This document shows, in pieces, positions 1 to 36,721 of a stretch of 36,721 nucleotides of DNA. A program made the translations under genes and the position numbers. The DNA comes from a virus, in the IMG/VR virus record IMGVR_UViG_3300046010_013454, positions 1 through 36,721 of that record; one strand, 5' to 3'. Positions within the stretch are counted from its first letter, which is position 1, and each line of letters opens with the position of its first letter. The notes under the pieces were generated by a model. It did no database searches. It had not been told where the DNA came from and worked only from the letters and a program-made list of their open reading frames with translations.

Positions 1-3
1 GAC

Positions 4-235
4 TGTAATTTATTAATCATTCTTAGATCTAATGAGACAGGCTGGGATGAATTGAGATCGGGCGGGATGATTGATTGCTAAAAGGTTTCGGGCGAATTGG
101 GGAATGCGATCTAAGTTGGGGGATTTTAGCTTTGAATTTAGATCGCTAAATTGAAAATGCAAAAAATGGTGATCGGGATTTTGATTTGCGAGAGGTGATT
201 TTGTTATTTTCATTTTTAGATCTAGTTTTTGAGAG
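4..235. repeat. Left end with candidate transposase-binding sites
   Basis: No gene is supported here. The stretch has TGTA at its outer edge, then repeated words: TTAGATCT (23-30), GGGATGA at 44-50 and again 20 bases on at 64-70, AATTGAGATC (50-59), AATTGAAAAT (149-158) and CATTTTTAGATCTAG (211-225). AATTGAGATC, AATTGAAAAT and CATTTTTAGATCTAG recur exactly at the right end. Mu ends contain several transposase sites spread over about 180 bp on the left, so the span is right. Which word is the true site is not known. Confidence 0.6.
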
Positions 236-240
236 ATGAA

Positions 241-270
241 AAAAAGCTGCTAATTTAGCAGCTTTTTTTT
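241..270. terminator. Bidirectional rho-independent terminator
   Basis: A perfect stem, GCTGC then TAATTTA then GCAGC, extended by flanking A-T pairs, has an A run on the left and eight T on the right. It can stop minus-strand transcription of the cargo operon that ends at 293. It can also stop host transcription entering from outside the left end. Confidence 0.8.
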
Positions 271-292
271 GTGTACAGTTTATGGATATTTT

Positions 293-856
293 TTATTTAA
301 TCCACCAATCTTTTGCGTGGATGAAGGGGATTTGGGCGTTGTGGGCGGCTTGCTCATCTTCGGGGCGATCGCCGATCATGATGGCTTCGTAATCGCTTAC
401 CCCTGCTGAGATGGTGATTGCCAGCTTGAGCATCCCTGATTCTGGCTTGCGGCATTTGCCGATGATTTCGCTGCTTGGGAAGCGGATAAGCCCTGTATTC
501 ACTACAAGATTTTCTTCTGTGATTTCGATGCGTGGGATGTGTGCTTCGCGGGTGATTTGCCAGCATCTTTCGCCTTTGAAATCAGGGCAGATAAGCCCAT
601 ATTCGATTTCGGGAAGGAGACTGAGGCAGTAATCCATTTCGGCGATCGCATCTTTTAAACTCTTGTGACCTGCGGCGACTCCGCCTTGGTTACTGGCGAT
701 CGCTAGGGTGTAACCTTCTGATACCAGCTTGGCGATCGCGGGTTGGACTCCATCAATGAGCTTTTGGTCGGTGGGGGATTGGACGAATGTGGCTCCTGAG
801 ACTGTCTCTGTGATGGTTCCGTCTTTGTCGATGATGGCGAGTTTAATCTTTTTCAT
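293..856 (-). CDS. HAD-superfamily (HAD-IIIA-like) phosphatase, cargo gene
   Basis: This 187-residue protein has the HAD signatures in order: DKDGT near the N-terminus (nucleophile Asp), SNQGG (motif II), CRKPESGML with the motif III lysine, and GDRPED (motif IV acidic pair, Mg binding). Spacing and length fit small cap-less HAD-IIIA enzymes such as sugar-bisphosphate or polynucleotide 3'-phosphatases; the substrate cannot be told. The ATG at 856 is chosen because DKDGT then falls close to the start as is usual. An upstream TTG at 898 would add 14 unlikely residues. The gene overlaps the preceding gene by 14 bases, so it is probably translationally coupled. It is not part of the Mu core and is best read as lysogenic cargo. 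Confidence 0.85.
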   Translation of the reverse strand: MKKIKLAIIDKDGTITETVSGATFVQSPTDQKLIDGVQPAIAKLVSEGYTLAIASNQGGVAAGHKSLKDAIAEMDYCLSLLPEIEYGLICPDFKGERCWQITREAHIPRIEITEENLVVNTGLIRFPSSEIIGKCRKPESGMLKLAITISAGVSDYEAIMIGDRPEDEQAAHNAQIPFIHAKDWWIK

Positions 857-1058
857 GGTTGGGATCTTTGTAAATTTGGATAAAAGTTCTGAGGGCAAAG
901 TTGAGCATGGCGGCTTTGGTTGGGAATCCGTATTGTTGCCAGTTTTTAAGCTCTTTGGCTAGATCGGCATCGCACCAAAAGCTTTCCATTTTTTTTGTAG
1001 GATCGGGGCTAGGCTTGCGACCTGCCCCTTTGGGATTGCGGGGGGTGGGGGCTGGCAT
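843..1058 (-). CDS. Small ribbon-helix-helix-like protein
   Basis: The 71-residue protein opens with a basic stretch containing GAGRKPSPDPTKKM, followed by a short strand (ESFWCDADLAKEL) and two helices. This is the layout of CopG/Arc-like DNA-binding proteins, whose N-termini often read AGRPK.DPTK. Its ATG overlaps the stop of the upstream gene (TAATG), and its own end overlaps the HAD gene, so the three form a tight minus-strand operon. It may autoregulate that operon, which is inference. The ribbon-helix-helix call rests on pattern only. Confidence 0.6.
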   Translation of the reverse strand: MPAPTPRNPKGAGRKPSPDPTKKMESFWCDADLAKELKNWQQYGFPTKAAMLNFALRTFIQIYKDPNHEKD

Positions 1059-1381
1059 TATTTTGTAAGTTCAAGGGCTTTTAAGGTTGCTTCGCAATCA
1101 CCAAACTCAGCAACAGACTCGGCTAAACACTCTGAAAAGGTCGGAATACTCATCTCAAAAGTTTCCCCTGTGTCGCTCACTTCAACGATTTCATCTAAGC
1201 CACAGGCTTGAATGCTTGAAGAGTCAAGAAAGAATCCGTCGTGAGTATGCTCGTAGCTAACTGAGCATACGCCATTTGGATATTCGTAAGCTTTAAATTG
1301 GTAAATCTGATCGCTCTCAGAAGGATCGTTTGCTGGAGTTTTTGCGGTGACTTCTAAGATTTTGACAATTAAAGTTTTCAT
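1058..1381 (-). CDS. Hypothetical acidic protein, first gene of left cargo operon
   Basis: I do not recognise this 107-residue protein. It starts MKTLIVKILEVTAKTP and is rich in Asp, Glu and Ser. The predicted structure is mixed strand and helix, without membrane segments or metal motifs. The ATG at 1381 is the only good start; the ribosome binding site is weak. It leads the operon continuing into the RHH-like and HAD genes (TAATG overlap). Upstream lie a perfect AT-rich inverted repeat (1465-1493) and a hairpin, so its promoter is probably within about 1390-1465. Confidence 0.6.
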   Translation of the reverse strand: MKTLIVKILEVTAKTPANDPSESDQIYQFKAYEYPNGVCSVSYEHTHDGFFLDSSSIQACGLDEIVEVSDTGETFEMSIPTFSECLAESVAEFGDCEATLKALELTK

Positions 1382-1464
1382 AGTGATAAAATCTTTTGTG
1401 TTAGTGGGTTTGAGTGAGGTTTGGGTGGCTGCCCTTGCCTCATGAATATTAGTATGGCATAGTA

Positions 1465-1493
1465 TTTTAATTAACGCAATACGTTAATTAAAA
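1465..1493. promoter_or_regulatory. Perfect AT-rich inverted repeat, candidate operator
   Basis: The arms TTTTAATTAACG and CGTTAATTAAAA are exact reverse complements, 12 bases each, around the 5-base centre CAATA. The site lies about 85 bases upstream of the minus-strand cargo operon start at 1381. There is no T run typical of a terminator, so an operator for the operon's own RHH-like protein is a reasonable guess. A promoter-proximal cruciform is the alternative. Confidence 0.55.
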
Positions 1494-1511
1494 TTATTTT
1501 ATTTTCATACA

Positions 1512-1548
1512 AAGAAAGGCGATCGCACCAACAGCGATCGCCTTTCTT
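1512..1548. terminator. HIP1-containing hairpin, likely bidirectional terminator
   Basis: Fifteen-base perfect arms, AAGAAAGGCGATCGC and its complement, enclose a 7-base loop ACCAACA. The 3' side on the plus strand runs into TTGTTGTTATT. The embedded GCGATCGC octamers are the cyanobacterial HIP1 signature. It would separate the cargo operon from anything reading through from the right. Confidence 0.6.
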
Positions 1549-1831
1549 GTTGTTATTCAATTTAAAAAAGTTCGGCGAGCTAGAATGCAGGCTCACTTTG
1601 CTAACCGCGAATCTACAAAGTAACTCCTAATAGACCTTGTTTGCAAGCACTCGCCACACTTGCAGTCCTTTGCATCCTTGGATACTACAGTATCACAACT
1701 TATGCGATCGCCTTACCTGTATATTGAGTTTTGGTTTTGCTTTTAAGGACTCAAATGCAATGCTGGTAATGAGTTGATGAAATGTAGGGGCGGTATTTGG
1801 GTTTGCTTTTAAGCACTTTAGGCAATCGCTA

Positions 1832-2212
1832 TTAGTTGAATTTTAGGGTTTTGACGATTGGCTCGGAGCCTTGGGTGATGGTGATTTCGTGTGTGCCGAT
1901 GTTGCAGGCTACTAGGTAGTTTGTGCCGTTGGGTATGGTGGTGGGTGTGACGATGGCTGGTTCTTTGCAGCGTGCGCCTGTGCCTCGGATGATGCCGATG
2001 AGTTGGGCTTCGGTGTAGGCGTTATGAGGGGTGATGGGTTTGGGAGCGGGTGGTTTGAATGCCCATGAGAATGGGGGTGGGCAAACGAAATCTTTGTTTG
2101 TGGCGCATTGGTAGGACATTACGCTGATGTAGACTATGGGCGTGACGATGCATATTATTAATGCCATGCCACCGAATTTGACTAATAATTCTTTTGAATA
2201 GTTGTTATTCAT
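1832..2212 (-). CDS. Hypothetical single-span membrane protein
   Basis: This 126-residue protein has a hydrophobic segment at about residues 10-32 and a Pro-rich linker (FKPPAPKPITPHN). A small predicted periplasmic or luminal domain with three cysteines follows. No family is recognised. The ATG overlaps the end of the tiny upstream gene on the same strand, suggesting coupling. A TM plus small outer domain in the lysogeny region would suit a superinfection-exclusion or other moron protein, but this is only position-based. It could also be a lysis accessory protein, as none is found elsewhere. Confidence 0.55.
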   Translation of the reverse strand: MNNNYSKELLVKFGGMALIICIVTPIVYISVMSYQCATNKDFVCPPPFSWAFKPPAPKPITPHNAYTEAQLIGIIRGTGARCKEPAIVTPTTIPNGTNYLVACNIGTHEITITQGSEPIVKTLKFN

Positions 2213-2354
2213 GGATAGATTGAATGGTTTTTAGGGTGCGTTTGACCTTTTGATTGTAGGGAAGATTGATCGCTAGGGACTCGATTAGGTACTTTAGATA
2301 GTCGTAATCGGTTTGTTTTATGGTGATGGTTTTAGGCTGATCTTGGGTAGTCAT
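2205..2354 (-). CDS. Small 49-residue hypothetical protein
   Basis: This short reading frame begins MTTQDQPKTITIKQTDYDY and ends KTIQSIHE. It has an ATG at 2354 and a TAA that overlaps the start of the membrane-protein gene by 8 bases. The overlap, the plausible amphipathic composition (Lys, Tyr, Leu) and its fit in the minus-strand gene chain support it as real. Its start lies just before the first copy of the GGGATC array, so its promoter must lie in or beyond the array. Function is unknown. Confidence 0.55.
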   Translation of the reverse strand: MTTQDQPKTITIKQTDYDYLKYLIESLAINLPYNQKVKRTLKTIQSIHE

Positions 2355-2356
2355 GG

Positions 2357-2568
2357 AAGTGGGATCTTTTTGGAAGTGGGATCAAAAAAGAACTGGGATC
2401 GGGAAGTGGGATCTTTTAGGAGATCCCAGTTAATAAGTGGGATCTGGGATCTAAGTGGGATCTGGCTTATAGGCTTGCGCTATCTATGCTTGAGTGTTCT
2501 TTCGCTTTGTACTTCGATCCCACTTCTGTAAGTAACTGGGATCGAAGTGGGATCGAGTAAGTGGGATC
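2357..2568. repeat. Array of twelve AA(G/C)TGGGATC sites, candidate transposition enhancer/operator
   Basis: Copies of the ten-base word AAGTGGGATC or AACTGGGATC start at 2357, 2374, 2391, 2404, 2435, 2453, 2534, 2545 and 2559. A variant with CTGGGATC lies at 2442-2451. Inverted copies are GATCCCAGTT (2422-2431) and GATCCCACTT (2516-2525). Spacings are irregular, from 11 to 18 in the dense parts, so it is not a CRISPR. In Mu, the internal activation sequence and operators lie near the repressor gene and are bound by both MuA and the repressor. Position and clustering match that role. Every copy contains GATC. The right part overlaps the repressor's 3' coding end. Confidence 0.7.
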
Positions 2569-2817
2569 TAAATATATATCCTCTAAATTTTCTGGCATTT
2601 CGATTTCCTCGCTTACCAAGGACAAAAACATATGCCTAGCATCAGATGGCAGTGCTTTAAGTATCTTGATGAGGTTTGATGCTTTTAGGTCTCTATTGTT
2701 GTTTCGATAGCGGGAAATTGTCTCAGGATTCACTCCGCTTGCGGCTGCAATTGATTTCGCTTCTAAATCAAAGAAACGAAACACGAAATCCAATGCAGAA
2801 CCTTCACTCATAACCAT
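2467..2817 (-). CDS. Phage repressor, XRE-type helix-turn-helix
   Basis: The protein has 116 residues with a helix-turn-helix at about 18-45 (AKSIAAASGVNPETISRYRN), the lambda-Cro/XRE pattern. It is divergent from the Ner-like gene and transposase, the place of the Mu c repressor, and should hold the lysogenic state. It differs from Mu c, whose N-terminal domain resembles that of MuA. Its C-terminus is read through four of the GGGATC repeats (2516-2568), so the last 34 or so residues may be repeat-derived. ATG at 2817 or 2811 are both possible (AAGG lies just upstream). Likely binding sites are the TTGAC-N6-GTCAA palindromes at 2831 and 2921. Confidence 0.8.
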   Translation of the reverse strand: MVMSEGSALDFVFRFFDLEAKSIAAASGVNPETISRYRNNNRDLKASNLIKILKALPSDARHMFLSLVSEEIEMPENLEDIYLDPTYSIPLRSQLLTEVGSKYKAKEHSSIDSASL

Positions 2818-2830
2818 TTGCCTTTGTCTT

Positions 2831-2936
2831 TTGACTAATAAGTCAACTTTATGTTTTTAGCATAGACTACACTCTTTGTTATTTAGTTGCATCTTTCGTC
2901 AAATGATTGCGCTTTAGTGATTGACTTACCCGTCAA
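2831..2936. promoter_or_regulatory. Paired operators TTGAC-N6-GTCAA in the divergent switch region
   Basis: TTGACTAATAAGTCAA (2831-2846) and TTGACTTACCCGTCAA (2921-2936) share five-base arms and a six-base centre; their centres are 90 bases apart. A weaker third copy, TTGCATCTTTCGTCAA, lies at 2887-2902. They sit between the repressor and Ner-like starts, one next to each gene. They are expected to be bound by one or both of these HTH proteins, possibly with looping. The sites are seen; the binder is inferred. Confidence 0.75.
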
Positions 2937-2949
2937 CTGTATGTACTAT
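2921..2949 (+). promoter_or_regulatory. Early promoter candidate
   Basis: TTGACT (2921-2926), a 17-base spacer and TACTAT (2944-2949) form a plausible sigma-70-type promoter about 27 bases before the Ner-like ATG. The -35 box is the left arm of the operator at 2921-2936, so a bound repressor would block polymerase directly. Confidence 0.65.
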
Positions 2950-2976
2950 ATGTTTAGTGAATGACGGCTGTAAAAA

Positions 2977-3207
2977 ATGACGATAAGTGAATTTTTAACT
3001 GAGCCGCTCTCGGAAATCGCGAAAACAACTGGCGTAAATAAAAGCCAATGGTGTCGCTACTTTAAAGGGCAGCCATTTACGACAAACACTTTAGATCGTG
3101 CTGCTCAAAAGCTGAATATGGCTCCTCATGAGTTGTTTCTTGCGATTGAGAAGCGGCGCGAACTTGCCAAAGGTGGGCGTTATGCACCTAGAAGGGTGGC
3201 AGCATGA
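2977..3207 (+). CDS. Ner/Cro-like helix-turn-helix regulator
   Basis: This 76-residue protein has a compact HTH, with LSEIAKTTGVNKSQWCRYFK at about residues 10-30, followed by helices and a basic tail (RRELAKGGRYAPRR). It is the first early gene, just before the transposase, where Mu places ner. Ner lowers early and repressor transcription once lytic growth begins. Its TGA overlaps the transposase ATG (ATGA), so translation is coupled. It is similar in size to Mu Ner (75 residues), but the fold here looks XRE-like. It could instead be an excision or activator protein. Confidence 0.75.
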   Translation: MTISEFLTEPLSEIAKTTGVNKSQWCRYFKGQPFTTNTLDRAAQKLNMAPHELFLAIEKRRELAKGGRYAPRRVAA

Positions 3208-5465
3208 GCGAATGGTTTAGCGCTTCCGAGTTGGCTGGATTGCCATCAATGCCAAAGTCCAAAAGACTTGTAAATTTGATGGATAAAACGGGCTGGATCT
3301 CTCGCCCAAAACAAGGTAGAGGGGGTGGTATTGAATACCACATTTCCTCTCTGCCTGAAGAAACAAAGGCTTTTTTGGCTGATAAGTTTGGCGATCGCGC
3401 CGAATTGTCCACAATTGTGGAGGATTTCAAACCAGCTACTGACCTTGAAGTGGTTGAACTCAATAAAGTCCAGAGGTTGGTTGATGAGCTTATTGCTGCT
3501 GACCATGTTGTTGACGGTAACAAAAACGCTGACGACAAGACTTTTGAGATGCCAGTTGAGAGCGATAAGAGTACGGCGGTAACGCTTGCTCGGCTTAAGG
3601 TTGTGCAGATGGCTCAAAATTACCTGATGGATCGTAAGGCGATTAGCCCCAAGGTTAAGAAGGTGGCTTGTTATGAAGAGTTTGCAGAGAAGGTTGAAGC
3701 GGGTGAGATCGAGCTTCCTGAGTTCGTGCGAATCGGGCTAACTACCGCTCAAGGCAAACTCAAATTATCTCGCGCTTCCCTCACTAATTGGGAAGGGCAA
3801 AGCCTTAAAGAACTAGCCCCAAAGCATCAAGGCAAAGAATCTTTTTTTGATTTGCGCCCTGACTATGCGATCGCTGCTGAAGCTGTATCGCGTGAGTTCG
3901 GGGCGGCTGCGAAGATTTTGCAACATGCCTTTGAGAGCGGATTGATTAAGGAGCATTTCGGACTTGAGGAATGCCCAACCTATAGCCAGATCGTTTGCTG
4001 GCTGAAGAAGCAAGAAGAGACTAACAAACAGCGTCAACGTGCCTTTAGGACTGGCGACAAGTCGGTTTTACTGCCTGCACTTGGCTCCTATTCCAGAGGT
4101 TTATTACCTAACCAGAAATGGGAGATCGACAGTACCAAAGCCGATCTTGCTACTAAGAAAGAAAATGTGGTTTGGCTTTCGAGTCCCTTTGGTGAAGCAC
4201 CTGTAAGGGCTTCGCTAGTGGCTTGCATTGATGTTGCTACTCGCATGGTGAAAGTGCTGGTAAGACCAACATCTAATAGTGAGGCTCTGTGCCTTGTGTT
4301 GGCTGAGTGTGTGAAGGATTGGGGCTTACCTAAGTTAGTGAAGACTGACAACGGGAAAGACTACATCTCGAAGCATGTGAAGGGCTTCCTAACGGCGATG
4401 GGCATTGAGCAGAAATGCTGTGTTGTTCGCCAGCCTTGGGAGAAGCCACACATTGAAAGATTCATGCGAACTTTGCAACATTCGGCTGAGTGGCAAATGC
4501 TGCCTTGGAGTACTGGGCATAGCGTTGCAATGCAACAGGCTCTACGCAAGCGGCGCGATGGTGACTTGGTTTTACCTTGGACGATCGCTGAGTTTCAAGG
4601 CTGGATCGATAAGTGGGTGGATAGTTACCACTCGCGAGTCCATGAAGGCTTAGGGATATCACCGATGGCAAGGCTGGCAAGCTTTCGGGCTGATGGGTTT
4701 GTGGCTTTGATGCCTAAGAATCTCGAAGAAACACTGCTATTCGCAATGATGCGAGAGGACACTGTAACCGTGAATAAAGGAGGGATTAGCTATCAGGGGC
4801 GGCTTTATGTGGCTACGGAATTGATTTCTCACTTTGGTGAGAAGTTGGCAATCCGTATCGATCCTGATGATGTAAATCAGATTTTGGTGTATTCAACCAC
4901 CAATCTGAGCAAAGCTCAATTTATCTGCAAAGCCAAGTGGGATTTGGCTCTCACTACTGAAGAGCAAGCAAGGATCGCTAGTGCGAAACCTGTGGCAAAT
5001 CAGTTGCTGCAAGAGCGAGAAAAGGCTGTTAAGGATGGCGTTCGCAAAATCAAGAAGGAGATTGAGAAACATCCTGAAAGGTTGATTAGAGGTGGTGGTG
5101 TTGCGGCGCTCAAATCCGTACAGGAAGTTGAGTTAACCAATGCCAATCTCATCAAGCAAATTGATGCGGCGGCAAATATGCCTGTGGTGAATACTGATGC
5201 ACCTGAGATGCAAGCTAAGCGCCAAGAATGGCTTGATATGCAAGCTAAGAAGGATGCTGAGAAGCCTGTGGTTGAAGAGGTTCGGAGTGGTCGCGATTGG
5301 TTGCGTATTTGGCAAATGAGCGATCGCCCAATTAACGAGACTGAATGGCTTTTGCAAACCATCGATCTTGGTGGCTATGGCGGATTTGTAGCGATGGTGG
5401 TGAATCTGCCACTTGAGCAAATGCGCGAAATGCTAAATCAGGAATTACGCGATCGGGTGGCGTGA
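3204..5465 (+). CDS. muA: MuA-type DDE transposase
   Basis: This 753-residue protein (Mu A has 663) catalyses strand cleavage and transfer for integration and replicative transposition. The N-terminal winged helix (about 5-62, FSASELAGLPSMP onward) is the type that binds the internal enhancer. A central helical region (about 120-290) should bind the ends. The RNase H-like core has D309 (WEIDSTKAD), D382 (VKTDNGKDY) and E418 (KPHIERF), which gives an exact D-x35-E spacing. A beta-barrel-like region follows (about 510-600), then a charged tail expected to contact the MuB-like ATPase and ClpX. The start overlaps the Ner-like stop. All catalytic residues are present, so the enzyme looks active. 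Confidence 0.96.
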   Translation: MSEWFSASELAGLPSMPKSKRLVNLMDKTGWISRPKQGRGGGIEYHISSLPEETKAFLADKFGDRAELSTIVEDFKPATDLEVVELNKVQRLVDELIAADHVVDGNKNADDKTFEMPVESDKSTAVTLARLKVVQMAQNYLMDRKAISPKVKKVACYEEFAEKVEAGEIELPEFVRIGLTTAQGKLKLSRASLTNWEGQSLKELAPKHQGKESFFDLRPDYAIAAEAVSREFGAAAKILQHAFESGLIKEHFGLEECPTYSQIVCWLKKQEETNKQRQRAFRTGDKSVLLPALGSYSRGLLPNQKWEIDSTKADLATKKENVVWLSSPFGEAPVRASLVACIDVATRMVKVLVRPTSNSEALCLVLAECVKDWGLPKLVKTDNGKDYISKHVKGFLTAMGIEQKCCVVRQPWEKPHIERFMRTLQHSAEWQMLPWSTGHSVAMQQALRKRRDGDLVLPWTIAEFQGWIDKWVDSYHSRVHEGLGISPMARLASFRADGFVALMPKNLEETLLFAMMREDTVTVNKGGISYQGRLYVATELISHFGEKLAIRIDPDDVNQILVYSTTNLSKAQFICKAKWDLALTTEEQARIASAKPVANQLLQEREKAVKDGVRKIKKEIEKHPERLIRGGGVAALKSVQEVELTNANLIKQIDAAANMPVVNTDAPEMQAKRQEWLDMQAKKDAEKPVVEEVRSGRDWLRIWQMSDRPINETEWLLQTIDLGGYGGFVAMVVNLPLEQMREMLNQELRDRVA

Positions 5466-5487
5466 GCATCCGTGCTGAAAAGCAAAA

Positions 5488-5510
5488 GGACTGGCGGTGA
5501 GCGCCAATCC
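5488..5510 (+). other. Hairpin between transposase and ATPase genes
   Basis: GGACTGGCG and CGCCAATCC form a nine-position stem with one mismatch around the loop GTGAG. It lies in the 88-base gap between the two transposition genes. No T run follows, so it may be an mRNA processing or stability element setting the A:B ratio rather than a terminator. Confidence 0.4.
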
Positions 5511-5553
5511 CTTCGAGTACTGAGTCAATTAGTAATGGAATTATATACCCAAA

Positions 5554-6234
5554 ATGAAAACTAATGTCGCGATGACTTTCAATTTGCTGGAGTTCTTGGG
5601 GGCGATCGATACCCTCAAGGATCGCAAAGAACGGATTTTAGTTGCATCTGGTAGAGCTGGATTTGGTAAGACCACGATGATGGTTTTTGCGGCGAATCGG
5701 CATGGTGGTGCAGTGATTACTGCAAACGCTTCTTGGACTGTGAAATGGATGCTGAGTGATATTTGCACCCAGCTAAGCATCCAGCGCTCTGAATCGGTGC
5801 AAAAGATGTATGAAAGCATCGTTGCTCAACTCAAAGTCAGTCAAAAAACTTTGTTTCTGGATGAAGCAAATCTCTTGGTGGAAGGTCGTGATTTTAAATC
5901 GATCTTGACCATCTTGAGCATGATTTATCGCATCCATGATGACGCTGAGATCGGCGTTGTATTCCTTGGTCTAGAGCGCTTTCCTCAATACATTGAGGCG
6001 AGAGCAAAGCAATCCGATAGTATTCGCGCCTTCGATCAGCGTTGTGTTCGCAAGATTGCCTTTAGGGACTGTGGGTTTGAGGATGCGCGATTGATTGCGG
6101 ATGCAAGGTTGGAAGTGCCAATTTCTGATGAGCAATTATCGGCAATTTGCGCCAAGACTGAGGGCAATATTCGCAACCTCATCACCCATTTGACCGATTT
6201 CGAGCGTGTTGAAAAGTCAAAAATCAGGAAATAG
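5554..6234 (+). CDS. muB: MuB-type AAA+ target-capture ATPase
   Basis: The 226-residue ATPase has Walker A GRAGFGKTT (residues 33-41) and Walker B TLFLDEA (99-105). The core resembles the AAA_22-like fold of MuB and TniB/TnsC proteins. Its role would be to bind target DNA with ATP, deliver it to the transposase and give target immunity. Mu B has 312 residues with an N-terminal HTH domain that is missing here, so this is a short form closer to TniB/IstB-like relatives. The downstream winged-helix genes could supply DNA-binding functions. It lies in the operon just after the transposase, separated by 88 bases with a hairpin. Confidence 0.92.
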   Translation: MKTNVAMTFNLLEFLGAIDTLKDRKERILVASGRAGFGKTTMMVFAANRHGGAVITANASWTVKWMLSDICTQLSIQRSESVQKMYESIVAQLKVSQKTLFLDEANLLVEGRDFKSILTILSMIYRIHDDAEIGVVFLGLERFPQYIEARAKQSDSIRAFDQRCVRKIAFRDCGFEDARLIADARLEVPISDEQLSAICAKTEGNIRNLITHLTDFERVEKSKIRK

Positions 6235-6236
6235 CT

Positions 6237-6842
6237 ATGGCCCTAAAACAGTTTGAGAGACAAAAGGTTTGGTGTGCGATGCGATCGCTGAAAAGTTTCT
6301 CGGTATCGCAGGTGGTAGAGCGCTGTAATCAGGTTCCTGAATCGGTGAAGATCTCTGACCTCGATGCTACGGAAACTAGGCACTATATCTGGGCTTTGCG
6401 CCGCTATGGGTATTTGACCTGGCAAAAGCAGGATAAGGACAACACCGAATTTACTCTGATTCGGGATACGGGCGGTAATGCGCCTTCCACTCATGCGAGT
6501 GGCTTGAAGGATCACAACATTGGGGCGGTTGATGACGCTTCTCAGAGGATTTGGAATGCTATCTGCATTTTGGCTTCTTGGGATTTGCCTCAATTGGCTA
6601 GTGTTTCCCAATCAAACCTAGGTACAGCATCTCGCTATACACGTCTTTTAGTCGGGTCTGCGTATGCGAGATGTGAGCCAAGGAATGTGCGGATCGTGGG
6701 AACGCGCAATCGTTATCAATTATTACTCAAGACTGGGGCGATCGCGCCTTTGTTCCTTGAGGATGGCTCGGTATTTGATTCAAATCTTTTTCTGCAAGAG
6801 CTTTGGGCTTTATCTAAGAAATCTAAGAGGGTAAGAGCATGA
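6237..6842 (+). CDS. Tandem winged-helix protein, early operon
   Basis: The 201-residue protein seems to have two winged-helix units. The first is about residues 5-75, with a recognition helix followed by YGYLTWQKQDKDNTEFTLIR. The second is about 100-170, ending in VGTRNRYQLL. The wing pattern is a helix, then a Gly, then two strands ending in Y.L or F.L. It begins two bases after the ATPase stop, so the two are coupled. Since the ATPase lacks MuB's HTH domain, this protein might partner it, but that is speculation. The family is not recognised. Confidence 0.6.
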   Translation: MALKQFERQKVWCAMRSLKSFSVSQVVERCNQVPESVKISDLDATETRHYIWALRRYGYLTWQKQDKDNTEFTLIRDTGGNAPSTHASGLKDHNIGAVDDASQRIWNAICILASWDLPQLASVSQSNLGTASRYTRLLVGSAYARCEPRNVRIVGTRNRYQLLLKTGAIAPLFLEDGSVFDSNLFLQELWALSKKSKRVRA

Positions 6843-7093
6843 CTTTAGATCTGATGGATGGGGTTAAAAACTGTGTGCTGGCGGTGCTGAGAGAGCAAAA
6901 GGCTTGCACGATCGCATGGCTTAAGGTGGCGACTTTTCTTGGTGAAGTGCCTGTTCAAAGTGCAATTCGCGCTTTGGAAAATGACGGTGCGATCGAGCAT
7001 GGCTATCTGACTGACGATGGCGACTGGCTTGAAGATTTTTACGCCGATGAGCATGACCATTTTCCGATTGATGCTTGGAGGATTGCCAAGTGA
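6839..7093 (+). CDS. Small winged-helix-like protein
   Basis: This 84-residue acidic protein overlaps its neighbour by ATGA. Residues 8-55 (VKNCVLAVLREQKACTIAWL to AIRALENDGAIEHG) follow a winged-helix pattern with a helix, a turn, a recognition helix and a short wing. The C-terminus is strongly acidic (DDGDWLEDFYADEHDHF). It belongs to the run of small early proteins after the ATPase. A DNA-mimic or regulator role is possible, but nothing fixes it. Confidence 0.6.
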   Translation: MTLDLMDGVKNCVLAVLREQKACTIAWLKVATFLGEVPVQSAIRALENDGAIEHGYLTDDGDWLEDFYADEHDHFPIDAWRIAK

Positions 7094-7269
7094 AGCGCAA
7101 AAAGCCTAGTGAAGACACTCTGATGGTGACTACTGGGATTAGGAATAAAACCGTTTTTCTTGAGGTTGAATGCCCTGATTCGGTTACTTGCGGAAAGGTT
7201 TTGGCATTGGTTGATTTCTGGGTTGATGGACTTAAAAAATCAAAGGAGAAAGGTGATGGATCTGATTAG
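7090..7269 (+). CDS. Small hypothetical early protein
   Basis: The 59-residue frame starts with GTG at 7090, which overlaps the previous TGA (GTGA); a TTG at 7075 is the weaker choice. It begins with a basic patch (KRKKPSED). It then has alternating strand-like residues (TVFLEVECPDSVTCGKVLAL) and a basic C-terminal helix. The last 14 bases overlap the next gene's start. It is short, but the tight junctions at both ends support it. Function is unknown. Confidence 0.55.
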   Translation: MKRKKPSEDTLMVTTGIRNKTVFLEVECPDSVTCGKVLALVDFWVDGLKKSKEKGDGSD

Positions 7270-7717
7270 ATTGGATACTTTGGAAGTGTTTCATGTGGTT
7301 GAGCAATTTATTCGCGATGCTGAAGAGCGTGAGCTTGATCTGTCAATCCCAATGCTGGATAGATTGCCTAGAAAGAATGTGCGGAGCCGTACTGCTAGGG
7401 AAGTGCAAGAGGCTTTGGCTAAGCGGATGCTGGCTAAGTATGAGGCTGCGATCACCGAAATCTATGATTTGCGGACTGAATCTGCTAGAAACCTTGGCAA
7501 GGCTTTTGAGCCGCCTCACTTGACTGATTCACCTAATGTTTTGCGCCGCCACATCACGGATTGCGATCGGCGGATTGCCTCTCTGATTGAAGAGGCTCAT
7601 ATATTTGCTCTCCAGTTTGGCTGGAGCCTGACAGGAGGCTTTGAGCCTGAAACCAAGGAATACAAGTTTGAGATCTCCAAGATGTCTGAAGTATTCCAAC
7701 AAAGGAGGGCTGCATAA
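7256..7717 (+). CDS. Hypothetical helical early protein
   Basis: The ATG at 7256 is chosen because it follows a strong ribosome binding site (AAAGGAGAAAGGTG). The open frame extends upstream, but that part is out-of-frame overlap with the preceding gene. The 153-residue product is mostly helical, rich in Arg, Glu and Leu (VEQFIRDAEERELDL, KRMLAKYEAAITEIYDLRTE). No catalytic motif is visible. The stop overlaps the next ATG (TAATG). It might be a structural or nucleic-acid-binding early protein; Mu has several such unknowns in its semi-essential region. Confidence 0.65.
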   Translation: MDLIRLDTLEVFHVVEQFIRDAEERELDLSIPMLDRLPRKNVRSRTAREVQEALAKRMLAKYEAAITEIYDLRTESARNLGKAFEPPHLTDSPNVLRRHITDCDRRIASLIEEAHIFALQFGWSLTGGFEPETKEYKFEISKMSEVFQQRRAA

Positions 7718-8088
7718 TGCCACTCGCTTGTTTGTCGGAAGTGCGCGATCCTGCGCTATTTGATGAAGTCTTTCACCTGCATTGCACCTATCAAGCTCAA
7801 ATCCCCAATATTGCCGAAAACTATGTCAGGTCGCTTTGGGGTAAGCCTGCCGTTATTTTCGCTGAGCGCCCTGATAAGCAGGTTGTTCTCTCAAATGGCA
7901 TGACGGCTACACAGATGGTTTTGCAAAGATGCGATCGCACTCACTTCAAAACTTTTGTTGAGATTTGCGACGGTGTGACTAATACGAAGGAGCGCCATCA
8001 CGTTGCTTGGATTCTTTGCAAGATGCTCAAGCGCGGGCGTGTGCAAAGGATTGGTAAGCGTCCTCATTGTATGTATCGGTTGGTTTAG
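7717..8088 (+). CDS. Hypothetical protein with C-terminal winged helix
   Basis: The 123-residue protein has an N-terminal part with several His and Cys (VFHLHCTYQAQI). Its C-terminal half (about 75-123) reads as a winged helix, ending KRGRVQRIGKRPHCMYRLV with two strands forming the wing. This closing pattern is shared with neighbouring early proteins at 6237 and 8140, suggesting a duplicated family. Start overlaps upstream TAA. A GC-rich hairpin follows the stop. Confidence 0.6.
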   Translation: MPLACLSEVRDPALFDEVFHLHCTYQAQIPNIAENYVRSLWGKPAVIFAERPDKQVVLSNGMTATQMVLQRCDRTHFKTFVEICDGVTNTKERHHVAWILCKMLKRGRVQRIGKRPHCMYRLV

Positions 8089-8090
8089 AT

Positions 8091-8109
8091 CCCCCCTTGC
8101 AAAGGGGGG
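8091..8109. repeat. GC-rich palindrome, cyanobacterial REP-like element
   Basis: CCCCCCTT, GCA and AAGGGGGG form a perfect eight-base stem. It sits between two early genes with no T tract. Its sequence style (CCCC...CTT...AAGG...GGGG) matches two longer palindromes found inside coding sequences at 8930 and 9805. It is probably a member of a short interspersed palindrome family. Confidence 0.6.
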
Positions 8110-8139
8110 CTTTGGATAAATTATTTAAGGAGTAAGAAG

Positions 8140-8580
8140 ATGAATGATTTGGAGTATTTGCAACGGGCTATTTATCGGCAATTTCCCCGTGATGCGAAGG
8201 GGCTTTTGAAGGTTTCGCAAGTGACTAAAGAATTGGTGCAGACTTGGGTTGAGGCAAATAGATTTGATAAGGATCAGCCCAATTATGTTGAGTTGGATGT
8301 GTATGCGGCTTTGAATGAGCGGCTTGATTTTGATGAGTGGCGATCGATGCGGAGTATCTGTGAGGGTTTCACTTCGCTGGAGGCTGCCAAGGTTAGCTCA
8401 AGGATGAGCAAGTTTGTGGCTAGGGGCTTCATTGAGAGATCTGGATCTTCGGCTGGCAGCTATCGGTATCGCCTTGTGAGGTTGTTGGTGAGGATGCGTG
8501 GTCATTATCAGAAGGCTAAGGCTCCTGATTCGGCGCTGGATAAGTTGAAGGCTAAGGAAGTTGCGGCGAGGTATGCGTGA
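8140..8580 (+). CDS. Winged-helix early protein
   Basis: The 146-residue protein has a good ribosome binding site (AAGGAGTAAGAAG) before ATG 8140. The central section (about 62-112) fits a winged helix: SICEGFTSLEAAKVSSRMS is the helix-turn-recognition part. ARGFIERSGSSAGSYRYRLV forms the wing. A basic C-terminal tail follows. It is another member of the wHTH cluster following the ATPase. DNA or RNA binding is likely, but the target is unknown. Confidence 0.65.
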   Translation: MNDLEYLQRAIYRQFPRDAKGLLKVSQVTKELVQTWVEANRFDKDQPNYVELDVYAALNERLDFDEWRSMRSICEGFTSLEAAKVSSRMSKFVARGFIERSGSSAGSYRYRLVRLLVRMRGHYQKAKAPDSALDKLKAKEVAARYA

Positions 8581-9065
8581 TGCGTGATCCTTTGGCGGCG
8601 AAGTTTGAAAAGACGCTCGACCCTTGGCAGCGATCGGCTAGGAAGTTTGATTTCGAGCCTGAGTTTGTGAAGTGGATTCAGAAGTATCTGGAGAAGCTGG
8701 AATGCATTTCTGAGTTGGTGATGGCTAAATCTTGGATTAATGGAGCGAATTTTAATGAAAAACGGCACGATGACTGCACTCTCCAATGGGAGGCTTTCCA
8801 AGAGTCAATTGCAAGTAGACCTGCACTTAAGGCTGTTGTGGCTAACCCTTCTGAGCTTTGCGGCGTTGGTGATTCTGCCCATGAATCTGTTGATCATCGT
8901 GCTGATCATGCCTCGGTGACCTCCCCTAGCCCCTCCTTGGAAGGAGGGGGACAGGATTTGCCTGACCAGTTCAAGAGATTGGATGGCGAATCGGCGCAGG
9001 ATTATCGGGCGCGGATGGCGCGGATTGTTTCGGAAAGTATTAAGAAAGTTGGGAGTTGGTCATGA
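8580..9065 (+). CDS. Hypothetical protein carrying an in-frame palindrome insertion
   Basis: The 161-residue product begins at ATG 8580 (TGATG overlap); GTG 8577 is an alternative. The N-terminal 50 residues are helical (WQRSARKFDFEPEFVKWIQK). Residues near 114-123 (SPSPSLEGGG) are encoded by a GC-rich palindrome (8930-8949) unlike its surroundings and look inserted in frame. The C-terminus, with KRLDGESAQDYRARM, resembles a short conserved tail. It overlaps the methyltransferase start by 4 bases (ATGA). Function is unknown. Confidence 0.6.
   Translation: MRDPLAAKFEKTLDPWQRSARKFDFEPEFVKWIQKYLEKLECISELVMAKSWINGANFNEKRHDDCTLQWEAFQESIASRPALKAVVANPSELCGVGDSAHESVDHRADHASVTSPSPSLEGGGQDLPDQFKRLDGESAQDYRARMARIVSESIKKVGSWS
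8930..8949. repeat. Palindromic repeat inserted inside a coding sequence
   Basis: The arms CCCCTCCTT and AAGGAGGGG flank a GG centre, preceded by CTCCCCTAG. The stretch encodes SPSPSLEGGG in frame. Closely related to the element at 9805-9829, both having the AGCCCCTC core. Such in-frame palindromes are known as mobile REP-like elements in several bacteria; a short Pro/Ser/Gly linker is a tolerated product. Confidence 0.7.
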
Positions 9066-10588
9066 TTACAAAGATTGAGTTGCAAGAGCCTGAAAAGATG
9101 GCTATTGGTGAGGTCAAAGACGAGCTGATCATGAGGTTGCATGATGCGTTTTTGCTATTTCGCGAAGATCAGTATCATGTATCGGCTAAGGCGTTTGGTG
9201 ATGCTGAGAGCGGGGTTAAGGATGGTGATTTTTCTGAATCATTGAAGGCGCTTAAACCTTGGCTGGATGATTTGGGTAAGAGCCAATCTGAGAATGCTTC
9301 TCGGATACAGGATTTGTTTGATCGCCTTGTTTCCTGGAAGAAGCAACCAGCATCTTTAGCTCTTGCTACTGTTGAGCAGTTTGAACTTATTGAAACTGAG
9401 GTGGTTGATGAGTTTGGGATGTCTCAAAGTGATGTTGAGCGGTTGACTCAGCTTGAGTTTGCGATTGATAAGGGTCGGACGCTGATTGGTGACTCTTTGC
9501 GTGAGATTCGGGATGCTGGTTTGTATAAGCAGTACGGCACTTTTGAGCAGTACTGTGAGAAAAAATGGGGCTTTTCTAAGTCTCGCGCTTATCAGCTTAT
9601 TGGTGAGGCTAAGGTTGTCCACAATTTGTTGGCAAGTGGGATTGAGCCTGATGCTTTGCCTGAGAACGAGGGACAGGCTAGGGCTTTGGCGGCTGTGCCT
9701 CCTGAGAAACAGGCTGATGTGTGGAAGCAGGCTAGTGCTGAGGGTAAGGCGACGGCGGCGAAGATTAAGGCGATCGCTAGTGGGGGATCTGCCCTCACCC
9801 CCAGCCCCTCTCCCAGTGGGGGAGAGGGGGGCAAGAGTAGCCCTGAGATGATTGATGTTTCTATTAGCTATAAAACCCATGGTGTTTTGTCGATGAATCC
9901 TGTCCCTGATGGGTTTATTGAGTTCAATGGCTATGTGATCCCAGTTGGGGAAGCTAAGGCGACTCAAAAGGCTTTGAATAAGGCTTTAGCGGCGCTAGAT
10001 CAGGCTCAAGATGATGATGGCGACTGGGATAAGAATCTTTGGGAGACTCCTGACAATATTGCTAGGGCGATCGCTAATTTGCTTCGTGGTGGGCAGTCGA
10101 TTTGTGAGCCTTGTGCTGGGTCTGGACAGATTGCTAAGGCGATCGCCTCTCTTTTTGAGGAAAAGGGCTGGGAGTATGAGCTTACGGCTATTGAAATCCT
10201 GAAAGAACGGGCGGCGAAGCTTGAGGATAATCGCTATTTCTCTATTGACGCGAACTTTTTAGAGTTTGATTTTGGGTCTGATACTTTTGATGTGGTTGTT
10301 ACCAATCCACCTTTTGATAGGGGATTGGAAATCTTAGAGAAGTCGCTATCTCTTTTGAATATCTCAGGGCGGTGTTTGTTCTTGCTGCCGATCGCTTATT
10401 TCCAAACCCAAGAAAGGGCTAAGCAATTTGCGGGTATGGGCGCTTACATCCACAGGATTTATCCGATTGTGGGTCGCGTTGCTTATCTCAAGAATGGGAT
10501 TCCTGAGAGTGGCAGGCAGTGCGAAGATGCGATTTTTGATATTCGCAGGGGCAAAAGTTTGAATGGTGTGGAGTTTATATGGCAGTAA
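9062..10588 (+). CDS. ParB-like/HTH domain fused to adenine-type DNA methyltransferase
   Basis: ATG 9062 overlaps the previous TGA; 508 residues. Residues about 120-240 form a ParB/DUF3102-like helical part (LIGDSLREIRDAGLYKQYGT, WGFSKSRAYQLIGEAKVV), a host-factor-like DNA-binding module. A linker containing TPSPSPSGGEGG (about 246-257) is encoded by a palindromic repeat. From about 323 a class I methyltransferase follows: EPCAGSGQIA (349-358, SAM-binding motif I) and NPPF (415-418, catalytic motif IV of N6-adenine or N4-cytosine enzymes). It probably protects phage DNA from restriction, the job done by Mom in Mu, or marks GATC-type sites. Target specificity cannot be read. Confidence 0.85.
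   Translation: MITKIELQEPEKMAIGEVKDELIMRLHDAFLLFREDQYHVSAKAFGDAESGVKDGDFSESLKALKPWLDDLGKSQSENASRIQDLFDRLVSWKKQPASLALATVEQFELIETEVVDEFGMSQSDVERLTQLEFAIDKGRTLIGDSLREIRDAGLYKQYGTFEQYCEKKWGFSKSRAYQLIGEAKVVHNLLASGIEPDALPENEGQARALAAVPPEKQADVWKQASAEGKATAAKIKAIASGGSALTPSPSPSGGEGGKSSPEMIDVSISYKTHGVLSMNPVPDGFIEFNGYVIPVGEAKATQKALNKALAALDQAQDDDGDWDKNLWETPDNIARAIANLLRGGQSICEPCAGSGQIAKAIASLFEEKGWEYELTAIEILKERAAKLEDNRYFSIDANFLEFDFGSDTFDVVVTNPPFDRGLEILEKSLSLLNISGRCLFLLPIAYFQTQERAKQFAGMGAYIHRIYPIVGRVAYLKNGIPESGRQCEDAIFDIRRGKSLNGVEFIWQ
9805..9829. repeat. Palindromic repeat inserted inside methyltransferase gene
   Basis: CCCCTCTCCC and GGGAGAGGGG form a ten-base perfect stem with loop AGTGG, preceded by CCCTCACCCCCAG. 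It encodes a Pro/Ser/Gly linker between the ParB-like and methyltransferase domains. The word series resembles the CCTCACCCCCAGCCCCTCTC family scattered in cyanobacterial genomes (recalled, not searched). Confidence 0.75.
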
Positions 10589-10920
10589 AGAAGCCGTCAA
10601 AGCCTAAACCTTCCGAGCCGCCAAAGGCTGATCCTAGTTATTTATGCCTTAGATGTTCTTGCAATATCTGTAAAAACTGCAAGGAAATCGCTGCCGAACA
10701 TGAGTATATATCTGGCTTTCGAGTTTGGGAGCTTTATGACATGCAGCAAGATTTACGTCGCAAGGACATCAGGATCGAATTGCTGGAAGAGAATTCAAGG
10801 TTTTGGCAGGAAATTGCGCTAAAGCCTTACCCTGAAATACTTGCAGCTTATCTAAAATCTGAGGCTGACAAGAGAAACAGGAAGTTTGAAAGGGCTTTGA
10901 AGAGACTGGACAAAATGTAG
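10579..10920 (+). CDS. Small cysteine-cluster protein
   Basis: The 113-residue protein starts inside the end of the methyltransferase gene. A Lys/Pro-rich head (KKPSKPKPSEPPK) is followed by CLRCSCNICKNC at about residues 23-34, five cysteines in C-x2-C-x-C-x2-C-x2-C. That is enough for a zinc knuckle. The rest is a basic, coiled helix. Position next to the modification gene invites comparison with Mu Com, a small zinc protein that enables mom translation. The Cys spacing is not Com's usual one, so this is only a suggestion. Confidence 0.6.
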   Translation: MAVKKPSKPKPSEPPKADPSYLCLRCSCNICKNCKEIAAEHEYISGFRVWELYDMQQDLRRKDIRIELLEENSRFWQEIALKPYPEILAAYLKSEADKRNRKFERALKRLDKM

Positions 10921-10929
10921 CTAACGAAA

Positions 10930-10979
10930 CGCGATCGCATTTTAGGCGATCGCGTCTGACAGGGGCTTTAGACCTGTCA
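10930..10979. other. Two consecutive hairpins in an early intergenic gap
   Basis: CGCGATCGC, a seven-base loop and GCGATCGCG (10930-10954, two HIP1 octamers) are followed by TGACAGG, nine bases and CCTGTCA (10957-10979). No T run follows, so full termination is unlikely. They may be processing sites or an attenuator before the next early genes. Confidence 0.5.
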
Positions 10980-11004
10980 CTGATGAGTTTTAAGGAAAGG
11001 AAAA

Positions 11005-11550
11005 ATGGAAACTGAAATTCAAGTTCAACTCCCAGTGCAAGTACCAGAATGGGCGCAGACTGCGAAGAAGCGGATTATTTATGATCCTAATTTGCCAGTT
11101 CGATATCAGTTTGATGGGTCTGAAGGTGTTTATCGCAGTGATAGCGAGACTTTTGATTCTTTGATTATTCAGCCTTTGTTGGTGCGTACTGTGCAGAATT
11201 CGATCCGATATGGGCGTGAGGCTCAAACTTGGATGGATTTGGCGTTTGTTGATGAGAGTGGTATGGCTGCCATCCTCTCTCTGAACAAAAACAGCATCAA
11301 CAAGATGTCTAAGTTTCTTGGAAAATTGCAGCAGGATGGCATCCCCATGCAGGCTATCAAGTTGGTGATGCAATCAGAGAAAGTCACGGTCAAGGTCAAG
11401 AGCGAGGATGAGGAGTATTCTGGCTGGGGTAGCTACTTTGTGGTTTTACCTGACGAATATGAGTTCGTTCAGCCTGAAGACTTTGAGGCGGCTAATGAGG
11501 TCGTTCAAAGGTTTATCTGGAATTTGATTGGTGAGGTGAGACGTGCGTGA
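11005..11550 (+). CDS. Hypothetical early protein, mixed alpha/beta
   Basis: The 181-residue protein follows a good ribosome binding site (AAGGAAAGG). It has alternating strands and helices, including KRIIYDPNLPVRYQFDG, a central segment SLNKNSINKMSKFLGKL, and an acidic C-terminus. It contains no cysteine or visible active site. The place just before gemA in the early operon corresponds to Mu's semi-essential region (gam and neighbours), though it has no Gam-like coiled coil. A nucleic-acid-binding accessory role is possible. I do not recognise the family. Confidence 0.6.
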   Translation: METEIQVQLPVQVPEWAQTAKKRIIYDPNLPVRYQFDGSEGVYRSDSETFDSLIIQPLLVRTVQNSIRYGREAQTWMDLAFVDESGMAAILSLNKNSINKMSKFLGKLQQDGIPMQAIKLVMQSEKVTVKVKSEDEEYSGWGSYFVVLPDEYEFVQPEDFEAANEVVQRFIWNLIGEVRRA

Positions 11551-11995
11551 CCTTGAGAGAAACTTGATAGCCAAGATCCACTTGGCAAAGAAGGATCTTG
11601 GCTTTGATGACGATCGCTATCGGGCGCTTTTGATGGGTGTCACTGGCAAAAGTAGCTGTAGGGATATGACCTATCTAGAGCTAGTAGATGTTTTGGATGC
11701 CTTTGTTAAAGAGGGTTTTGTGGTCACGGTGAAGAAAAAGCCTTCGCGATCGGGCAAGCCTGAAACGGCAACTCGCAAGATCGAGAATACACCAGGACAA
11801 AAGAAGATCTTTAAACTTTGGTTTCTGTTGGCTGACGCGGGTTTCACTAATCGGGGTGCTAGATATCTGAATGCTTTCATCAAAAAGCAAACTGGCATCG
11901 AGGCGATCGAGTGGGTGAAGTCTGCAAACGATGAGAGGGCTGTGATTGAGGCTCTGAAGGGTTGGGCAAAAAATAAAGGAGTAACGCTGAAATGA
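11543..11995 (+). CDS. gemA: GemA-like protein (Mu gp16, DUF1018)
   Basis: The start is GTG 11543, overlapping the upstream gene by 8 bases; 150 residues. The N-terminus matches the gp16/DUF1018 pattern: a helix (IAKIHLAKKDLGFDDDRY), then RALLMGVTGKSSCRDMT and LVDVLDAF. A C-terminal helical domain has a conserved KIFKLWFLLADAG stretch. In Mu, GemA modulates host gene expression and DNA topology or gyrase at late times. It sits in the last third of the early operon, as in Mu, shortly before the Mor-like gene. Confidence comes from the N-terminal motif and gene order. Confidence 0.85.
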   Translation: MRDLERNLIAKIHLAKKDLGFDDDRYRALLMGVTGKSSCRDMTYLELVDVLDAFVKEGFVVTVKKKPSRSGKPETATRKIENTPGQKKIFKLWFLLADAGFTNRGARYLNAFIKKQTGIEAIEWVKSANDERAVIEALKGWAKNKGVTLK

Positions 11996-12348
11996 AATAT
12001 TTAGTTATTTCGATTCCTGTTGATGAGGAAATTAAAAGTTGTGTAAGGCAGATTGGGCTTAGGATGTGTACCCTGAATCATGATATTGCTGTAGCTGCAA
12101 CAGAAAATAATCCTGATTTGCTTTTTGATGCTTTTGCAGGGATCGGCAATGGCGAAGGTGAAGAGTATTCTTTTGGGCTTGAACTTACTGCGGATGAGCC
12201 TGTTGCGGGTCAGCGTGTGGGCGATTCCAATGCTCGTAAGTTGTCTGAGATAAGCCTTGGCTATGCCCCAGAAGAAGGATTTGTTAATCCGCTAACGCTG
12301 CCAAAGGATTCAGGTATTGAGATATCTGAGTTGGAGGTGATGGGATGA
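11992..12348 (+). CDS. Hypothetical early protein
   Basis: This 118-residue protein starts MKYLVISIPVDEEIKS and overlaps GemA by ATGA. It is acidic overall, with a predicted beta strand at the N-terminus and no metal or catalytic motif. It ends overlapping the next gene (ATGA). Codon use resembles the neighbours. Function is unknown; being locked between coupled genes supports that it is expressed. Confidence 0.6.
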   Translation: MKYLVISIPVDEEIKSCVRQIGLRMCTLNHDIAVAATENNPDLLFDAFAGIGNGEGEEYSFGLELTADEPVAGQRVGDSNARKLSEISLGYAPEEGFVNPLTLPKDSGIEISELEVMG

Positions 12349-12743
12349 GAAAGATTTGGATGTGGTTTGTTGAAAGGGCTTTGGTGTTTTGGTATTTCTT
12401 GCGGTGGTTCTTTGGGATTGATGCGATCGAGCCTGAAAATACTGAGCATTTGCCTACAATCCTTGAATTGAGGCATGAGAATCTTGAGCTTCAGGCTAAG
12501 AATGAAAAGCTGTTGGAAATTCTGGAAAACCTGACTGATTCGGGCTTTTATGATGACCCTGCGGATGTTGATTTGGAGCGTTTGAAGTCGCAATTTGGGA
12601 TGTTTTTTGTTAGATCTGGGCTGGATGTCTTGCCTAATGAAGAGTTTCACTTCCTGCGAAAGACGTTTTTAGATAGTTTGTCCTGTGCGTTTATGTTGGG
12701 TGCTAAGAAAAATGGCGATCGAGCTACCAAGTCCACCAGTTGA
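12345..12743 (+). CDS. Hypothetical membrane-anchored coiled-coil protein
   Basis: The 132-residue protein has a Trp/Phe-rich hydrophobic N-terminus (about 4-26, MWFVERALVFWYFLRWFFGI), probably a membrane anchor or amphipathic helix. A coiled-coil stretch follows (about 40-66, ELRHENLELQAKNEKLLEIL), then a helical C-terminus. Such a layout is seen in Rz-like and other envelope proteins, so a host-membrane or lysis role cannot be excluded. The aromatic composition is unusual. It overlaps both neighbours. Confidence 0.55.
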   Translation: MRKIWMWFVERALVFWYFLRWFFGIDAIEPENTEHLPTILELRHENLELQAKNEKLLEILENLTDSGFYDDPADVDLERLKSQFGMFFVRSGLDVLPNEEFHFLRKTFLDSLSCAFMLGAKKNGDRATKSTS

Positions 12744-13005
12744 CCTCTCTGCGATTTTTTCGCAGATTGAGACGGATTGTGAGGCGATCGCATTGCTTCA
12801 GGTGAAGGCAAGGCTAGCCGCCTATACGGAGGCGGTGGGAAAGTTGGATGGGAATAAGTACCAGAAATGGCAACATTTACCCGTGAAGGCGCTAAATAGC
12901 CTTGCTGCGAAGCTGAAGAAAGAGCTAGAGGTGCTGACCACTGTTGAGAAGCCCAAAGCGATCGCGCCTCCTGTCGATGTTACTAAGTCTGATGATTTTT
13001 TCTAG
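12712..13005 (+). CDS. Hypothetical helical early protein
   Basis: ATG 12712 (MAIELPSPPVDL) is chosen; the frame is open nine codons further but that would deepen the overlap. The 97-residue product is mostly helical (ALLQVKARLAAYTEAVGKL, LAAKLKKELEVL) with a Pro-rich joint and an acidic tail ending DDFF. Such a DDFF-type acidic tip resembles tips of SSB-like tails, but no OB fold is evident. It overlaps the previous gene by 32 bases, more than usual in this operon. Confidence 0.55.
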   Translation: MAIELPSPPVDLSAIFSQIETDCEAIALLQVKARLAAYTEAVGKLDGNKYQKWQHLPVKALNSLAAKLKKELEVLTTVEKPKAIAPPVDVTKSDDFF

Positions 13006-13013
13006 AGGTGGAA

Positions 13014-13247
13014 ATGAAGAGAGTGCCTAATAATTGGGTTTTCCTGCATGAAGTTTCTTATGAGGTTCTCCCAAAGAAAATTACTAAGATCTTTATCTAC
13101 AGTGCTGGTGATGTGTTTGGGGCTTACTTGCCGATTAATTGCTACATGGTCACGGCTAGCACTCAGGCTGAGGTTATTAATGAGTGTAAGGCGGAGTGCG
13201 ATCGCTACTTTGAGAAAGAGAAAATCCTTGACGATATTCCTTTTTGA
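13014..13247 (+). CDS. Small hypothetical protein, last gene of early operon
   Basis: ATG 13014 follows AGAGGTG (13004-13010), a good ribosome site; a GTG at 13008 would lie within it. The 77-residue protein is predicted as strands, then a helix (TQAEVINECKAECDRYFEKE), with three cysteines. It is the final gene before the strong terminator at 13257. Function is unknown. Confidence 0.55.
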   Translation: MKRVPNNWVFLHEVSYEVLPKKITKIFIYSAGDVFGAYLPINCYMVTASTQAEVINECKAECDRYFEKEKILDDIPF

Positions 13248-13256
13248 TTAAATATT

Positions 13257-13293
13257 AAAAAAGCCTAGAAACACCGTGTTTCTAGGCTTTTTT
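13257..13293. terminator. Strong terminator closing the early operon
   Basis: An extended stem (AAAAAAGCCTAGAAACAC and its complement) has almost no loop and ends in six T. It is symmetrical, so it can act in both directions. The next ATG (13295) begins one base after the stem, leaving no room for a promoter between them. Confidence 0.9.
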
Positions 13294-13294
13294 A

Positions 13295-13699
13295 ATGACT
13301 ATAATTGAAAGTGTTGCGTGGTATAGGGTGCGAATGGAACGCTTACTACCAGAGAGCTTAAAAGATATCTCGGATGCGATCGGCTTTGATAAGGTGATGC
13401 TGATCGTGCGGGAATACGGTGGGCAAAGGCTTTGGATACCTAAGCAACCAACCCTTGATTGGGTTTTGTTGCCGATTTTGGATTACGATGCGGCTTACAA
13501 GCTGGCGAAGTTGTGCGGTGGTTCGCAGATTGAAGTGCCTAGTTGCAAGTTTTTGGAGTTGGAAGAGCGTAATCAGAGGATTAGAAGCGATCGCGCTACT
13601 CACAGCATTGAGGCTTTGGCTAAGAAGTACAATCTGCATCGGGGTTGGATTCGCAAGATTTTGCGCTGTGATACCGCGCTAGCCTGTCAGCGTTCCTAG
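13295..13699 (+). CDS. mor: Mor/C-family middle or late transcription activator
   Basis: The 134-residue frame has the Mor family layout: a dimerisation part with FDKVMLIVREYGGQRLWIPK (31-50), matching the usual GG...YIP segment. A C-terminal helix-turn-helix follows (about 103-124, SIEALAKKYNLHRGWIRKIL). Mor and C activate Mu middle and late promoters through dyad sites. Start is uncertain: ATG 13295 touches the terminator stem, whereas ATG 13334 (residue 14) gives a leader of about 40 bases. Expression must come from readthrough or a promoter inside the preceding genes. The 3' end is overlapped antisense by a zinc-finger frame. Confidence 0.85.
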   Translation: MTIIESVAWYRVRMERLLPESLKDISDAIGFDKVMLIVREYGGQRLWIPKQPTLDWVLLPILDYDAAYKLAKLCGGSQIEVPSCKFLELEERNQRIRSDRATHSIEALAKKYNLHRGWIRKILRCDTALACQRS

Positions 13700-13835
13700 T
13701 CTCGCGGTTTCGCTCTTCGTAGTCGCGATCGCTTAGCAGTTTTTTGGCGGCTTTGCGGACTGATTGCGAGTAGCAGGCATTGCATAGACCTTTTGCGTAA
13801 TGTTTGCGATCGGGGTGACAGACAGCGAATCTCAT
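13620..13835 (-). CDS. Small zinc-finger protein, endonuclease VII N-terminus-like
   Basis: The 71-residue frame begins MRFAVCHPDRKHYAKGLC and continues NACY, the C-H-P-D-R...A-K-G-L-C-x2-C-Y signature common at the start of phage recombination endonuclease VII and HNH proteins. The catalytic domain is absent, so this is a stub or remnant; residues after about 45 lie antisense to the mor 3' end and look meaningless. The N-terminal part is convincing as coding; full-length function is doubtful. It runs opposite to its neighbours. Confidence 0.5.
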   Translation of the reverse strand: MRFAVCHPDRKHYAKGLCNACYSQSVRKAAKKLLSDRDYEERNRETRNADRLARYHSAKSCESNPDADCTS

Positions 13836-13855
13836 AAAATTTCTTTGGGTAGGGG

Positions 13856-13883
13856 TTGACAGATGCTATACGGTTAGTATACA
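13856..13883 (+). promoter_or_regulatory. Promoter with internal palindrome
   Basis: TTGACA (13856-13861), 16 bases and TATACA (13878-13883) make a near-consensus promoter. Within it lies TATAC-GGTTA-GTATA (13867-13881), a perfect inverted repeat between and over the boxes, the position of a repressor operator. TAGTATACA recurs in the XRE/antirepressor promoter region at 15615. It should drive the small genes from 13958. Confidence 0.7.
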
Positions 13884-13957
13884 TTATTTCTCATGGATGG
13901 GACAGGAGCCGCTACAAACCTCCTGAGCCGCCTAATCGACACATTACTTTCAAGACA

Positions 13958-14191
13958 ATGGCTAAATTATTTATGCTTCAAACTGCTCTTGCGAACCTGA
14001 CGCAAGAGGGAACCGCCGAAATTAATGGCACTGGCTGGAGAATCGCACTAGACAACGAAAATATCCTTTTTGTGGACTGTGGTGATGAGGGCTTTGTCTA
14101 TCAGGTTTATTACTCGGATGCTAAAAGCTGGTCTATCAAGGAAGAATTGGAAACCGTTACAGAACTCAATGCTTTAATTGCTGGGGAATAA
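13958..14191 (+). CDS. Small hypothetical protein after Mor-like gene
   Basis: ATG 13958 is chosen because the longer frame would start inside the promoter at 13856. The 77-residue product (MAKLFMLQTALANLTQEG onward) is acidic with alternating strands (RIALDNENILFVDCGDEGFV) and a final helix. No known motif. A transcript from 13856 would place it first in a short operon with the membrane protein at 14195. Confidence 0.55.
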   Translation: MAKLFMLQTALANLTQEGTAEINGTGWRIALDNENILFVDCGDEGFVYQVYYSDAKSWSIKEELETVTELNALIAGE

Positions 14192-14194
14192 GTC

Positions 14195-14524
14195 ATGACT
14201 ACTAAGAAATTATTTGCGATCGCAGTAGAGGCGATCGCCTATGTCTCGCTCATTGCTTTGCTTGGTTTGCTGATTGCTTTGGTCTATGGTTTACTGATGT
14301 TGCTTTCACCACAGGCAAAGGCGGCTGACCATTTACCCGCCGTCGGGCAAGTGGTAATTATCCCTCCAGTAAGGGTGGCGCTTCGCGCCGCTCAGGATGC
14401 GCCCGAATTGGTGGATTATGCAGCGATGAATACTCGCCAGTTGCGGAAGATTTGTCGCGATCGCAAGATTGCCAAGTGGAATAAGCTCAATAAATCAGAG
14501 CTAATTGCAGCGCTAAGCGCTTAG
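14195..14524 (+). CDS. Membrane/exported protein with C-terminal SAP/Rho-N-like motif
   Basis: The 109-residue protein has a long hydrophobic stretch at about residues 9-38. SPQAKAAD follows, which resembles a signal-peptidase site. The C-terminal part (about 76-108: MNTRQLRKICRDRKIAKWNK then LNKSELIAAL) resembles SAP or Rho-N nucleic-acid-binding helices. That combination of membrane segment and DNA-binding motif is odd. Possible roles are a membrane-tethered DNA protein or, less likely, a holin/antiholin-like factor. It begins three bases after the previous stop. Confidence 0.6.
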   Translation: MTTKKLFAIAVEAIAYVSLIALLGLLIALVYGLLMLLSPQAKAADHLPAVGQVVIIPPVRVALRAAQDAPELVDYAAMNTRQLRKICRDRKIAKWNKLNKSELIAALSA

Positions 14525-14581
14525 AACTGCGAGGGGTGCGTCTCTTCAACGCATGAGTAACAATAATTTACTGGAGCTTAT

Positions 14582-14896
14582 ATGCCTGGGTACAAAGAAG
14601 ATTTTGTAAAGAATTTTGATGAGGCTTTTGAGGCTGGCAAGGCTAAAAGAGATGCAATTATTCGTAATTCCTTTATGAAGATCACCGTAACAGCATCAGA
14701 AGATCTTCGCCAATGGATCGCGGAGAATGGCAATGTACTTGATCTCTCTGTTGAAGACATTGTAGATAACCGTTACATTGAGACAGAAGGCGATCTGACT
14801 GACTTTATTATAAAAATATCTCTATTTCATAATTGTGTAGTAAGTGCGAATAGCAAAAAAGCTTTCGTTGAGATCTACAACAGCAATAGAGAGTAA
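14582..14896 (+). CDS. Hypothetical protein
   Basis: The 104-residue acidic protein follows GGAG eight bases before ATG 14582. It is predicted as helix, strand (NSFMKITVTASEDLRQWI), helix, with no recognised motif. It ends two bases from the convergent gene G on the other strand with no terminator between, so transcripts of the two must collide or overlap. Confidence 0.55.
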   Translation: MPGYKEDFVKNFDEAFEAGKAKRDAIIRNSFMKITVTASEDLRQWIAENGNVLDLSVEDIVDNRYIETEGDLTDFIIKISLFHNCVVSANSKKAFVEIYNSNRE

Positions 14897-14898
14897 GC

Positions 14899-15360
14899 TT
14901 ACAGGCTGAAGTAATTGGCGGCTAAACTTTGGATTTCCTCTACTGCATCGGGCAGTAAATCACCATCATCGGTGATGGGGAAAAATGGTCGGGCGGGGAT
15001 GTTGCGGCGCGGCGCTCCAAATTGGTGGATGCTTCCTAGGTCGTAACTCCCTACTGGGCGGTTAGTCTTGACGATCGCAGTGTCGTTAGTCGCTTCGGCG
15101 GCTATGGTGTCAAATAGCTGTCCTGATTGCTGAAGTATGCCGTTGCGCTTGGTTTTCTTGTCTTTTGCCTTGCGTGCTGCATACTTAGGATTGAGCGCCG
15201 CAAACTTGCTGCCGTCGGGCGAAGTTTGGGTTTTGATGGCGTTTCGTGCTTCATCGGCTAGGAAGTTTGCGATCGCGGTCATCAGTGGGCGCGTTGGTCG
15301 CTCAAAGTTGGTGAATACTGAGCGCAGTTGAGCATCATCTAGAGAAAAATTTAATTCCAT
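14899..15360 (-). CDS. Virion morphogenesis protein, Mu gpG-like (gp31)
   Basis: The 153-residue protein fits the Mu G / phage virion morphogenesis family, related to tail-completion proteins. It has a helical N-terminus, then SPDGSKFAALNPKYAARKAK. ILQQSGQLFDTIA and SIHQFGAPRRNIPARPFFPI follow; the last is the diagnostic IHQFG...IPARPF block. In Mu, G follows F directly. Here it lies on the same strand but is separated from F by the XRE/antirepressor cassette and a terminator. It starts five bases after the XRE gene's stop, so it is probably transcribed with it. Confidence 0.88.
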   Translation of the reverse strand: MELNFSLDDAQLRSVFTNFERPTRPLMTAIANFLADEARNAIKTQTSPDGSKFAALNPKYAARKAKDKKTKRNGILQQSGQLFDTIAAEATNDTAIVKTNRPVGSYDLGSIHQFGAPRRNIPARPFFPITDDGDLLPDAVEEIQSLAANYFSL

Positions 15361-15365
15361 ATTTC

Positions 15366-15578
15366 TTACTTGACTTTGCTAGTTTCTTCTACAGCTTGCT
15401 CTAGCTCTTCAAATGTGCAGTTGTATAGGCGTAATAGTTTAGCAATCTGATCAATCCTTAGCCTTGGTATAGTTCGTCCTTGCTCCCAATTCCATACCGT
15501 AGACGCAGTAATACCAAGAGCTTCGGCAACATCTTCAACTCTAATACTTACTTTTTTCCTTAAATTTCGCATACTCAT
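15366..15578 (-). CDS. XRE-family transcriptional regulator (second repressor-like gene)
   Basis: This 70-residue protein is a classic Cro/CI-type HTH: VEDVAEALGITASTVWNWEQ then GRTIPRLRIDQIAKLL. It is divergent from the operon with the antirepressor (15715-16559), forming a compact switch inside the late region. It is a different subfamily from the main repressor at 2467. It stands immediately upstream of gene G, which is unusual for a head gene. A second in-frame ATG two codons on is possible. Confidence 0.9.
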   Translation of the reverse strand: MSMRNLRKKVSIRVEDVAEALGITASTVWNWEQGRTIPRLRIDQIAKLLRLYNCTFEELEQAVEETSKVK

Positions 15579-15590
15579 AAAACTAAGGAC

Positions 15591-15623
15591 TTGACAAAAC
15601 TGTAAACGTGTTCATAGTATACA
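15591..15623. promoter_or_regulatory. Overlapping divergent promoters of the XRE/antirepressor cassette
   Basis: On the plus strand TTGACA (15591-15596), 18 bases and TAGTAT (15615-15620) suit a promoter for the 15715 operon. On the minus strand TATACT (15621-15616) lies 19 bases downstream of TTGGAC, for the XRE gene. Both share the TAGTATACA word also seen in the promoter at 13856, so one regulator may act on both. Confidence 0.6.
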
Positions 15624-15629
15624 CATATA

Positions 15630-15674
15630 TTAAAGGCGCTGTCCAAGAAGTCGAAATCTAAACAGCGCCTTTAA
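15630..15674. promoter_or_regulatory. Leader stem-loop, possible attenuator
   Basis: TTAAAGGCGCTGT and ACAGCGCCTTTAA are perfect 13-base arms around a 19-base loop. It lies in the 5' leader of the plus-strand operon, between its promoter and the ribosome site (AAGGAGGGG, near 15695). It is followed by only a weak T/A stretch, so partial termination or mRNA control is possible. Confidence 0.55.
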
Positions 15675-15714
15675 TTCAAAAATTTACCAGTCCCAAGGAG
15701 GGGCTAGATTTTTT

Positions 15715-16062
15715 ATGACTGAAACTCAGTCTAGTGTGTTCCCAGAAAATTTGCAAGAATCTGCCCATCCCCATGATGAGCAGGTGACTGTAACTCTTGA
15801 TGAGGCAAAGGCAAAGGTAGAGCGTGAGCCTAGATACAAGTTGATTGCACTTGATGCAGGGCTTGCGAATATAGCTTCTTTGCTGCATGTCGCTTACAAG
15901 TCTGCGGCGTTTGAAAACAACGACTATCAAGAAGAAATCTTCAACAAGTCGATTGGCAATGGTGGTGATCAGGTGTTGCTGCAACGCATCCTTGATGAAG
16001 TCGAGCTTTGCCATGAGCAAGTCATGGATCTACGTTTACAAATTACTGGAGGTGTTGAATGA
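15715..16062 (+). CDS. Hypothetical protein, first gene of antirepressor operon
   Basis: The 115-residue protein has an acidic disordered head (MTETQSSVFPENLQESAHP) and a helical rest (YKLIALDAGLANIASLLHVA, VLLQRILDEVELCHEQVMDL). No family recognised. Good ribosome site upstream. It overlaps the antirepressor by ATGA. The pairing with an XRE gene and an antirepressor-like gene suggests a partner in regulation, or an unrelated passenger. Confidence 0.6.
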   Translation: MTETQSSVFPENLQESAHPHDEQVTVTLDEAKAKVEREPRYKLIALDAGLANIASLLHVAYKSAAFENNDYQEEIFNKSIGNGGDQVLLQRILDEVELCHEQVMDLRLQITGGVE

Positions 16063-16559
16063 TGAGTGCTGCTGAAATCTCGCAAAACTACGTGTTTGGG
16101 TTGCTCCAATCTGAAGAGCAGTTCCCAGTTGACTTTGATGTTGCTTGGGCTTGGCTCGGTTACACAAGGAAAAGCAATGCTAAAGACAAGCTTGTTAAGA
16201 GCTTTGTTGAAGGTCAAGACTTTTGCCGCAAGTGGAGCAAAAGTCCAGACGGTGGGCGTTCCAAGCAATTGATAATGTTAACAATTAACTGCTTCAAGCA
16301 GTTAGCAATGATGGCAGGAACCGAAAAAGGCGCAAGCGTTCGTCGCTACTTTCTAGACTGCGAAGAGAAGCTGAAGCAGATTGGTGGCTCTGGGAAGGTT
16401 GATGTGCGAATCACCATCGATCAAGCCCGTGAGATGAACAATCCAGCCTTGAAGCAGGCAACTGTCAAAGAAAAGGTGAAGCTGTTGGAAACGGTGGAGC
16501 GCTTTTTGGATAAGTATCCCGATTGCTCCAATGTCGTGAGGCAAATCTTCAAGGATTAG
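16059..16559 (+). CDS. AntA/AntB or MSV199-like phage antirepressor
   Basis: The 166-residue protein carries the domain of phage antirepressors: an N-terminal FDVAWAWLGYTRKSNAKDKL, then VEGQDF. LIMLTINCFKQLAMMAGTEK and VRRYFLDCEEKL follow. A C-terminal helical part (about 125-165) probably oligomerises or binds a partner. Such proteins inactivate prophage repressors, often non-cognate ones. Its targets here could be the XRE protein at 15366, the main repressor or a co-resident prophage. It is followed by a strong terminator. Confidence 0.85.
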   Translation: MMSAAEISQNYVFGLLQSEEQFPVDFDVAWAWLGYTRKSNAKDKLVKSFVEGQDFCRKWSKSPDGGRSKQLIMLTINCFKQLAMMAGTEKGASVRRYFLDCEEKLKQIGGSGKVDVRITIDQAREMNNPALKQATVKEKVKLLETVERFLDKYPDCSNVVRQIFKD

Positions 16560-16560
16560 A

Positions 16561-16616
16561 TTCTCATAAAAAAAACAGGCTCAGAGGTTTTCTCTGAGCC
16601 TGTTTTTTTATGAGAA
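16561..16616. terminator. Bidirectional terminator between antirepressor and gene F
   Basis: A very long near-perfect stem (including ACAGGCTCAGAG and CTCTGAGCCTGT) has a GTTTT loop, and each strand ends in a T run. It stops plus-strand transcription after 16559 and minus-strand transcription after gene F, whose stop codon lies inside the stem. It therefore cuts F from G. Confidence 0.92.
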
Positions 16617-17384
16617 GAATTTTAGTAAGGACTGAATGGCATTATCGATCCTCTTACCCCAGGAACGCGGTAAGCGCTCCTTAATCCTAGCCAGATTGAC
16701 AATCCTCTGCTCGGCGTTACTTGATGGCGCGGCATTAAAGCCAGTATCAGGCTCGATAATTGCTTGCTTAGTCTGCCCATTACCATCCACATAGGGCAAA
16801 GTATCACCAAGGGCAATTTGCTCCACATCTAGCCCCTTTTTATCAAGCTGACGTTGGGATAGAGATACCATGCTGCATCCACAATTAAATCCATTGGGCG
16901 GATAAATGCTGCTCACGATGGGATCGTCTTTGCGGAATACCTTTCCATCTAAAGCAACGTGTGCAGGTCTAGGGGCGCGAGAATCTGAGTGCAGATATTG
17001 CAAATAGGGTTGCAACTTCATGACATCACGATCAAACTGCTGATCGTGCCTTCCTGCGGCGTAGGATTGGCGTAAATTCTGGGTGAGGATGAGCCTTGCT
17101 CTCCAATCTGCGCCGCCCTTGATATCCCAGCCATACTGCTCTGAGAAATTGGCAATCTGCGCCGCAAATTCGGGCGAGTCGTAGGGTGTGCCGTTTTGAA
17201 TGGCGCGAGTTACCGATTTTTGCAGATCGCTGACCAGAGTTGCATCAACTGCGCCCGCACTCCAAAACGCGGCATTGGCTTCTGAGTCTTTGTAATCGTT
17301 CCAGCGCTCAGATGGCAAAGCGATCCTATTCTCAAGGTAGGAAATTGCTTCATCAAATGGCGCGGATTTGTAATCAAATGCCAT
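16608..17384 (-). CDS. Mu F-like head morphogenesis protein (gp30)
   Basis: The 258-residue protein matches the phage Mu F / minor head family. Its diagnostic block is RPAHVALDGKVFRKDDP, then YPPNGFNCGCSM, the PPNG.xCxC motif (residues about 150-190). An ARLILTQNLRQSYAAGRH helix precedes it. F proteins attach to the portal and are ejected or stabilise the capsid opening. At 258 residues it is shorter than Mu F (about 440), lacking a C-terminal extension. Its start overlaps the portal gene's end by 11 bases. Confidence 0.92.
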   Translation of the reverse strand: MAFDYKSAPFDEAISYLENRIALPSERWNDYKDSEANAAFWSAGAVDATLVSDLQKSVTRAIQNGTPYDSPEFAAQIANFSEQYGWDIKGGADWRARLILTQNLRQSYAAGRHDQQFDRDVMKLQPYLQYLHSDSRAPRPAHVALDGKVFRKDDPIVSSIYPPNGFNCGCSMVSLSQRQLDKKGLDVEQIALGDTLPYVDGNGQTKQAIIEPDTGFNAAPSSNAEQRIVNLARIKERLPRSWGKRIDNAIQSLLKFFS

Positions 17385-19194
17385 CTGCCTCCGCCTCCTC
17401 TATCCCTGCAAGATTCGCTACGCGATCCGCCTGTGCATATTTGGTGGCTAGCTCTTGGCGACTGCGCTCCATGCCTTCAAATATCCCTGCAAATCGCTCT
17501 TGAAACTCCACGGCATCGGCGCTCTCTGCATAGGCGAGATTTATCCGCTCTTGCCACTTGGCGGCATGGGCGGCGTAAGCATCTATAAGCTCTGGATTAG
17601 AGGCGATTTGCTCTACTGTGTCGGGTTCTTTGGGGCGATCGGCAAAATCATAAATCTCACCACTGCGGATGCTTCGGCTTCGCTCAGCAACCGTCTCTGA
17701 GAATTGAGCGTTAGGGGCGTTATTTTGGCTTTGACCTTGTGTTGGTATCTGCGGAGGTGGTGTCGTGTCCTGTGGCGCTAAATTTTGCGGTTGTGGTTGA
17801 TTGCGGATTGGTGCGATGATCGCTGTTGCTGCTTCCAAGGTTACGCCCATCGTATTTACCATGATCTGAAGCAAGCTGTCAGGATTCATTTGTCCTGTGC
17901 TGGCGGCGGTAATCATTGCAGTTAGCGATTGAAGCTGTGCGCCATTGAGTGTTGATTTATTAGCGTCGTATTCGTAGCCATCGCCATAGATCTCTGTGAA
18001 TTTCTCAGGTGTTAGCCTTCCGCCCAAATCAATGATTTCTTTATCGCGCTTGACTCTGGTATCAATGTCCTTTTCAGGCTCAGTGCGATATCGGATATAG
18101 GGCGCGTTTGCTTTGGGGAAATTATAGAAGGTGATTGGTACGGATACATTCTGATAAAAGCTTTCGCTGAAGAAGTCGCCATCAGCAACAACAATATCGT
18201 TCGCAACGTTCTCATGGGTTTCGGCTGTGCCTGCCCATGCACCGTTCTCAGTGGTTCCTGATTGCCCCAAAATCAGGAGCGTGATCGCGTGATCGCACCG
18301 TTCCTGTAAGCCTGCAAAATCGGCTGTGCCTCTAGTGGTTTGCAGTAATTCGGCTGCAAAGCCTTGAGCTAGGGAAATTGAGCGCCCCTCTCCAAGTGCT
18401 TGGGCTAATACCTTAGCTTTGTCTTTTTCTTCTTTGAGGGCATTTGCAGGATATTCTACTTTGGCGCTTGGGCGTGAGAAATTGTCTAGGAAGTTTAGCT
18501 CATGCCTTGTCGCGCCTCTTTTAAAGAGGGTCAGCCAGTAAAGGATTTGGTCTAGCCCTTCACCATAGGGATTGTCGCTATTGTCGCCACCGCATCGCAT
18601 TACCCATGCGCGAGATTCGTGGATCGGTTCACCTTCGTACATGTTGCCAAGGGTGATTAATCTTGGCTTGCCTTCTTTGTCGAATTTGATGCGATCGCGT
18701 CGCCTTACCTTGATGGCTCCTTTGCTGATATCCAGATAAATCAAGCCATCAGCTTTCTTAGTGAGCATTTTCTCGCCAAGACTAAACCCGTAATGCCTGC
18801 AAAACATCATCTTGGTGGTGATGTCATCCATCGGGATTTTGTTGATATTAAATTGCGCGGCATCTTTGTCTATCGATGGCTTTGGCATCTGGACTCGCCA
18901 CCAGTCTGCGGCGGCTTGGTCAATTGCTGAATCAGATGCGGCAATTACTTCAATAGGAAATCTAATCAGTCTGCTAAATCTTTGAAAGTAACAGGCTGAT
19001 ACATGGGGATCTTTGCGGACTTTTGTATAAATATCAAGGTATTCAGCACCATTGCCACCATGCTGATCGAGTACGGGATCTTGTTTGTCGAGTAGGGGCA
19101 GTAGATAGCCGCGAGTGATGTCGTTATCTACGCCTGCTATTTCTGCATCCAGTAGCGGAGTTTTCTGCTCTTTGGTCAAAAAGTCATCAGCCAT
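17374..19194 (-). CDS. Portal protein, Mu gp29-like (DUF935)
   Basis: The 606-residue protein has typical DUF935 portal features: an N-terminal part DIYTKVRKDPHVSACYFQR, RDRIKFDKEGKPRLI, NPYGEGLDQILYWLTLFKRG, and LILGQSGTTENGAWAGTAE with downstream helices. It should form the dodecameric ring for DNA entry. The C-terminal 180 residues are Gln/Pro-rich then helical, the long tail that interacts with F. It lies between terminase and F in Mu order. The gap to terminase is 3 bases. Confidence 0.93.
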   Translation of the reverse strand: MADDFLTKEQKTPLLDAEIAGVDNDITRGYLLPLLDKQDPVLDQHGGNGAEYLDIYTKVRKDPHVSACYFQRFSRLIRFPIEVIAASDSAIDQAAADWWRVQMPKPSIDKDAAQFNINKIPMDDITTKMMFCRHYGFSLGEKMLTKKADGLIYLDISKGAIKVRRRDRIKFDKEGKPRLITLGNMYEGEPIHESRAWVMRCGGDNSDNPYGEGLDQILYWLTLFKRGATRHELNFLDNFSRPSAKVEYPANALKEEKDKAKVLAQALGEGRSISLAQGFAAELLQTTRGTADFAGLQERCDHAITLLILGQSGTTENGAWAGTAETHENVANDIVVADGDFFSESFYQNVSVPITFYNFPKANAPYIRYRTEPEKDIDTRVKRDKEIIDLGGRLTPEKFTEIYGDGYEYDANKSTLNGAQLQSLTAMITAASTGQMNPDSLLQIMVNTMGVTLEAATAIIAPIRNQPQPQNLAPQDTTPPPQIPTQGQSQNNAPNAQFSETVAERSRSIRSGEIYDFADRPKEPDTVEQIASNPELIDAYAAHAAKWQERINLAYAESADAVEFQERFAGIFEGMERSRQELATKYAQADRVANLAGIEEAEADGI

Positions 19195-19197
19195 TTT

Positions 19198-20544
19198 CTA
19201 AAATCCTCTCAGGTTGTAGTTGCCGTAATCTGCGATCGCCTTGTCTTCGCGTTCTTCGCCAAGCTCAAACTCGAAGGGTGCAAAACCTTCATCGGCGGCA
19301 TGGAGGGCAAGGGCAAGCGCCCAAAAGTAGTCACCGTGACCCGTTGCTTCTGAGCGCTCGGCATCAAAGCGCGAGTTGCCTGATTCGGTGACGGTTTTTT
19401 TGATGGAGTGCAGAGAGTCGCGAATGTCGGATTCTGAGGGGATACGAACTAAGCGATCCTCAAATTTCTGCTTGGTAAGGATGGCTAAATCCTGCTTTAC
19501 TGCCCCTGTAAAGAGAACGCCTTCAACGTAGTACTTGCCGTAGGTATCTTGCAGTTGCTCCACAATCACCTCGCCCATGCCTGTTTGGTCTACGCAGATG
19601 CGGCGGGGGTTGTAGAGCTTGATGAGTCGCTCTAGTTCTAGTCTTTGCTCTTTGAAGGTGTTTCCCTTCATTCTGATGATTTGACGTGTTACCATCACGT
19701 CGCCAACTTTCTTAAGCGCCCACAGGATTGATAGATCTCGCCTTCTTGCAATATCCCATCCGATGTAAGTGGGGTAGCTATCTAGGGTAGTTTCGCCTGA
19801 TTCTTCAAGATCTGCTTCGCAAGTGGTGATCAGTTCGTAGGATAGCCATGCGCTAGCTTCATCAAGCCATTTAAGTTCGTATTCCTGCGCCCATCCATCC
19901 TCATCGGCTAGGGCTTTGCGCTCAAATTCGATATTGAAGGGTAAGCCTTGTTTTACGGCTTGGAAGATGTCAATTTTGTGGACACTCCAAACCTTGTCTT
20001 GATCGTCTTCGACAATGCGATAAAATCTGCCGCCTTTGTGCTTGCCAGTGCTTGAAATGATCATGCGCCTTGTACCGCGCAATACTGGGAAAGCGGCTCT
20101 CCATAGCTCCTCTTGGGTGGCTGTGGGTAAAATATCAAATTCATCCAAATAAACATTGGATGTGTAGCCCCGAATTACGTCAGGAACTGGGGGAAGGGAT
20201 AGGATTCGGGAGCCTTGGGGAAGTGTAATTTCGCGCCCCTTGACGGTTTTTTGTAGATTCTCAGACCATAGCTCTAGCTCAACGATTTCACTTGCTGCCA
20301 TTGAGTATGCCTTGCAGTGGCGTTTTGCCTCTGCGAGATTTTCTAATGCTTGCCTATCCCCACGCGAGATCATGATCCATTGGGTACGTCCGCCTTTGGC
20401 TTCAGTTTCGTGGCAATCGTCAACAATTTCAAGGGTTGTGGTGAAGGTTTTGCGGCAGCCACGCGCCCAAAAAAGAGCCTTAAATCTTGAGCGATCTAGG
20501 AAGCTTTTTTGCTGATATGGGAGTAAGGCGATCGCGCTTTGCAT
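19198..20544 (-). CDS. Terminase large subunit, Mu gp28-like
   Basis: The 448-residue protein is the packaging motor and nuclease. The ATPase half has ARGCRKT at 27-33 in the Walker A place and NVYLDEFD (130-137) as Walker B. The nuclease half has D264 (YIGWDIARRRD), D319 (CVDQTGMGE) and the GHGDYFWALALA block (402-413). Walker A is degenerate: G-x4-GKS is replaced by GCRKT, as in some Mu-like terminases that keep an Arg/Lys finger. Order small terminase, large terminase, portal is Mu-like, but on the minus strand. Confidence 0.93.
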   Translation of the reverse strand: MQSAIALLPYQQKSFLDRSRFKALFWARGCRKTFTTTLEIVDDCHETEAKGGRTQWIMISRGDRQALENLAEAKRHCKAYSMAASEIVELELWSENLQKTVKGREITLPQGSRILSLPPVPDVIRGYTSNVYLDEFDILPTATQEELWRAAFPVLRGTRRMIISSTGKHKGGRFYRIVEDDQDKVWSVHKIDIFQAVKQGLPFNIEFERKALADEDGWAQEYELKWLDEASAWLSYELITTCEADLEESGETTLDSYPTYIGWDIARRRDLSILWALKKVGDVMVTRQIIRMKGNTFKEQRLELERLIKLYNPRRICVDQTGMGEVIVEQLQDTYGKYYVEGVLFTGAVKQDLAILTKQKFEDRLVRIPSESDIRDSLHSIKKTVTESGNSRFDAERSEATGHGDYFWALALALHAADEGFAPFEFELGEEREDKAIADYGNYNLRGF

Positions 20545-20733
20545 TTAGTTATCTACAAACTCTTGGGGACAAAATGGATTGCAAATCAAGGCTTTTGGGC
20601 GCGAAGTGCTAGAGATTAGCTCTACTTCGATAAATTGCGGTTTTGATGGGCTTGAATTAAGCCTGCTACCGCAAAGAATGCAGTAATTTTTAGGCGATCG
20701 CTTGATAGAAAAGGGTGGAGCATTTGCAGTCAA
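20545..20733 (-). CDS. Possible small zinc-finger protein between terminase genes
   Basis: In the 217-base space between the terminase genes a minus frame encodes KNYCILCGSRLNSSPSKPQF, then ALICNPFCPQEFVDN. This is C-x2-C and C-x3-C, a plausible zinc site. No ATG exists; TTG 20733 is assumed. The frame stays open further back into the small terminase gene. The stop is directly before the large terminase ATG (TAAATG), which supports coupling. Because the start is weak and the family unknown, it stays tentative; a Com-like regulator is one idea. Confidence 0.4.
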   Translation of the reverse strand: MTANAPPFSIKRSPKNYCILCGSRLNSSPSKPQFIEVELISSTSRPKALICNPFCPQEFVDN

Positions 20734-20761
20734 GATTTTTGTAAACAATTTGTGGACAAAG

Positions 20762-21313
20762 CTAAGACACAATTCCGTAAATCTCTTCGCGAATGACTCG
20801 CAAAGTCTCTTGATCGATGCCAGTACGAGGGGCGATGTCTGCGAATTTAGCCTCAATCTTGGACTTGACCTCATCACGATACTTGGAAATTGTGATGTCT
20901 GAGGTTGAGGCTCTGCTTAGTGCTAAGCCGATCTGATTGTAGAGATTGGCTTTTTGCTTTACCGATAGCTCTTCATCACTAAGCCCTCTCAAGTCCATCT
21001 GAAGCTGAAAGATCGAGTCACCCAATAACCTTAAGTTTGCCTGTGAAGTCGTTTTATCCTCATCAGGAAAGGCTTCCATCAGATAGGCGCTAGCTTCCTG
21101 TGACTCCCTGATTTCATCTAGGAGTTTCTTTAGTTTTTGGGCTTGCCTGTGCAGAGTAGATCGAGAGAATTGCACCTCAAACCCAGATGATTCAAGGATG
21201 CTATTGATTTCTTCGGTGAGTCCGTCAAAATCGGCAAAGTTGCGATCCTTGAATAGCTTGTGGATTTGGGTTTTGATTGCCTCTGGCAAGGTGTCGAATA
21301 GCGATCGCTTCAT
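20762..21313 (-). CDS. Small terminase subunit, Mu gp27-like (DUF3486)
   Basis: The 183-residue helical protein fits the DUF3486 pattern: FDTLPEAIKTQIHKLFKDRN, GLTEEINSILESSGFEVQFS then RSTLHRQAQKLKKLL, an HTH-like N-terminus. A long helical middle (LGDSIFQLQMDLRGLSDEEL) follows. It should recognise phage DNA and hand it to the large subunit for headful packaging. Mu recognises its left-end pac site, so the analogous site here would lie within the first hundreds of bases. It overlaps the gp26-like gene by 4 bases. Confidence 0.88.
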   Translation of the reverse strand: MKRSLFDTLPEAIKTQIHKLFKDRNFADFDGLTEEINSILESSGFEVQFSRSTLHRQAQKLKKLLDEIRESQEASAYLMEAFPDEDKTTSQANLRLLGDSIFQLQMDLRGLSDEELSVKQKANLYNQIGLALSRASTSDITISKYRDEVKSKIEAKFADIAPRTGIDQETLRVIREEIYGIVS

Positions 21314-21630
21314 GGCTTAAACCATTCTTGGGGAGGTCTTTCGATGCTTGTAGGACAGTTATGATCGGGGCTGTATTCCACCAAATCAATTGATTTATGA
21401 GTTCTGGTCGCGTGCTTAATCCCTGAAGGCAGATCTTCAATATTGCAGTATCCCAAATCTCTTAGATAGAAAAGCTGTTCTCTGATTTCGGCATTTGAAA
21501 GCCCGTACTTCATCGAATCGCAAATAGACTTAAAGGTGTTTTCGTTAGCACCCGTTTCGCCCCAATTGTAAAGGCAAAGGATTATGGCATAACGAATCTC
21601 CCTAAGCTTGATGTTCTTTAATTGGTTCAC
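21310..21630 (-). CDS. Mu gp26-like winged-helix protein
   Basis: The 106-residue protein lies between the membrane coiled-coil protein (gp25-like) and the small terminase, as Mu gp26 does. It has a winged helix (about 10-70: REIRYAIILCLYNWGETGAN, NAEIREQLFYLRDLGYCNIE) and a Pro-rich end. The role is unknown even in Mu. It overlaps both neighbours by four bases. Confidence 0.7.
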   Translation of the reverse strand: MNQLKNIKLREIRYAIILCLYNWGETGANENTFKSICDSMKYGLSNAEIREQLFYLRDLGYCNIEDLPSGIKHATRTHKSIDLVEYSPDHNCPTSIERPPQEWFKP

Positions 21631-22058
21631 GACGACTTGCCCCTTAAAATTATTGCCATGATTTCATCAAGTCTCTTATGCAGAGAGTCCAGCTTCAAAT
21701 CTGAAGTTGTTTGATGTTTTAGGTAATCCTCTCGATCTACGTACTTATTGCTGAGTTCGATAAATCTGCGATCTATTTCTGCTGCGCGAAAATCTGCGGT
21801 TCTTTGATGATTGTGAAGAGTGTCTTCAAGCCCTTTAATTTCTTTCTTTAGGTTAGAAATCTCAGTTTTTAGCTCTTTGTTTGTGTCTTCGTACTGCCTT
21901 ATAGAGCGTGATACAAACCATTTGACAACGCCAATAGTTGCGCCGCCAACTAGGACGGCTGAACCAATTAGGATTTGCTCAACGCTAATCGATATCTGTC
22001 CTGATTGCGACGGGTTGGGCTGTGCTGCGGCAATTTGTGCAATGTAATGATTTTTCAC
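21627..22058 (-). CDS. Mu gp25-like (DUF2730) membrane coiled-coil protein
   Basis: The 143-residue protein has one membrane segment (about 28-50: ILIGSAVLVGGATIGVVKWF) and a coiled coil behind it (about 58-95: NKELKTEISNLKKEIKGLED). DUF2730 proteins have this layout and stand just upstream of the small terminase in Mu-like phages. It is the first gene of the inverted packaging operon. A role in lysis or membrane-associated assembly is possible; the family function is not known. Confidence 0.75.
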   Translation of the reverse strand: MKNHYIAQIAAAQPNPSQSGQISISVEQILIGSAVLVGGATIGVVKWFVSRSIRQYEDTNKELKTEISNLKKEIKGLEDTLHNHQRTADFRAAEIDRRFIELSNKYVDREDYLKHQTTSDLKLDSLHKRLDEIMAIILRGKSS

Positions 22059-22110
22059 ATAGAGTCACTAGTACGTTTTTGATTATTAAATACCTTGAAA
22101 GCCTTTGCTA

Positions 22111-22132
22111 GTAGGGTGTGTAATCACCCTAC
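22111..22132. promoter_or_regulatory. Inverted repeat in the divergent late control region
   Basis: GTAGGGTG-TGTAAT-CACCCTAC has perfect eight-base arms and a six-base centre. It lies between the two late operons that leave this 124-base region in opposite directions (start 22058 minus, 22183 plus). Mor/C proteins bind dyad sites near late promoters, so it is the best candidate activator site. A leader hairpin is the alternative. Confidence 0.6.
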
Positions 22133-22182
22133 ACAACAGTTTAAAAGAGAGATTTAATAAACGGATTATTGAATCTCTGGCT

Positions 22183-23247
22183 ATGAAAACCCTACAAATT
22201 TTTAAGGCAGGAAAACATGTAAGCGCTAGTGGCGAAACCTTGGCTTTTAGCGAAGCCGAACTTGTGGCGAGTGCAAAAGCCTATGATCCTAAGCTTCATG
22301 AAGCTCCCATAGTAATCGGGCATCCTAAGCATGATGATCCTGCCTATGGCTGGATCGGTGGTGTGAGGGTTGAGGGTGATAGTTATTTTGCTGACCCTAA
22401 TCAAGTCGATTTAGAATTCGCTGAAGCTGTGAAGGCTGGTAAATACAAAAAGATTTCTGCCAGCTTCTATGCTCCTGATAGCCCCAGCAACCCAGTTCAA
22501 GGCGTTTACTATCTGCGCCATGTGGGTTTCCTTGGTGCGATGCCTCCTGCCGTTAAGGGTATGAAGCCTGTGAATTTTGCAGAGGCTGAAGAAGGCGTTT
22601 TGGAATTTGGCGAAATCGATTTCATGGATTGGGATGACATGACGATCGCTGGTCTATTCTCCAATTTGCGGGAATGGATGATCTCTAAATTCAATTTGGA
22701 GACAGCCGATCAAGTGATTCCTATTTATGCGATCGATGGGTTGAAAATGTCGGCGGCTCAGGATGACATTAAGCCTGAAATGCCGATGGATTATAGCGAA
22801 GGTGATAAACCAGTGACGATTGATTTTGCAGAAAAAGAAGCGGCTCTAGCTGCGCGTGAGGCGGATATCGCCAAGCGTGAGCAAGCGCTCAAAGAGCATG
22901 AGTTTGCTGAATGGTTTGATGGGATGGTTGGTGCTGGAAAGGCATACCCCCATGAAAAAGATAAGACTGTGGCGGCTTTGATGTCGTTGTCTAGCATTTC
23001 TCAGCCGATTGAATTCTCAGAAGGTGGCGAAACTAAGTCTCAAACCCTACTTGAGACTTACAAGGCAAGCTTTGTAAATCGCCCTAAATTGATTGAATTT
23101 AACGAGTTGCCAACTGGTGACACATCGCTCCCTAGCGACCCTGAAGAATATGCATTGCTGATTCGCCAAAGGGTTGCTAAGGCAAAGGCTGAAGGGCGCG
23201 ATATCAGCTTTGCGGAAGCCCAAAATCTTGTGGAGGCTGGTAAATAA
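22183..23247 (+). CDS. Mu I-like head maturation protease/scaffold
   Basis: ATG 22183 is used rather than a TTG at 22105, which would cover the control region. The 354-residue protein has a protease half (VIGHPKHDDPAYGWI at about 44-58; VKAGKYKKISASF ending near 95, the latter holding the probable catalytic Ser 92). A C-terminal coiled-coil scaffold half (AALAAREADIAKREQALKEH) follows. Mu I cleaves and leaves the prohead, with an internal start giving the scaffold Z. An in-frame ATG (MDYSEGD, about residue 201) could serve for that. It starts the plus-strand late operon. Confidence 0.85.
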   Translation: MKTLQIFKAGKHVSASGETLAFSEAELVASAKAYDPKLHEAPIVIGHPKHDDPAYGWIGGVRVEGDSYFADPNQVDLEFAEAVKAGKYKKISASFYAPDSPSNPVQGVYYLRHVGFLGAMPPAVKGMKPVNFAEAEEGVLEFGEIDFMDWDDMTIAGLFSNLREWMISKFNLETADQVIPIYAIDGLKMSAAQDDIKPEMPMDYSEGDKPVTIDFAEKEAALAAREADIAKREQALKEHEFAEWFDGMVGAGKAYPHEKDKTVAALMSLSSISQPIEFSEGGETKSQTLLETYKASFVNRPKLIEFNELPTGDTSLPSDPEEYALLIRQRVAKAKAEGRDISFAEAQNLVEAGK

Positions 23248-24014
23248 TGTTCGGACTTACTCGCGGATTAATGAAAGAGGCAACGGTGGAAACCAGTGCG
23301 ATCGGGCATGGCTTGATCGTCCGAATGGGGACTACAGATGACCTCGTAACACTTGCCACATCTTCAACTGATAGCCCTGTTGGGATTTCCTATGTTGAGG
23401 GTAATCCAACTACAGCATCCACTGCTGTTGGTGACGTAATCACCGTACAAATGACTCGGATTGCAGAGGTTCGCTATGGCGGCACTGTCACTCGTGGTCA
23501 AAACCTCACGGCTAACTCGGTTGGACGTGCGATCGCAGTCACCTCAAATTCTGGTGTACAGACCATTGGTAAAGCGCTCACATCGGGCGTTGCTGGCGAC
23601 TTTGGCTATGTATTACTCAATATCTCCAATCAAGTATCTACCGCACCGATTCGCACTACCACTGTGTCTACCCTTGCTACGGCTGGTGTAGAGACTTACA
23701 CGGCTGCTCAATTGCTTGGCGGGCTAATCCTCCGAGATCCTAATGGCGCAGGTCGCAATGATGTCACTCCTACGGCGGCTTTGTTGGTGGCTGCGATTCC
23801 AGGGGCGGCGGTTGGACATAGCTTTGAGTTCACGATCCGAAACACTGCGGATGCTGCGGAAACCATTACCGTTACGGCGGGGGCTGGTGTGACGCTCTCA
23901 GGCACGATGACGATCGCGTCTACAGGCACACGCCGATTCCTTGCGGTATTGACCAATGTTGGTGCTGGAACTGAAGCGGTAACTATCTACTCGATAGGAA
24001 CTTTCGTTCACTAG
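23247..24014 (+). CDS. Capsid decoration/cement protein (DUF2190-like) with extra C-terminal domain
   Basis: The 255-residue protein has a DUF2190-like N-terminus of about 115 residues (VGISYVEGNPTTAST, GGTVTRGQNLTANSVGRAIA), a beta-tulip cement fold. The C-terminal domain (from about 140: AQLLGGLILRDPNGAGR onward) is a beta-rich module rich in Thr and Ala that probably decorates the capsid surface. It lies between protease and major capsid as typical for decoration genes. Its ATG overlaps the protease stop. Confidence 0.72.
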   Translation: MFGLTRGLMKEATVETSAIGHGLIVRMGTTDDLVTLATSSTDSPVGISYVEGNPTTASTAVGDVITVQMTRIAEVRYGGTVTRGQNLTANSVGRAIAVTSNSGVQTIGKALTSGVAGDFGYVLLNISNQVSTAPIRTTTVSTLATAGVETYTAAQLLGGLILRDPNGAGRNDVTPTAALLVAAIPGAAVGHSFEFTIRNTADAAETITVTAGAGVTLSGTMTIASTGTRRFLAVLTNVGAGTEAVTIYSIGTFVH

Positions 24015-24071
24015 ATTTGAGCTAAATGCTCTAAGTCGCAAAATTTTCTTTTTACTCGCAGGTGATAGCTA

Positions 24072-25013
24072 GTGGCTCCACAAAGTACCAAATTTCCAAT
24101 CCATCCAAGGCTAACAGCCTTGGTGATTGCCTATGAGAACGAGGGGTTTATTGCTGAAGAAGTCAGCCCTCGTTTTAATGTCGATACTGAATCCTTCAAA
24201 TGGTACAAGGTCGATCCATCAAATACCTTTAATAAGGAAGATGATACGATCGGCAACAATGGCGATTTCAATGAGATTCGCGTCTTTGGCGAAGAAGAAT
24301 CTAGCTCTACTAGAGATAGAGGACTTGCCGAGGTTTTGCAAAACAAGAAGCAAGGAACTGATATTCCTTACCAAAGGCAGCAACGGGCGGCTCTTACTCT
24401 TGTTAAGAAAGTTGCTTTGAACCGTGAAATTCGGGTTGCGAATCAGCTAACTACTGCGGCAAATTACGTCAACAATGTCACGATTTCGACTCCTACGGAA
24501 AAGTTTGACGATTACACCAATTCCAAGCCCATCCTTAGAATGCGTAAGGCTTTGGATGTGCCGTTAATCCGCCCAAACATTGTCATTCTGCCTCGCCAAG
24601 TTGCTACCGTTTTGCGAAGCCATCCAGAGGCGATTACGGGCGTTACAAATGATTCTCGGCAAGAAAATGGCGTGGTTTCACTCCAAGGGCTTGCAGATCT
24701 TTTGGAAGTTGAGCGAGTTCTTATCGCTGGTCCACGAGTCAACACATCAAATAAAGGTCAATCGGGAAGCTTTAATCGCATTTGGGGAAATCATATCTCC
24801 ATGATTTACATTGATCGATCTATTGATCCTCTTGAAGGTGGTGTCACCTTTGCGGCGACGGCTGAATATGAATCTCGCGTTGCAAAAACTGTGATGCTTG
24901 AGGATAAAGGGCTTCGTGGTTCGATGAAGGTGATGGTTGGTGAGTCTGTGGTTGAGATCTTGCCATCCAATGGATTGGCAGGTTACTTGATTCGCGACGT
25001 GCTTACGACTTAA
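24072..25013 (+). CDS. Major capsid protein, Mu T-like position
   Basis: The start is GTG 24072. The 313 residues match an HK97-fold major head protein: DIPYQRQQRAALTLVKKVAL with an alpha-helical spine. PNIVILPRQVATVLRSHPEA and VERVLIAGPRVNTS form the A-domain strands. IDRSIDPLEGGVTFAATAEY follows. It is placed directly after protease and cement genes. Mu T has a similar length (305). It probably forms a T=7 icosahedron with its neighbours. Confidence 0.88.
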   Translation: MAPQSTKFPIHPRLTALVIAYENEGFIAEEVSPRFNVDTESFKWYKVDPSNTFNKEDDTIGNNGDFNEIRVFGEEESSSTRDRGLAEVLQNKKQGTDIPYQRQQRAALTLVKKVALNREIRVANQLTTAANYVNNVTISTPTEKFDDYTNSKPILRMRKALDVPLIRPNIVILPRQVATVLRSHPEAITGVTNDSRQENGVVSLQGLADLLEVERVLIAGPRVNTSNKGQSGSFNRIWGNHISMIYIDRSIDPLEGGVTFAATAEYESRVAKTVMLEDKGLRGSMKVMVGESVVEILPSNGLAGYLIRDVLTT

Positions 25014-25070
25014 TCCCTGATTTCCCTTGATTTAGCCAGCATTCTAAGCAAATTACTCATTTAAAAATAA

Positions 25071-25361
25071 ATGGAACCTACAACCCTAAAAGTTAGGTGC
25101 TTGCACCCTGTCCACTATGGCACTGAGCATCCTAGAGGTGCTGAGATTGAATTGCCAGTAAAAACGGCTAATGATCTAGCCCAACACAAGATCGTTGAGA
25201 TTTTGTCCACAATTGTGGAGTCTGTGGAAATTGTTGCGGAGGTGAAAGGTGAATCAGTACCAGATCCAGCGCCGCAAGAAACTCAGGCAGAGGCGGAAGA
25301 AGAAGCGCCAAAGGCTGTTAAAAAAACTAGCAAGAGAAGGATTGATTCTGACGATGAATAA
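25071..25361 (+). CDS. Small head protein, hypothetical
   Basis: The 96-residue protein has a beta N-terminal half (LKVRCLHPVHYGTEHPRG) and a long acidic-basic tail (QAEAEEEAPKAVKKTSKRR). The position after the capsid gene fits small FI-like or connector-region proteins. Its end overlaps the HU gene start by 8 bases. TTGTCCACAATTGTGGA occurs within (near 25204) as in the transposase gene near 3407, probably by chance. Confidence 0.6.
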   Translation: MEPTTLKVRCLHPVHYGTEHPRGAEIELPVKTANDLAQHKIVEILSTIVESVEIVAEVKGESVPDPAPQETQAEAEEEAPKAVKKTSKRRIDSDDE

Positions 25362-25641
25362 AGGTCAACTGATTGACACGATCGCAGCGCAGATCGAGGC
25401 TCCAATCACCAAGAAACAAATCGAAACCATTGTGTCAGCTACTTTTGATCTAATTCAGACGGCTGTTGCATTTGGTGACAAGGTGACTTTGGTTGGGTTT
25501 GGATCTTGGGAAGTGCGCGATCGCGATGAACGCAAAGGCAGAAATCCCCAAACTGGCGAAGAAATGACCATCCCTGCTACTAAGGCGGTTAAGTTTAGCG
25601 CTGGTAAGGCTCTCAAAGACTTGGTAAACGGTGACAGCTAA
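25354..25641 (+). CDS. HU/IHF-family DNA-binding protein
   Basis: ATG 25354 (MNKGQLIDTIAAQIEA) gives a 95-residue protein of normal HU length. The signature GFGSWEVRDRDERKGRNPQT (48-67) includes the intercalating proline (65) and Arg-rich arms; GKALKDLVN closes it. HU bends DNA, and Mu transposition needs HU at the left end. A phage copy within the structural operon is unusual. It may condense DNA in the head or support the transpososome late in infection. Confidence 0.93.
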   Translation: MNKGQLIDTIAAQIEAPITKKQIETIVSATFDLIQTAVAFGDKVTLVGFGSWEVRDRDERKGRNPQTGEEMTIPATKAVKFSAGKALKDLVNGDS

Positions 25642-26087
25642 TGACTTACGCGACGCAACAGGACTTTATTGATGCTTTTGGTGAGCGTGAGGTAATCATG
25701 CTCACTAACCTCTATGCACCGACAGCAACGGCGATTAATACCGCCAAGCTGACTCAGTGCCAAGAGGATGCCAAGGCTTTGATAGATGGCATGATTTCCA
25801 CTTGTGCAACTGTTGCGGCGCAAATGCCCTTTGCTGTCGTTCCTCCCTTGCTGCGTACCTTTGAGCTTGATATCTGTCGCTACAAGATGGATAGCGTGCA
25901 GTCCCGTGAGGATGTGCGGAAGCGGTACGAAGATGCGATGAAGCAACTCTTGCTGATTGGTCAGTGCAAGATGAGCCTTGGCTTGTCGGGCGCTGACCCT
26001 GAAGTTGCCATTTCTACTAATGTTTTGGATGGTGCGGTGGGTACGAGAACTAGTTACTTTGGAGATTGCACCCTCAATGGCTACTAA
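25641..26087 (+). CDS. Mu gp36-like head-tail connector (DUF1320)
   Basis: The 148-residue protein starts MTYATQQDFIDAFGEREVIM, the usual beginning of DUF1320 proteins. It continues with a helical bundle containing LRTFELDICRYKMDSVQSRE and RYEDAMKQLLLIGQCKMSLG. These form adaptor rings under the portal. Order HU, gp36, gp37 matches the Mu connector region except for HU. TAATG overlap with the HU gene. Confidence 0.88.
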   Translation: MTYATQQDFIDAFGEREVIMLTNLYAPTATAINTAKLTQCQEDAKALIDGMISTCATVAAQMPFAVVPPLLRTFELDICRYKMDSVQSREDVRKRYEDAMKQLLLIGQCKMSLGLSGADPEVAISTNVLDGAVGTRTSYFGDCTLNGY

Positions 26088-26499
26088 TCTGCAATTGCTG
26101 GAAGATGATTTGATTGCGAGGGTTACGCCCACTTGCGCTGAGAATGGCGTGAGTGTGGCTAAGCTCAATGCTTACGAGCTTGGTCAACCGATGCAATCAG
26201 GGCAAGCTTTTATTAATTACAGTGGTGTTTCGCCTTCTGAGGTTTTGTCCTTTCAGGGGCAAGTGATTAGCACTTTCCGATTTGATTTTGTGGTTCGCTA
26301 TGCGAATCTCAGTACTCACGATCAAGCCTATCCATTGTTGGGCGCGGTTAAGGATCGCTTTCGGGATTATCAACCATTTGGGCGGCTTTGCGTGAAGCCT
26401 ATGCGCTTGATTCGGGAGAAGCCGCCCACAATTCCTCAGATGCTGGATGGCTTTTGGATCTATATCCAAGAATTTGAATTTGATTTACTAGAGGTTTAG
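26077..26499 (+). CDS. Mu gp37-like (DUF1834) neck/tail-completion protein
   Basis: ATG 26077 is selected; the open frame reaches back further but inside the preceding gene. The 140-residue protein (LEDDLIARVTPTCAENGVSV to WIYIQEFEFDLLEV) matches the gp37 pattern with a final beta hairpin. It should complete the connector or terminate the tail. The 11-base overlap with gp36 supports the short start. Confidence 0.8.
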   Translation: MATNLQLLEDDLIARVTPTCAENGVSVAKLNAYELGQPMQSGQAFINYSGVSPSEVLSFQGQVISTFRFDFVVRYANLSTHDQAYPLLGAVKDRFRDYQPFGRLCVKPMRLIREKPPTIPQMLDGFWIYIQEFEFDLLEV

Positions 26500-26502
26500 A
26501 GA

Positions 26503-27519
26503 ATGGGTGTTTTAAATGCGCCACAGTTAAGGAATCACGTACCGCTTTTAGGTCGTGGAACGGGTGTACAGATAGCCTTATTGCCTAAAGGTATTCGGGT
26601 TAAGCCTGTTGATCAGTTGCTTTACATTGGCGGCTTTCTTGGCACGGCTAAAGTCGTTGATGTGACTGCTGATGATAGCTATGTCAATATGGTTGCTGGC
26701 AATACTTACACGGTAGTTGCAGAGGCTACGGATAGCCCCAAATCAATTGCTTATAAATTGATTGATTTGATTAATGCTGAAACTGCAATCCATGGATGCA
26801 CGGCTCAAAATCCTCGTTTGGTTACGGGCGATGATTGGATTTACGATGTTTATAATCCCGTTGAAACCTTTACTCTCGCTAATACTGGGACCACCACTGT
26901 TGGCGATATTGTGATTGTGGCGACGGCTGGTAACACCACTGCGATCGCAAAGGGTGCGACTTCAATCACCATTTTGAAGGGATTGGAAGGCGCGATCCAG
27001 AAAGGGCAATTCATGCAAGCTGTTGATAAAGATGGCACTGAATATCTTTTGCAACTTACAGCAAATGCGGCTGTGGCGGCGACCTCGTTAAGCGTTGCGG
27101 CTCTGGATGAAGCGATTCCTGCTGGTTCTCAGATTGGCTATCCTGTTGAATTCTTTGATCGCACAACGGCTGACTCTAACGAAACTGCGGCTACTGCGGA
27201 ATTTACCACCTTTAATAGTGGTGGTAAGACTGATGGGGTCGTGACTAGCACGGCTACTGAAGGGAGTCTAGGCGGTAACTTCTTTGAACGTTGTCCAGGG
27301 GCTTCTACTGCTGAATATGCTTCTGAGAATGGGCTGGAAGTTTGGCTGAAATTCCTTGATCCAGAATACAGAGATGGTTGGTCACGTCGCACTCAAGAGG
27401 GTGCAGCGGTTATCACAAGCCGTAATAAGGCTAGACCCGTAGAAGGGTTTGTTTCTAACGAGCTTTCCTACAAGTTCTACGGTCAAATTCTGAATACACC
27501 AGCTAAGCCACTGTACTAA
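26503..27519 (+). CDS. Major tail (tube) protein candidate
   Basis: This 338-residue protein lies after the connector genes and before the tail chaperone, the place of the major tail protein. It is beta-rich with Thr/Ala loops (AGNTTAIAKGATSITILKGL) and an immunoglobulin-like middle, ending with RPVEGFVSNELSYKFYGQIL. It lacks sheath signatures, so a non-contractile tail is likely. The insertion at about 120-220 may be an exposed decoration domain. Family assignment rests on position and composition. Confidence 0.65.
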   Translation: MGVLNAPQLRNHVPLLGRGTGVQIALLPKGIRVKPVDQLLYIGGFLGTAKVVDVTADDSYVNMVAGNTYTVVAEATDSPKSIAYKLIDLINAETAIHGCTAQNPRLVTGDDWIYDVYNPVETFTLANTGTTTVGDIVIVATAGNTTAIAKGATSITILKGLEGAIQKGQFMQAVDKDGTEYLLQLTANAAVAATSLSVAALDEAIPAGSQIGYPVEFFDRTTADSNETAATAEFTTFNSGGKTDGVVTSTATEGSLGGNFFERCPGASTAEYASENGLEVWLKFLDPEYRDGWSRRTQEGAAVITSRNKARPVEGFVSNELSYKFYGQILNTPAKPLY

Positions 27520-27728
27520 TGAAATTTAGAGCGCTGCAAGCTAAGGATGTTTGGTTGGGGGCTGTTACTCAAGACGGTGACAGCTTCTCAATTGGCATTT
27601 TGGTGCTTAGGGCGCAAAAAGGCTTAGTCAGGCTCAAGGATGTGGATAGCGATCGCACTGTTGCGATCGACCTCTCTCAAATAAAAATCGGTACTTCTTA
27701 CAAGGTTTTCATAAATGCTGCCCTTTGA
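27519..27728 (+). CDS. Small beta-rich tail protein
   Basis: The 69-residue protein (MKFRALQAKDVWLGAVTQDG, VRLKDVDSDRTVAI) appears as a small beta barrel. ATG overlaps the tube gene stop; its end overlaps the chaperone gene by 14 bases. Role unknown; such mini genes between tube and chaperone may help tail assembly. Confidence 0.6.
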   Translation: MKFRALQAKDVWLGAVTQDGDSFSIGILVLRAQKGLVRLKDVDSDRTVAIDLSQIKIGTSYKVFINAAL

Positions 27729-28137
27729 TCTTCAAATTAGCCAAAAGACTTACCCACCTTTGCTCATTGGTGGAATTGAGATTCCTGCCTATGGCAGTGT
27801 GACTCCTAATGAAAGCATGGCTTACACCAAAATCGTGGATTCGGATAGCGATCCTATGCTTTTCCATTTTGATGTTATTTGCCTGTTTATTGCTTCACGC
27901 AAACAACACGATTTGGAGTCTACAAAACGATTGTTAGGGGATATCCCACTGCATGTTTTTGAGGCGGCTTATGAGTGGGTAAAGCAAGAGTTTCAGCAAT
28001 GGAAAAACTTTGATGCTGACGCTGAAAAAAAGACTCAAAGCCAGACTGGGGAGCAATATTCTGGCGACTCCAGCTCGGATACCCTAACGAGCCAAGATTT
28101 AACGCCCGAAACTTTGGAAACTGCCCAATTCACTTAA
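27715..28137 (+). CDS. Tail assembly chaperone, zero-frame product (gpG-like)
   Basis: The 140-residue protein lies between tail tube and tape measure genes, as lambda G does. It has a structured N-terminal 100 residues (DPMLFHFDVICLFIASRKQ, VFEAAYEWVKQEFQQWKN). A polar tail of low complexity (SQTGEQYSGDSSSDT) follows. The codons GAA AAA AAG at 28024-28032 contain the slippery heptamer A AAA AAG, from which ribosomes can shift back to make the longer chaperone. The zero-frame stop is at 28135-28137. Confidence 0.85.
   Translation: MLPFDLQISQKTYPPLLIGGIEIPAYGSVTPNESMAYTKIVDSDSDPMLFHFDVICLFIASRKQHDLESTKRLLGDIPLHVFEAAYEWVKQEFQQWKNFDADAEKKTQSQTGEQYSGDSSSDTLTSQDLTPETLETAQFT
28026..28032 (+). other. 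Slippery heptamer for -1 ribosomal frameshifting
   Basis: A AAA AAG is in the correct phase (AAA 27-29, AAG 30-32 of 280xx). It is one of the most efficient bacterial -1 slippery sites. The -1 frame has a stop at 28023-28025 just before it, then stays open to 28424. Confidence 0.85.
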
Positions 28138-28424
28138 TTGAGCAGGCTCTAGATGCGCTTGAGAGATTTGAGCGCGATCGCAGTGCTTACCTCACAGCCA
28201 CGATTGCAAATTTTGCGGTTGTTCATTCTCGCTTCAATCAGAATAAGGATTTGCAGAGTGAAGATTTTGACGTGGTTGCGATGCTGCAAAAGCTGGATAC
28301 AGCTAGGGACACAATAGATCGCCATCATGCTCAGATGATTCTAGATCTCTGCAAAGAAGGCAAGATTCCTAGTTGGGCGCTGCGTGAATTGGATTTAGAT
28401 TTAATCAGGTTAGCCGCGAAATGA
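28032..28424 (+). CDS. Tail assembly chaperone, -1 frame extension (GT-like)
   Basis: This 130-codon frame begins right after the slippery site (DSKPDWGAIFWRL) and has no ATG near its beginning. It encodes a convincing helical protein (LIEQALDALERFERDRSAYL, DLCKEGKIPSWALRELDLDL) and ends with a TGA overlapping the next ATG (ATGA). Fused to the first 106 residues of the zero-frame gene it yields about 236 residues. By analogy with lambda G/GT it should chaperone the tape measure, with the minor product binding the tube protein. Confidence 0.88.
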   Translation, partial: DSKPDWGAIFWRLQLGYPNEPRFNARNFGNCPIHLIEQALDALERFERDRSAYLTATIANFAVVHSRFNQNKDLQSEDFDVVAMLQKLDTARDTIDRHHAQMILDLCKEGKIPSWALRELDLDLIRLAAK

Positions 28425-29215
28425 CCGACTTTACAGATATTTCCAGCAAGATTAACGGTCTCTTTGGCTACTCGCCAACTCAGGCAGAGCTGTTGCAACG
28501 CCCCGATCTCATATCCATCGCCCTTGATGCGATCGCAGCAAACATCATGACCCTAACCGAAATCGCCACCGCTATAAATGCCTTGATGGGGACTACTTAC
28601 AGCAATGATGAGCTGAGGCAGCGCCCCGATTTGTTGCGTTTGGGCATTATGGCGATCGCGGCGGATAGTGGCGGTGCGATCGCTGATGGCTCCATTATTA
28701 CGGCGAAATATGCTGATCAGTCGGTCACTCCAGCCAAACTTTCGCAGCCTTTGACCCTTGGTTCACCTGTATCTCCCTCCGCTGTTTCAGTTGTTGATTA
28801 TGTAATTCCCTCTTGGGTAAGGATTATTATTTGCAGTCTTTCTGGTCTAAGCCTTTCGGGGACTGAAAATCTAAATTTTCGGCTTGGAAGTTCAGGTGTT
28901 CCTAAAGCTACTGGGTATTCAGGGGCGGCTTCTTTTGCCGAGAATGGGGCGGTATGTAAGGCAGCAAATATTTCTACATCCTTCCCTATCTTGTCTGGCA
29001 ATGCCGCCAACACTACAAGTGGATCAATTCTTTTTAGCTCAATCGACACATCTACAAATACATGGGCAGCAAACGGTAGTTTTAGCTCTGGTGCTTTCCC
29101 ATTGGCTTTTTCTGTCAGTGGCTCAGTTTCGCTTGATGGCTCTTTAAATATTCTTCGAGCTTTTGCGCCTACAAATACTTTTGATGCAGGCAAATTAAAT
29201 GTCATTTGTTTGTAA
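28421..29215 (+). CDS. Beta-rich virion protein with duplicated N-terminal motif
   Basis: The 264-residue protein has two copies of an N-terminal unit, residues 5-41 and 46-82, each ending in (L/R)QRPDL...AIAA. The rest is Ser/Ala/Thr/Gly-rich and beta-like (SGLSLSGTENLNFRLGSSGV), resembling fibre or decoration proteins. It stands between chaperone and tape measure, where no gene is expected, so it is probably a passenger or a tail decoration. It is coupled to the -1 frame stop. Confidence 0.6.
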   Translation: MTDFTDISSKINGLFGYSPTQAELLQRPDLISIALDAIAANIMTLTEIATAINALMGTTYSNDELRQRPDLLRLGIMAIAADSGGAIADGSIITAKYADQSVTPAKLSQPLTLGSPVSPSAVSVVDYVIPSWVRIIICSLSGLSLSGTENLNFRLGSSGVPKATGYSGAASFAENGAVCKAANISTSFPILSGNAANTTSGSILFSSIDTSTNTWAANGSFSSGAFPLAFSVSGSVSLDGSLNILRAFAPTNTFDAGKLNVICL

Positions 29216-29252
29216 TTAAGTGCTGAATAGCAAATATATCTGTGATTAAGTG

Positions 29253-32200
29253 ATGTCAAAGGATCTAGAACTAAAAGTCAAGCTGAGTACTGAGGATCTC
29301 AAAAAGGGGATTGCTCAGTCTCGTGCTGAGATTATGTCTCTGGATAAGGCAAAGGCTCAAATCATTCTTGATCTTAAAAAGGATCAGCTTCTTGATGATT
29401 TTAATAAAATTCGAGCGAATCTTAAGGAGCTAAATGCTAAGCCAATTACGGCTCAAGTACAGGTAGAGAAAGAAAAAGCACTTAACGATCTTGCTCAAAT
29501 CAAGACTCAATTGAGAGGGATTGATAAGGTCAAGCTTGACATTGAAGTACCGAAAAATACTGCCCTTGAGTTGCGTGCGATCGGTGAGTCTTTTGGTGCT
29601 ATCTCTGGGGTGCTTACTCAGCTTAAAGATGATGCGGTGGCAAGCTTTAAGGAGTTTGATGCGGCAAGGGTAAAACTAACAACCATCGGCGAATCGGGTA
29701 AAGCCCTTGCTGGCGAGTTGCGTGGTTTGTCGAAAGAGTTAGGCTTTCAAGCAAGTTCGGCTGAGCTTGCCAATGGTGGTTACACTGCGCTTTCTGGTGG
29801 GTTTACTAAGGCTGGGGAATCCTCCAAAATCTTAAAAGCTGCCACTGTGGGGGCGGTTGGTGGATTCTCCGATGCTGATAAGGTAACTAAGGCTTTGGTG
29901 GCGACGCTTAACGCTTATGGTGGAAGTGCTGATGATGCAGCCAGCTTTGTCGATAAGTTCTCATCGGTTCAGCAAAACGGGATTATCACGATTGATGAGT
30001 ATGCAGGGCAGATCGCACAGCTTGCTCCAATAGCCGCGCAGTCGGGCGTACAACTGGACGAACTAAACGGCTTTATTGCCACTGCAACGGCATCAGGTGT
30101 CCCAGCTAGCCAAACCTTTAGCGGACTCAGACAGGCGATCGCTTCAACCTTGAAACCTAGCTCAGAAGCTTCCAAACTTGCTGAGAAGTTAGGCATATCC
30201 TTTGACGCTCAAGCGCTGAAAACCAAAGGCTTATCTGGCATTTTGGGCGATCTCAATGCCAAGGGTGCAGATACGGCTGAGAACCTGGTCCAATTGTTTG
30301 GATCGGTTGAGGCTGTGTCTGCGATCGCTCCTTCGGCGGGTGATGGCTTTGCGAAGTTGCAAGCAAATATTGCAGGATCGGCGGATTCCGCAGGGCTAGC
30401 CGCCAAAAACTTTGATACAGTGGCTAACTCAGTTGGTGGGCGTGCCAAGGCTTTACAGAATGAATTAAACGAGTCTCTATCGCAATTTGGAGAGAAGATC
30501 CTCGCAGTTACCAATCCAGTTGTACAGGGTACGACTGCCATTATTCGGGCGTTTAATGGCTTGCCTCAACCTGTTCAGGCTGCAATCGCGGTTTTTGTTG
30601 GAGGAGGAGCGGCGGCGGCGGCTTTTGGAGCTGCCATTTCTGCGATCGCTGCCGTTGCAAGTCCTACATTGGCAGGATTAACCTTGCTTTCTGGCGGATT
30701 GGGAACACTAAACACTTTTCTCACTGCAAATATCTCACTCTCTGGATTGGCGGCGGCTGGCAAAGCTGCGCTTGGCACAGCCTCGGCGGCGGCGGCTGGA
30801 CAAATTAACCTTGCTGCGATCGCAACGGGAACATTAAATCTTGCGATCGCCCCTGCGATCGCTGCAATTGCCATCCTTGCCGCAGGATTAGCCGCAATCA
30901 ATTTCATCCGATATACCAAGGATCTTGAAGAATTAAACGCGGCTCTAGAGACTAATGCAGCTACTGCTCAAACCAGTGGTAACGAGACTTTCAAGCTTGC
31001 CAATAAATTAAAGGCGTTAGGGGAAGCCCGTAAGGCTGGAAACGCTGATGATAAGAAGGAAACAGGTTTTCTAAATATTGCTAAAGAAGATATTAAGAAA
31101 CTTGAGGATCTCAAAAAACAACAGGATGAAATTGCGGCAAAAGCCTCAGATCCGTCGCAAAAACAGACCGCTCTCAACATTGCAAAGGATTATGAAATTC
31201 AAGCAAATGCATTGAAGGGGCAAGTTGCTGAATTAGAAAAAATCCGTAGCGCCAAAAAGCTTAATGCTGAGGCAACTAAGACTGATACCAAGGCAATCAA
31301 GGAACAATTAGCGGAACAAGAAAAACTCACCAAAGCAAAGGCAGATATAGACAGTAAGGCAAGTGCAAAGAAATCTGACTTGCTCAGAGGCAATGAGCAA
31401 AAATCCCAAGAGAAAGGGATCGAGACTAAGCGCGATGCGGCTCTGGATAACCTCAAAATCAAGCAAGCCAAAGAGGTTGGCGAGTTTCAGGATAGGCTCG
31501 AAAACTCGTTTAACGAGAAAAAACTCAAAGGTGAAAAGGCGATCGCTGATTTCAAGGAAACTCGCGAAGCCGCCATTGAGAAACAGAAAACCGATGCAGA
31601 GGCTGATCGCGCCAAACTTGCCGAACAATTCCAAAGCGATCGGCAAGCCGATGCCGATCGCTTCCGCCAAGAGCAAGAAGCTGCGGATACCAAGTACCAG
31701 AAACAAAAGCAAGAAAACGAGAGGAAATTCAACGAAAGCCTTACGGGTGCAAAGAGCCTAATTGACCGTGAGGCAAAGATAGGCACGGCTGATCCCAAAG
31801 AAGCCGCCAAACTTCAGCAACAATTTGCCGAAGAAGATCGGATTAAGGCGACTGTAGCGTCCACAAATGTGGACACCAATGCAACCAAAGAGCAATTCGC
31901 TCAACAAGCCAAGCAAATCGCAGGCGTTGGGCAAATTTCCTCGCAAGAAGATGCGGCGAAAGTTCAACTAGCCCTTGCTGAATTGGAGGCAAAGGCTAAG
32001 GCTCAATTCGCCGAACAAGAACGCATTAAGGATGCTGAGTACAATGCCAAGAAACAGGCTCAAGAAGCAACCTTTCAGGAAACCCAACGCGCTCTTGATG
32101 TTGGGTTTAAGGAGGCTCAGAAAGCCGATGCGCTCAACTTTGAGACCAATGTACTCAAGCCCCAGAGAGACGCTCTGGAGCAAGAAGTCAATGCCAAAAA

Positions 32201-32729
32201 ACTCGAATTTGAGCAAGGCACGCTTCAACCCTTAAAGCTAGCTCAAGAAACAGAGTTAGCAGCCTTTAAGCAGCAAAAGGAAGCGGAAACCAATGCAGTC
32301 AAATTGCAATTTGAGAATGAACTCGAAGCGCTTCGCACTGCGGCGAAATTGCGTGAAATTGACCTAGATGCACAGGCTCAAAAAACCAAGCTAGATACTG
32401 AGGCAGCTTTCAAGGATCAGCAACGCGCCCTTGATTTGCAAAACGCTACTCAAGTAGCTGCAATCCTTTCTACAGCCAAGCTGGAGAAAGCAAATCTGCT
32501 TGGTGCTGTGGGCATTGCACAGCCAACCCTGCAAACTGGGATTAAAAATACTGGCAACAATATCGATAAGCTGACCTCTGGAATTAACTCAGCAACCACC
32601 AAAAACACCAATAACACCACCAACCAAAACGGCTTAAACATTGGAAATCTCACGGTGCAAACTCCAGACCCTATGAAAGATATGACAAAGGTCCTTAGAG
32701 AAATTGCTAATTTGCAGGGGGTAGGATAA
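29253..32729 (+). CDS. Tail tape measure protein
   Basis: The 1158-residue protein (ATG 29253, GTG 29250 possible) is the longest in the window. It has an N-terminal coiled coil, then a TP901-type core at about 100-340 (KALAGELRGLSKELGFQASS, SVQQNGIITIDEYAGQIAQL). Hydrophobic Ala/Gly-rich segments follow (about 440-550). A very long charged coiled coil extends to about 1100 and an Asn/Thr-rich end to the C-terminus. At about 0.15 nm per residue, a textbook factor, the tail would be roughly 170 nm. In a Mu-like genome it points to a long tail. Six-frame shadows are common over its Ala/Gln/Lys-rich repeats. Confidence 0.93.
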   Translation: MSKDLELKVKLSTEDLKKGIAQSRAEIMSLDKAKAQIILDLKKDQLLDDFNKIRANLKELNAKPITAQVQVEKEKALNDLAQIKTQLRGIDKVKLDIEVPKNTALELRAIGESFGAISGVLTQLKDDAVASFKEFDAARVKLTTIGESGKALAGELRGLSKELGFQASSAELANGGYTALSGGFTKAGESSKILKAATVGAVGGFSDADKVTKALVATLNAYGGSADDAASFVDKFSSVQQNGIITIDEYAGQIAQLAPIAAQSGVQLDELNGFIATATASGVPASQTFSGLRQAIASTLKPSSEASKLAEKLGISFDAQALKTKGLSGILGDLNAKGADTAENLVQLFGSVEAVSAIAPSAGDGFAKLQANIAGSADSAGLAAKNFDTVANSVGGRAKALQNELNESLSQFGEKILAVTNPVVQGTTAIIRAFNGLPQPVQAAIAVFVGGGAAAAAFGAAISAIAAVASPTLAGLTLLSGGLGTLNTFLTANISLSGLAAAGKAALGTASAAAAGQINLAAIATGTLNLAIAPAIAAIAILAAGLAAINFIRYTKDLEELNAALETNAATAQTSGNETFKLANKLKALGEARKAGNADDKKETGFLNIAKEDIKKLEDLKKQQDEIAAKASDPSQKQTALNIAKDYEIQANALKGQVAELEKIRSAKKLNAEATKTDTKAIKEQLAEQEKLTKAKADIDSKASAKKSDLLRGNEQKSQEKGIETKRDAALDNLKIKQAKEVGEFQDRLENSFNEKKLKGEKAIADFKETREAAIEKQKTDAEADRAKLAEQFQSDRQADADRFRQEQEAADTKYQKQKQENERKFNESLTGAKSLIDREAKIGTADPKEAAKLQQQFAEEDRIKATVASTNVDTNATKEQFAQQAKQIAGVGQISSQEDAAKVQLALAELEAKAKAQFAEQERIKDAEYNAKKQAQEATFQETQRALDVGFKEAQKADALNFETNVLKPQRDALEQEVNAKKLEFEQGTLQPLKLAQETELAAFKQQKEAETNAVKLQFENELEALRTAAKLREIDLDAQAQKTKLDTEAAFKDQQRALDLQNATQVAAILSTAKLEKANLLGAVGIAQPTLQTGIKNTGNNIDKLTSGINSATTKNTNNTTNQNGLNIGNLTVQTPDPMKDMTKVLREIANLQGVG

Positions 32730-34744
32730 TGCCAAATCTTGCCTCTCGCCCATTTGAGCTAATCATTGCAGGTATAGATCGCAGTGCTGCAATGGATTCT
32801 ATCGATCTACAGCAACCATCAACCCTAGAACAGCGCCATGCGCCTGTGAATGGCAAAATTAATTTGAGATTCTCATCAAGAGATCTAAATGATTACATCC
32901 CTATAACTAGCCCTACGGCTGCGGCAAGTTGGGCGGCTGGAGCATTGGTTACTTTCAGAATTGCCAACTCATCAGGCACGCTGGTTTATCACCCTCTTAG
33001 TGGTCAGCAACTCTTCATCCTAAAGCCGCCAAGTCCACCAAGCGGCAACATTCTTAGCCTCGAAGTAGGGTGCATACTTGCCTATCAAGATCAGCGCACA
33101 GCCGATCGCGATGTTTCGGGTGTAGAGATTGGCACAAATACCGATCGCGATGAAATCGTGAGAAGGGTACTGACCGACGCTGGTATAAGCTCTTTCTCAA
33201 TACCTGAATTGCCATATCCATTCAATACCCCTGTCCAAAAAACAGGCGGCTCGGCTGTAAAGCTAGCAGGTGATTTGGTAGGGGCAGTAAAGCATGTCCT
33301 TTACTGCAATGCGTCAGGTACTGTAGTGGCGGCTCCAATAGACTTAGCTGGAACTGCGATCGCCACACTTACCATCGGTCAAGATGAGAGCGCTTTCGAT
33401 CCTGTTGATGGTTCATCTATCCCGACAGTCACAGAGCTTACGATATCTGGAGTATGTCAAGTACCAGATCGGGGTAATTACCCGATTTTGTCGCCTACTG
33501 AAAAGTATATAAATTATAAAAATGCTGATTTCTCTAGCCAGTTCCGAGTACTTGTAAATCGCGGTACAGAAGAGATTCAAAGCGAAAATTACAGCGCCGC
33601 TTTTAGCGAAATTCACTACTTTCAATTAGAAGTAGTTGGCGGCGTAACGGTGCTTAGTGAGGGTGATTACTTCATTGTCACTTTGCAAGAATCATTCAAT
33701 TATTTTGATTCTAAAAACCGACTGTCTAGAACAATTTTAAAACGGTACAAGCGCCTTACACAGCGCATTCCATTCACCTTAAACGTAACCTTTCTCACTC
33801 CGTTTATTGAGAATTACCGTGAAGTTGTTGACTATGACTACAACGATGCGATCGGCGCGATCGCTGAGGTGACCACGCCAATATTTAATGGTGATGTGCT
33901 TGTCGATAGTACTGGGGCTGAATTACGAGCCACTTCAAGATCTAGTGTGGCTTATGAGCGATTTGACACTTTTTGGAAGAAATCAACTACCACAGAATCG
34001 AATTTTGAAGAAACTGTATTTCGTGGCGATATCAGACGAAATCTAAATATTAATGGCACGATTGTTGAGGTGATTGGCTGTGCTGATGAATTAGAGCCGC
34101 CATTCATTGAAAATACCACTGATTCAATCCTAAAAAATGATGACAGCACTCGCCCCCCATCAATTACTTACAGTGAGGCGGTTAAAACCAAAAATATTGA
34201 GATCACCTCGGTTGTTAATGCGCTTCCTCTTGCTGGTGTGCCAAGCAAAGAGAAGATGCAACCAATAACCGTAGATTGGCTTGTAAGTGGTGATCAAGCT
34301 TACGAATATGGACAGCTAGAAATAGTGCTGATGAACGGACGTAAGCAATGTCGGTTTATGGTTACAGCATTGACTGATGAGCTTTTAGCATTGCGACCAC
34401 GGGCAAGAATCGACATTATTTTTAATTCGATTTTGTACCGTTGTTTGGTTGATGCGATCACGTTCAGCCAAGATTTAACCCGTCGCACGATTGGCTTTAT
34501 GTGCGATGTGATCTCAACCAGCCCTGTGGCTACCCCATCTACGGTTTATCAGGTGATTAAGCCAATCAACTCTATTAGAGGTTTGATTGCAATTGATGCG
34601 ATCGTCACTGGCAATATTATCCAAACCTTTGATACAGGCTCAATTATCATTGATGCCGTCGTTACTGGGGTACTAGCTGAACAAGGTCAGATTGAAGGAG
34701 AAATCGTCATTGATGCTTTGGTATTTGGTGTATTAAGTACTTAA
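32729..34744 (+). CDS. Tail hub or baseplate protein candidate
   Basis: The 671-residue protein starts on the tape measure stop (TAATG). It has beta-rich segments (KINLRFSSRDLNDYIPI, LEVGCILAYQDQRTADRD) resembling gpD/hub-type domains, and a long middle with no cysteine pattern. The last 55 residues contain three near repeats of (I/V)IDA(V/I)VTG. Position after the tape measure suggests the tail-tip hub. No lysozyme or peptidase motif is visible, so infection hydrolase activity is not evident. Confidence 0.65.
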   Translation: MPNLASRPFELIIAGIDRSAAMDSIDLQQPSTLEQRHAPVNGKINLRFSSRDLNDYIPITSPTAAASWAAGALVTFRIANSSGTLVYHPLSGQQLFILKPPSPPSGNILSLEVGCILAYQDQRTADRDVSGVEIGTNTDRDEIVRRVLTDAGISSFSIPELPYPFNTPVQKTGGSAVKLAGDLVGAVKHVLYCNASGTVVAAPIDLAGTAIATLTIGQDESAFDPVDGSSIPTVTELTISGVCQVPDRGNYPILSPTEKYINYKNADFSSQFRVLVNRGTEEIQSENYSAAFSEIHYFQLEVVGGVTVLSEGDYFIVTLQESFNYFDSKNRLSRTILKRYKRLTQRIPFTLNVTFLTPFIENYREVVDYDYNDAIGAIAEVTTPIFNGDVLVDSTGAELRATSRSSVAYERFDTFWKKSTTTESNFEETVFRGDIRRNLNINGTIVEVIGCADELEPPFIENTTDSILKNDDSTRPPSITYSEAVKTKNIEITSVVNALPLAGVPSKEKMQPITVDWLVSGDQAYEYGQLEIVLMNGRKQCRFMVTALTDELLALRPRARIDIIFNSILYRCLVDAITFSQDLTRRTIGFMCDVISTSPVATPSTVYQVIKPINSIRGLIAIDAIVTGNIIQTFDTGSIIIDAVVTGVLAEQGQIEGEIVIDALVFGVLST

Positions 34745-34759
34745 TTTAGGAGAATCAAA

Positions 34760-35143
34760 ATGGGACATGGCAACGCCTTTGGCGACTCGCAAGCGCAAAA
34801 TATTCAGATCGCAATTGATCAAGGAACGGGCGCTGGTAAGCTGAAAATTTACACGGCTACTTTTGCCACACTTTTAGTTGAGTTTGAATTACCTGATCCG
34901 TGCGCTCCTACTGTTGTTACTAATGCTAAAAAGATAGTTCTCAATCCAATCACTTCAGTTAATGCTGTAGCTAGTGGCGTTGCTGCGGCTTACAGACTAA
35001 CAGATAGCGATGATGTCACAATCTATGAACAAGACAACCAAGTTGGGATTAATGGCAGTGGTAGACAGCTAATCATGAATACCACCACAATTACATCAGG
35101 AGTCCCCCAAAACGTTGTTAGTCTTGAGATTGGGTATAGCTAA
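34760..35143 (+). CDS. Tail-tip or fibre-associated protein
   Basis: A 127-residue beta-rich protein with a strong ribosome site (AGGAGAATCAAA). Gly-rich start MGHGNAFGDSQAQNIQ, then YTATFATLLVEFELPDPCAP and a Thr/Val-rich end. It could be a small fibre or tail-tip subunit. Functional evidence is positional only. Stop overlaps the next ATG (TAATG). Confidence 0.6.
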   Translation: MGHGNAFGDSQAQNIQIAIDQGTGAGKLKIYTATFATLLVEFELPDPCAPTVVTNAKKIVLNPITSVNAVASGVAAAYRLTDSDDVTIYEQDNQVGINGSGRQLIMNTTTITSGVPQNVVSLEIGYS

Positions 35144-35892
35144 TGGACAATCTCACCCCTAGTCAAAAAGTGCGGCTCCAGCTTGAAAAGCAAATGACTC
35201 AAGATGCGATCGCTCGTCTTGAAAAATACGAGCGCGAAAACAACTCTATCTTGCCTACATTCATGGGTGAGAATGGCAAAATTAAGCGATTAGGGCACGG
35301 TGAGAGTCGGACGGCGATCGCTACAAATCTTTTTTACGGTATAGGCGAAGAGATGCGCCCTATACCAGTTAGAGGCGGCTTGCCTATGGTTGACAATAAG
35401 CCAAGATTAGCGCCCCCTATCGCAGCCATCCCAGAGCCGCCCATTGAAGTTATCTTTGCTGAGTATGGTTTCACAATTGGAGCTGGTATTCAAGGCGATA
35501 TGGGCGCTGGTACAGAAACCCTAAGCGCATTTGGCAGTACTAGCTCACCAGCATTTTCAGAGGTTACAGGTGGATTATCAGGTGAGTACGATCTTTTTGG
35601 TCAGATAGACGGATTAACAGGATATTTCACTGGGACAATTTTAGACACAGCAACAGAAATTTGGTCTTTTGGGGGCGGCGCTGCATCTATAAACTTTACA
35701 CTTACAGATCCGACCATACTATTTATTACAGTAAGGATCGAAGCTGGATCTCAATTCTTAGAGCAAGAGATAGATCTTGAAGGCTTAGGCTCTGCGATTG
35801 TTGGCTTTGATCCACCACCTGAGCCATCACTATTGCTATTCCCCGCCACTTTGAATTATTCCGTAACTTTCAGTAATCCAAGGAGAGAGTAA
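35143..35892 (+). CDS. Tail-associated protein with beta-rich C-terminal domain
   Basis: The 249-residue protein has a charged helical N-terminus (KVRLQLEKQMTQDAIARLEK), a Pro-rich linker (RLAPPIAAIPEPPIEVIF) and a C-terminal Gly/Thr-rich beta domain (GAGIQGDMGAGTETLSAFGS). The C-terminal half looks like a lectin-like or fibre-type module. No family recognised; it may carry receptor-binding functions. TAATG overlaps both ends. Confidence 0.6.
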   Translation: MDNLTPSQKVRLQLEKQMTQDAIARLEKYERENNSILPTFMGENGKIKRLGHGESRTAIATNLFYGIGEEMRPIPVRGGLPMVDNKPRLAPPIAAIPEPPIEVIFAEYGFTIGAGIQGDMGAGTETLSAFGSTSSPAFSEVTGGLSGEYDLFGQIDGLTGYFTGTILDTATEIWSFGGGAASINFTLTDPTILFITVRIEAGSQFLEQEIDLEGLGSAIVGFDPPPEPSLLLFPATLNYSVTFSNPRRE

Positions 35893-36152
35893 TGCAGACA
35901 GATTCAATCCGCGATCGCCTATCTCGTACCTTTACCCAATCAGCGATCGCCCTTAAGAAAAGAATCACACAAGATGAAAATCAGCAAACCTTTGCCGCCA
36001 CTTTATTGGAGGGGAACAAAGTAAAGCTACCAGATGGAAGCACACGCACAGCCTACAATCAAGGCACGCGACAGGTGCTGATAGGGGATAGTGTTTCGGT
36101 TGTTTTTCCCCTGCATTCTCAGATTGGTTACTACACAAGCAAAATCAGTTAA
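35892..36152 (+). CDS. Small hypothetical tail protein
   Basis: The 86-residue protein is helical at first (IRDRLSRTFTQSAIALKKRI) then beta (KVKLPDGSTRTAYNQGTRQV). The C-terminal beta part, ending VVFPLHSQIGYYTSKIS, resembles OB-like or KOW-like small barrels. It is preceded by AGGAGAGAG and overlaps the previous gene. Function is unknown. Confidence 0.55.
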   Translation: MQTDSIRDRLSRTFTQSAIALKKRITQDENQQTFAATLLEGNKVKLPDGSTRTAYNQGTRQVLIGDSVSVVFPLHSQIGYYTSKIS

Positions 36153-36154
36153 AT

Positions 36155-36640
36155 ATGCCGCAGCAAATAACCCTTGAGCTATCAGGAATCAGCTTAATCC
36201 TTGATAGGTTTTCTTCCTACACACCACGCCAGACCATAGATGACCAAAGGGCTAGCTTTAGCACGTCACCATTTGGCGCTTCAGTGATTGAGTCTGTGGC
36301 TTTTGAGCCTAAGAATGTATTTCGTTTCTCTGTGCTAACTACCGATAGCGACGTTGTTACGGGATTAAAAAAGCTTGGTTTGGAGCAAAAGGCTCTGATT
36401 GATGCAGGCACGTTTAATGGCTTGGTTTGTACCGATGAGATGAACAGGTTCATTGAGAAAGCTGATGCGGCTACAAGGCAAAAAGCTGCTGAAGCTGAAG
36501 TTGATGAGGATGATGGCTATATCAGCTATTGGGCTAAGTTCAATGTTGGGATGGACTTATCTCTTGGCGATCCTAATGGTAAGGCTGATGTGTTGAACGT
36601 AATTCTCATTGAATTAGATAAGCTAATTCCTTCCTCTTAG
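36155..36640 (+). CDS. Hypothetical protein at the right edge of the late operon
   Basis: The 161-residue protein begins two bases after the previous stop. It has an N-terminal strand region (QITLELSGISLILDRFSSYT), a helical middle with Ala/Glu-rich ADAATRQKAAEAEVDEDDG and a C-terminal ISYWAKFNVGMDLSLGDPNG. No family recognised. It is the last gene before the right terminal repeats, where transposable phages often put tail fibre or modification genes. Confidence 0.55.
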   Translation: MPQQITLELSGISLILDRFSSYTPRQTIDDQRASFSTSPFGASVIESVAFEPKNVFRFSVLTTDSDVVTGLKKLGLEQKALIDAGTFNGLVCTDEMNRFIEKADAATRQKAAEAEVDEDDGYISYWAKFNVGMDLSLGDPNGKADVLNVILIELDKLIPSS

Positions 36641-36644
36641 TTTG

Positions 36645-36719
36645 CATTTTTAGATCTAGATCTAAAAATTGAGATCCAGAATTGAAAATTTAAGATCCAG
36701 ATTCAAAACTAAAACTACA
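36645..36719. repeat. Right end with candidate transposase-binding sites
   Basis: CATTTTTAGATCTAG (36645-36659) repeats the left word at 211-225 exactly. It lies in a 22-base perfect palindrome (36647-36668) built of two AGATCT cores. AATTGAGATC (36668-36677) and AATTGAAAAT (36680-36689) also match left-end words, and AGATCCAGA occurs twice. TACA at 36716-36719 is the suggested terminus. Mu's right end likewise packs three sites within about 80 bases. No other feature is visible. Confidence 0.65.
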
Positions 36720-36721
36720 CA

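Follow-up and report, generated by a model that had tools for sequence, protein, structure and literature searches.

We identified an array of twelve near-identical short words beside and inside the candidate repressor gene of a Mu-like transposable phage, and conclude that it is probably a transpositional enhancer (internal activation sequence), read by the Ialpha domain of the transposase, that has been amplified, displaced and uncoupled from the repressor operators. The word is most likely a docking site for the transposase tip, because it covaries with the DNA-contacting parts of that tip across related phages. From these sequence comparisons we infer both physical binding by Ialpha and enhancer function.

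The window, as we call the whole stretch of 36,721 nucleotides analyzed, encodes a Mu A-type transposase followed by an AAA ATPase (Table 1). Its early genes are ordered repressor (-), ner-like HTH (+) and transposase (+), as in Mu-like phages; the match of the HTH gene at the ner position is weak. The record appears to extend almost from one phage end to the other, with TGTA... on the left (1-20) and TGTG..., in reverse complement, on the right (36700-36721). GATC-containing repeated motifs unlike the array word occur at both ends and are candidate transposase end sites. A cyanobacterial host is most likely, since the HIP1 word GCGATCGC, typical of cyanobacteria, is abundant (53 copies in the 36.7 kb record). 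A viral contig (IMGVR_UViG_3300033978_000698, L019) is 99% identical to window positions 16636-29191; the part compared does not include the array.

Table 1. Features of the early region (window positions unless another locus is named).
Feature	Position	Strand	Remarks
Array	2357..2568		11 AA(G/C)TGGGATC (AASTGGGATC) words and one CTGGGATC; proposed Ialpha-binding transpositional enhancer
AAGTGGGATC	2357..2366	+	
AAGTGGGATC	2374..2383	+	
AACTGGGATC	2391..2400	+	
AAGTGGGATC	2404..2413	+	
AACTGGGATC	2422..2431	-	
AAGTGGGATC	2435..2444	+	
CTGGGATC	2444..2451	+	Truncated twelfth copy, abuts preceding copy
AAGTGGGATC	2453..2462	+	
AAGTGGGATC	2516..2525	-	Within repressor ORF
AACTGGGATC	2534..2543	+	Within repressor ORF
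AAGTGGGATC	2545..2554	+	Within repressor ORF
AAGTGGGATC	2559..2568	+	Within repressor ORF
Candidate repressor, 116 aa, HTH_3	2467..2817	-	PF01381, E 8e-6
Dyad TTGACTAATAAGTCAA	2831..2846		Candidate operator in repressor-ner gap; word unlike array
Dyad TTGACTTACCCGTCAA	2921..2936		Candidate operator in repressor-ner gap
Small HTH gene at ner position, 76 aa	2977..3207	+	PF13443, E 0.04, under Pfam's gathering score
Mu A-type transposase, 753 aa	3204..5465	+	PF02316, PF00665, PF09299
Ialpha-like winged-helix domain, ~residues 1-49	3204..3350	+	Recognition helix 20-29, wing 33-46; 1TNS match, AlphaFold model
AAA ATPase (B)	5554..6234		AAA_22
ORF between array and repressor in relatives, convergent with repressor	L022 6269-7027; L174 2571-3269; L175 2757-3404; L243 9829-10572; L236 6229-6900 (reverse strand)		

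The preliminary description had reported a twelve-copy array with some copies inverted and four inside the coding end of the repressor, and this was borne out: there are eleven exact 10-letter words (eight AAGTGGGATC and three AACTGGGATC; nine on the plus and two on the minus strand) together with the truncated CTGGGATC, a cluster that shuffled sequences never match. The window contains 16 copies of the core TGGGATC versus 4.1 expected in shuffles (0 of 100 shuffles reach 16), and 12 of these copies fall in 2360-2568, a stretch with a chance expectation of about 0.02. Outside the array the whole window holds a single exact 10-letter word, at 9937, and the reversed control pattern has zero matches in the window. 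When the 2.6 kb upstream of the transposase was shuffled preserving dinucleotides, no 8-letter word equalled the cluster in any of 100 shuffles. The start-to-start spacing is irregular (17, 17, 13, 31, 9, 9 ... 11, 14), so that the helical phasing that had been proposed is not seen in the window, though a strict 11-bp period is found in many relatives. The array is a group of clustered short sites inside the phage, as expected of a Mu-type enhancer, and its words are not end sites, since no copy with one mismatch or fewer is present at the phage ends.

The array had also been placed at the position of the Mu enhancer and operators, but it lies on the 3' side of the repressor, whereas in Mu and most non-cyanobacterial relatives the sites are on the 5' side, between repressor and ner. 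In Mu, the enhancer sites are used by the repressor as well as by the transposase, and the repressor can block the enhancer by occupying it; the title of a 1989 paper by Mizuuchi and Mizuuchi, cited in PMC3362531, reportedly points to such sharing of enhancer and operator. The Mu enhancer and the window array are both clusters of short sites near a transposable-phage repressor, with Ialpha as the proposed reader in the window. The Mu enhancer, however, is placed right of the repressor, between c and ner, where it overlaps the operators (PMC5977238 for its location; in the Mu annotation c is at 339-929, with the early promoter and the Ner sites at 991-1101), whereas the window array, amplified to about twelve nearly identical copies, lies 3' of an HTH_3 repressor and apart from other dyads. 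These dyads form a pair of their own in the repressor-ner gap (TTGACTNNNNNGTCAA-type, 90 bp apart in 2818-2976), and the gap holds no array-like word even when two mismatches are allowed. The four array copies inside the repressor ORF lie in its C-terminal tail, which the array encodes and which is without counterpart in the related repressors of loci L020 and L170, which end before or at the edge of their own arrays. Sharing of sites between repressor and transposase, as in Mu, is unlikely for the window, because its repressor is of the HTH_3 type and not a Mu-type winged helix, and because words track the transposase helix over the repressor.

At its N-terminus the window transposase shows a match to MuA Ialpha (1TNS, E 1e-8) and a weaker one to the DNA-binding domain of the Mu repressor. 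Ialpha is the Mu domain that binds the transpositional enhancer (PMC3362531). An AlphaFold model built from 20 relatives (mean pLDDT 79) contains the elements E4-6, H7-10, H20-29, E33-35 and E43-46, and its best PDB match is likewise 1TNS. Together with the covariation of the word with helix and wing described below, this fold match makes the winged helix of the transposase, suggested as reader in the preliminary description, the best-supported candidate.

Transposase alignments were scanned against viral contigs and genomes, yielding 158 distinct Mu-like N-termini, and the 152 loci with enough upstream sequence were tested for word clusters in the 2.6 kb preceding the transposase; hosts of metagenome contigs were deduced from composition and kinship. 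A significant clustered word was found in 39 of the 152 loci (each at p<=0.02 in shuffles, where chance would give about 3), and the words constitute one family of about 10-11 bp, AA[C/G]TnnGAnn. Some of the detected words (L138, L289, L032) may be spurious. Repeat detection missed the sites of Mu itself because they are too degenerate. Cyanobacterial examples are AASTGGGATC in the window, AACATGATCG in L020, TAACTCGGACG in L023 and L182, TAAGTTGGACG in L037, L146 and L172, TAAGTCGGGCG in L170, TAAGTCGGAAC plus TAAGTTTGAAC in L022, TAAGTCTGAAC in L175, TAACTCCGAAC in L027 and CTTGCGGATCG in L100; non-cyanobacterial words include AACTCCGAAC in L295, AACTCGGAAG in L302, AACTCTGACG in L304, AACTCTGACC in L072 and AATCGGAACT in L112. 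A larger 'array' at the far left of L021 (CAGCCCAA) was excluded from the count, as it looks like an in-frame protein repeat; the true array of that locus is composed of AAGTTTGA.

The sites occur in two arrangements. Most non-cyanobacterial phages have four or five, which extend across the repressor's 5' end and the space before ner, and several (L072, L285, L302, L304, L112, L250, L035) have a recurring -,+,-,+ layout near 0, 20, 30-50 and 122 bp, suggestive of a conserved enhancer architecture; in L064, exceptionally, the sites are on the 3' side. These clusters have the motif family, the proposed reader and the tracking of word with helix in common with the window, and differ from it in their number of sites, their layout over about 122 bp and their straddling of the repressor 5' end. 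The array-bearing cyanobacterial phages have about 4 to 17 copies, mostly in tandem, often as perfect 11-bp repeats, and on the 3' side of the repressor. These copy numbers and the runs of up to 16 perfect tandem units in relatives fit the earlier suggestion of growth by repeat amplification. In one cyanobacterial group, an ORF of about 220-250 aa, convergent with the repressor, separates it from the array (Table 1). About six cyanobacterial loci, from a transposase subgroup with 'NVxRKAK' helices, had no array in the clustered-word test.

A single-protein scan with the window transposase found no close relatives, tblastn with the repressor gave no match in phages, and the plasmids searched likewise gave none. 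Across viral contigs AASTGGGATC occurred only as isolated pairs and never as an array. One such pair, of AAGTGGGATC, is in the Mu-like phage L325 (9453-9482), on the 3' side of a Mu-type winged-helix repressor; the transposase helix of L325 is unlike that of the window. The literature searched, which covered few subscription journals, included work on the Mu enhancer and no description of arrays like this in cyanobacterial Mu-like phages.

Word similarity, taken as the best ungapped match of frequency matrices on both strands, was compared with protein similarity across 33 phages by Mantel tests. The word follows the recognition helix when identity in the rest of the transposase is controlled for (partial r 0.31, p 0.0002), a covariation of moderate strength. 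When about 600 nine-residue segments were scanned without guidance, the only peaks were near residues 19-25 and 36-45, with maxima of 0.33 at the start of the recognition helix (residues 20-24) and 0.37 in the wing (36-42), against a family-wise 95% permutation limit of 0.306; elsewhere in the transposase the mean is -0.04 (sd 0.085, maximum 0.20). No phage was found with the same word as the window plus a matching helix. Evidence for the window's own pairing is indirect and comes from partial matches: the GATC end of its word recurs in L035 (helix SRSVNLM, word AATCGGATC) and L100 (RRNVFLK, CGGATC).

The words might instead be operators for the repressor, or for a Ner-like protein, serving lysogeny control, with the transposase link secondary. 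The array does adjoin and enter the repressor gene, and word and repressor similarity are weakly correlated (r 0.13, p 0.01). Words of an operator array should follow the repressor, however, and the correlation with the helix given the repressor is still 0.29 (p 0.0005), a control that is approximate because the automatic repressor picks are wrong for several loci. The word-helix signal also persists in 460 phage pairs without detectable repressor homology (r 0.27). Repressor types without detectable homology go with one motif family and even with identical words, as in L023/L182 and in L027/L295; the latter two have AACTCCGAAC in common and similar helices (TERGIQK/TERGVQK), with about 16% identity in the remainder of the transposase and unrelated repressors. 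As the array is moreover on the 3' side, away from the promoters, and separate dyads occupy the repressor-ner gap, we regard an operator role as unlikely.

The association held outside the training set, where words were predicted from helix neighbors in 114 loci (p 0.0002; mean z 0.75 for matched pairs vs -0.01 for others). L285, whose helix is identical to that of L072 (TESGIIRLA), has four sites resembling AACTCTGACC, arranged as in L072, and in the cultured phage MP22 (TVQGINSRA) the repressor-ner gap contains sites like AACTTGAA, at 824-973, as predicted from L241. A natural swap is seen between L037 and L170, whose homology spans the array with its flank (77%) and resumes from about residue 43 of the transposase onward (86%), the breakpoint lying just past the wing. 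Between these homologous parts the repressor, the small gene and the Ialpha domain are unrelated and have been replaced, and the array units have changed in place, from AAGTTGGACG to AAGTCGGGCG. The exchange of the repressor together with the Ialpha domain makes this case compatible with operators as well.

Another explanation is that the array is a neutral or host-type short tandem repeat, common in cyanobacterial intergenic DNA, that came to lie in a prophage by chance. Like the short tandemly repeated repetitive sequences of cyanobacteria, the phage arrays consist of short near-perfect tandem units in intergenic DNA (several cyanobacterial phages have perfect ones of 7, 11 or 12 bp), and G004 carries a second array of the L104 heptamer elsewhere in its genome. 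Unlike them, the phage arrays are confined to the prophage in most hosts checked, have a conserved position and carry a transposase-linked word. Across 17 cyanobacterial genomes the word of G310 stays near control level, the departures being two arrays in G310, of which the first lies in the prophage and the second beside a decayed copy of the same type of phage; in G001, 14 of 23 word matches belong to the prophage array and the remainder are at control level, and in G003 all five tandem-heptamer matches are inside the prophage. Dispersal over the chromosome, the mark of host short tandem repeats, was thus not seen in the relatives with host genomes, and these counts reject the host-repeat reading for three hosts of relatives, the L104 heptamer excepted. 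Given also the conserved position and motif family and the covariation of the word with DNA-contact residues of the transposase, we hold a host repeat to be very improbable.

The decayed copy (L172, G310:C2:1306000-1325900) has lost the repressor, the small gene and most of the transposase, and sixteen perfect tandem TAAGTTGGACG units on its reverse strand (~6216-6400) abut the 3' remnant of the transposase gene. In L243/L171 (G386), two successive transposase N-terminal domains with differing recognition helices (TARGVTQKG and TIQNVRKKA; 11294-12986 of L243) are followed by an insertion-like ORF that seemingly interrupts the transposase.

Ialpha-type sites kept for another purpose (autoregulation of the transposase, its titration by decoy sites in the lysogen, or self-integration immunity) would suit a copy number above the four or five sites of relatives and the displacement of cyanobacterial arrays from promoters, but seem very improbable, and an enhancer origin is favored, because in non-cyanobacterial relatives sites of this motif family are retained at the Mu enhancer position in the recurring four-site layout.

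Under the transpositional-enhancer interpretation, every AASTGGGATC word would serve as one site at which the transposase encoded by the phage itself binds through Ialpha, its N-terminal winged-helix domain. Cyanobacterial phages of this kind would have amplified the enhancer from the usual four or five sites into an array and shifted it to the repressor's 3' side, clear of the repressor-ner operators. On the model of Mu, transposase protomers would be held on the array through Ialpha while their Ibeta-gamma domains grip both phage ends, and this holding would catalyze assembly of the transpososome. We further propose, as somewhat more likely than not, a code across the Mu family in which the enhancer word is set by the wing together with a few residues where the Ialpha recognition helix begins, and a history in which cyanobacterial phages detached the enhancer from their immunity operators and expanded it into homogenizing arrays that are rewritten in place upon Ialpha exchange. 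Under such a code, -RG[IV]- helices would go with words ending in GAAC, -RR- with GACG and -ES[GA]- with CTGAC.

If the enhancer has been displaced, the repressor would no longer be able to block it by occupancy, unlike in Mu. Knowledge of the Mu enhancer comes chiefly from a single phage, in which it is entangled with repressor operators; the arrays would offer natural enhancers apart from operators, in dozens of versions, each with a transposase of differing DNA-reading residues. The enhancer role, its dependence on copy number and the Ialpha recognition code would thereby become directly testable by helix swaps, and the rule relating word to helix would allow enhancer sites to be predicted in uncharacterized transposable phages. 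The array would also be a clear case of co-evolution between a protein and its DNA sites in which the array stays homogeneous.

Follow-up and report, generated by a model that had tools for sequence, protein, structure and literature searches.

A repeat array rich in GATC next to the repressor gene of a Mu-like phage is a candidate transposase-binding element

The transpositional enhancer of phage Mu is bound by the N-terminal domain of the MuA transposase and lies between the repressor gene and ner. Transposition elements can also be governed by methylation of GATC: the ends of IS10 and IS50, as well as Mu mom, are Dam-controlled. Among related phages, saltoviruses are described with an L/E/R layout in PMC5977238, and D3112/MP22-type phages, according to PMC4378225, have TGT termini and three 22-bp transposase-binding sites per end. 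On the host side, PMC4390886 reports that DmtA methylates GATC and is found, one group aside, in nearly every cyanobacterium.

The DNA analysed here (hereafter the window, 36,721 nt) is a complete-looking Mu-like phage, in which a MuA-type transposase, a MuB ATPase, GemA and Mor were all found. A repressor-like HTH_3 gene of 116 aa is encoded on the minus strand (2467-2817; Pfam PF01381, E = 8.4e-6, over the cut-off). On the plus strand follow a small Cro/Ner-like HTH gene of 76 aa (2977-3207), recognized by a weak PF13443 match and by its position, the MuA-like transposase (3204-5465; PF02316, E = 1.2e-12, PF09299 and PF00665) and the MuB-like ATPase (5554-6234; phrog_296, E = 1.2e-29). The HTH_Tnp_Mu_1 domain of the transposase is N-terminal, and through residues 2-64 the protein matches a Mu transposase domain of solved structure (1tns/1tnt; E = 3.4e-7), the enhancer-binding domain of Mu. 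The divergent rep/ner intergenic region (2818-2976) houses two operator-like TTGAC-N6-GTCAA palindromes (2831-2846 and 2921-2936, no strand assigned), neither of which contains GATC.

Twelve copies of AASTGGGATC, ten forward and two reverse, form an array at 2357-2568 that overlaps the repressor-like gene at its 3' end and extends just downstream. Eight copies read AAGTGGGATC, three AACTGGGATC and one TCTGGGATC, with irregular copy-to-copy spacing. Like the Mu enhancer, the array comprises multiple short sites near the repressor, in a phage whose transposase N-terminal domain belongs to the same family. Unlike the Mu enhancer, it lies 3' of the repressor rather than between repressor and ner, its unit varies by lineage, and copies per array reach 17 among relatives. 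No comparable array was found in Mu, MP22 or RS1. The preliminary description had pointed out GATC in every copy, and this is indeed the case (12/12). TGGGATC is likewise present in all 12, so GATC is no better conserved than the preceding TGG, and the array amounts to a single motif repeated 12 times, which should not be counted as 12 separate events. The local enrichment is real (13 GATC at 2339-2570), against a background that is itself high: the window holds 281 GATC versus 148 expected (sd 9.6; 0/100 shuffles as high), a mean density of 7.65 per kb, and this roughly twofold excess is spread across its entire length. It arises in part because HIP1 octamers contribute, GCGATCGC being present in strong excess (53 copies in 36.7 kb), as in HIP1-rich cyanobacterial DNA; the host is thus HIP1-rich and probably cyanobacterial. 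Whereas HIP1 and DmtA account for part of the GATC excess and predict GATC methylation by the host, the HIP1-type GC flank, found on at least one side of 117 of the 281 GATC, accompanies 0/13 of those in the array region, which are therefore not HIP1.

GATC is also found in the candidate end sites at both ends of the phage, as previously proposed. The left end (4-250, plus strand) terminates in TGTAATTT and the right end (36640-36719, minus strand) in TGTAGTTT, read inward; the termini are of the TGT...ACA form with related end sites, and both begin with TGTA-TTT. In each, a GATC lies at offset 22 from the terminal TGTA (26-29 and 36694-36697). Further left-end GATC start at 56, 108, 141, 171 and 219, so that the leftmost 250 bases hold six (Poisson P = 0.014), and right-end GATC start at 36694, 36673, 36659 and 36653, making four within the rightmost 81 bases (P = 0.004), both relative to the overall density. 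Two YGGGAT sites with a 20-base spacing lie in the left end (at 43 and 63); the right end holds no AASTGGGATC copy, and its sites read TCTGGATCT. TGT termini and repeated sites at both ends recall D3112/MP22-type phages, from which the window differs in that its array is an extra, internal element, 2.3 kb from the left end. Only 3 and 2 bases of host DNA flank the phage, fewer than a target-duplication test requires. Left ends of gammaproteobacterial relatives have TGTAA termini and GGGA sites about 20 bases apart, and in L046 and L061 the left-end sites share a AAGTGGGA core with the arrays. A pattern search for the right ends of the gammaproteobacterial prophages did not locate them. Searching for TGT-N17-20-GATC with clustered GATC returned the window's right end and L228 among many other matches, the remainder being assumed to be coding sequence. 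L228, the contig end of the phage of L100, has GATC at offset 22 and 8 GATC in 130 bases; it is a candidate end and was not used as evidence.

Arrays of this kind recur among relatives. Out of 141 candidates (L035-L174, 140 loci, and the window), 109 and then 82 were examined in a non-random survey, the loci being hand-listed and duplicates and matches with scant upstream DNA dropped. In 19 of these 82 Mu-like loci an array lies immediately 3' of the repressor gene; in most arrays examined the repeats overlap or abut the repressor 3' end, and in L098 one gene separates the two. Across the 82 loci, segments with at least six copies per 260 bases number 35/1639 within 3 kb upstream of MuA versus 4/9150 elsewhere, and the units are almost confined to the array in 9/9 phages scanned piecewise. 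In four gammaproteobacterial prophages, the AAGTCGGATC copies are nearly alike in order, orientation and spacing. The unit itself differs by lineage, AASTGGGATC in the window versus TAAGTCGGAAC, TAACTCGGACG and TAAGTTTGAAC in others. GATC content was tallied in 22 arrays with hand-drawn regions, namely the 19 of the survey plus L042, L061 and L211; this set includes L058, a simple repeat, and L077 despite their different look, the L096 array near the repressor rather than another L096 repeat further upstream, and L099, with 6/14 copies touching GATC, which was classed as lacking a GATC unit when copies were scored and as GATC-bearing in the tetramer tally. At least half of the copies contain GATC in 9/22 arrays, spanning 4/9 transposase lineages, which supports the earlier view of GATC as a real repeated part of these sites; other palindromic tetramers are rarer (TTAA in 4, ACGT in 2). 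GATC is thus dispensable in the arrays, yet it is their commonest palindromic tetramer, leaving room for a role.

What the unit follows was read from comparisons of MuA, repressor and array. In L109/L171, and again in L036/L096/L097 (with L098, a viral copy of L036, standing in for it), MuA proteins and units are related and repressors are unrelated. Conversely, L112 and L100 have repressors 59% identical and MuA proteins 46% identical overall, and differ both in the MuA N-terminus and in the array unit; this comparison is a single pair. Against a strict link to MuA, L099 and L171 have a common unit although their MuA proteins are only 45% identical. On balance, array units appear to track the transposase rather than the repressor, and the covariation of unit and MuA N-terminus is suggestive of a Mu-type enhancer bound by that domain. 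We therefore favor, with moderate confidence and from sequence comparison, the reading that the array is a cluster of transposase sites acting as a transpositional enhancer, an accessory left-end assembly site, or both, with GATC lying within the recognized word. The MuA-like transposase would bind the copies through its N-terminal Mu_1 domain, and the array, which lies between left end and repressor, would help the transposase assemble. GATC would be part of the word recognized in this lineage (TGGGATC), not a methylation device serving the phage's own enzyme; a host that methylates GATC would modify these sites routinely, and its enzyme might thereby exert a passive influence on transposition. 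The recurrence of GATC above other palindromes is not explained by drift of a binding word alone.

Since the arrays overlap or abut repressor genes, they could instead be operator clusters for the phage repressor. This is unlikely: the TTGAC-N6-GTCAA palindromes between rep and ner are more typical operators, unrelated repressor classes accompany related units, and the related repressors of L100 and L112 accompany unrelated ones. Quite unlikely, too, is that the binding of transposase or repressor is tuned by Dam-type methylation from the host, with DmtA acting in cyanobacteria and Dam, possibly together with SeqA, in gammaproteobacteria, and that hemimethylation thereby couples transposition to replication. 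The prevalence of GATC in the tally, its identical offset in both window ends and the reported breadth of DmtA among cyanobacteria argue for such tuning, as do the window's transposase clade (the window, L035 and L095), where GATC is the sole part of the unit common to all three, and a strong PF02086 homologue in 10/10 host genomes of relatives, whether or not the array contains GATC. By contrast, the L036 and L040 arrays lack GATC despite Dam-type genes in their hosts, only 2/6 copies in L046 contain it, the enrichment is partly HIP1 background, and among left ends read a terminal GATC was seen in L045/L057 and was absent from L046 and L052. GATC is therefore not retained among relatives (9/22 arrays), unlike what would be expected of sites regulated as in IS10/IS50, which the window resembles in having GATC in or near its ends. 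A combined scheme, in which a class of Mu-like phages carries dense, fast-evolving transposase-site arrays 3' of the repressor gene, has gained GATC independently in several lineages, and has transpososome assembly or early expression gated by host Dam/DmtA methylation and by hemimethylation after replication, is decidedly improbable.

Growth by slippage of a functionless repeat, with GATC due to chance and HIP1 background, would fit the perfect 11-base tandem repeats of L097 and L098, the 7-base repeats of L040 and the 8-base repeat of L058. It is very unlikely given the fixed location of the arrays, their mixed orientation and similar spacing across genera, and the irregular spacing in the window.

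The phage also encodes a 510-aa protein (9056-10588, plus strand; phrog_799, E = 1.9e-23) with an N-terminal helical module and a C-terminal methyltransferase domain (approximately residues 325-495) bearing a SAM-binding motif and NPPF, as in N6-adenine DNA methyltransferases. This part of the preliminary description stands, but its ParB-like label finds no Pfam support, all Pfam matches of the protein being under the cut-off. PF02086 (Dam/D12) has no match in the phage record, placing the enzyme outside the Dam/DmtA class, and a PDB sequence search gave no match. Foldseek listed N6-adenine DNA methyltransferases among class-I enzymes, including M.TaqI, M.BseCI and CamA, with which the protein shares NPPF; the AlphaFold model is poor (mean pLDDT 53.7), and this list is therefore only a hint. 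Unlike those enzymes, the protein has a C-terminal domain of only about 180 aa, from which a recognition domain of usual size seems absent. The domain was matched in 2/17 relatives' records, neither with GATC throughout its unit, and in none of seven other phages with GATC units (L095 being a fragment); in the homologue from L099, NLPF replaces NPPF. The earlier proposal that this enzyme modifies array and end GATC and thereby controls repression and transposition is, despite enzyme and sites sharing one genome, highly improbable, being at odds with this distribution, the non-Dam family, the GATC-free operator-like palindromes, the arrays noted above that lack GATC in hosts with strong Dam homologues, the sparse GATC of L046, and the methylation that a DmtA-bearing host would give these sites anyway.

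Were the transposase to read the array through its N-terminal domain as a displaced enhancer, a large group of Mu-like phages, from cyanobacteria and gammaproteobacteria, would offer naturally matched sets of DNA words and the domains that bind them, in which the evolution of transpososome recognition could be studied. Should GATC methylation matter too, Dam-type control of transposition would extend to phages and cyanobacteria. Scans of viral_contigs with MuA, the methyltransferase or MuB yielded no close relative with the window's early region. A terminase scan gave six loci; two of them, L021 and L022, are close but do not reach the array, the L021 record ending about 29 bases before the right end. 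Scanning viral_contigs with the array word returned 12 loci, one of which, L013, was set aside as a tandem repeat; only L015 matched the window's MuA, and it carries two array-word copies near its left end.

The array of AASTGGGATC units is a real feature, and the preliminary description was right to place GATC in each of its twelve copies (2357-2568); the window ends are GATC-rich as well. Across the whole window, GATC reaches 1.9 times its expectation, and part of this excess has an ordinary reason, the cyanobacterial HIP1 octamer GCGATCGC, whose 53 copies make a cyanobacterium the most likely host. The array and end sites are mostly not HIP1: GC flanks occur at none of the 13 GATC of the array region, at two of six in the left end and at none of four in the right end. 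The array copies share the invariant core TGGGATC, so the conservation of GATC equals, and does not exceed, that of the preceding TGG.

The record, a virus contig of 36,721 bases, carries a Mu-like gene set, with a minus-strand repressor-like gene, a Ner-like gene, a MuA-like transposase, a MuB-like ATPase, GemA and Mor. Both window termini display TGTA-TTT with GATC at offset 22, suggesting that the phage probably extends from 4 to 36719; Mu-like phages have been described as having TGT termini (PMC4378225). A PNK3P/HAD-type phosphatase gene (293-898, minus strand) lies between the left end and the array, inside a 2.3-kb cargo region.

An alignment-based search yielded 60 related loci in bacterial genomes and 80 in viral contigs. 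In a word scan, four gammaproteobacterial prophages proved to carry AAGTCGGATC arrays whose orientation and spacing layouts are similar (four anagram controls gave 0 clusters), and a de novo repeat search uncovered, in further relatives, arrays upstream of MuA built from different units. Among 82 hand-listed loci, survey windows with at least six copies represented 35 of 1639 within 3 kb upstream of MuA versus 4 of 9150 elsewhere, and 19 of the 82 loci contained such an array. Most arrays are located directly 3' of the divergent repressor gene, with one gene in between at locus L098; no such array was found in Mu, MP22 or RS1. In the open-access papers searched, the sites described for Mu-like phages are terminal ones and an enhancer located between repressor and ner; arrays 3' of the repressor were not found there. 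At locus L096, an 18-base tandem repeat (13 copies, 254-470) lies 3.7-3.9 kb upstream of MuA, besides the TAAGTTTGAAC array.

GATC is not essential to these arrays, since the units of twelve loci (L036, L040, L096, L097, L100, L101, L109, L112, L171, L211, L058 and L077) lack it and only 2 of 6 copies carry it in L046. Its presence is perhaps not random. When 16 palindromic tetramers were compared in 22 arrays, GATC was found in at least half of the copies in 9 arrays, TTAA in 4, ACGT in 2, four others in 1 each and nine in none; by lineage, GATC and TTAA were equal (both 4/9). In the MuA tree, L035 and L095 group with the window in a single clade (support 98/97, with a program warning that the long branches of the window and L095 are possibly joined falsely), and every copy contains GATC in all three (12/12, 7/7 and 12/12), while the remaining unit letters differ. 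On this tree, the GATC-unit label requires at least three changes, of which well-supported branches force two. This recurrence, in 9 of 22 arrays and throughout the window's MuA clade, favours the earlier feeling that GATC matters at these sites, which is thus partly supported; the phage methyltransferase proposed as its partner is not.

In this 510-aa protein (9056-10588), the methyltransferase domain is related to phrog_799; a helical module, residues about 120-242, stands apart towards the N-terminus and is the better-modelled part of the predicted structure. The module appears to be mobile: outside the window (L206, 1363-2178; L207, 1492-2094), it occurs alone in the phage of L095 and joined to a region that we read as GemA-like in the L035 genome (Petrachloros). 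The methyltransferase part was matched in 2 of 17 relatives' records, the phage of L099 (42% over residues 294-509, NLPF replacing NPPF) and, weakly, that of L100, neither of which has GATC in all copies of its unit; it was not found in the other seven GATC-unit phages, the L095 record being incomplete. The Dam/D12-family profile PF02086 had no match in the phage and matched in all 10 relatives' host genomes searched, and dmtA has been reported from nearly all cyanobacteria, one group excepted (PMC4390886). If the window's host resembles these, its GATC would be methylated whether the phage enzyme acts or not. The recurrence of GATC in arrays is unexplained and leaves room for host methylation.

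The best reading is that the array is a cluster of candidate transposase sites, which may act as an enhancer or assembly aid, as layout and covariation suggest. Array units go with the transposase more closely than with the repressor. In the MuA clade comprising L036, L096, L097, L109, L171 and L211, the units (TAAGTCGGAAC, TAAGTTTGAAC, TAAGTCTGAAC, TAAGTTGGACG, TAACTCGGACG and TAAGTCGGGCG) form a single family, yet the repressors fall into two unrelated classes (L211 repressor left out). L100 versus L112 provides one strong natural comparison: their repressors are 59% identical and their MuA 46%, and L112 differs in its MuA N-terminus (by reading) and in its unit. Residues 2-64 of the window MuA match the solved Mu transposase N-terminal domain (1tns/1tnt, E 3.4e-7), which in Mu binds the enhancer. 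Left-end sites and arrays share a GGGA core in gammaproteobacterial relatives (AAGTGGGA in L046 and L061), and the window left end has, as they do, two YGGGAT sites 20 bases apart. The divergent region (2818-2976) contains two TTGAC-N6-GTCAA palindromes, devoid of GATC, that look like repressor operators.

Several further repeats were observed. In the isolate prophage at L015, which matches the window MuA near the N-terminus at 44% identity, AAGTGGGATC occurs twice in exact form (9453-9482), close to the apparent left end. At L099 (9218-9382), the TAACTCGGACG unit alternates with GATC spacers (CGGACGATCTCGGAC). L100 (1-240) and L228 (10020-10155) are the two contig ends of a single Mu-like phage; both are rich in GATC, and the words GATCTCA and TTTTGATCA recur in them; one has GATC at offset 22 from TGTA and is possibly a phage end of the window's type. 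Finally, the window's late block (14899-22058), with ORFs that we take to be gpG-like, gpF-like, portal-like and terminase-like, is on the minus strand, versus the plus strand for the early genes and later capsid/tail ORFs, and is inverted relative to Mu.
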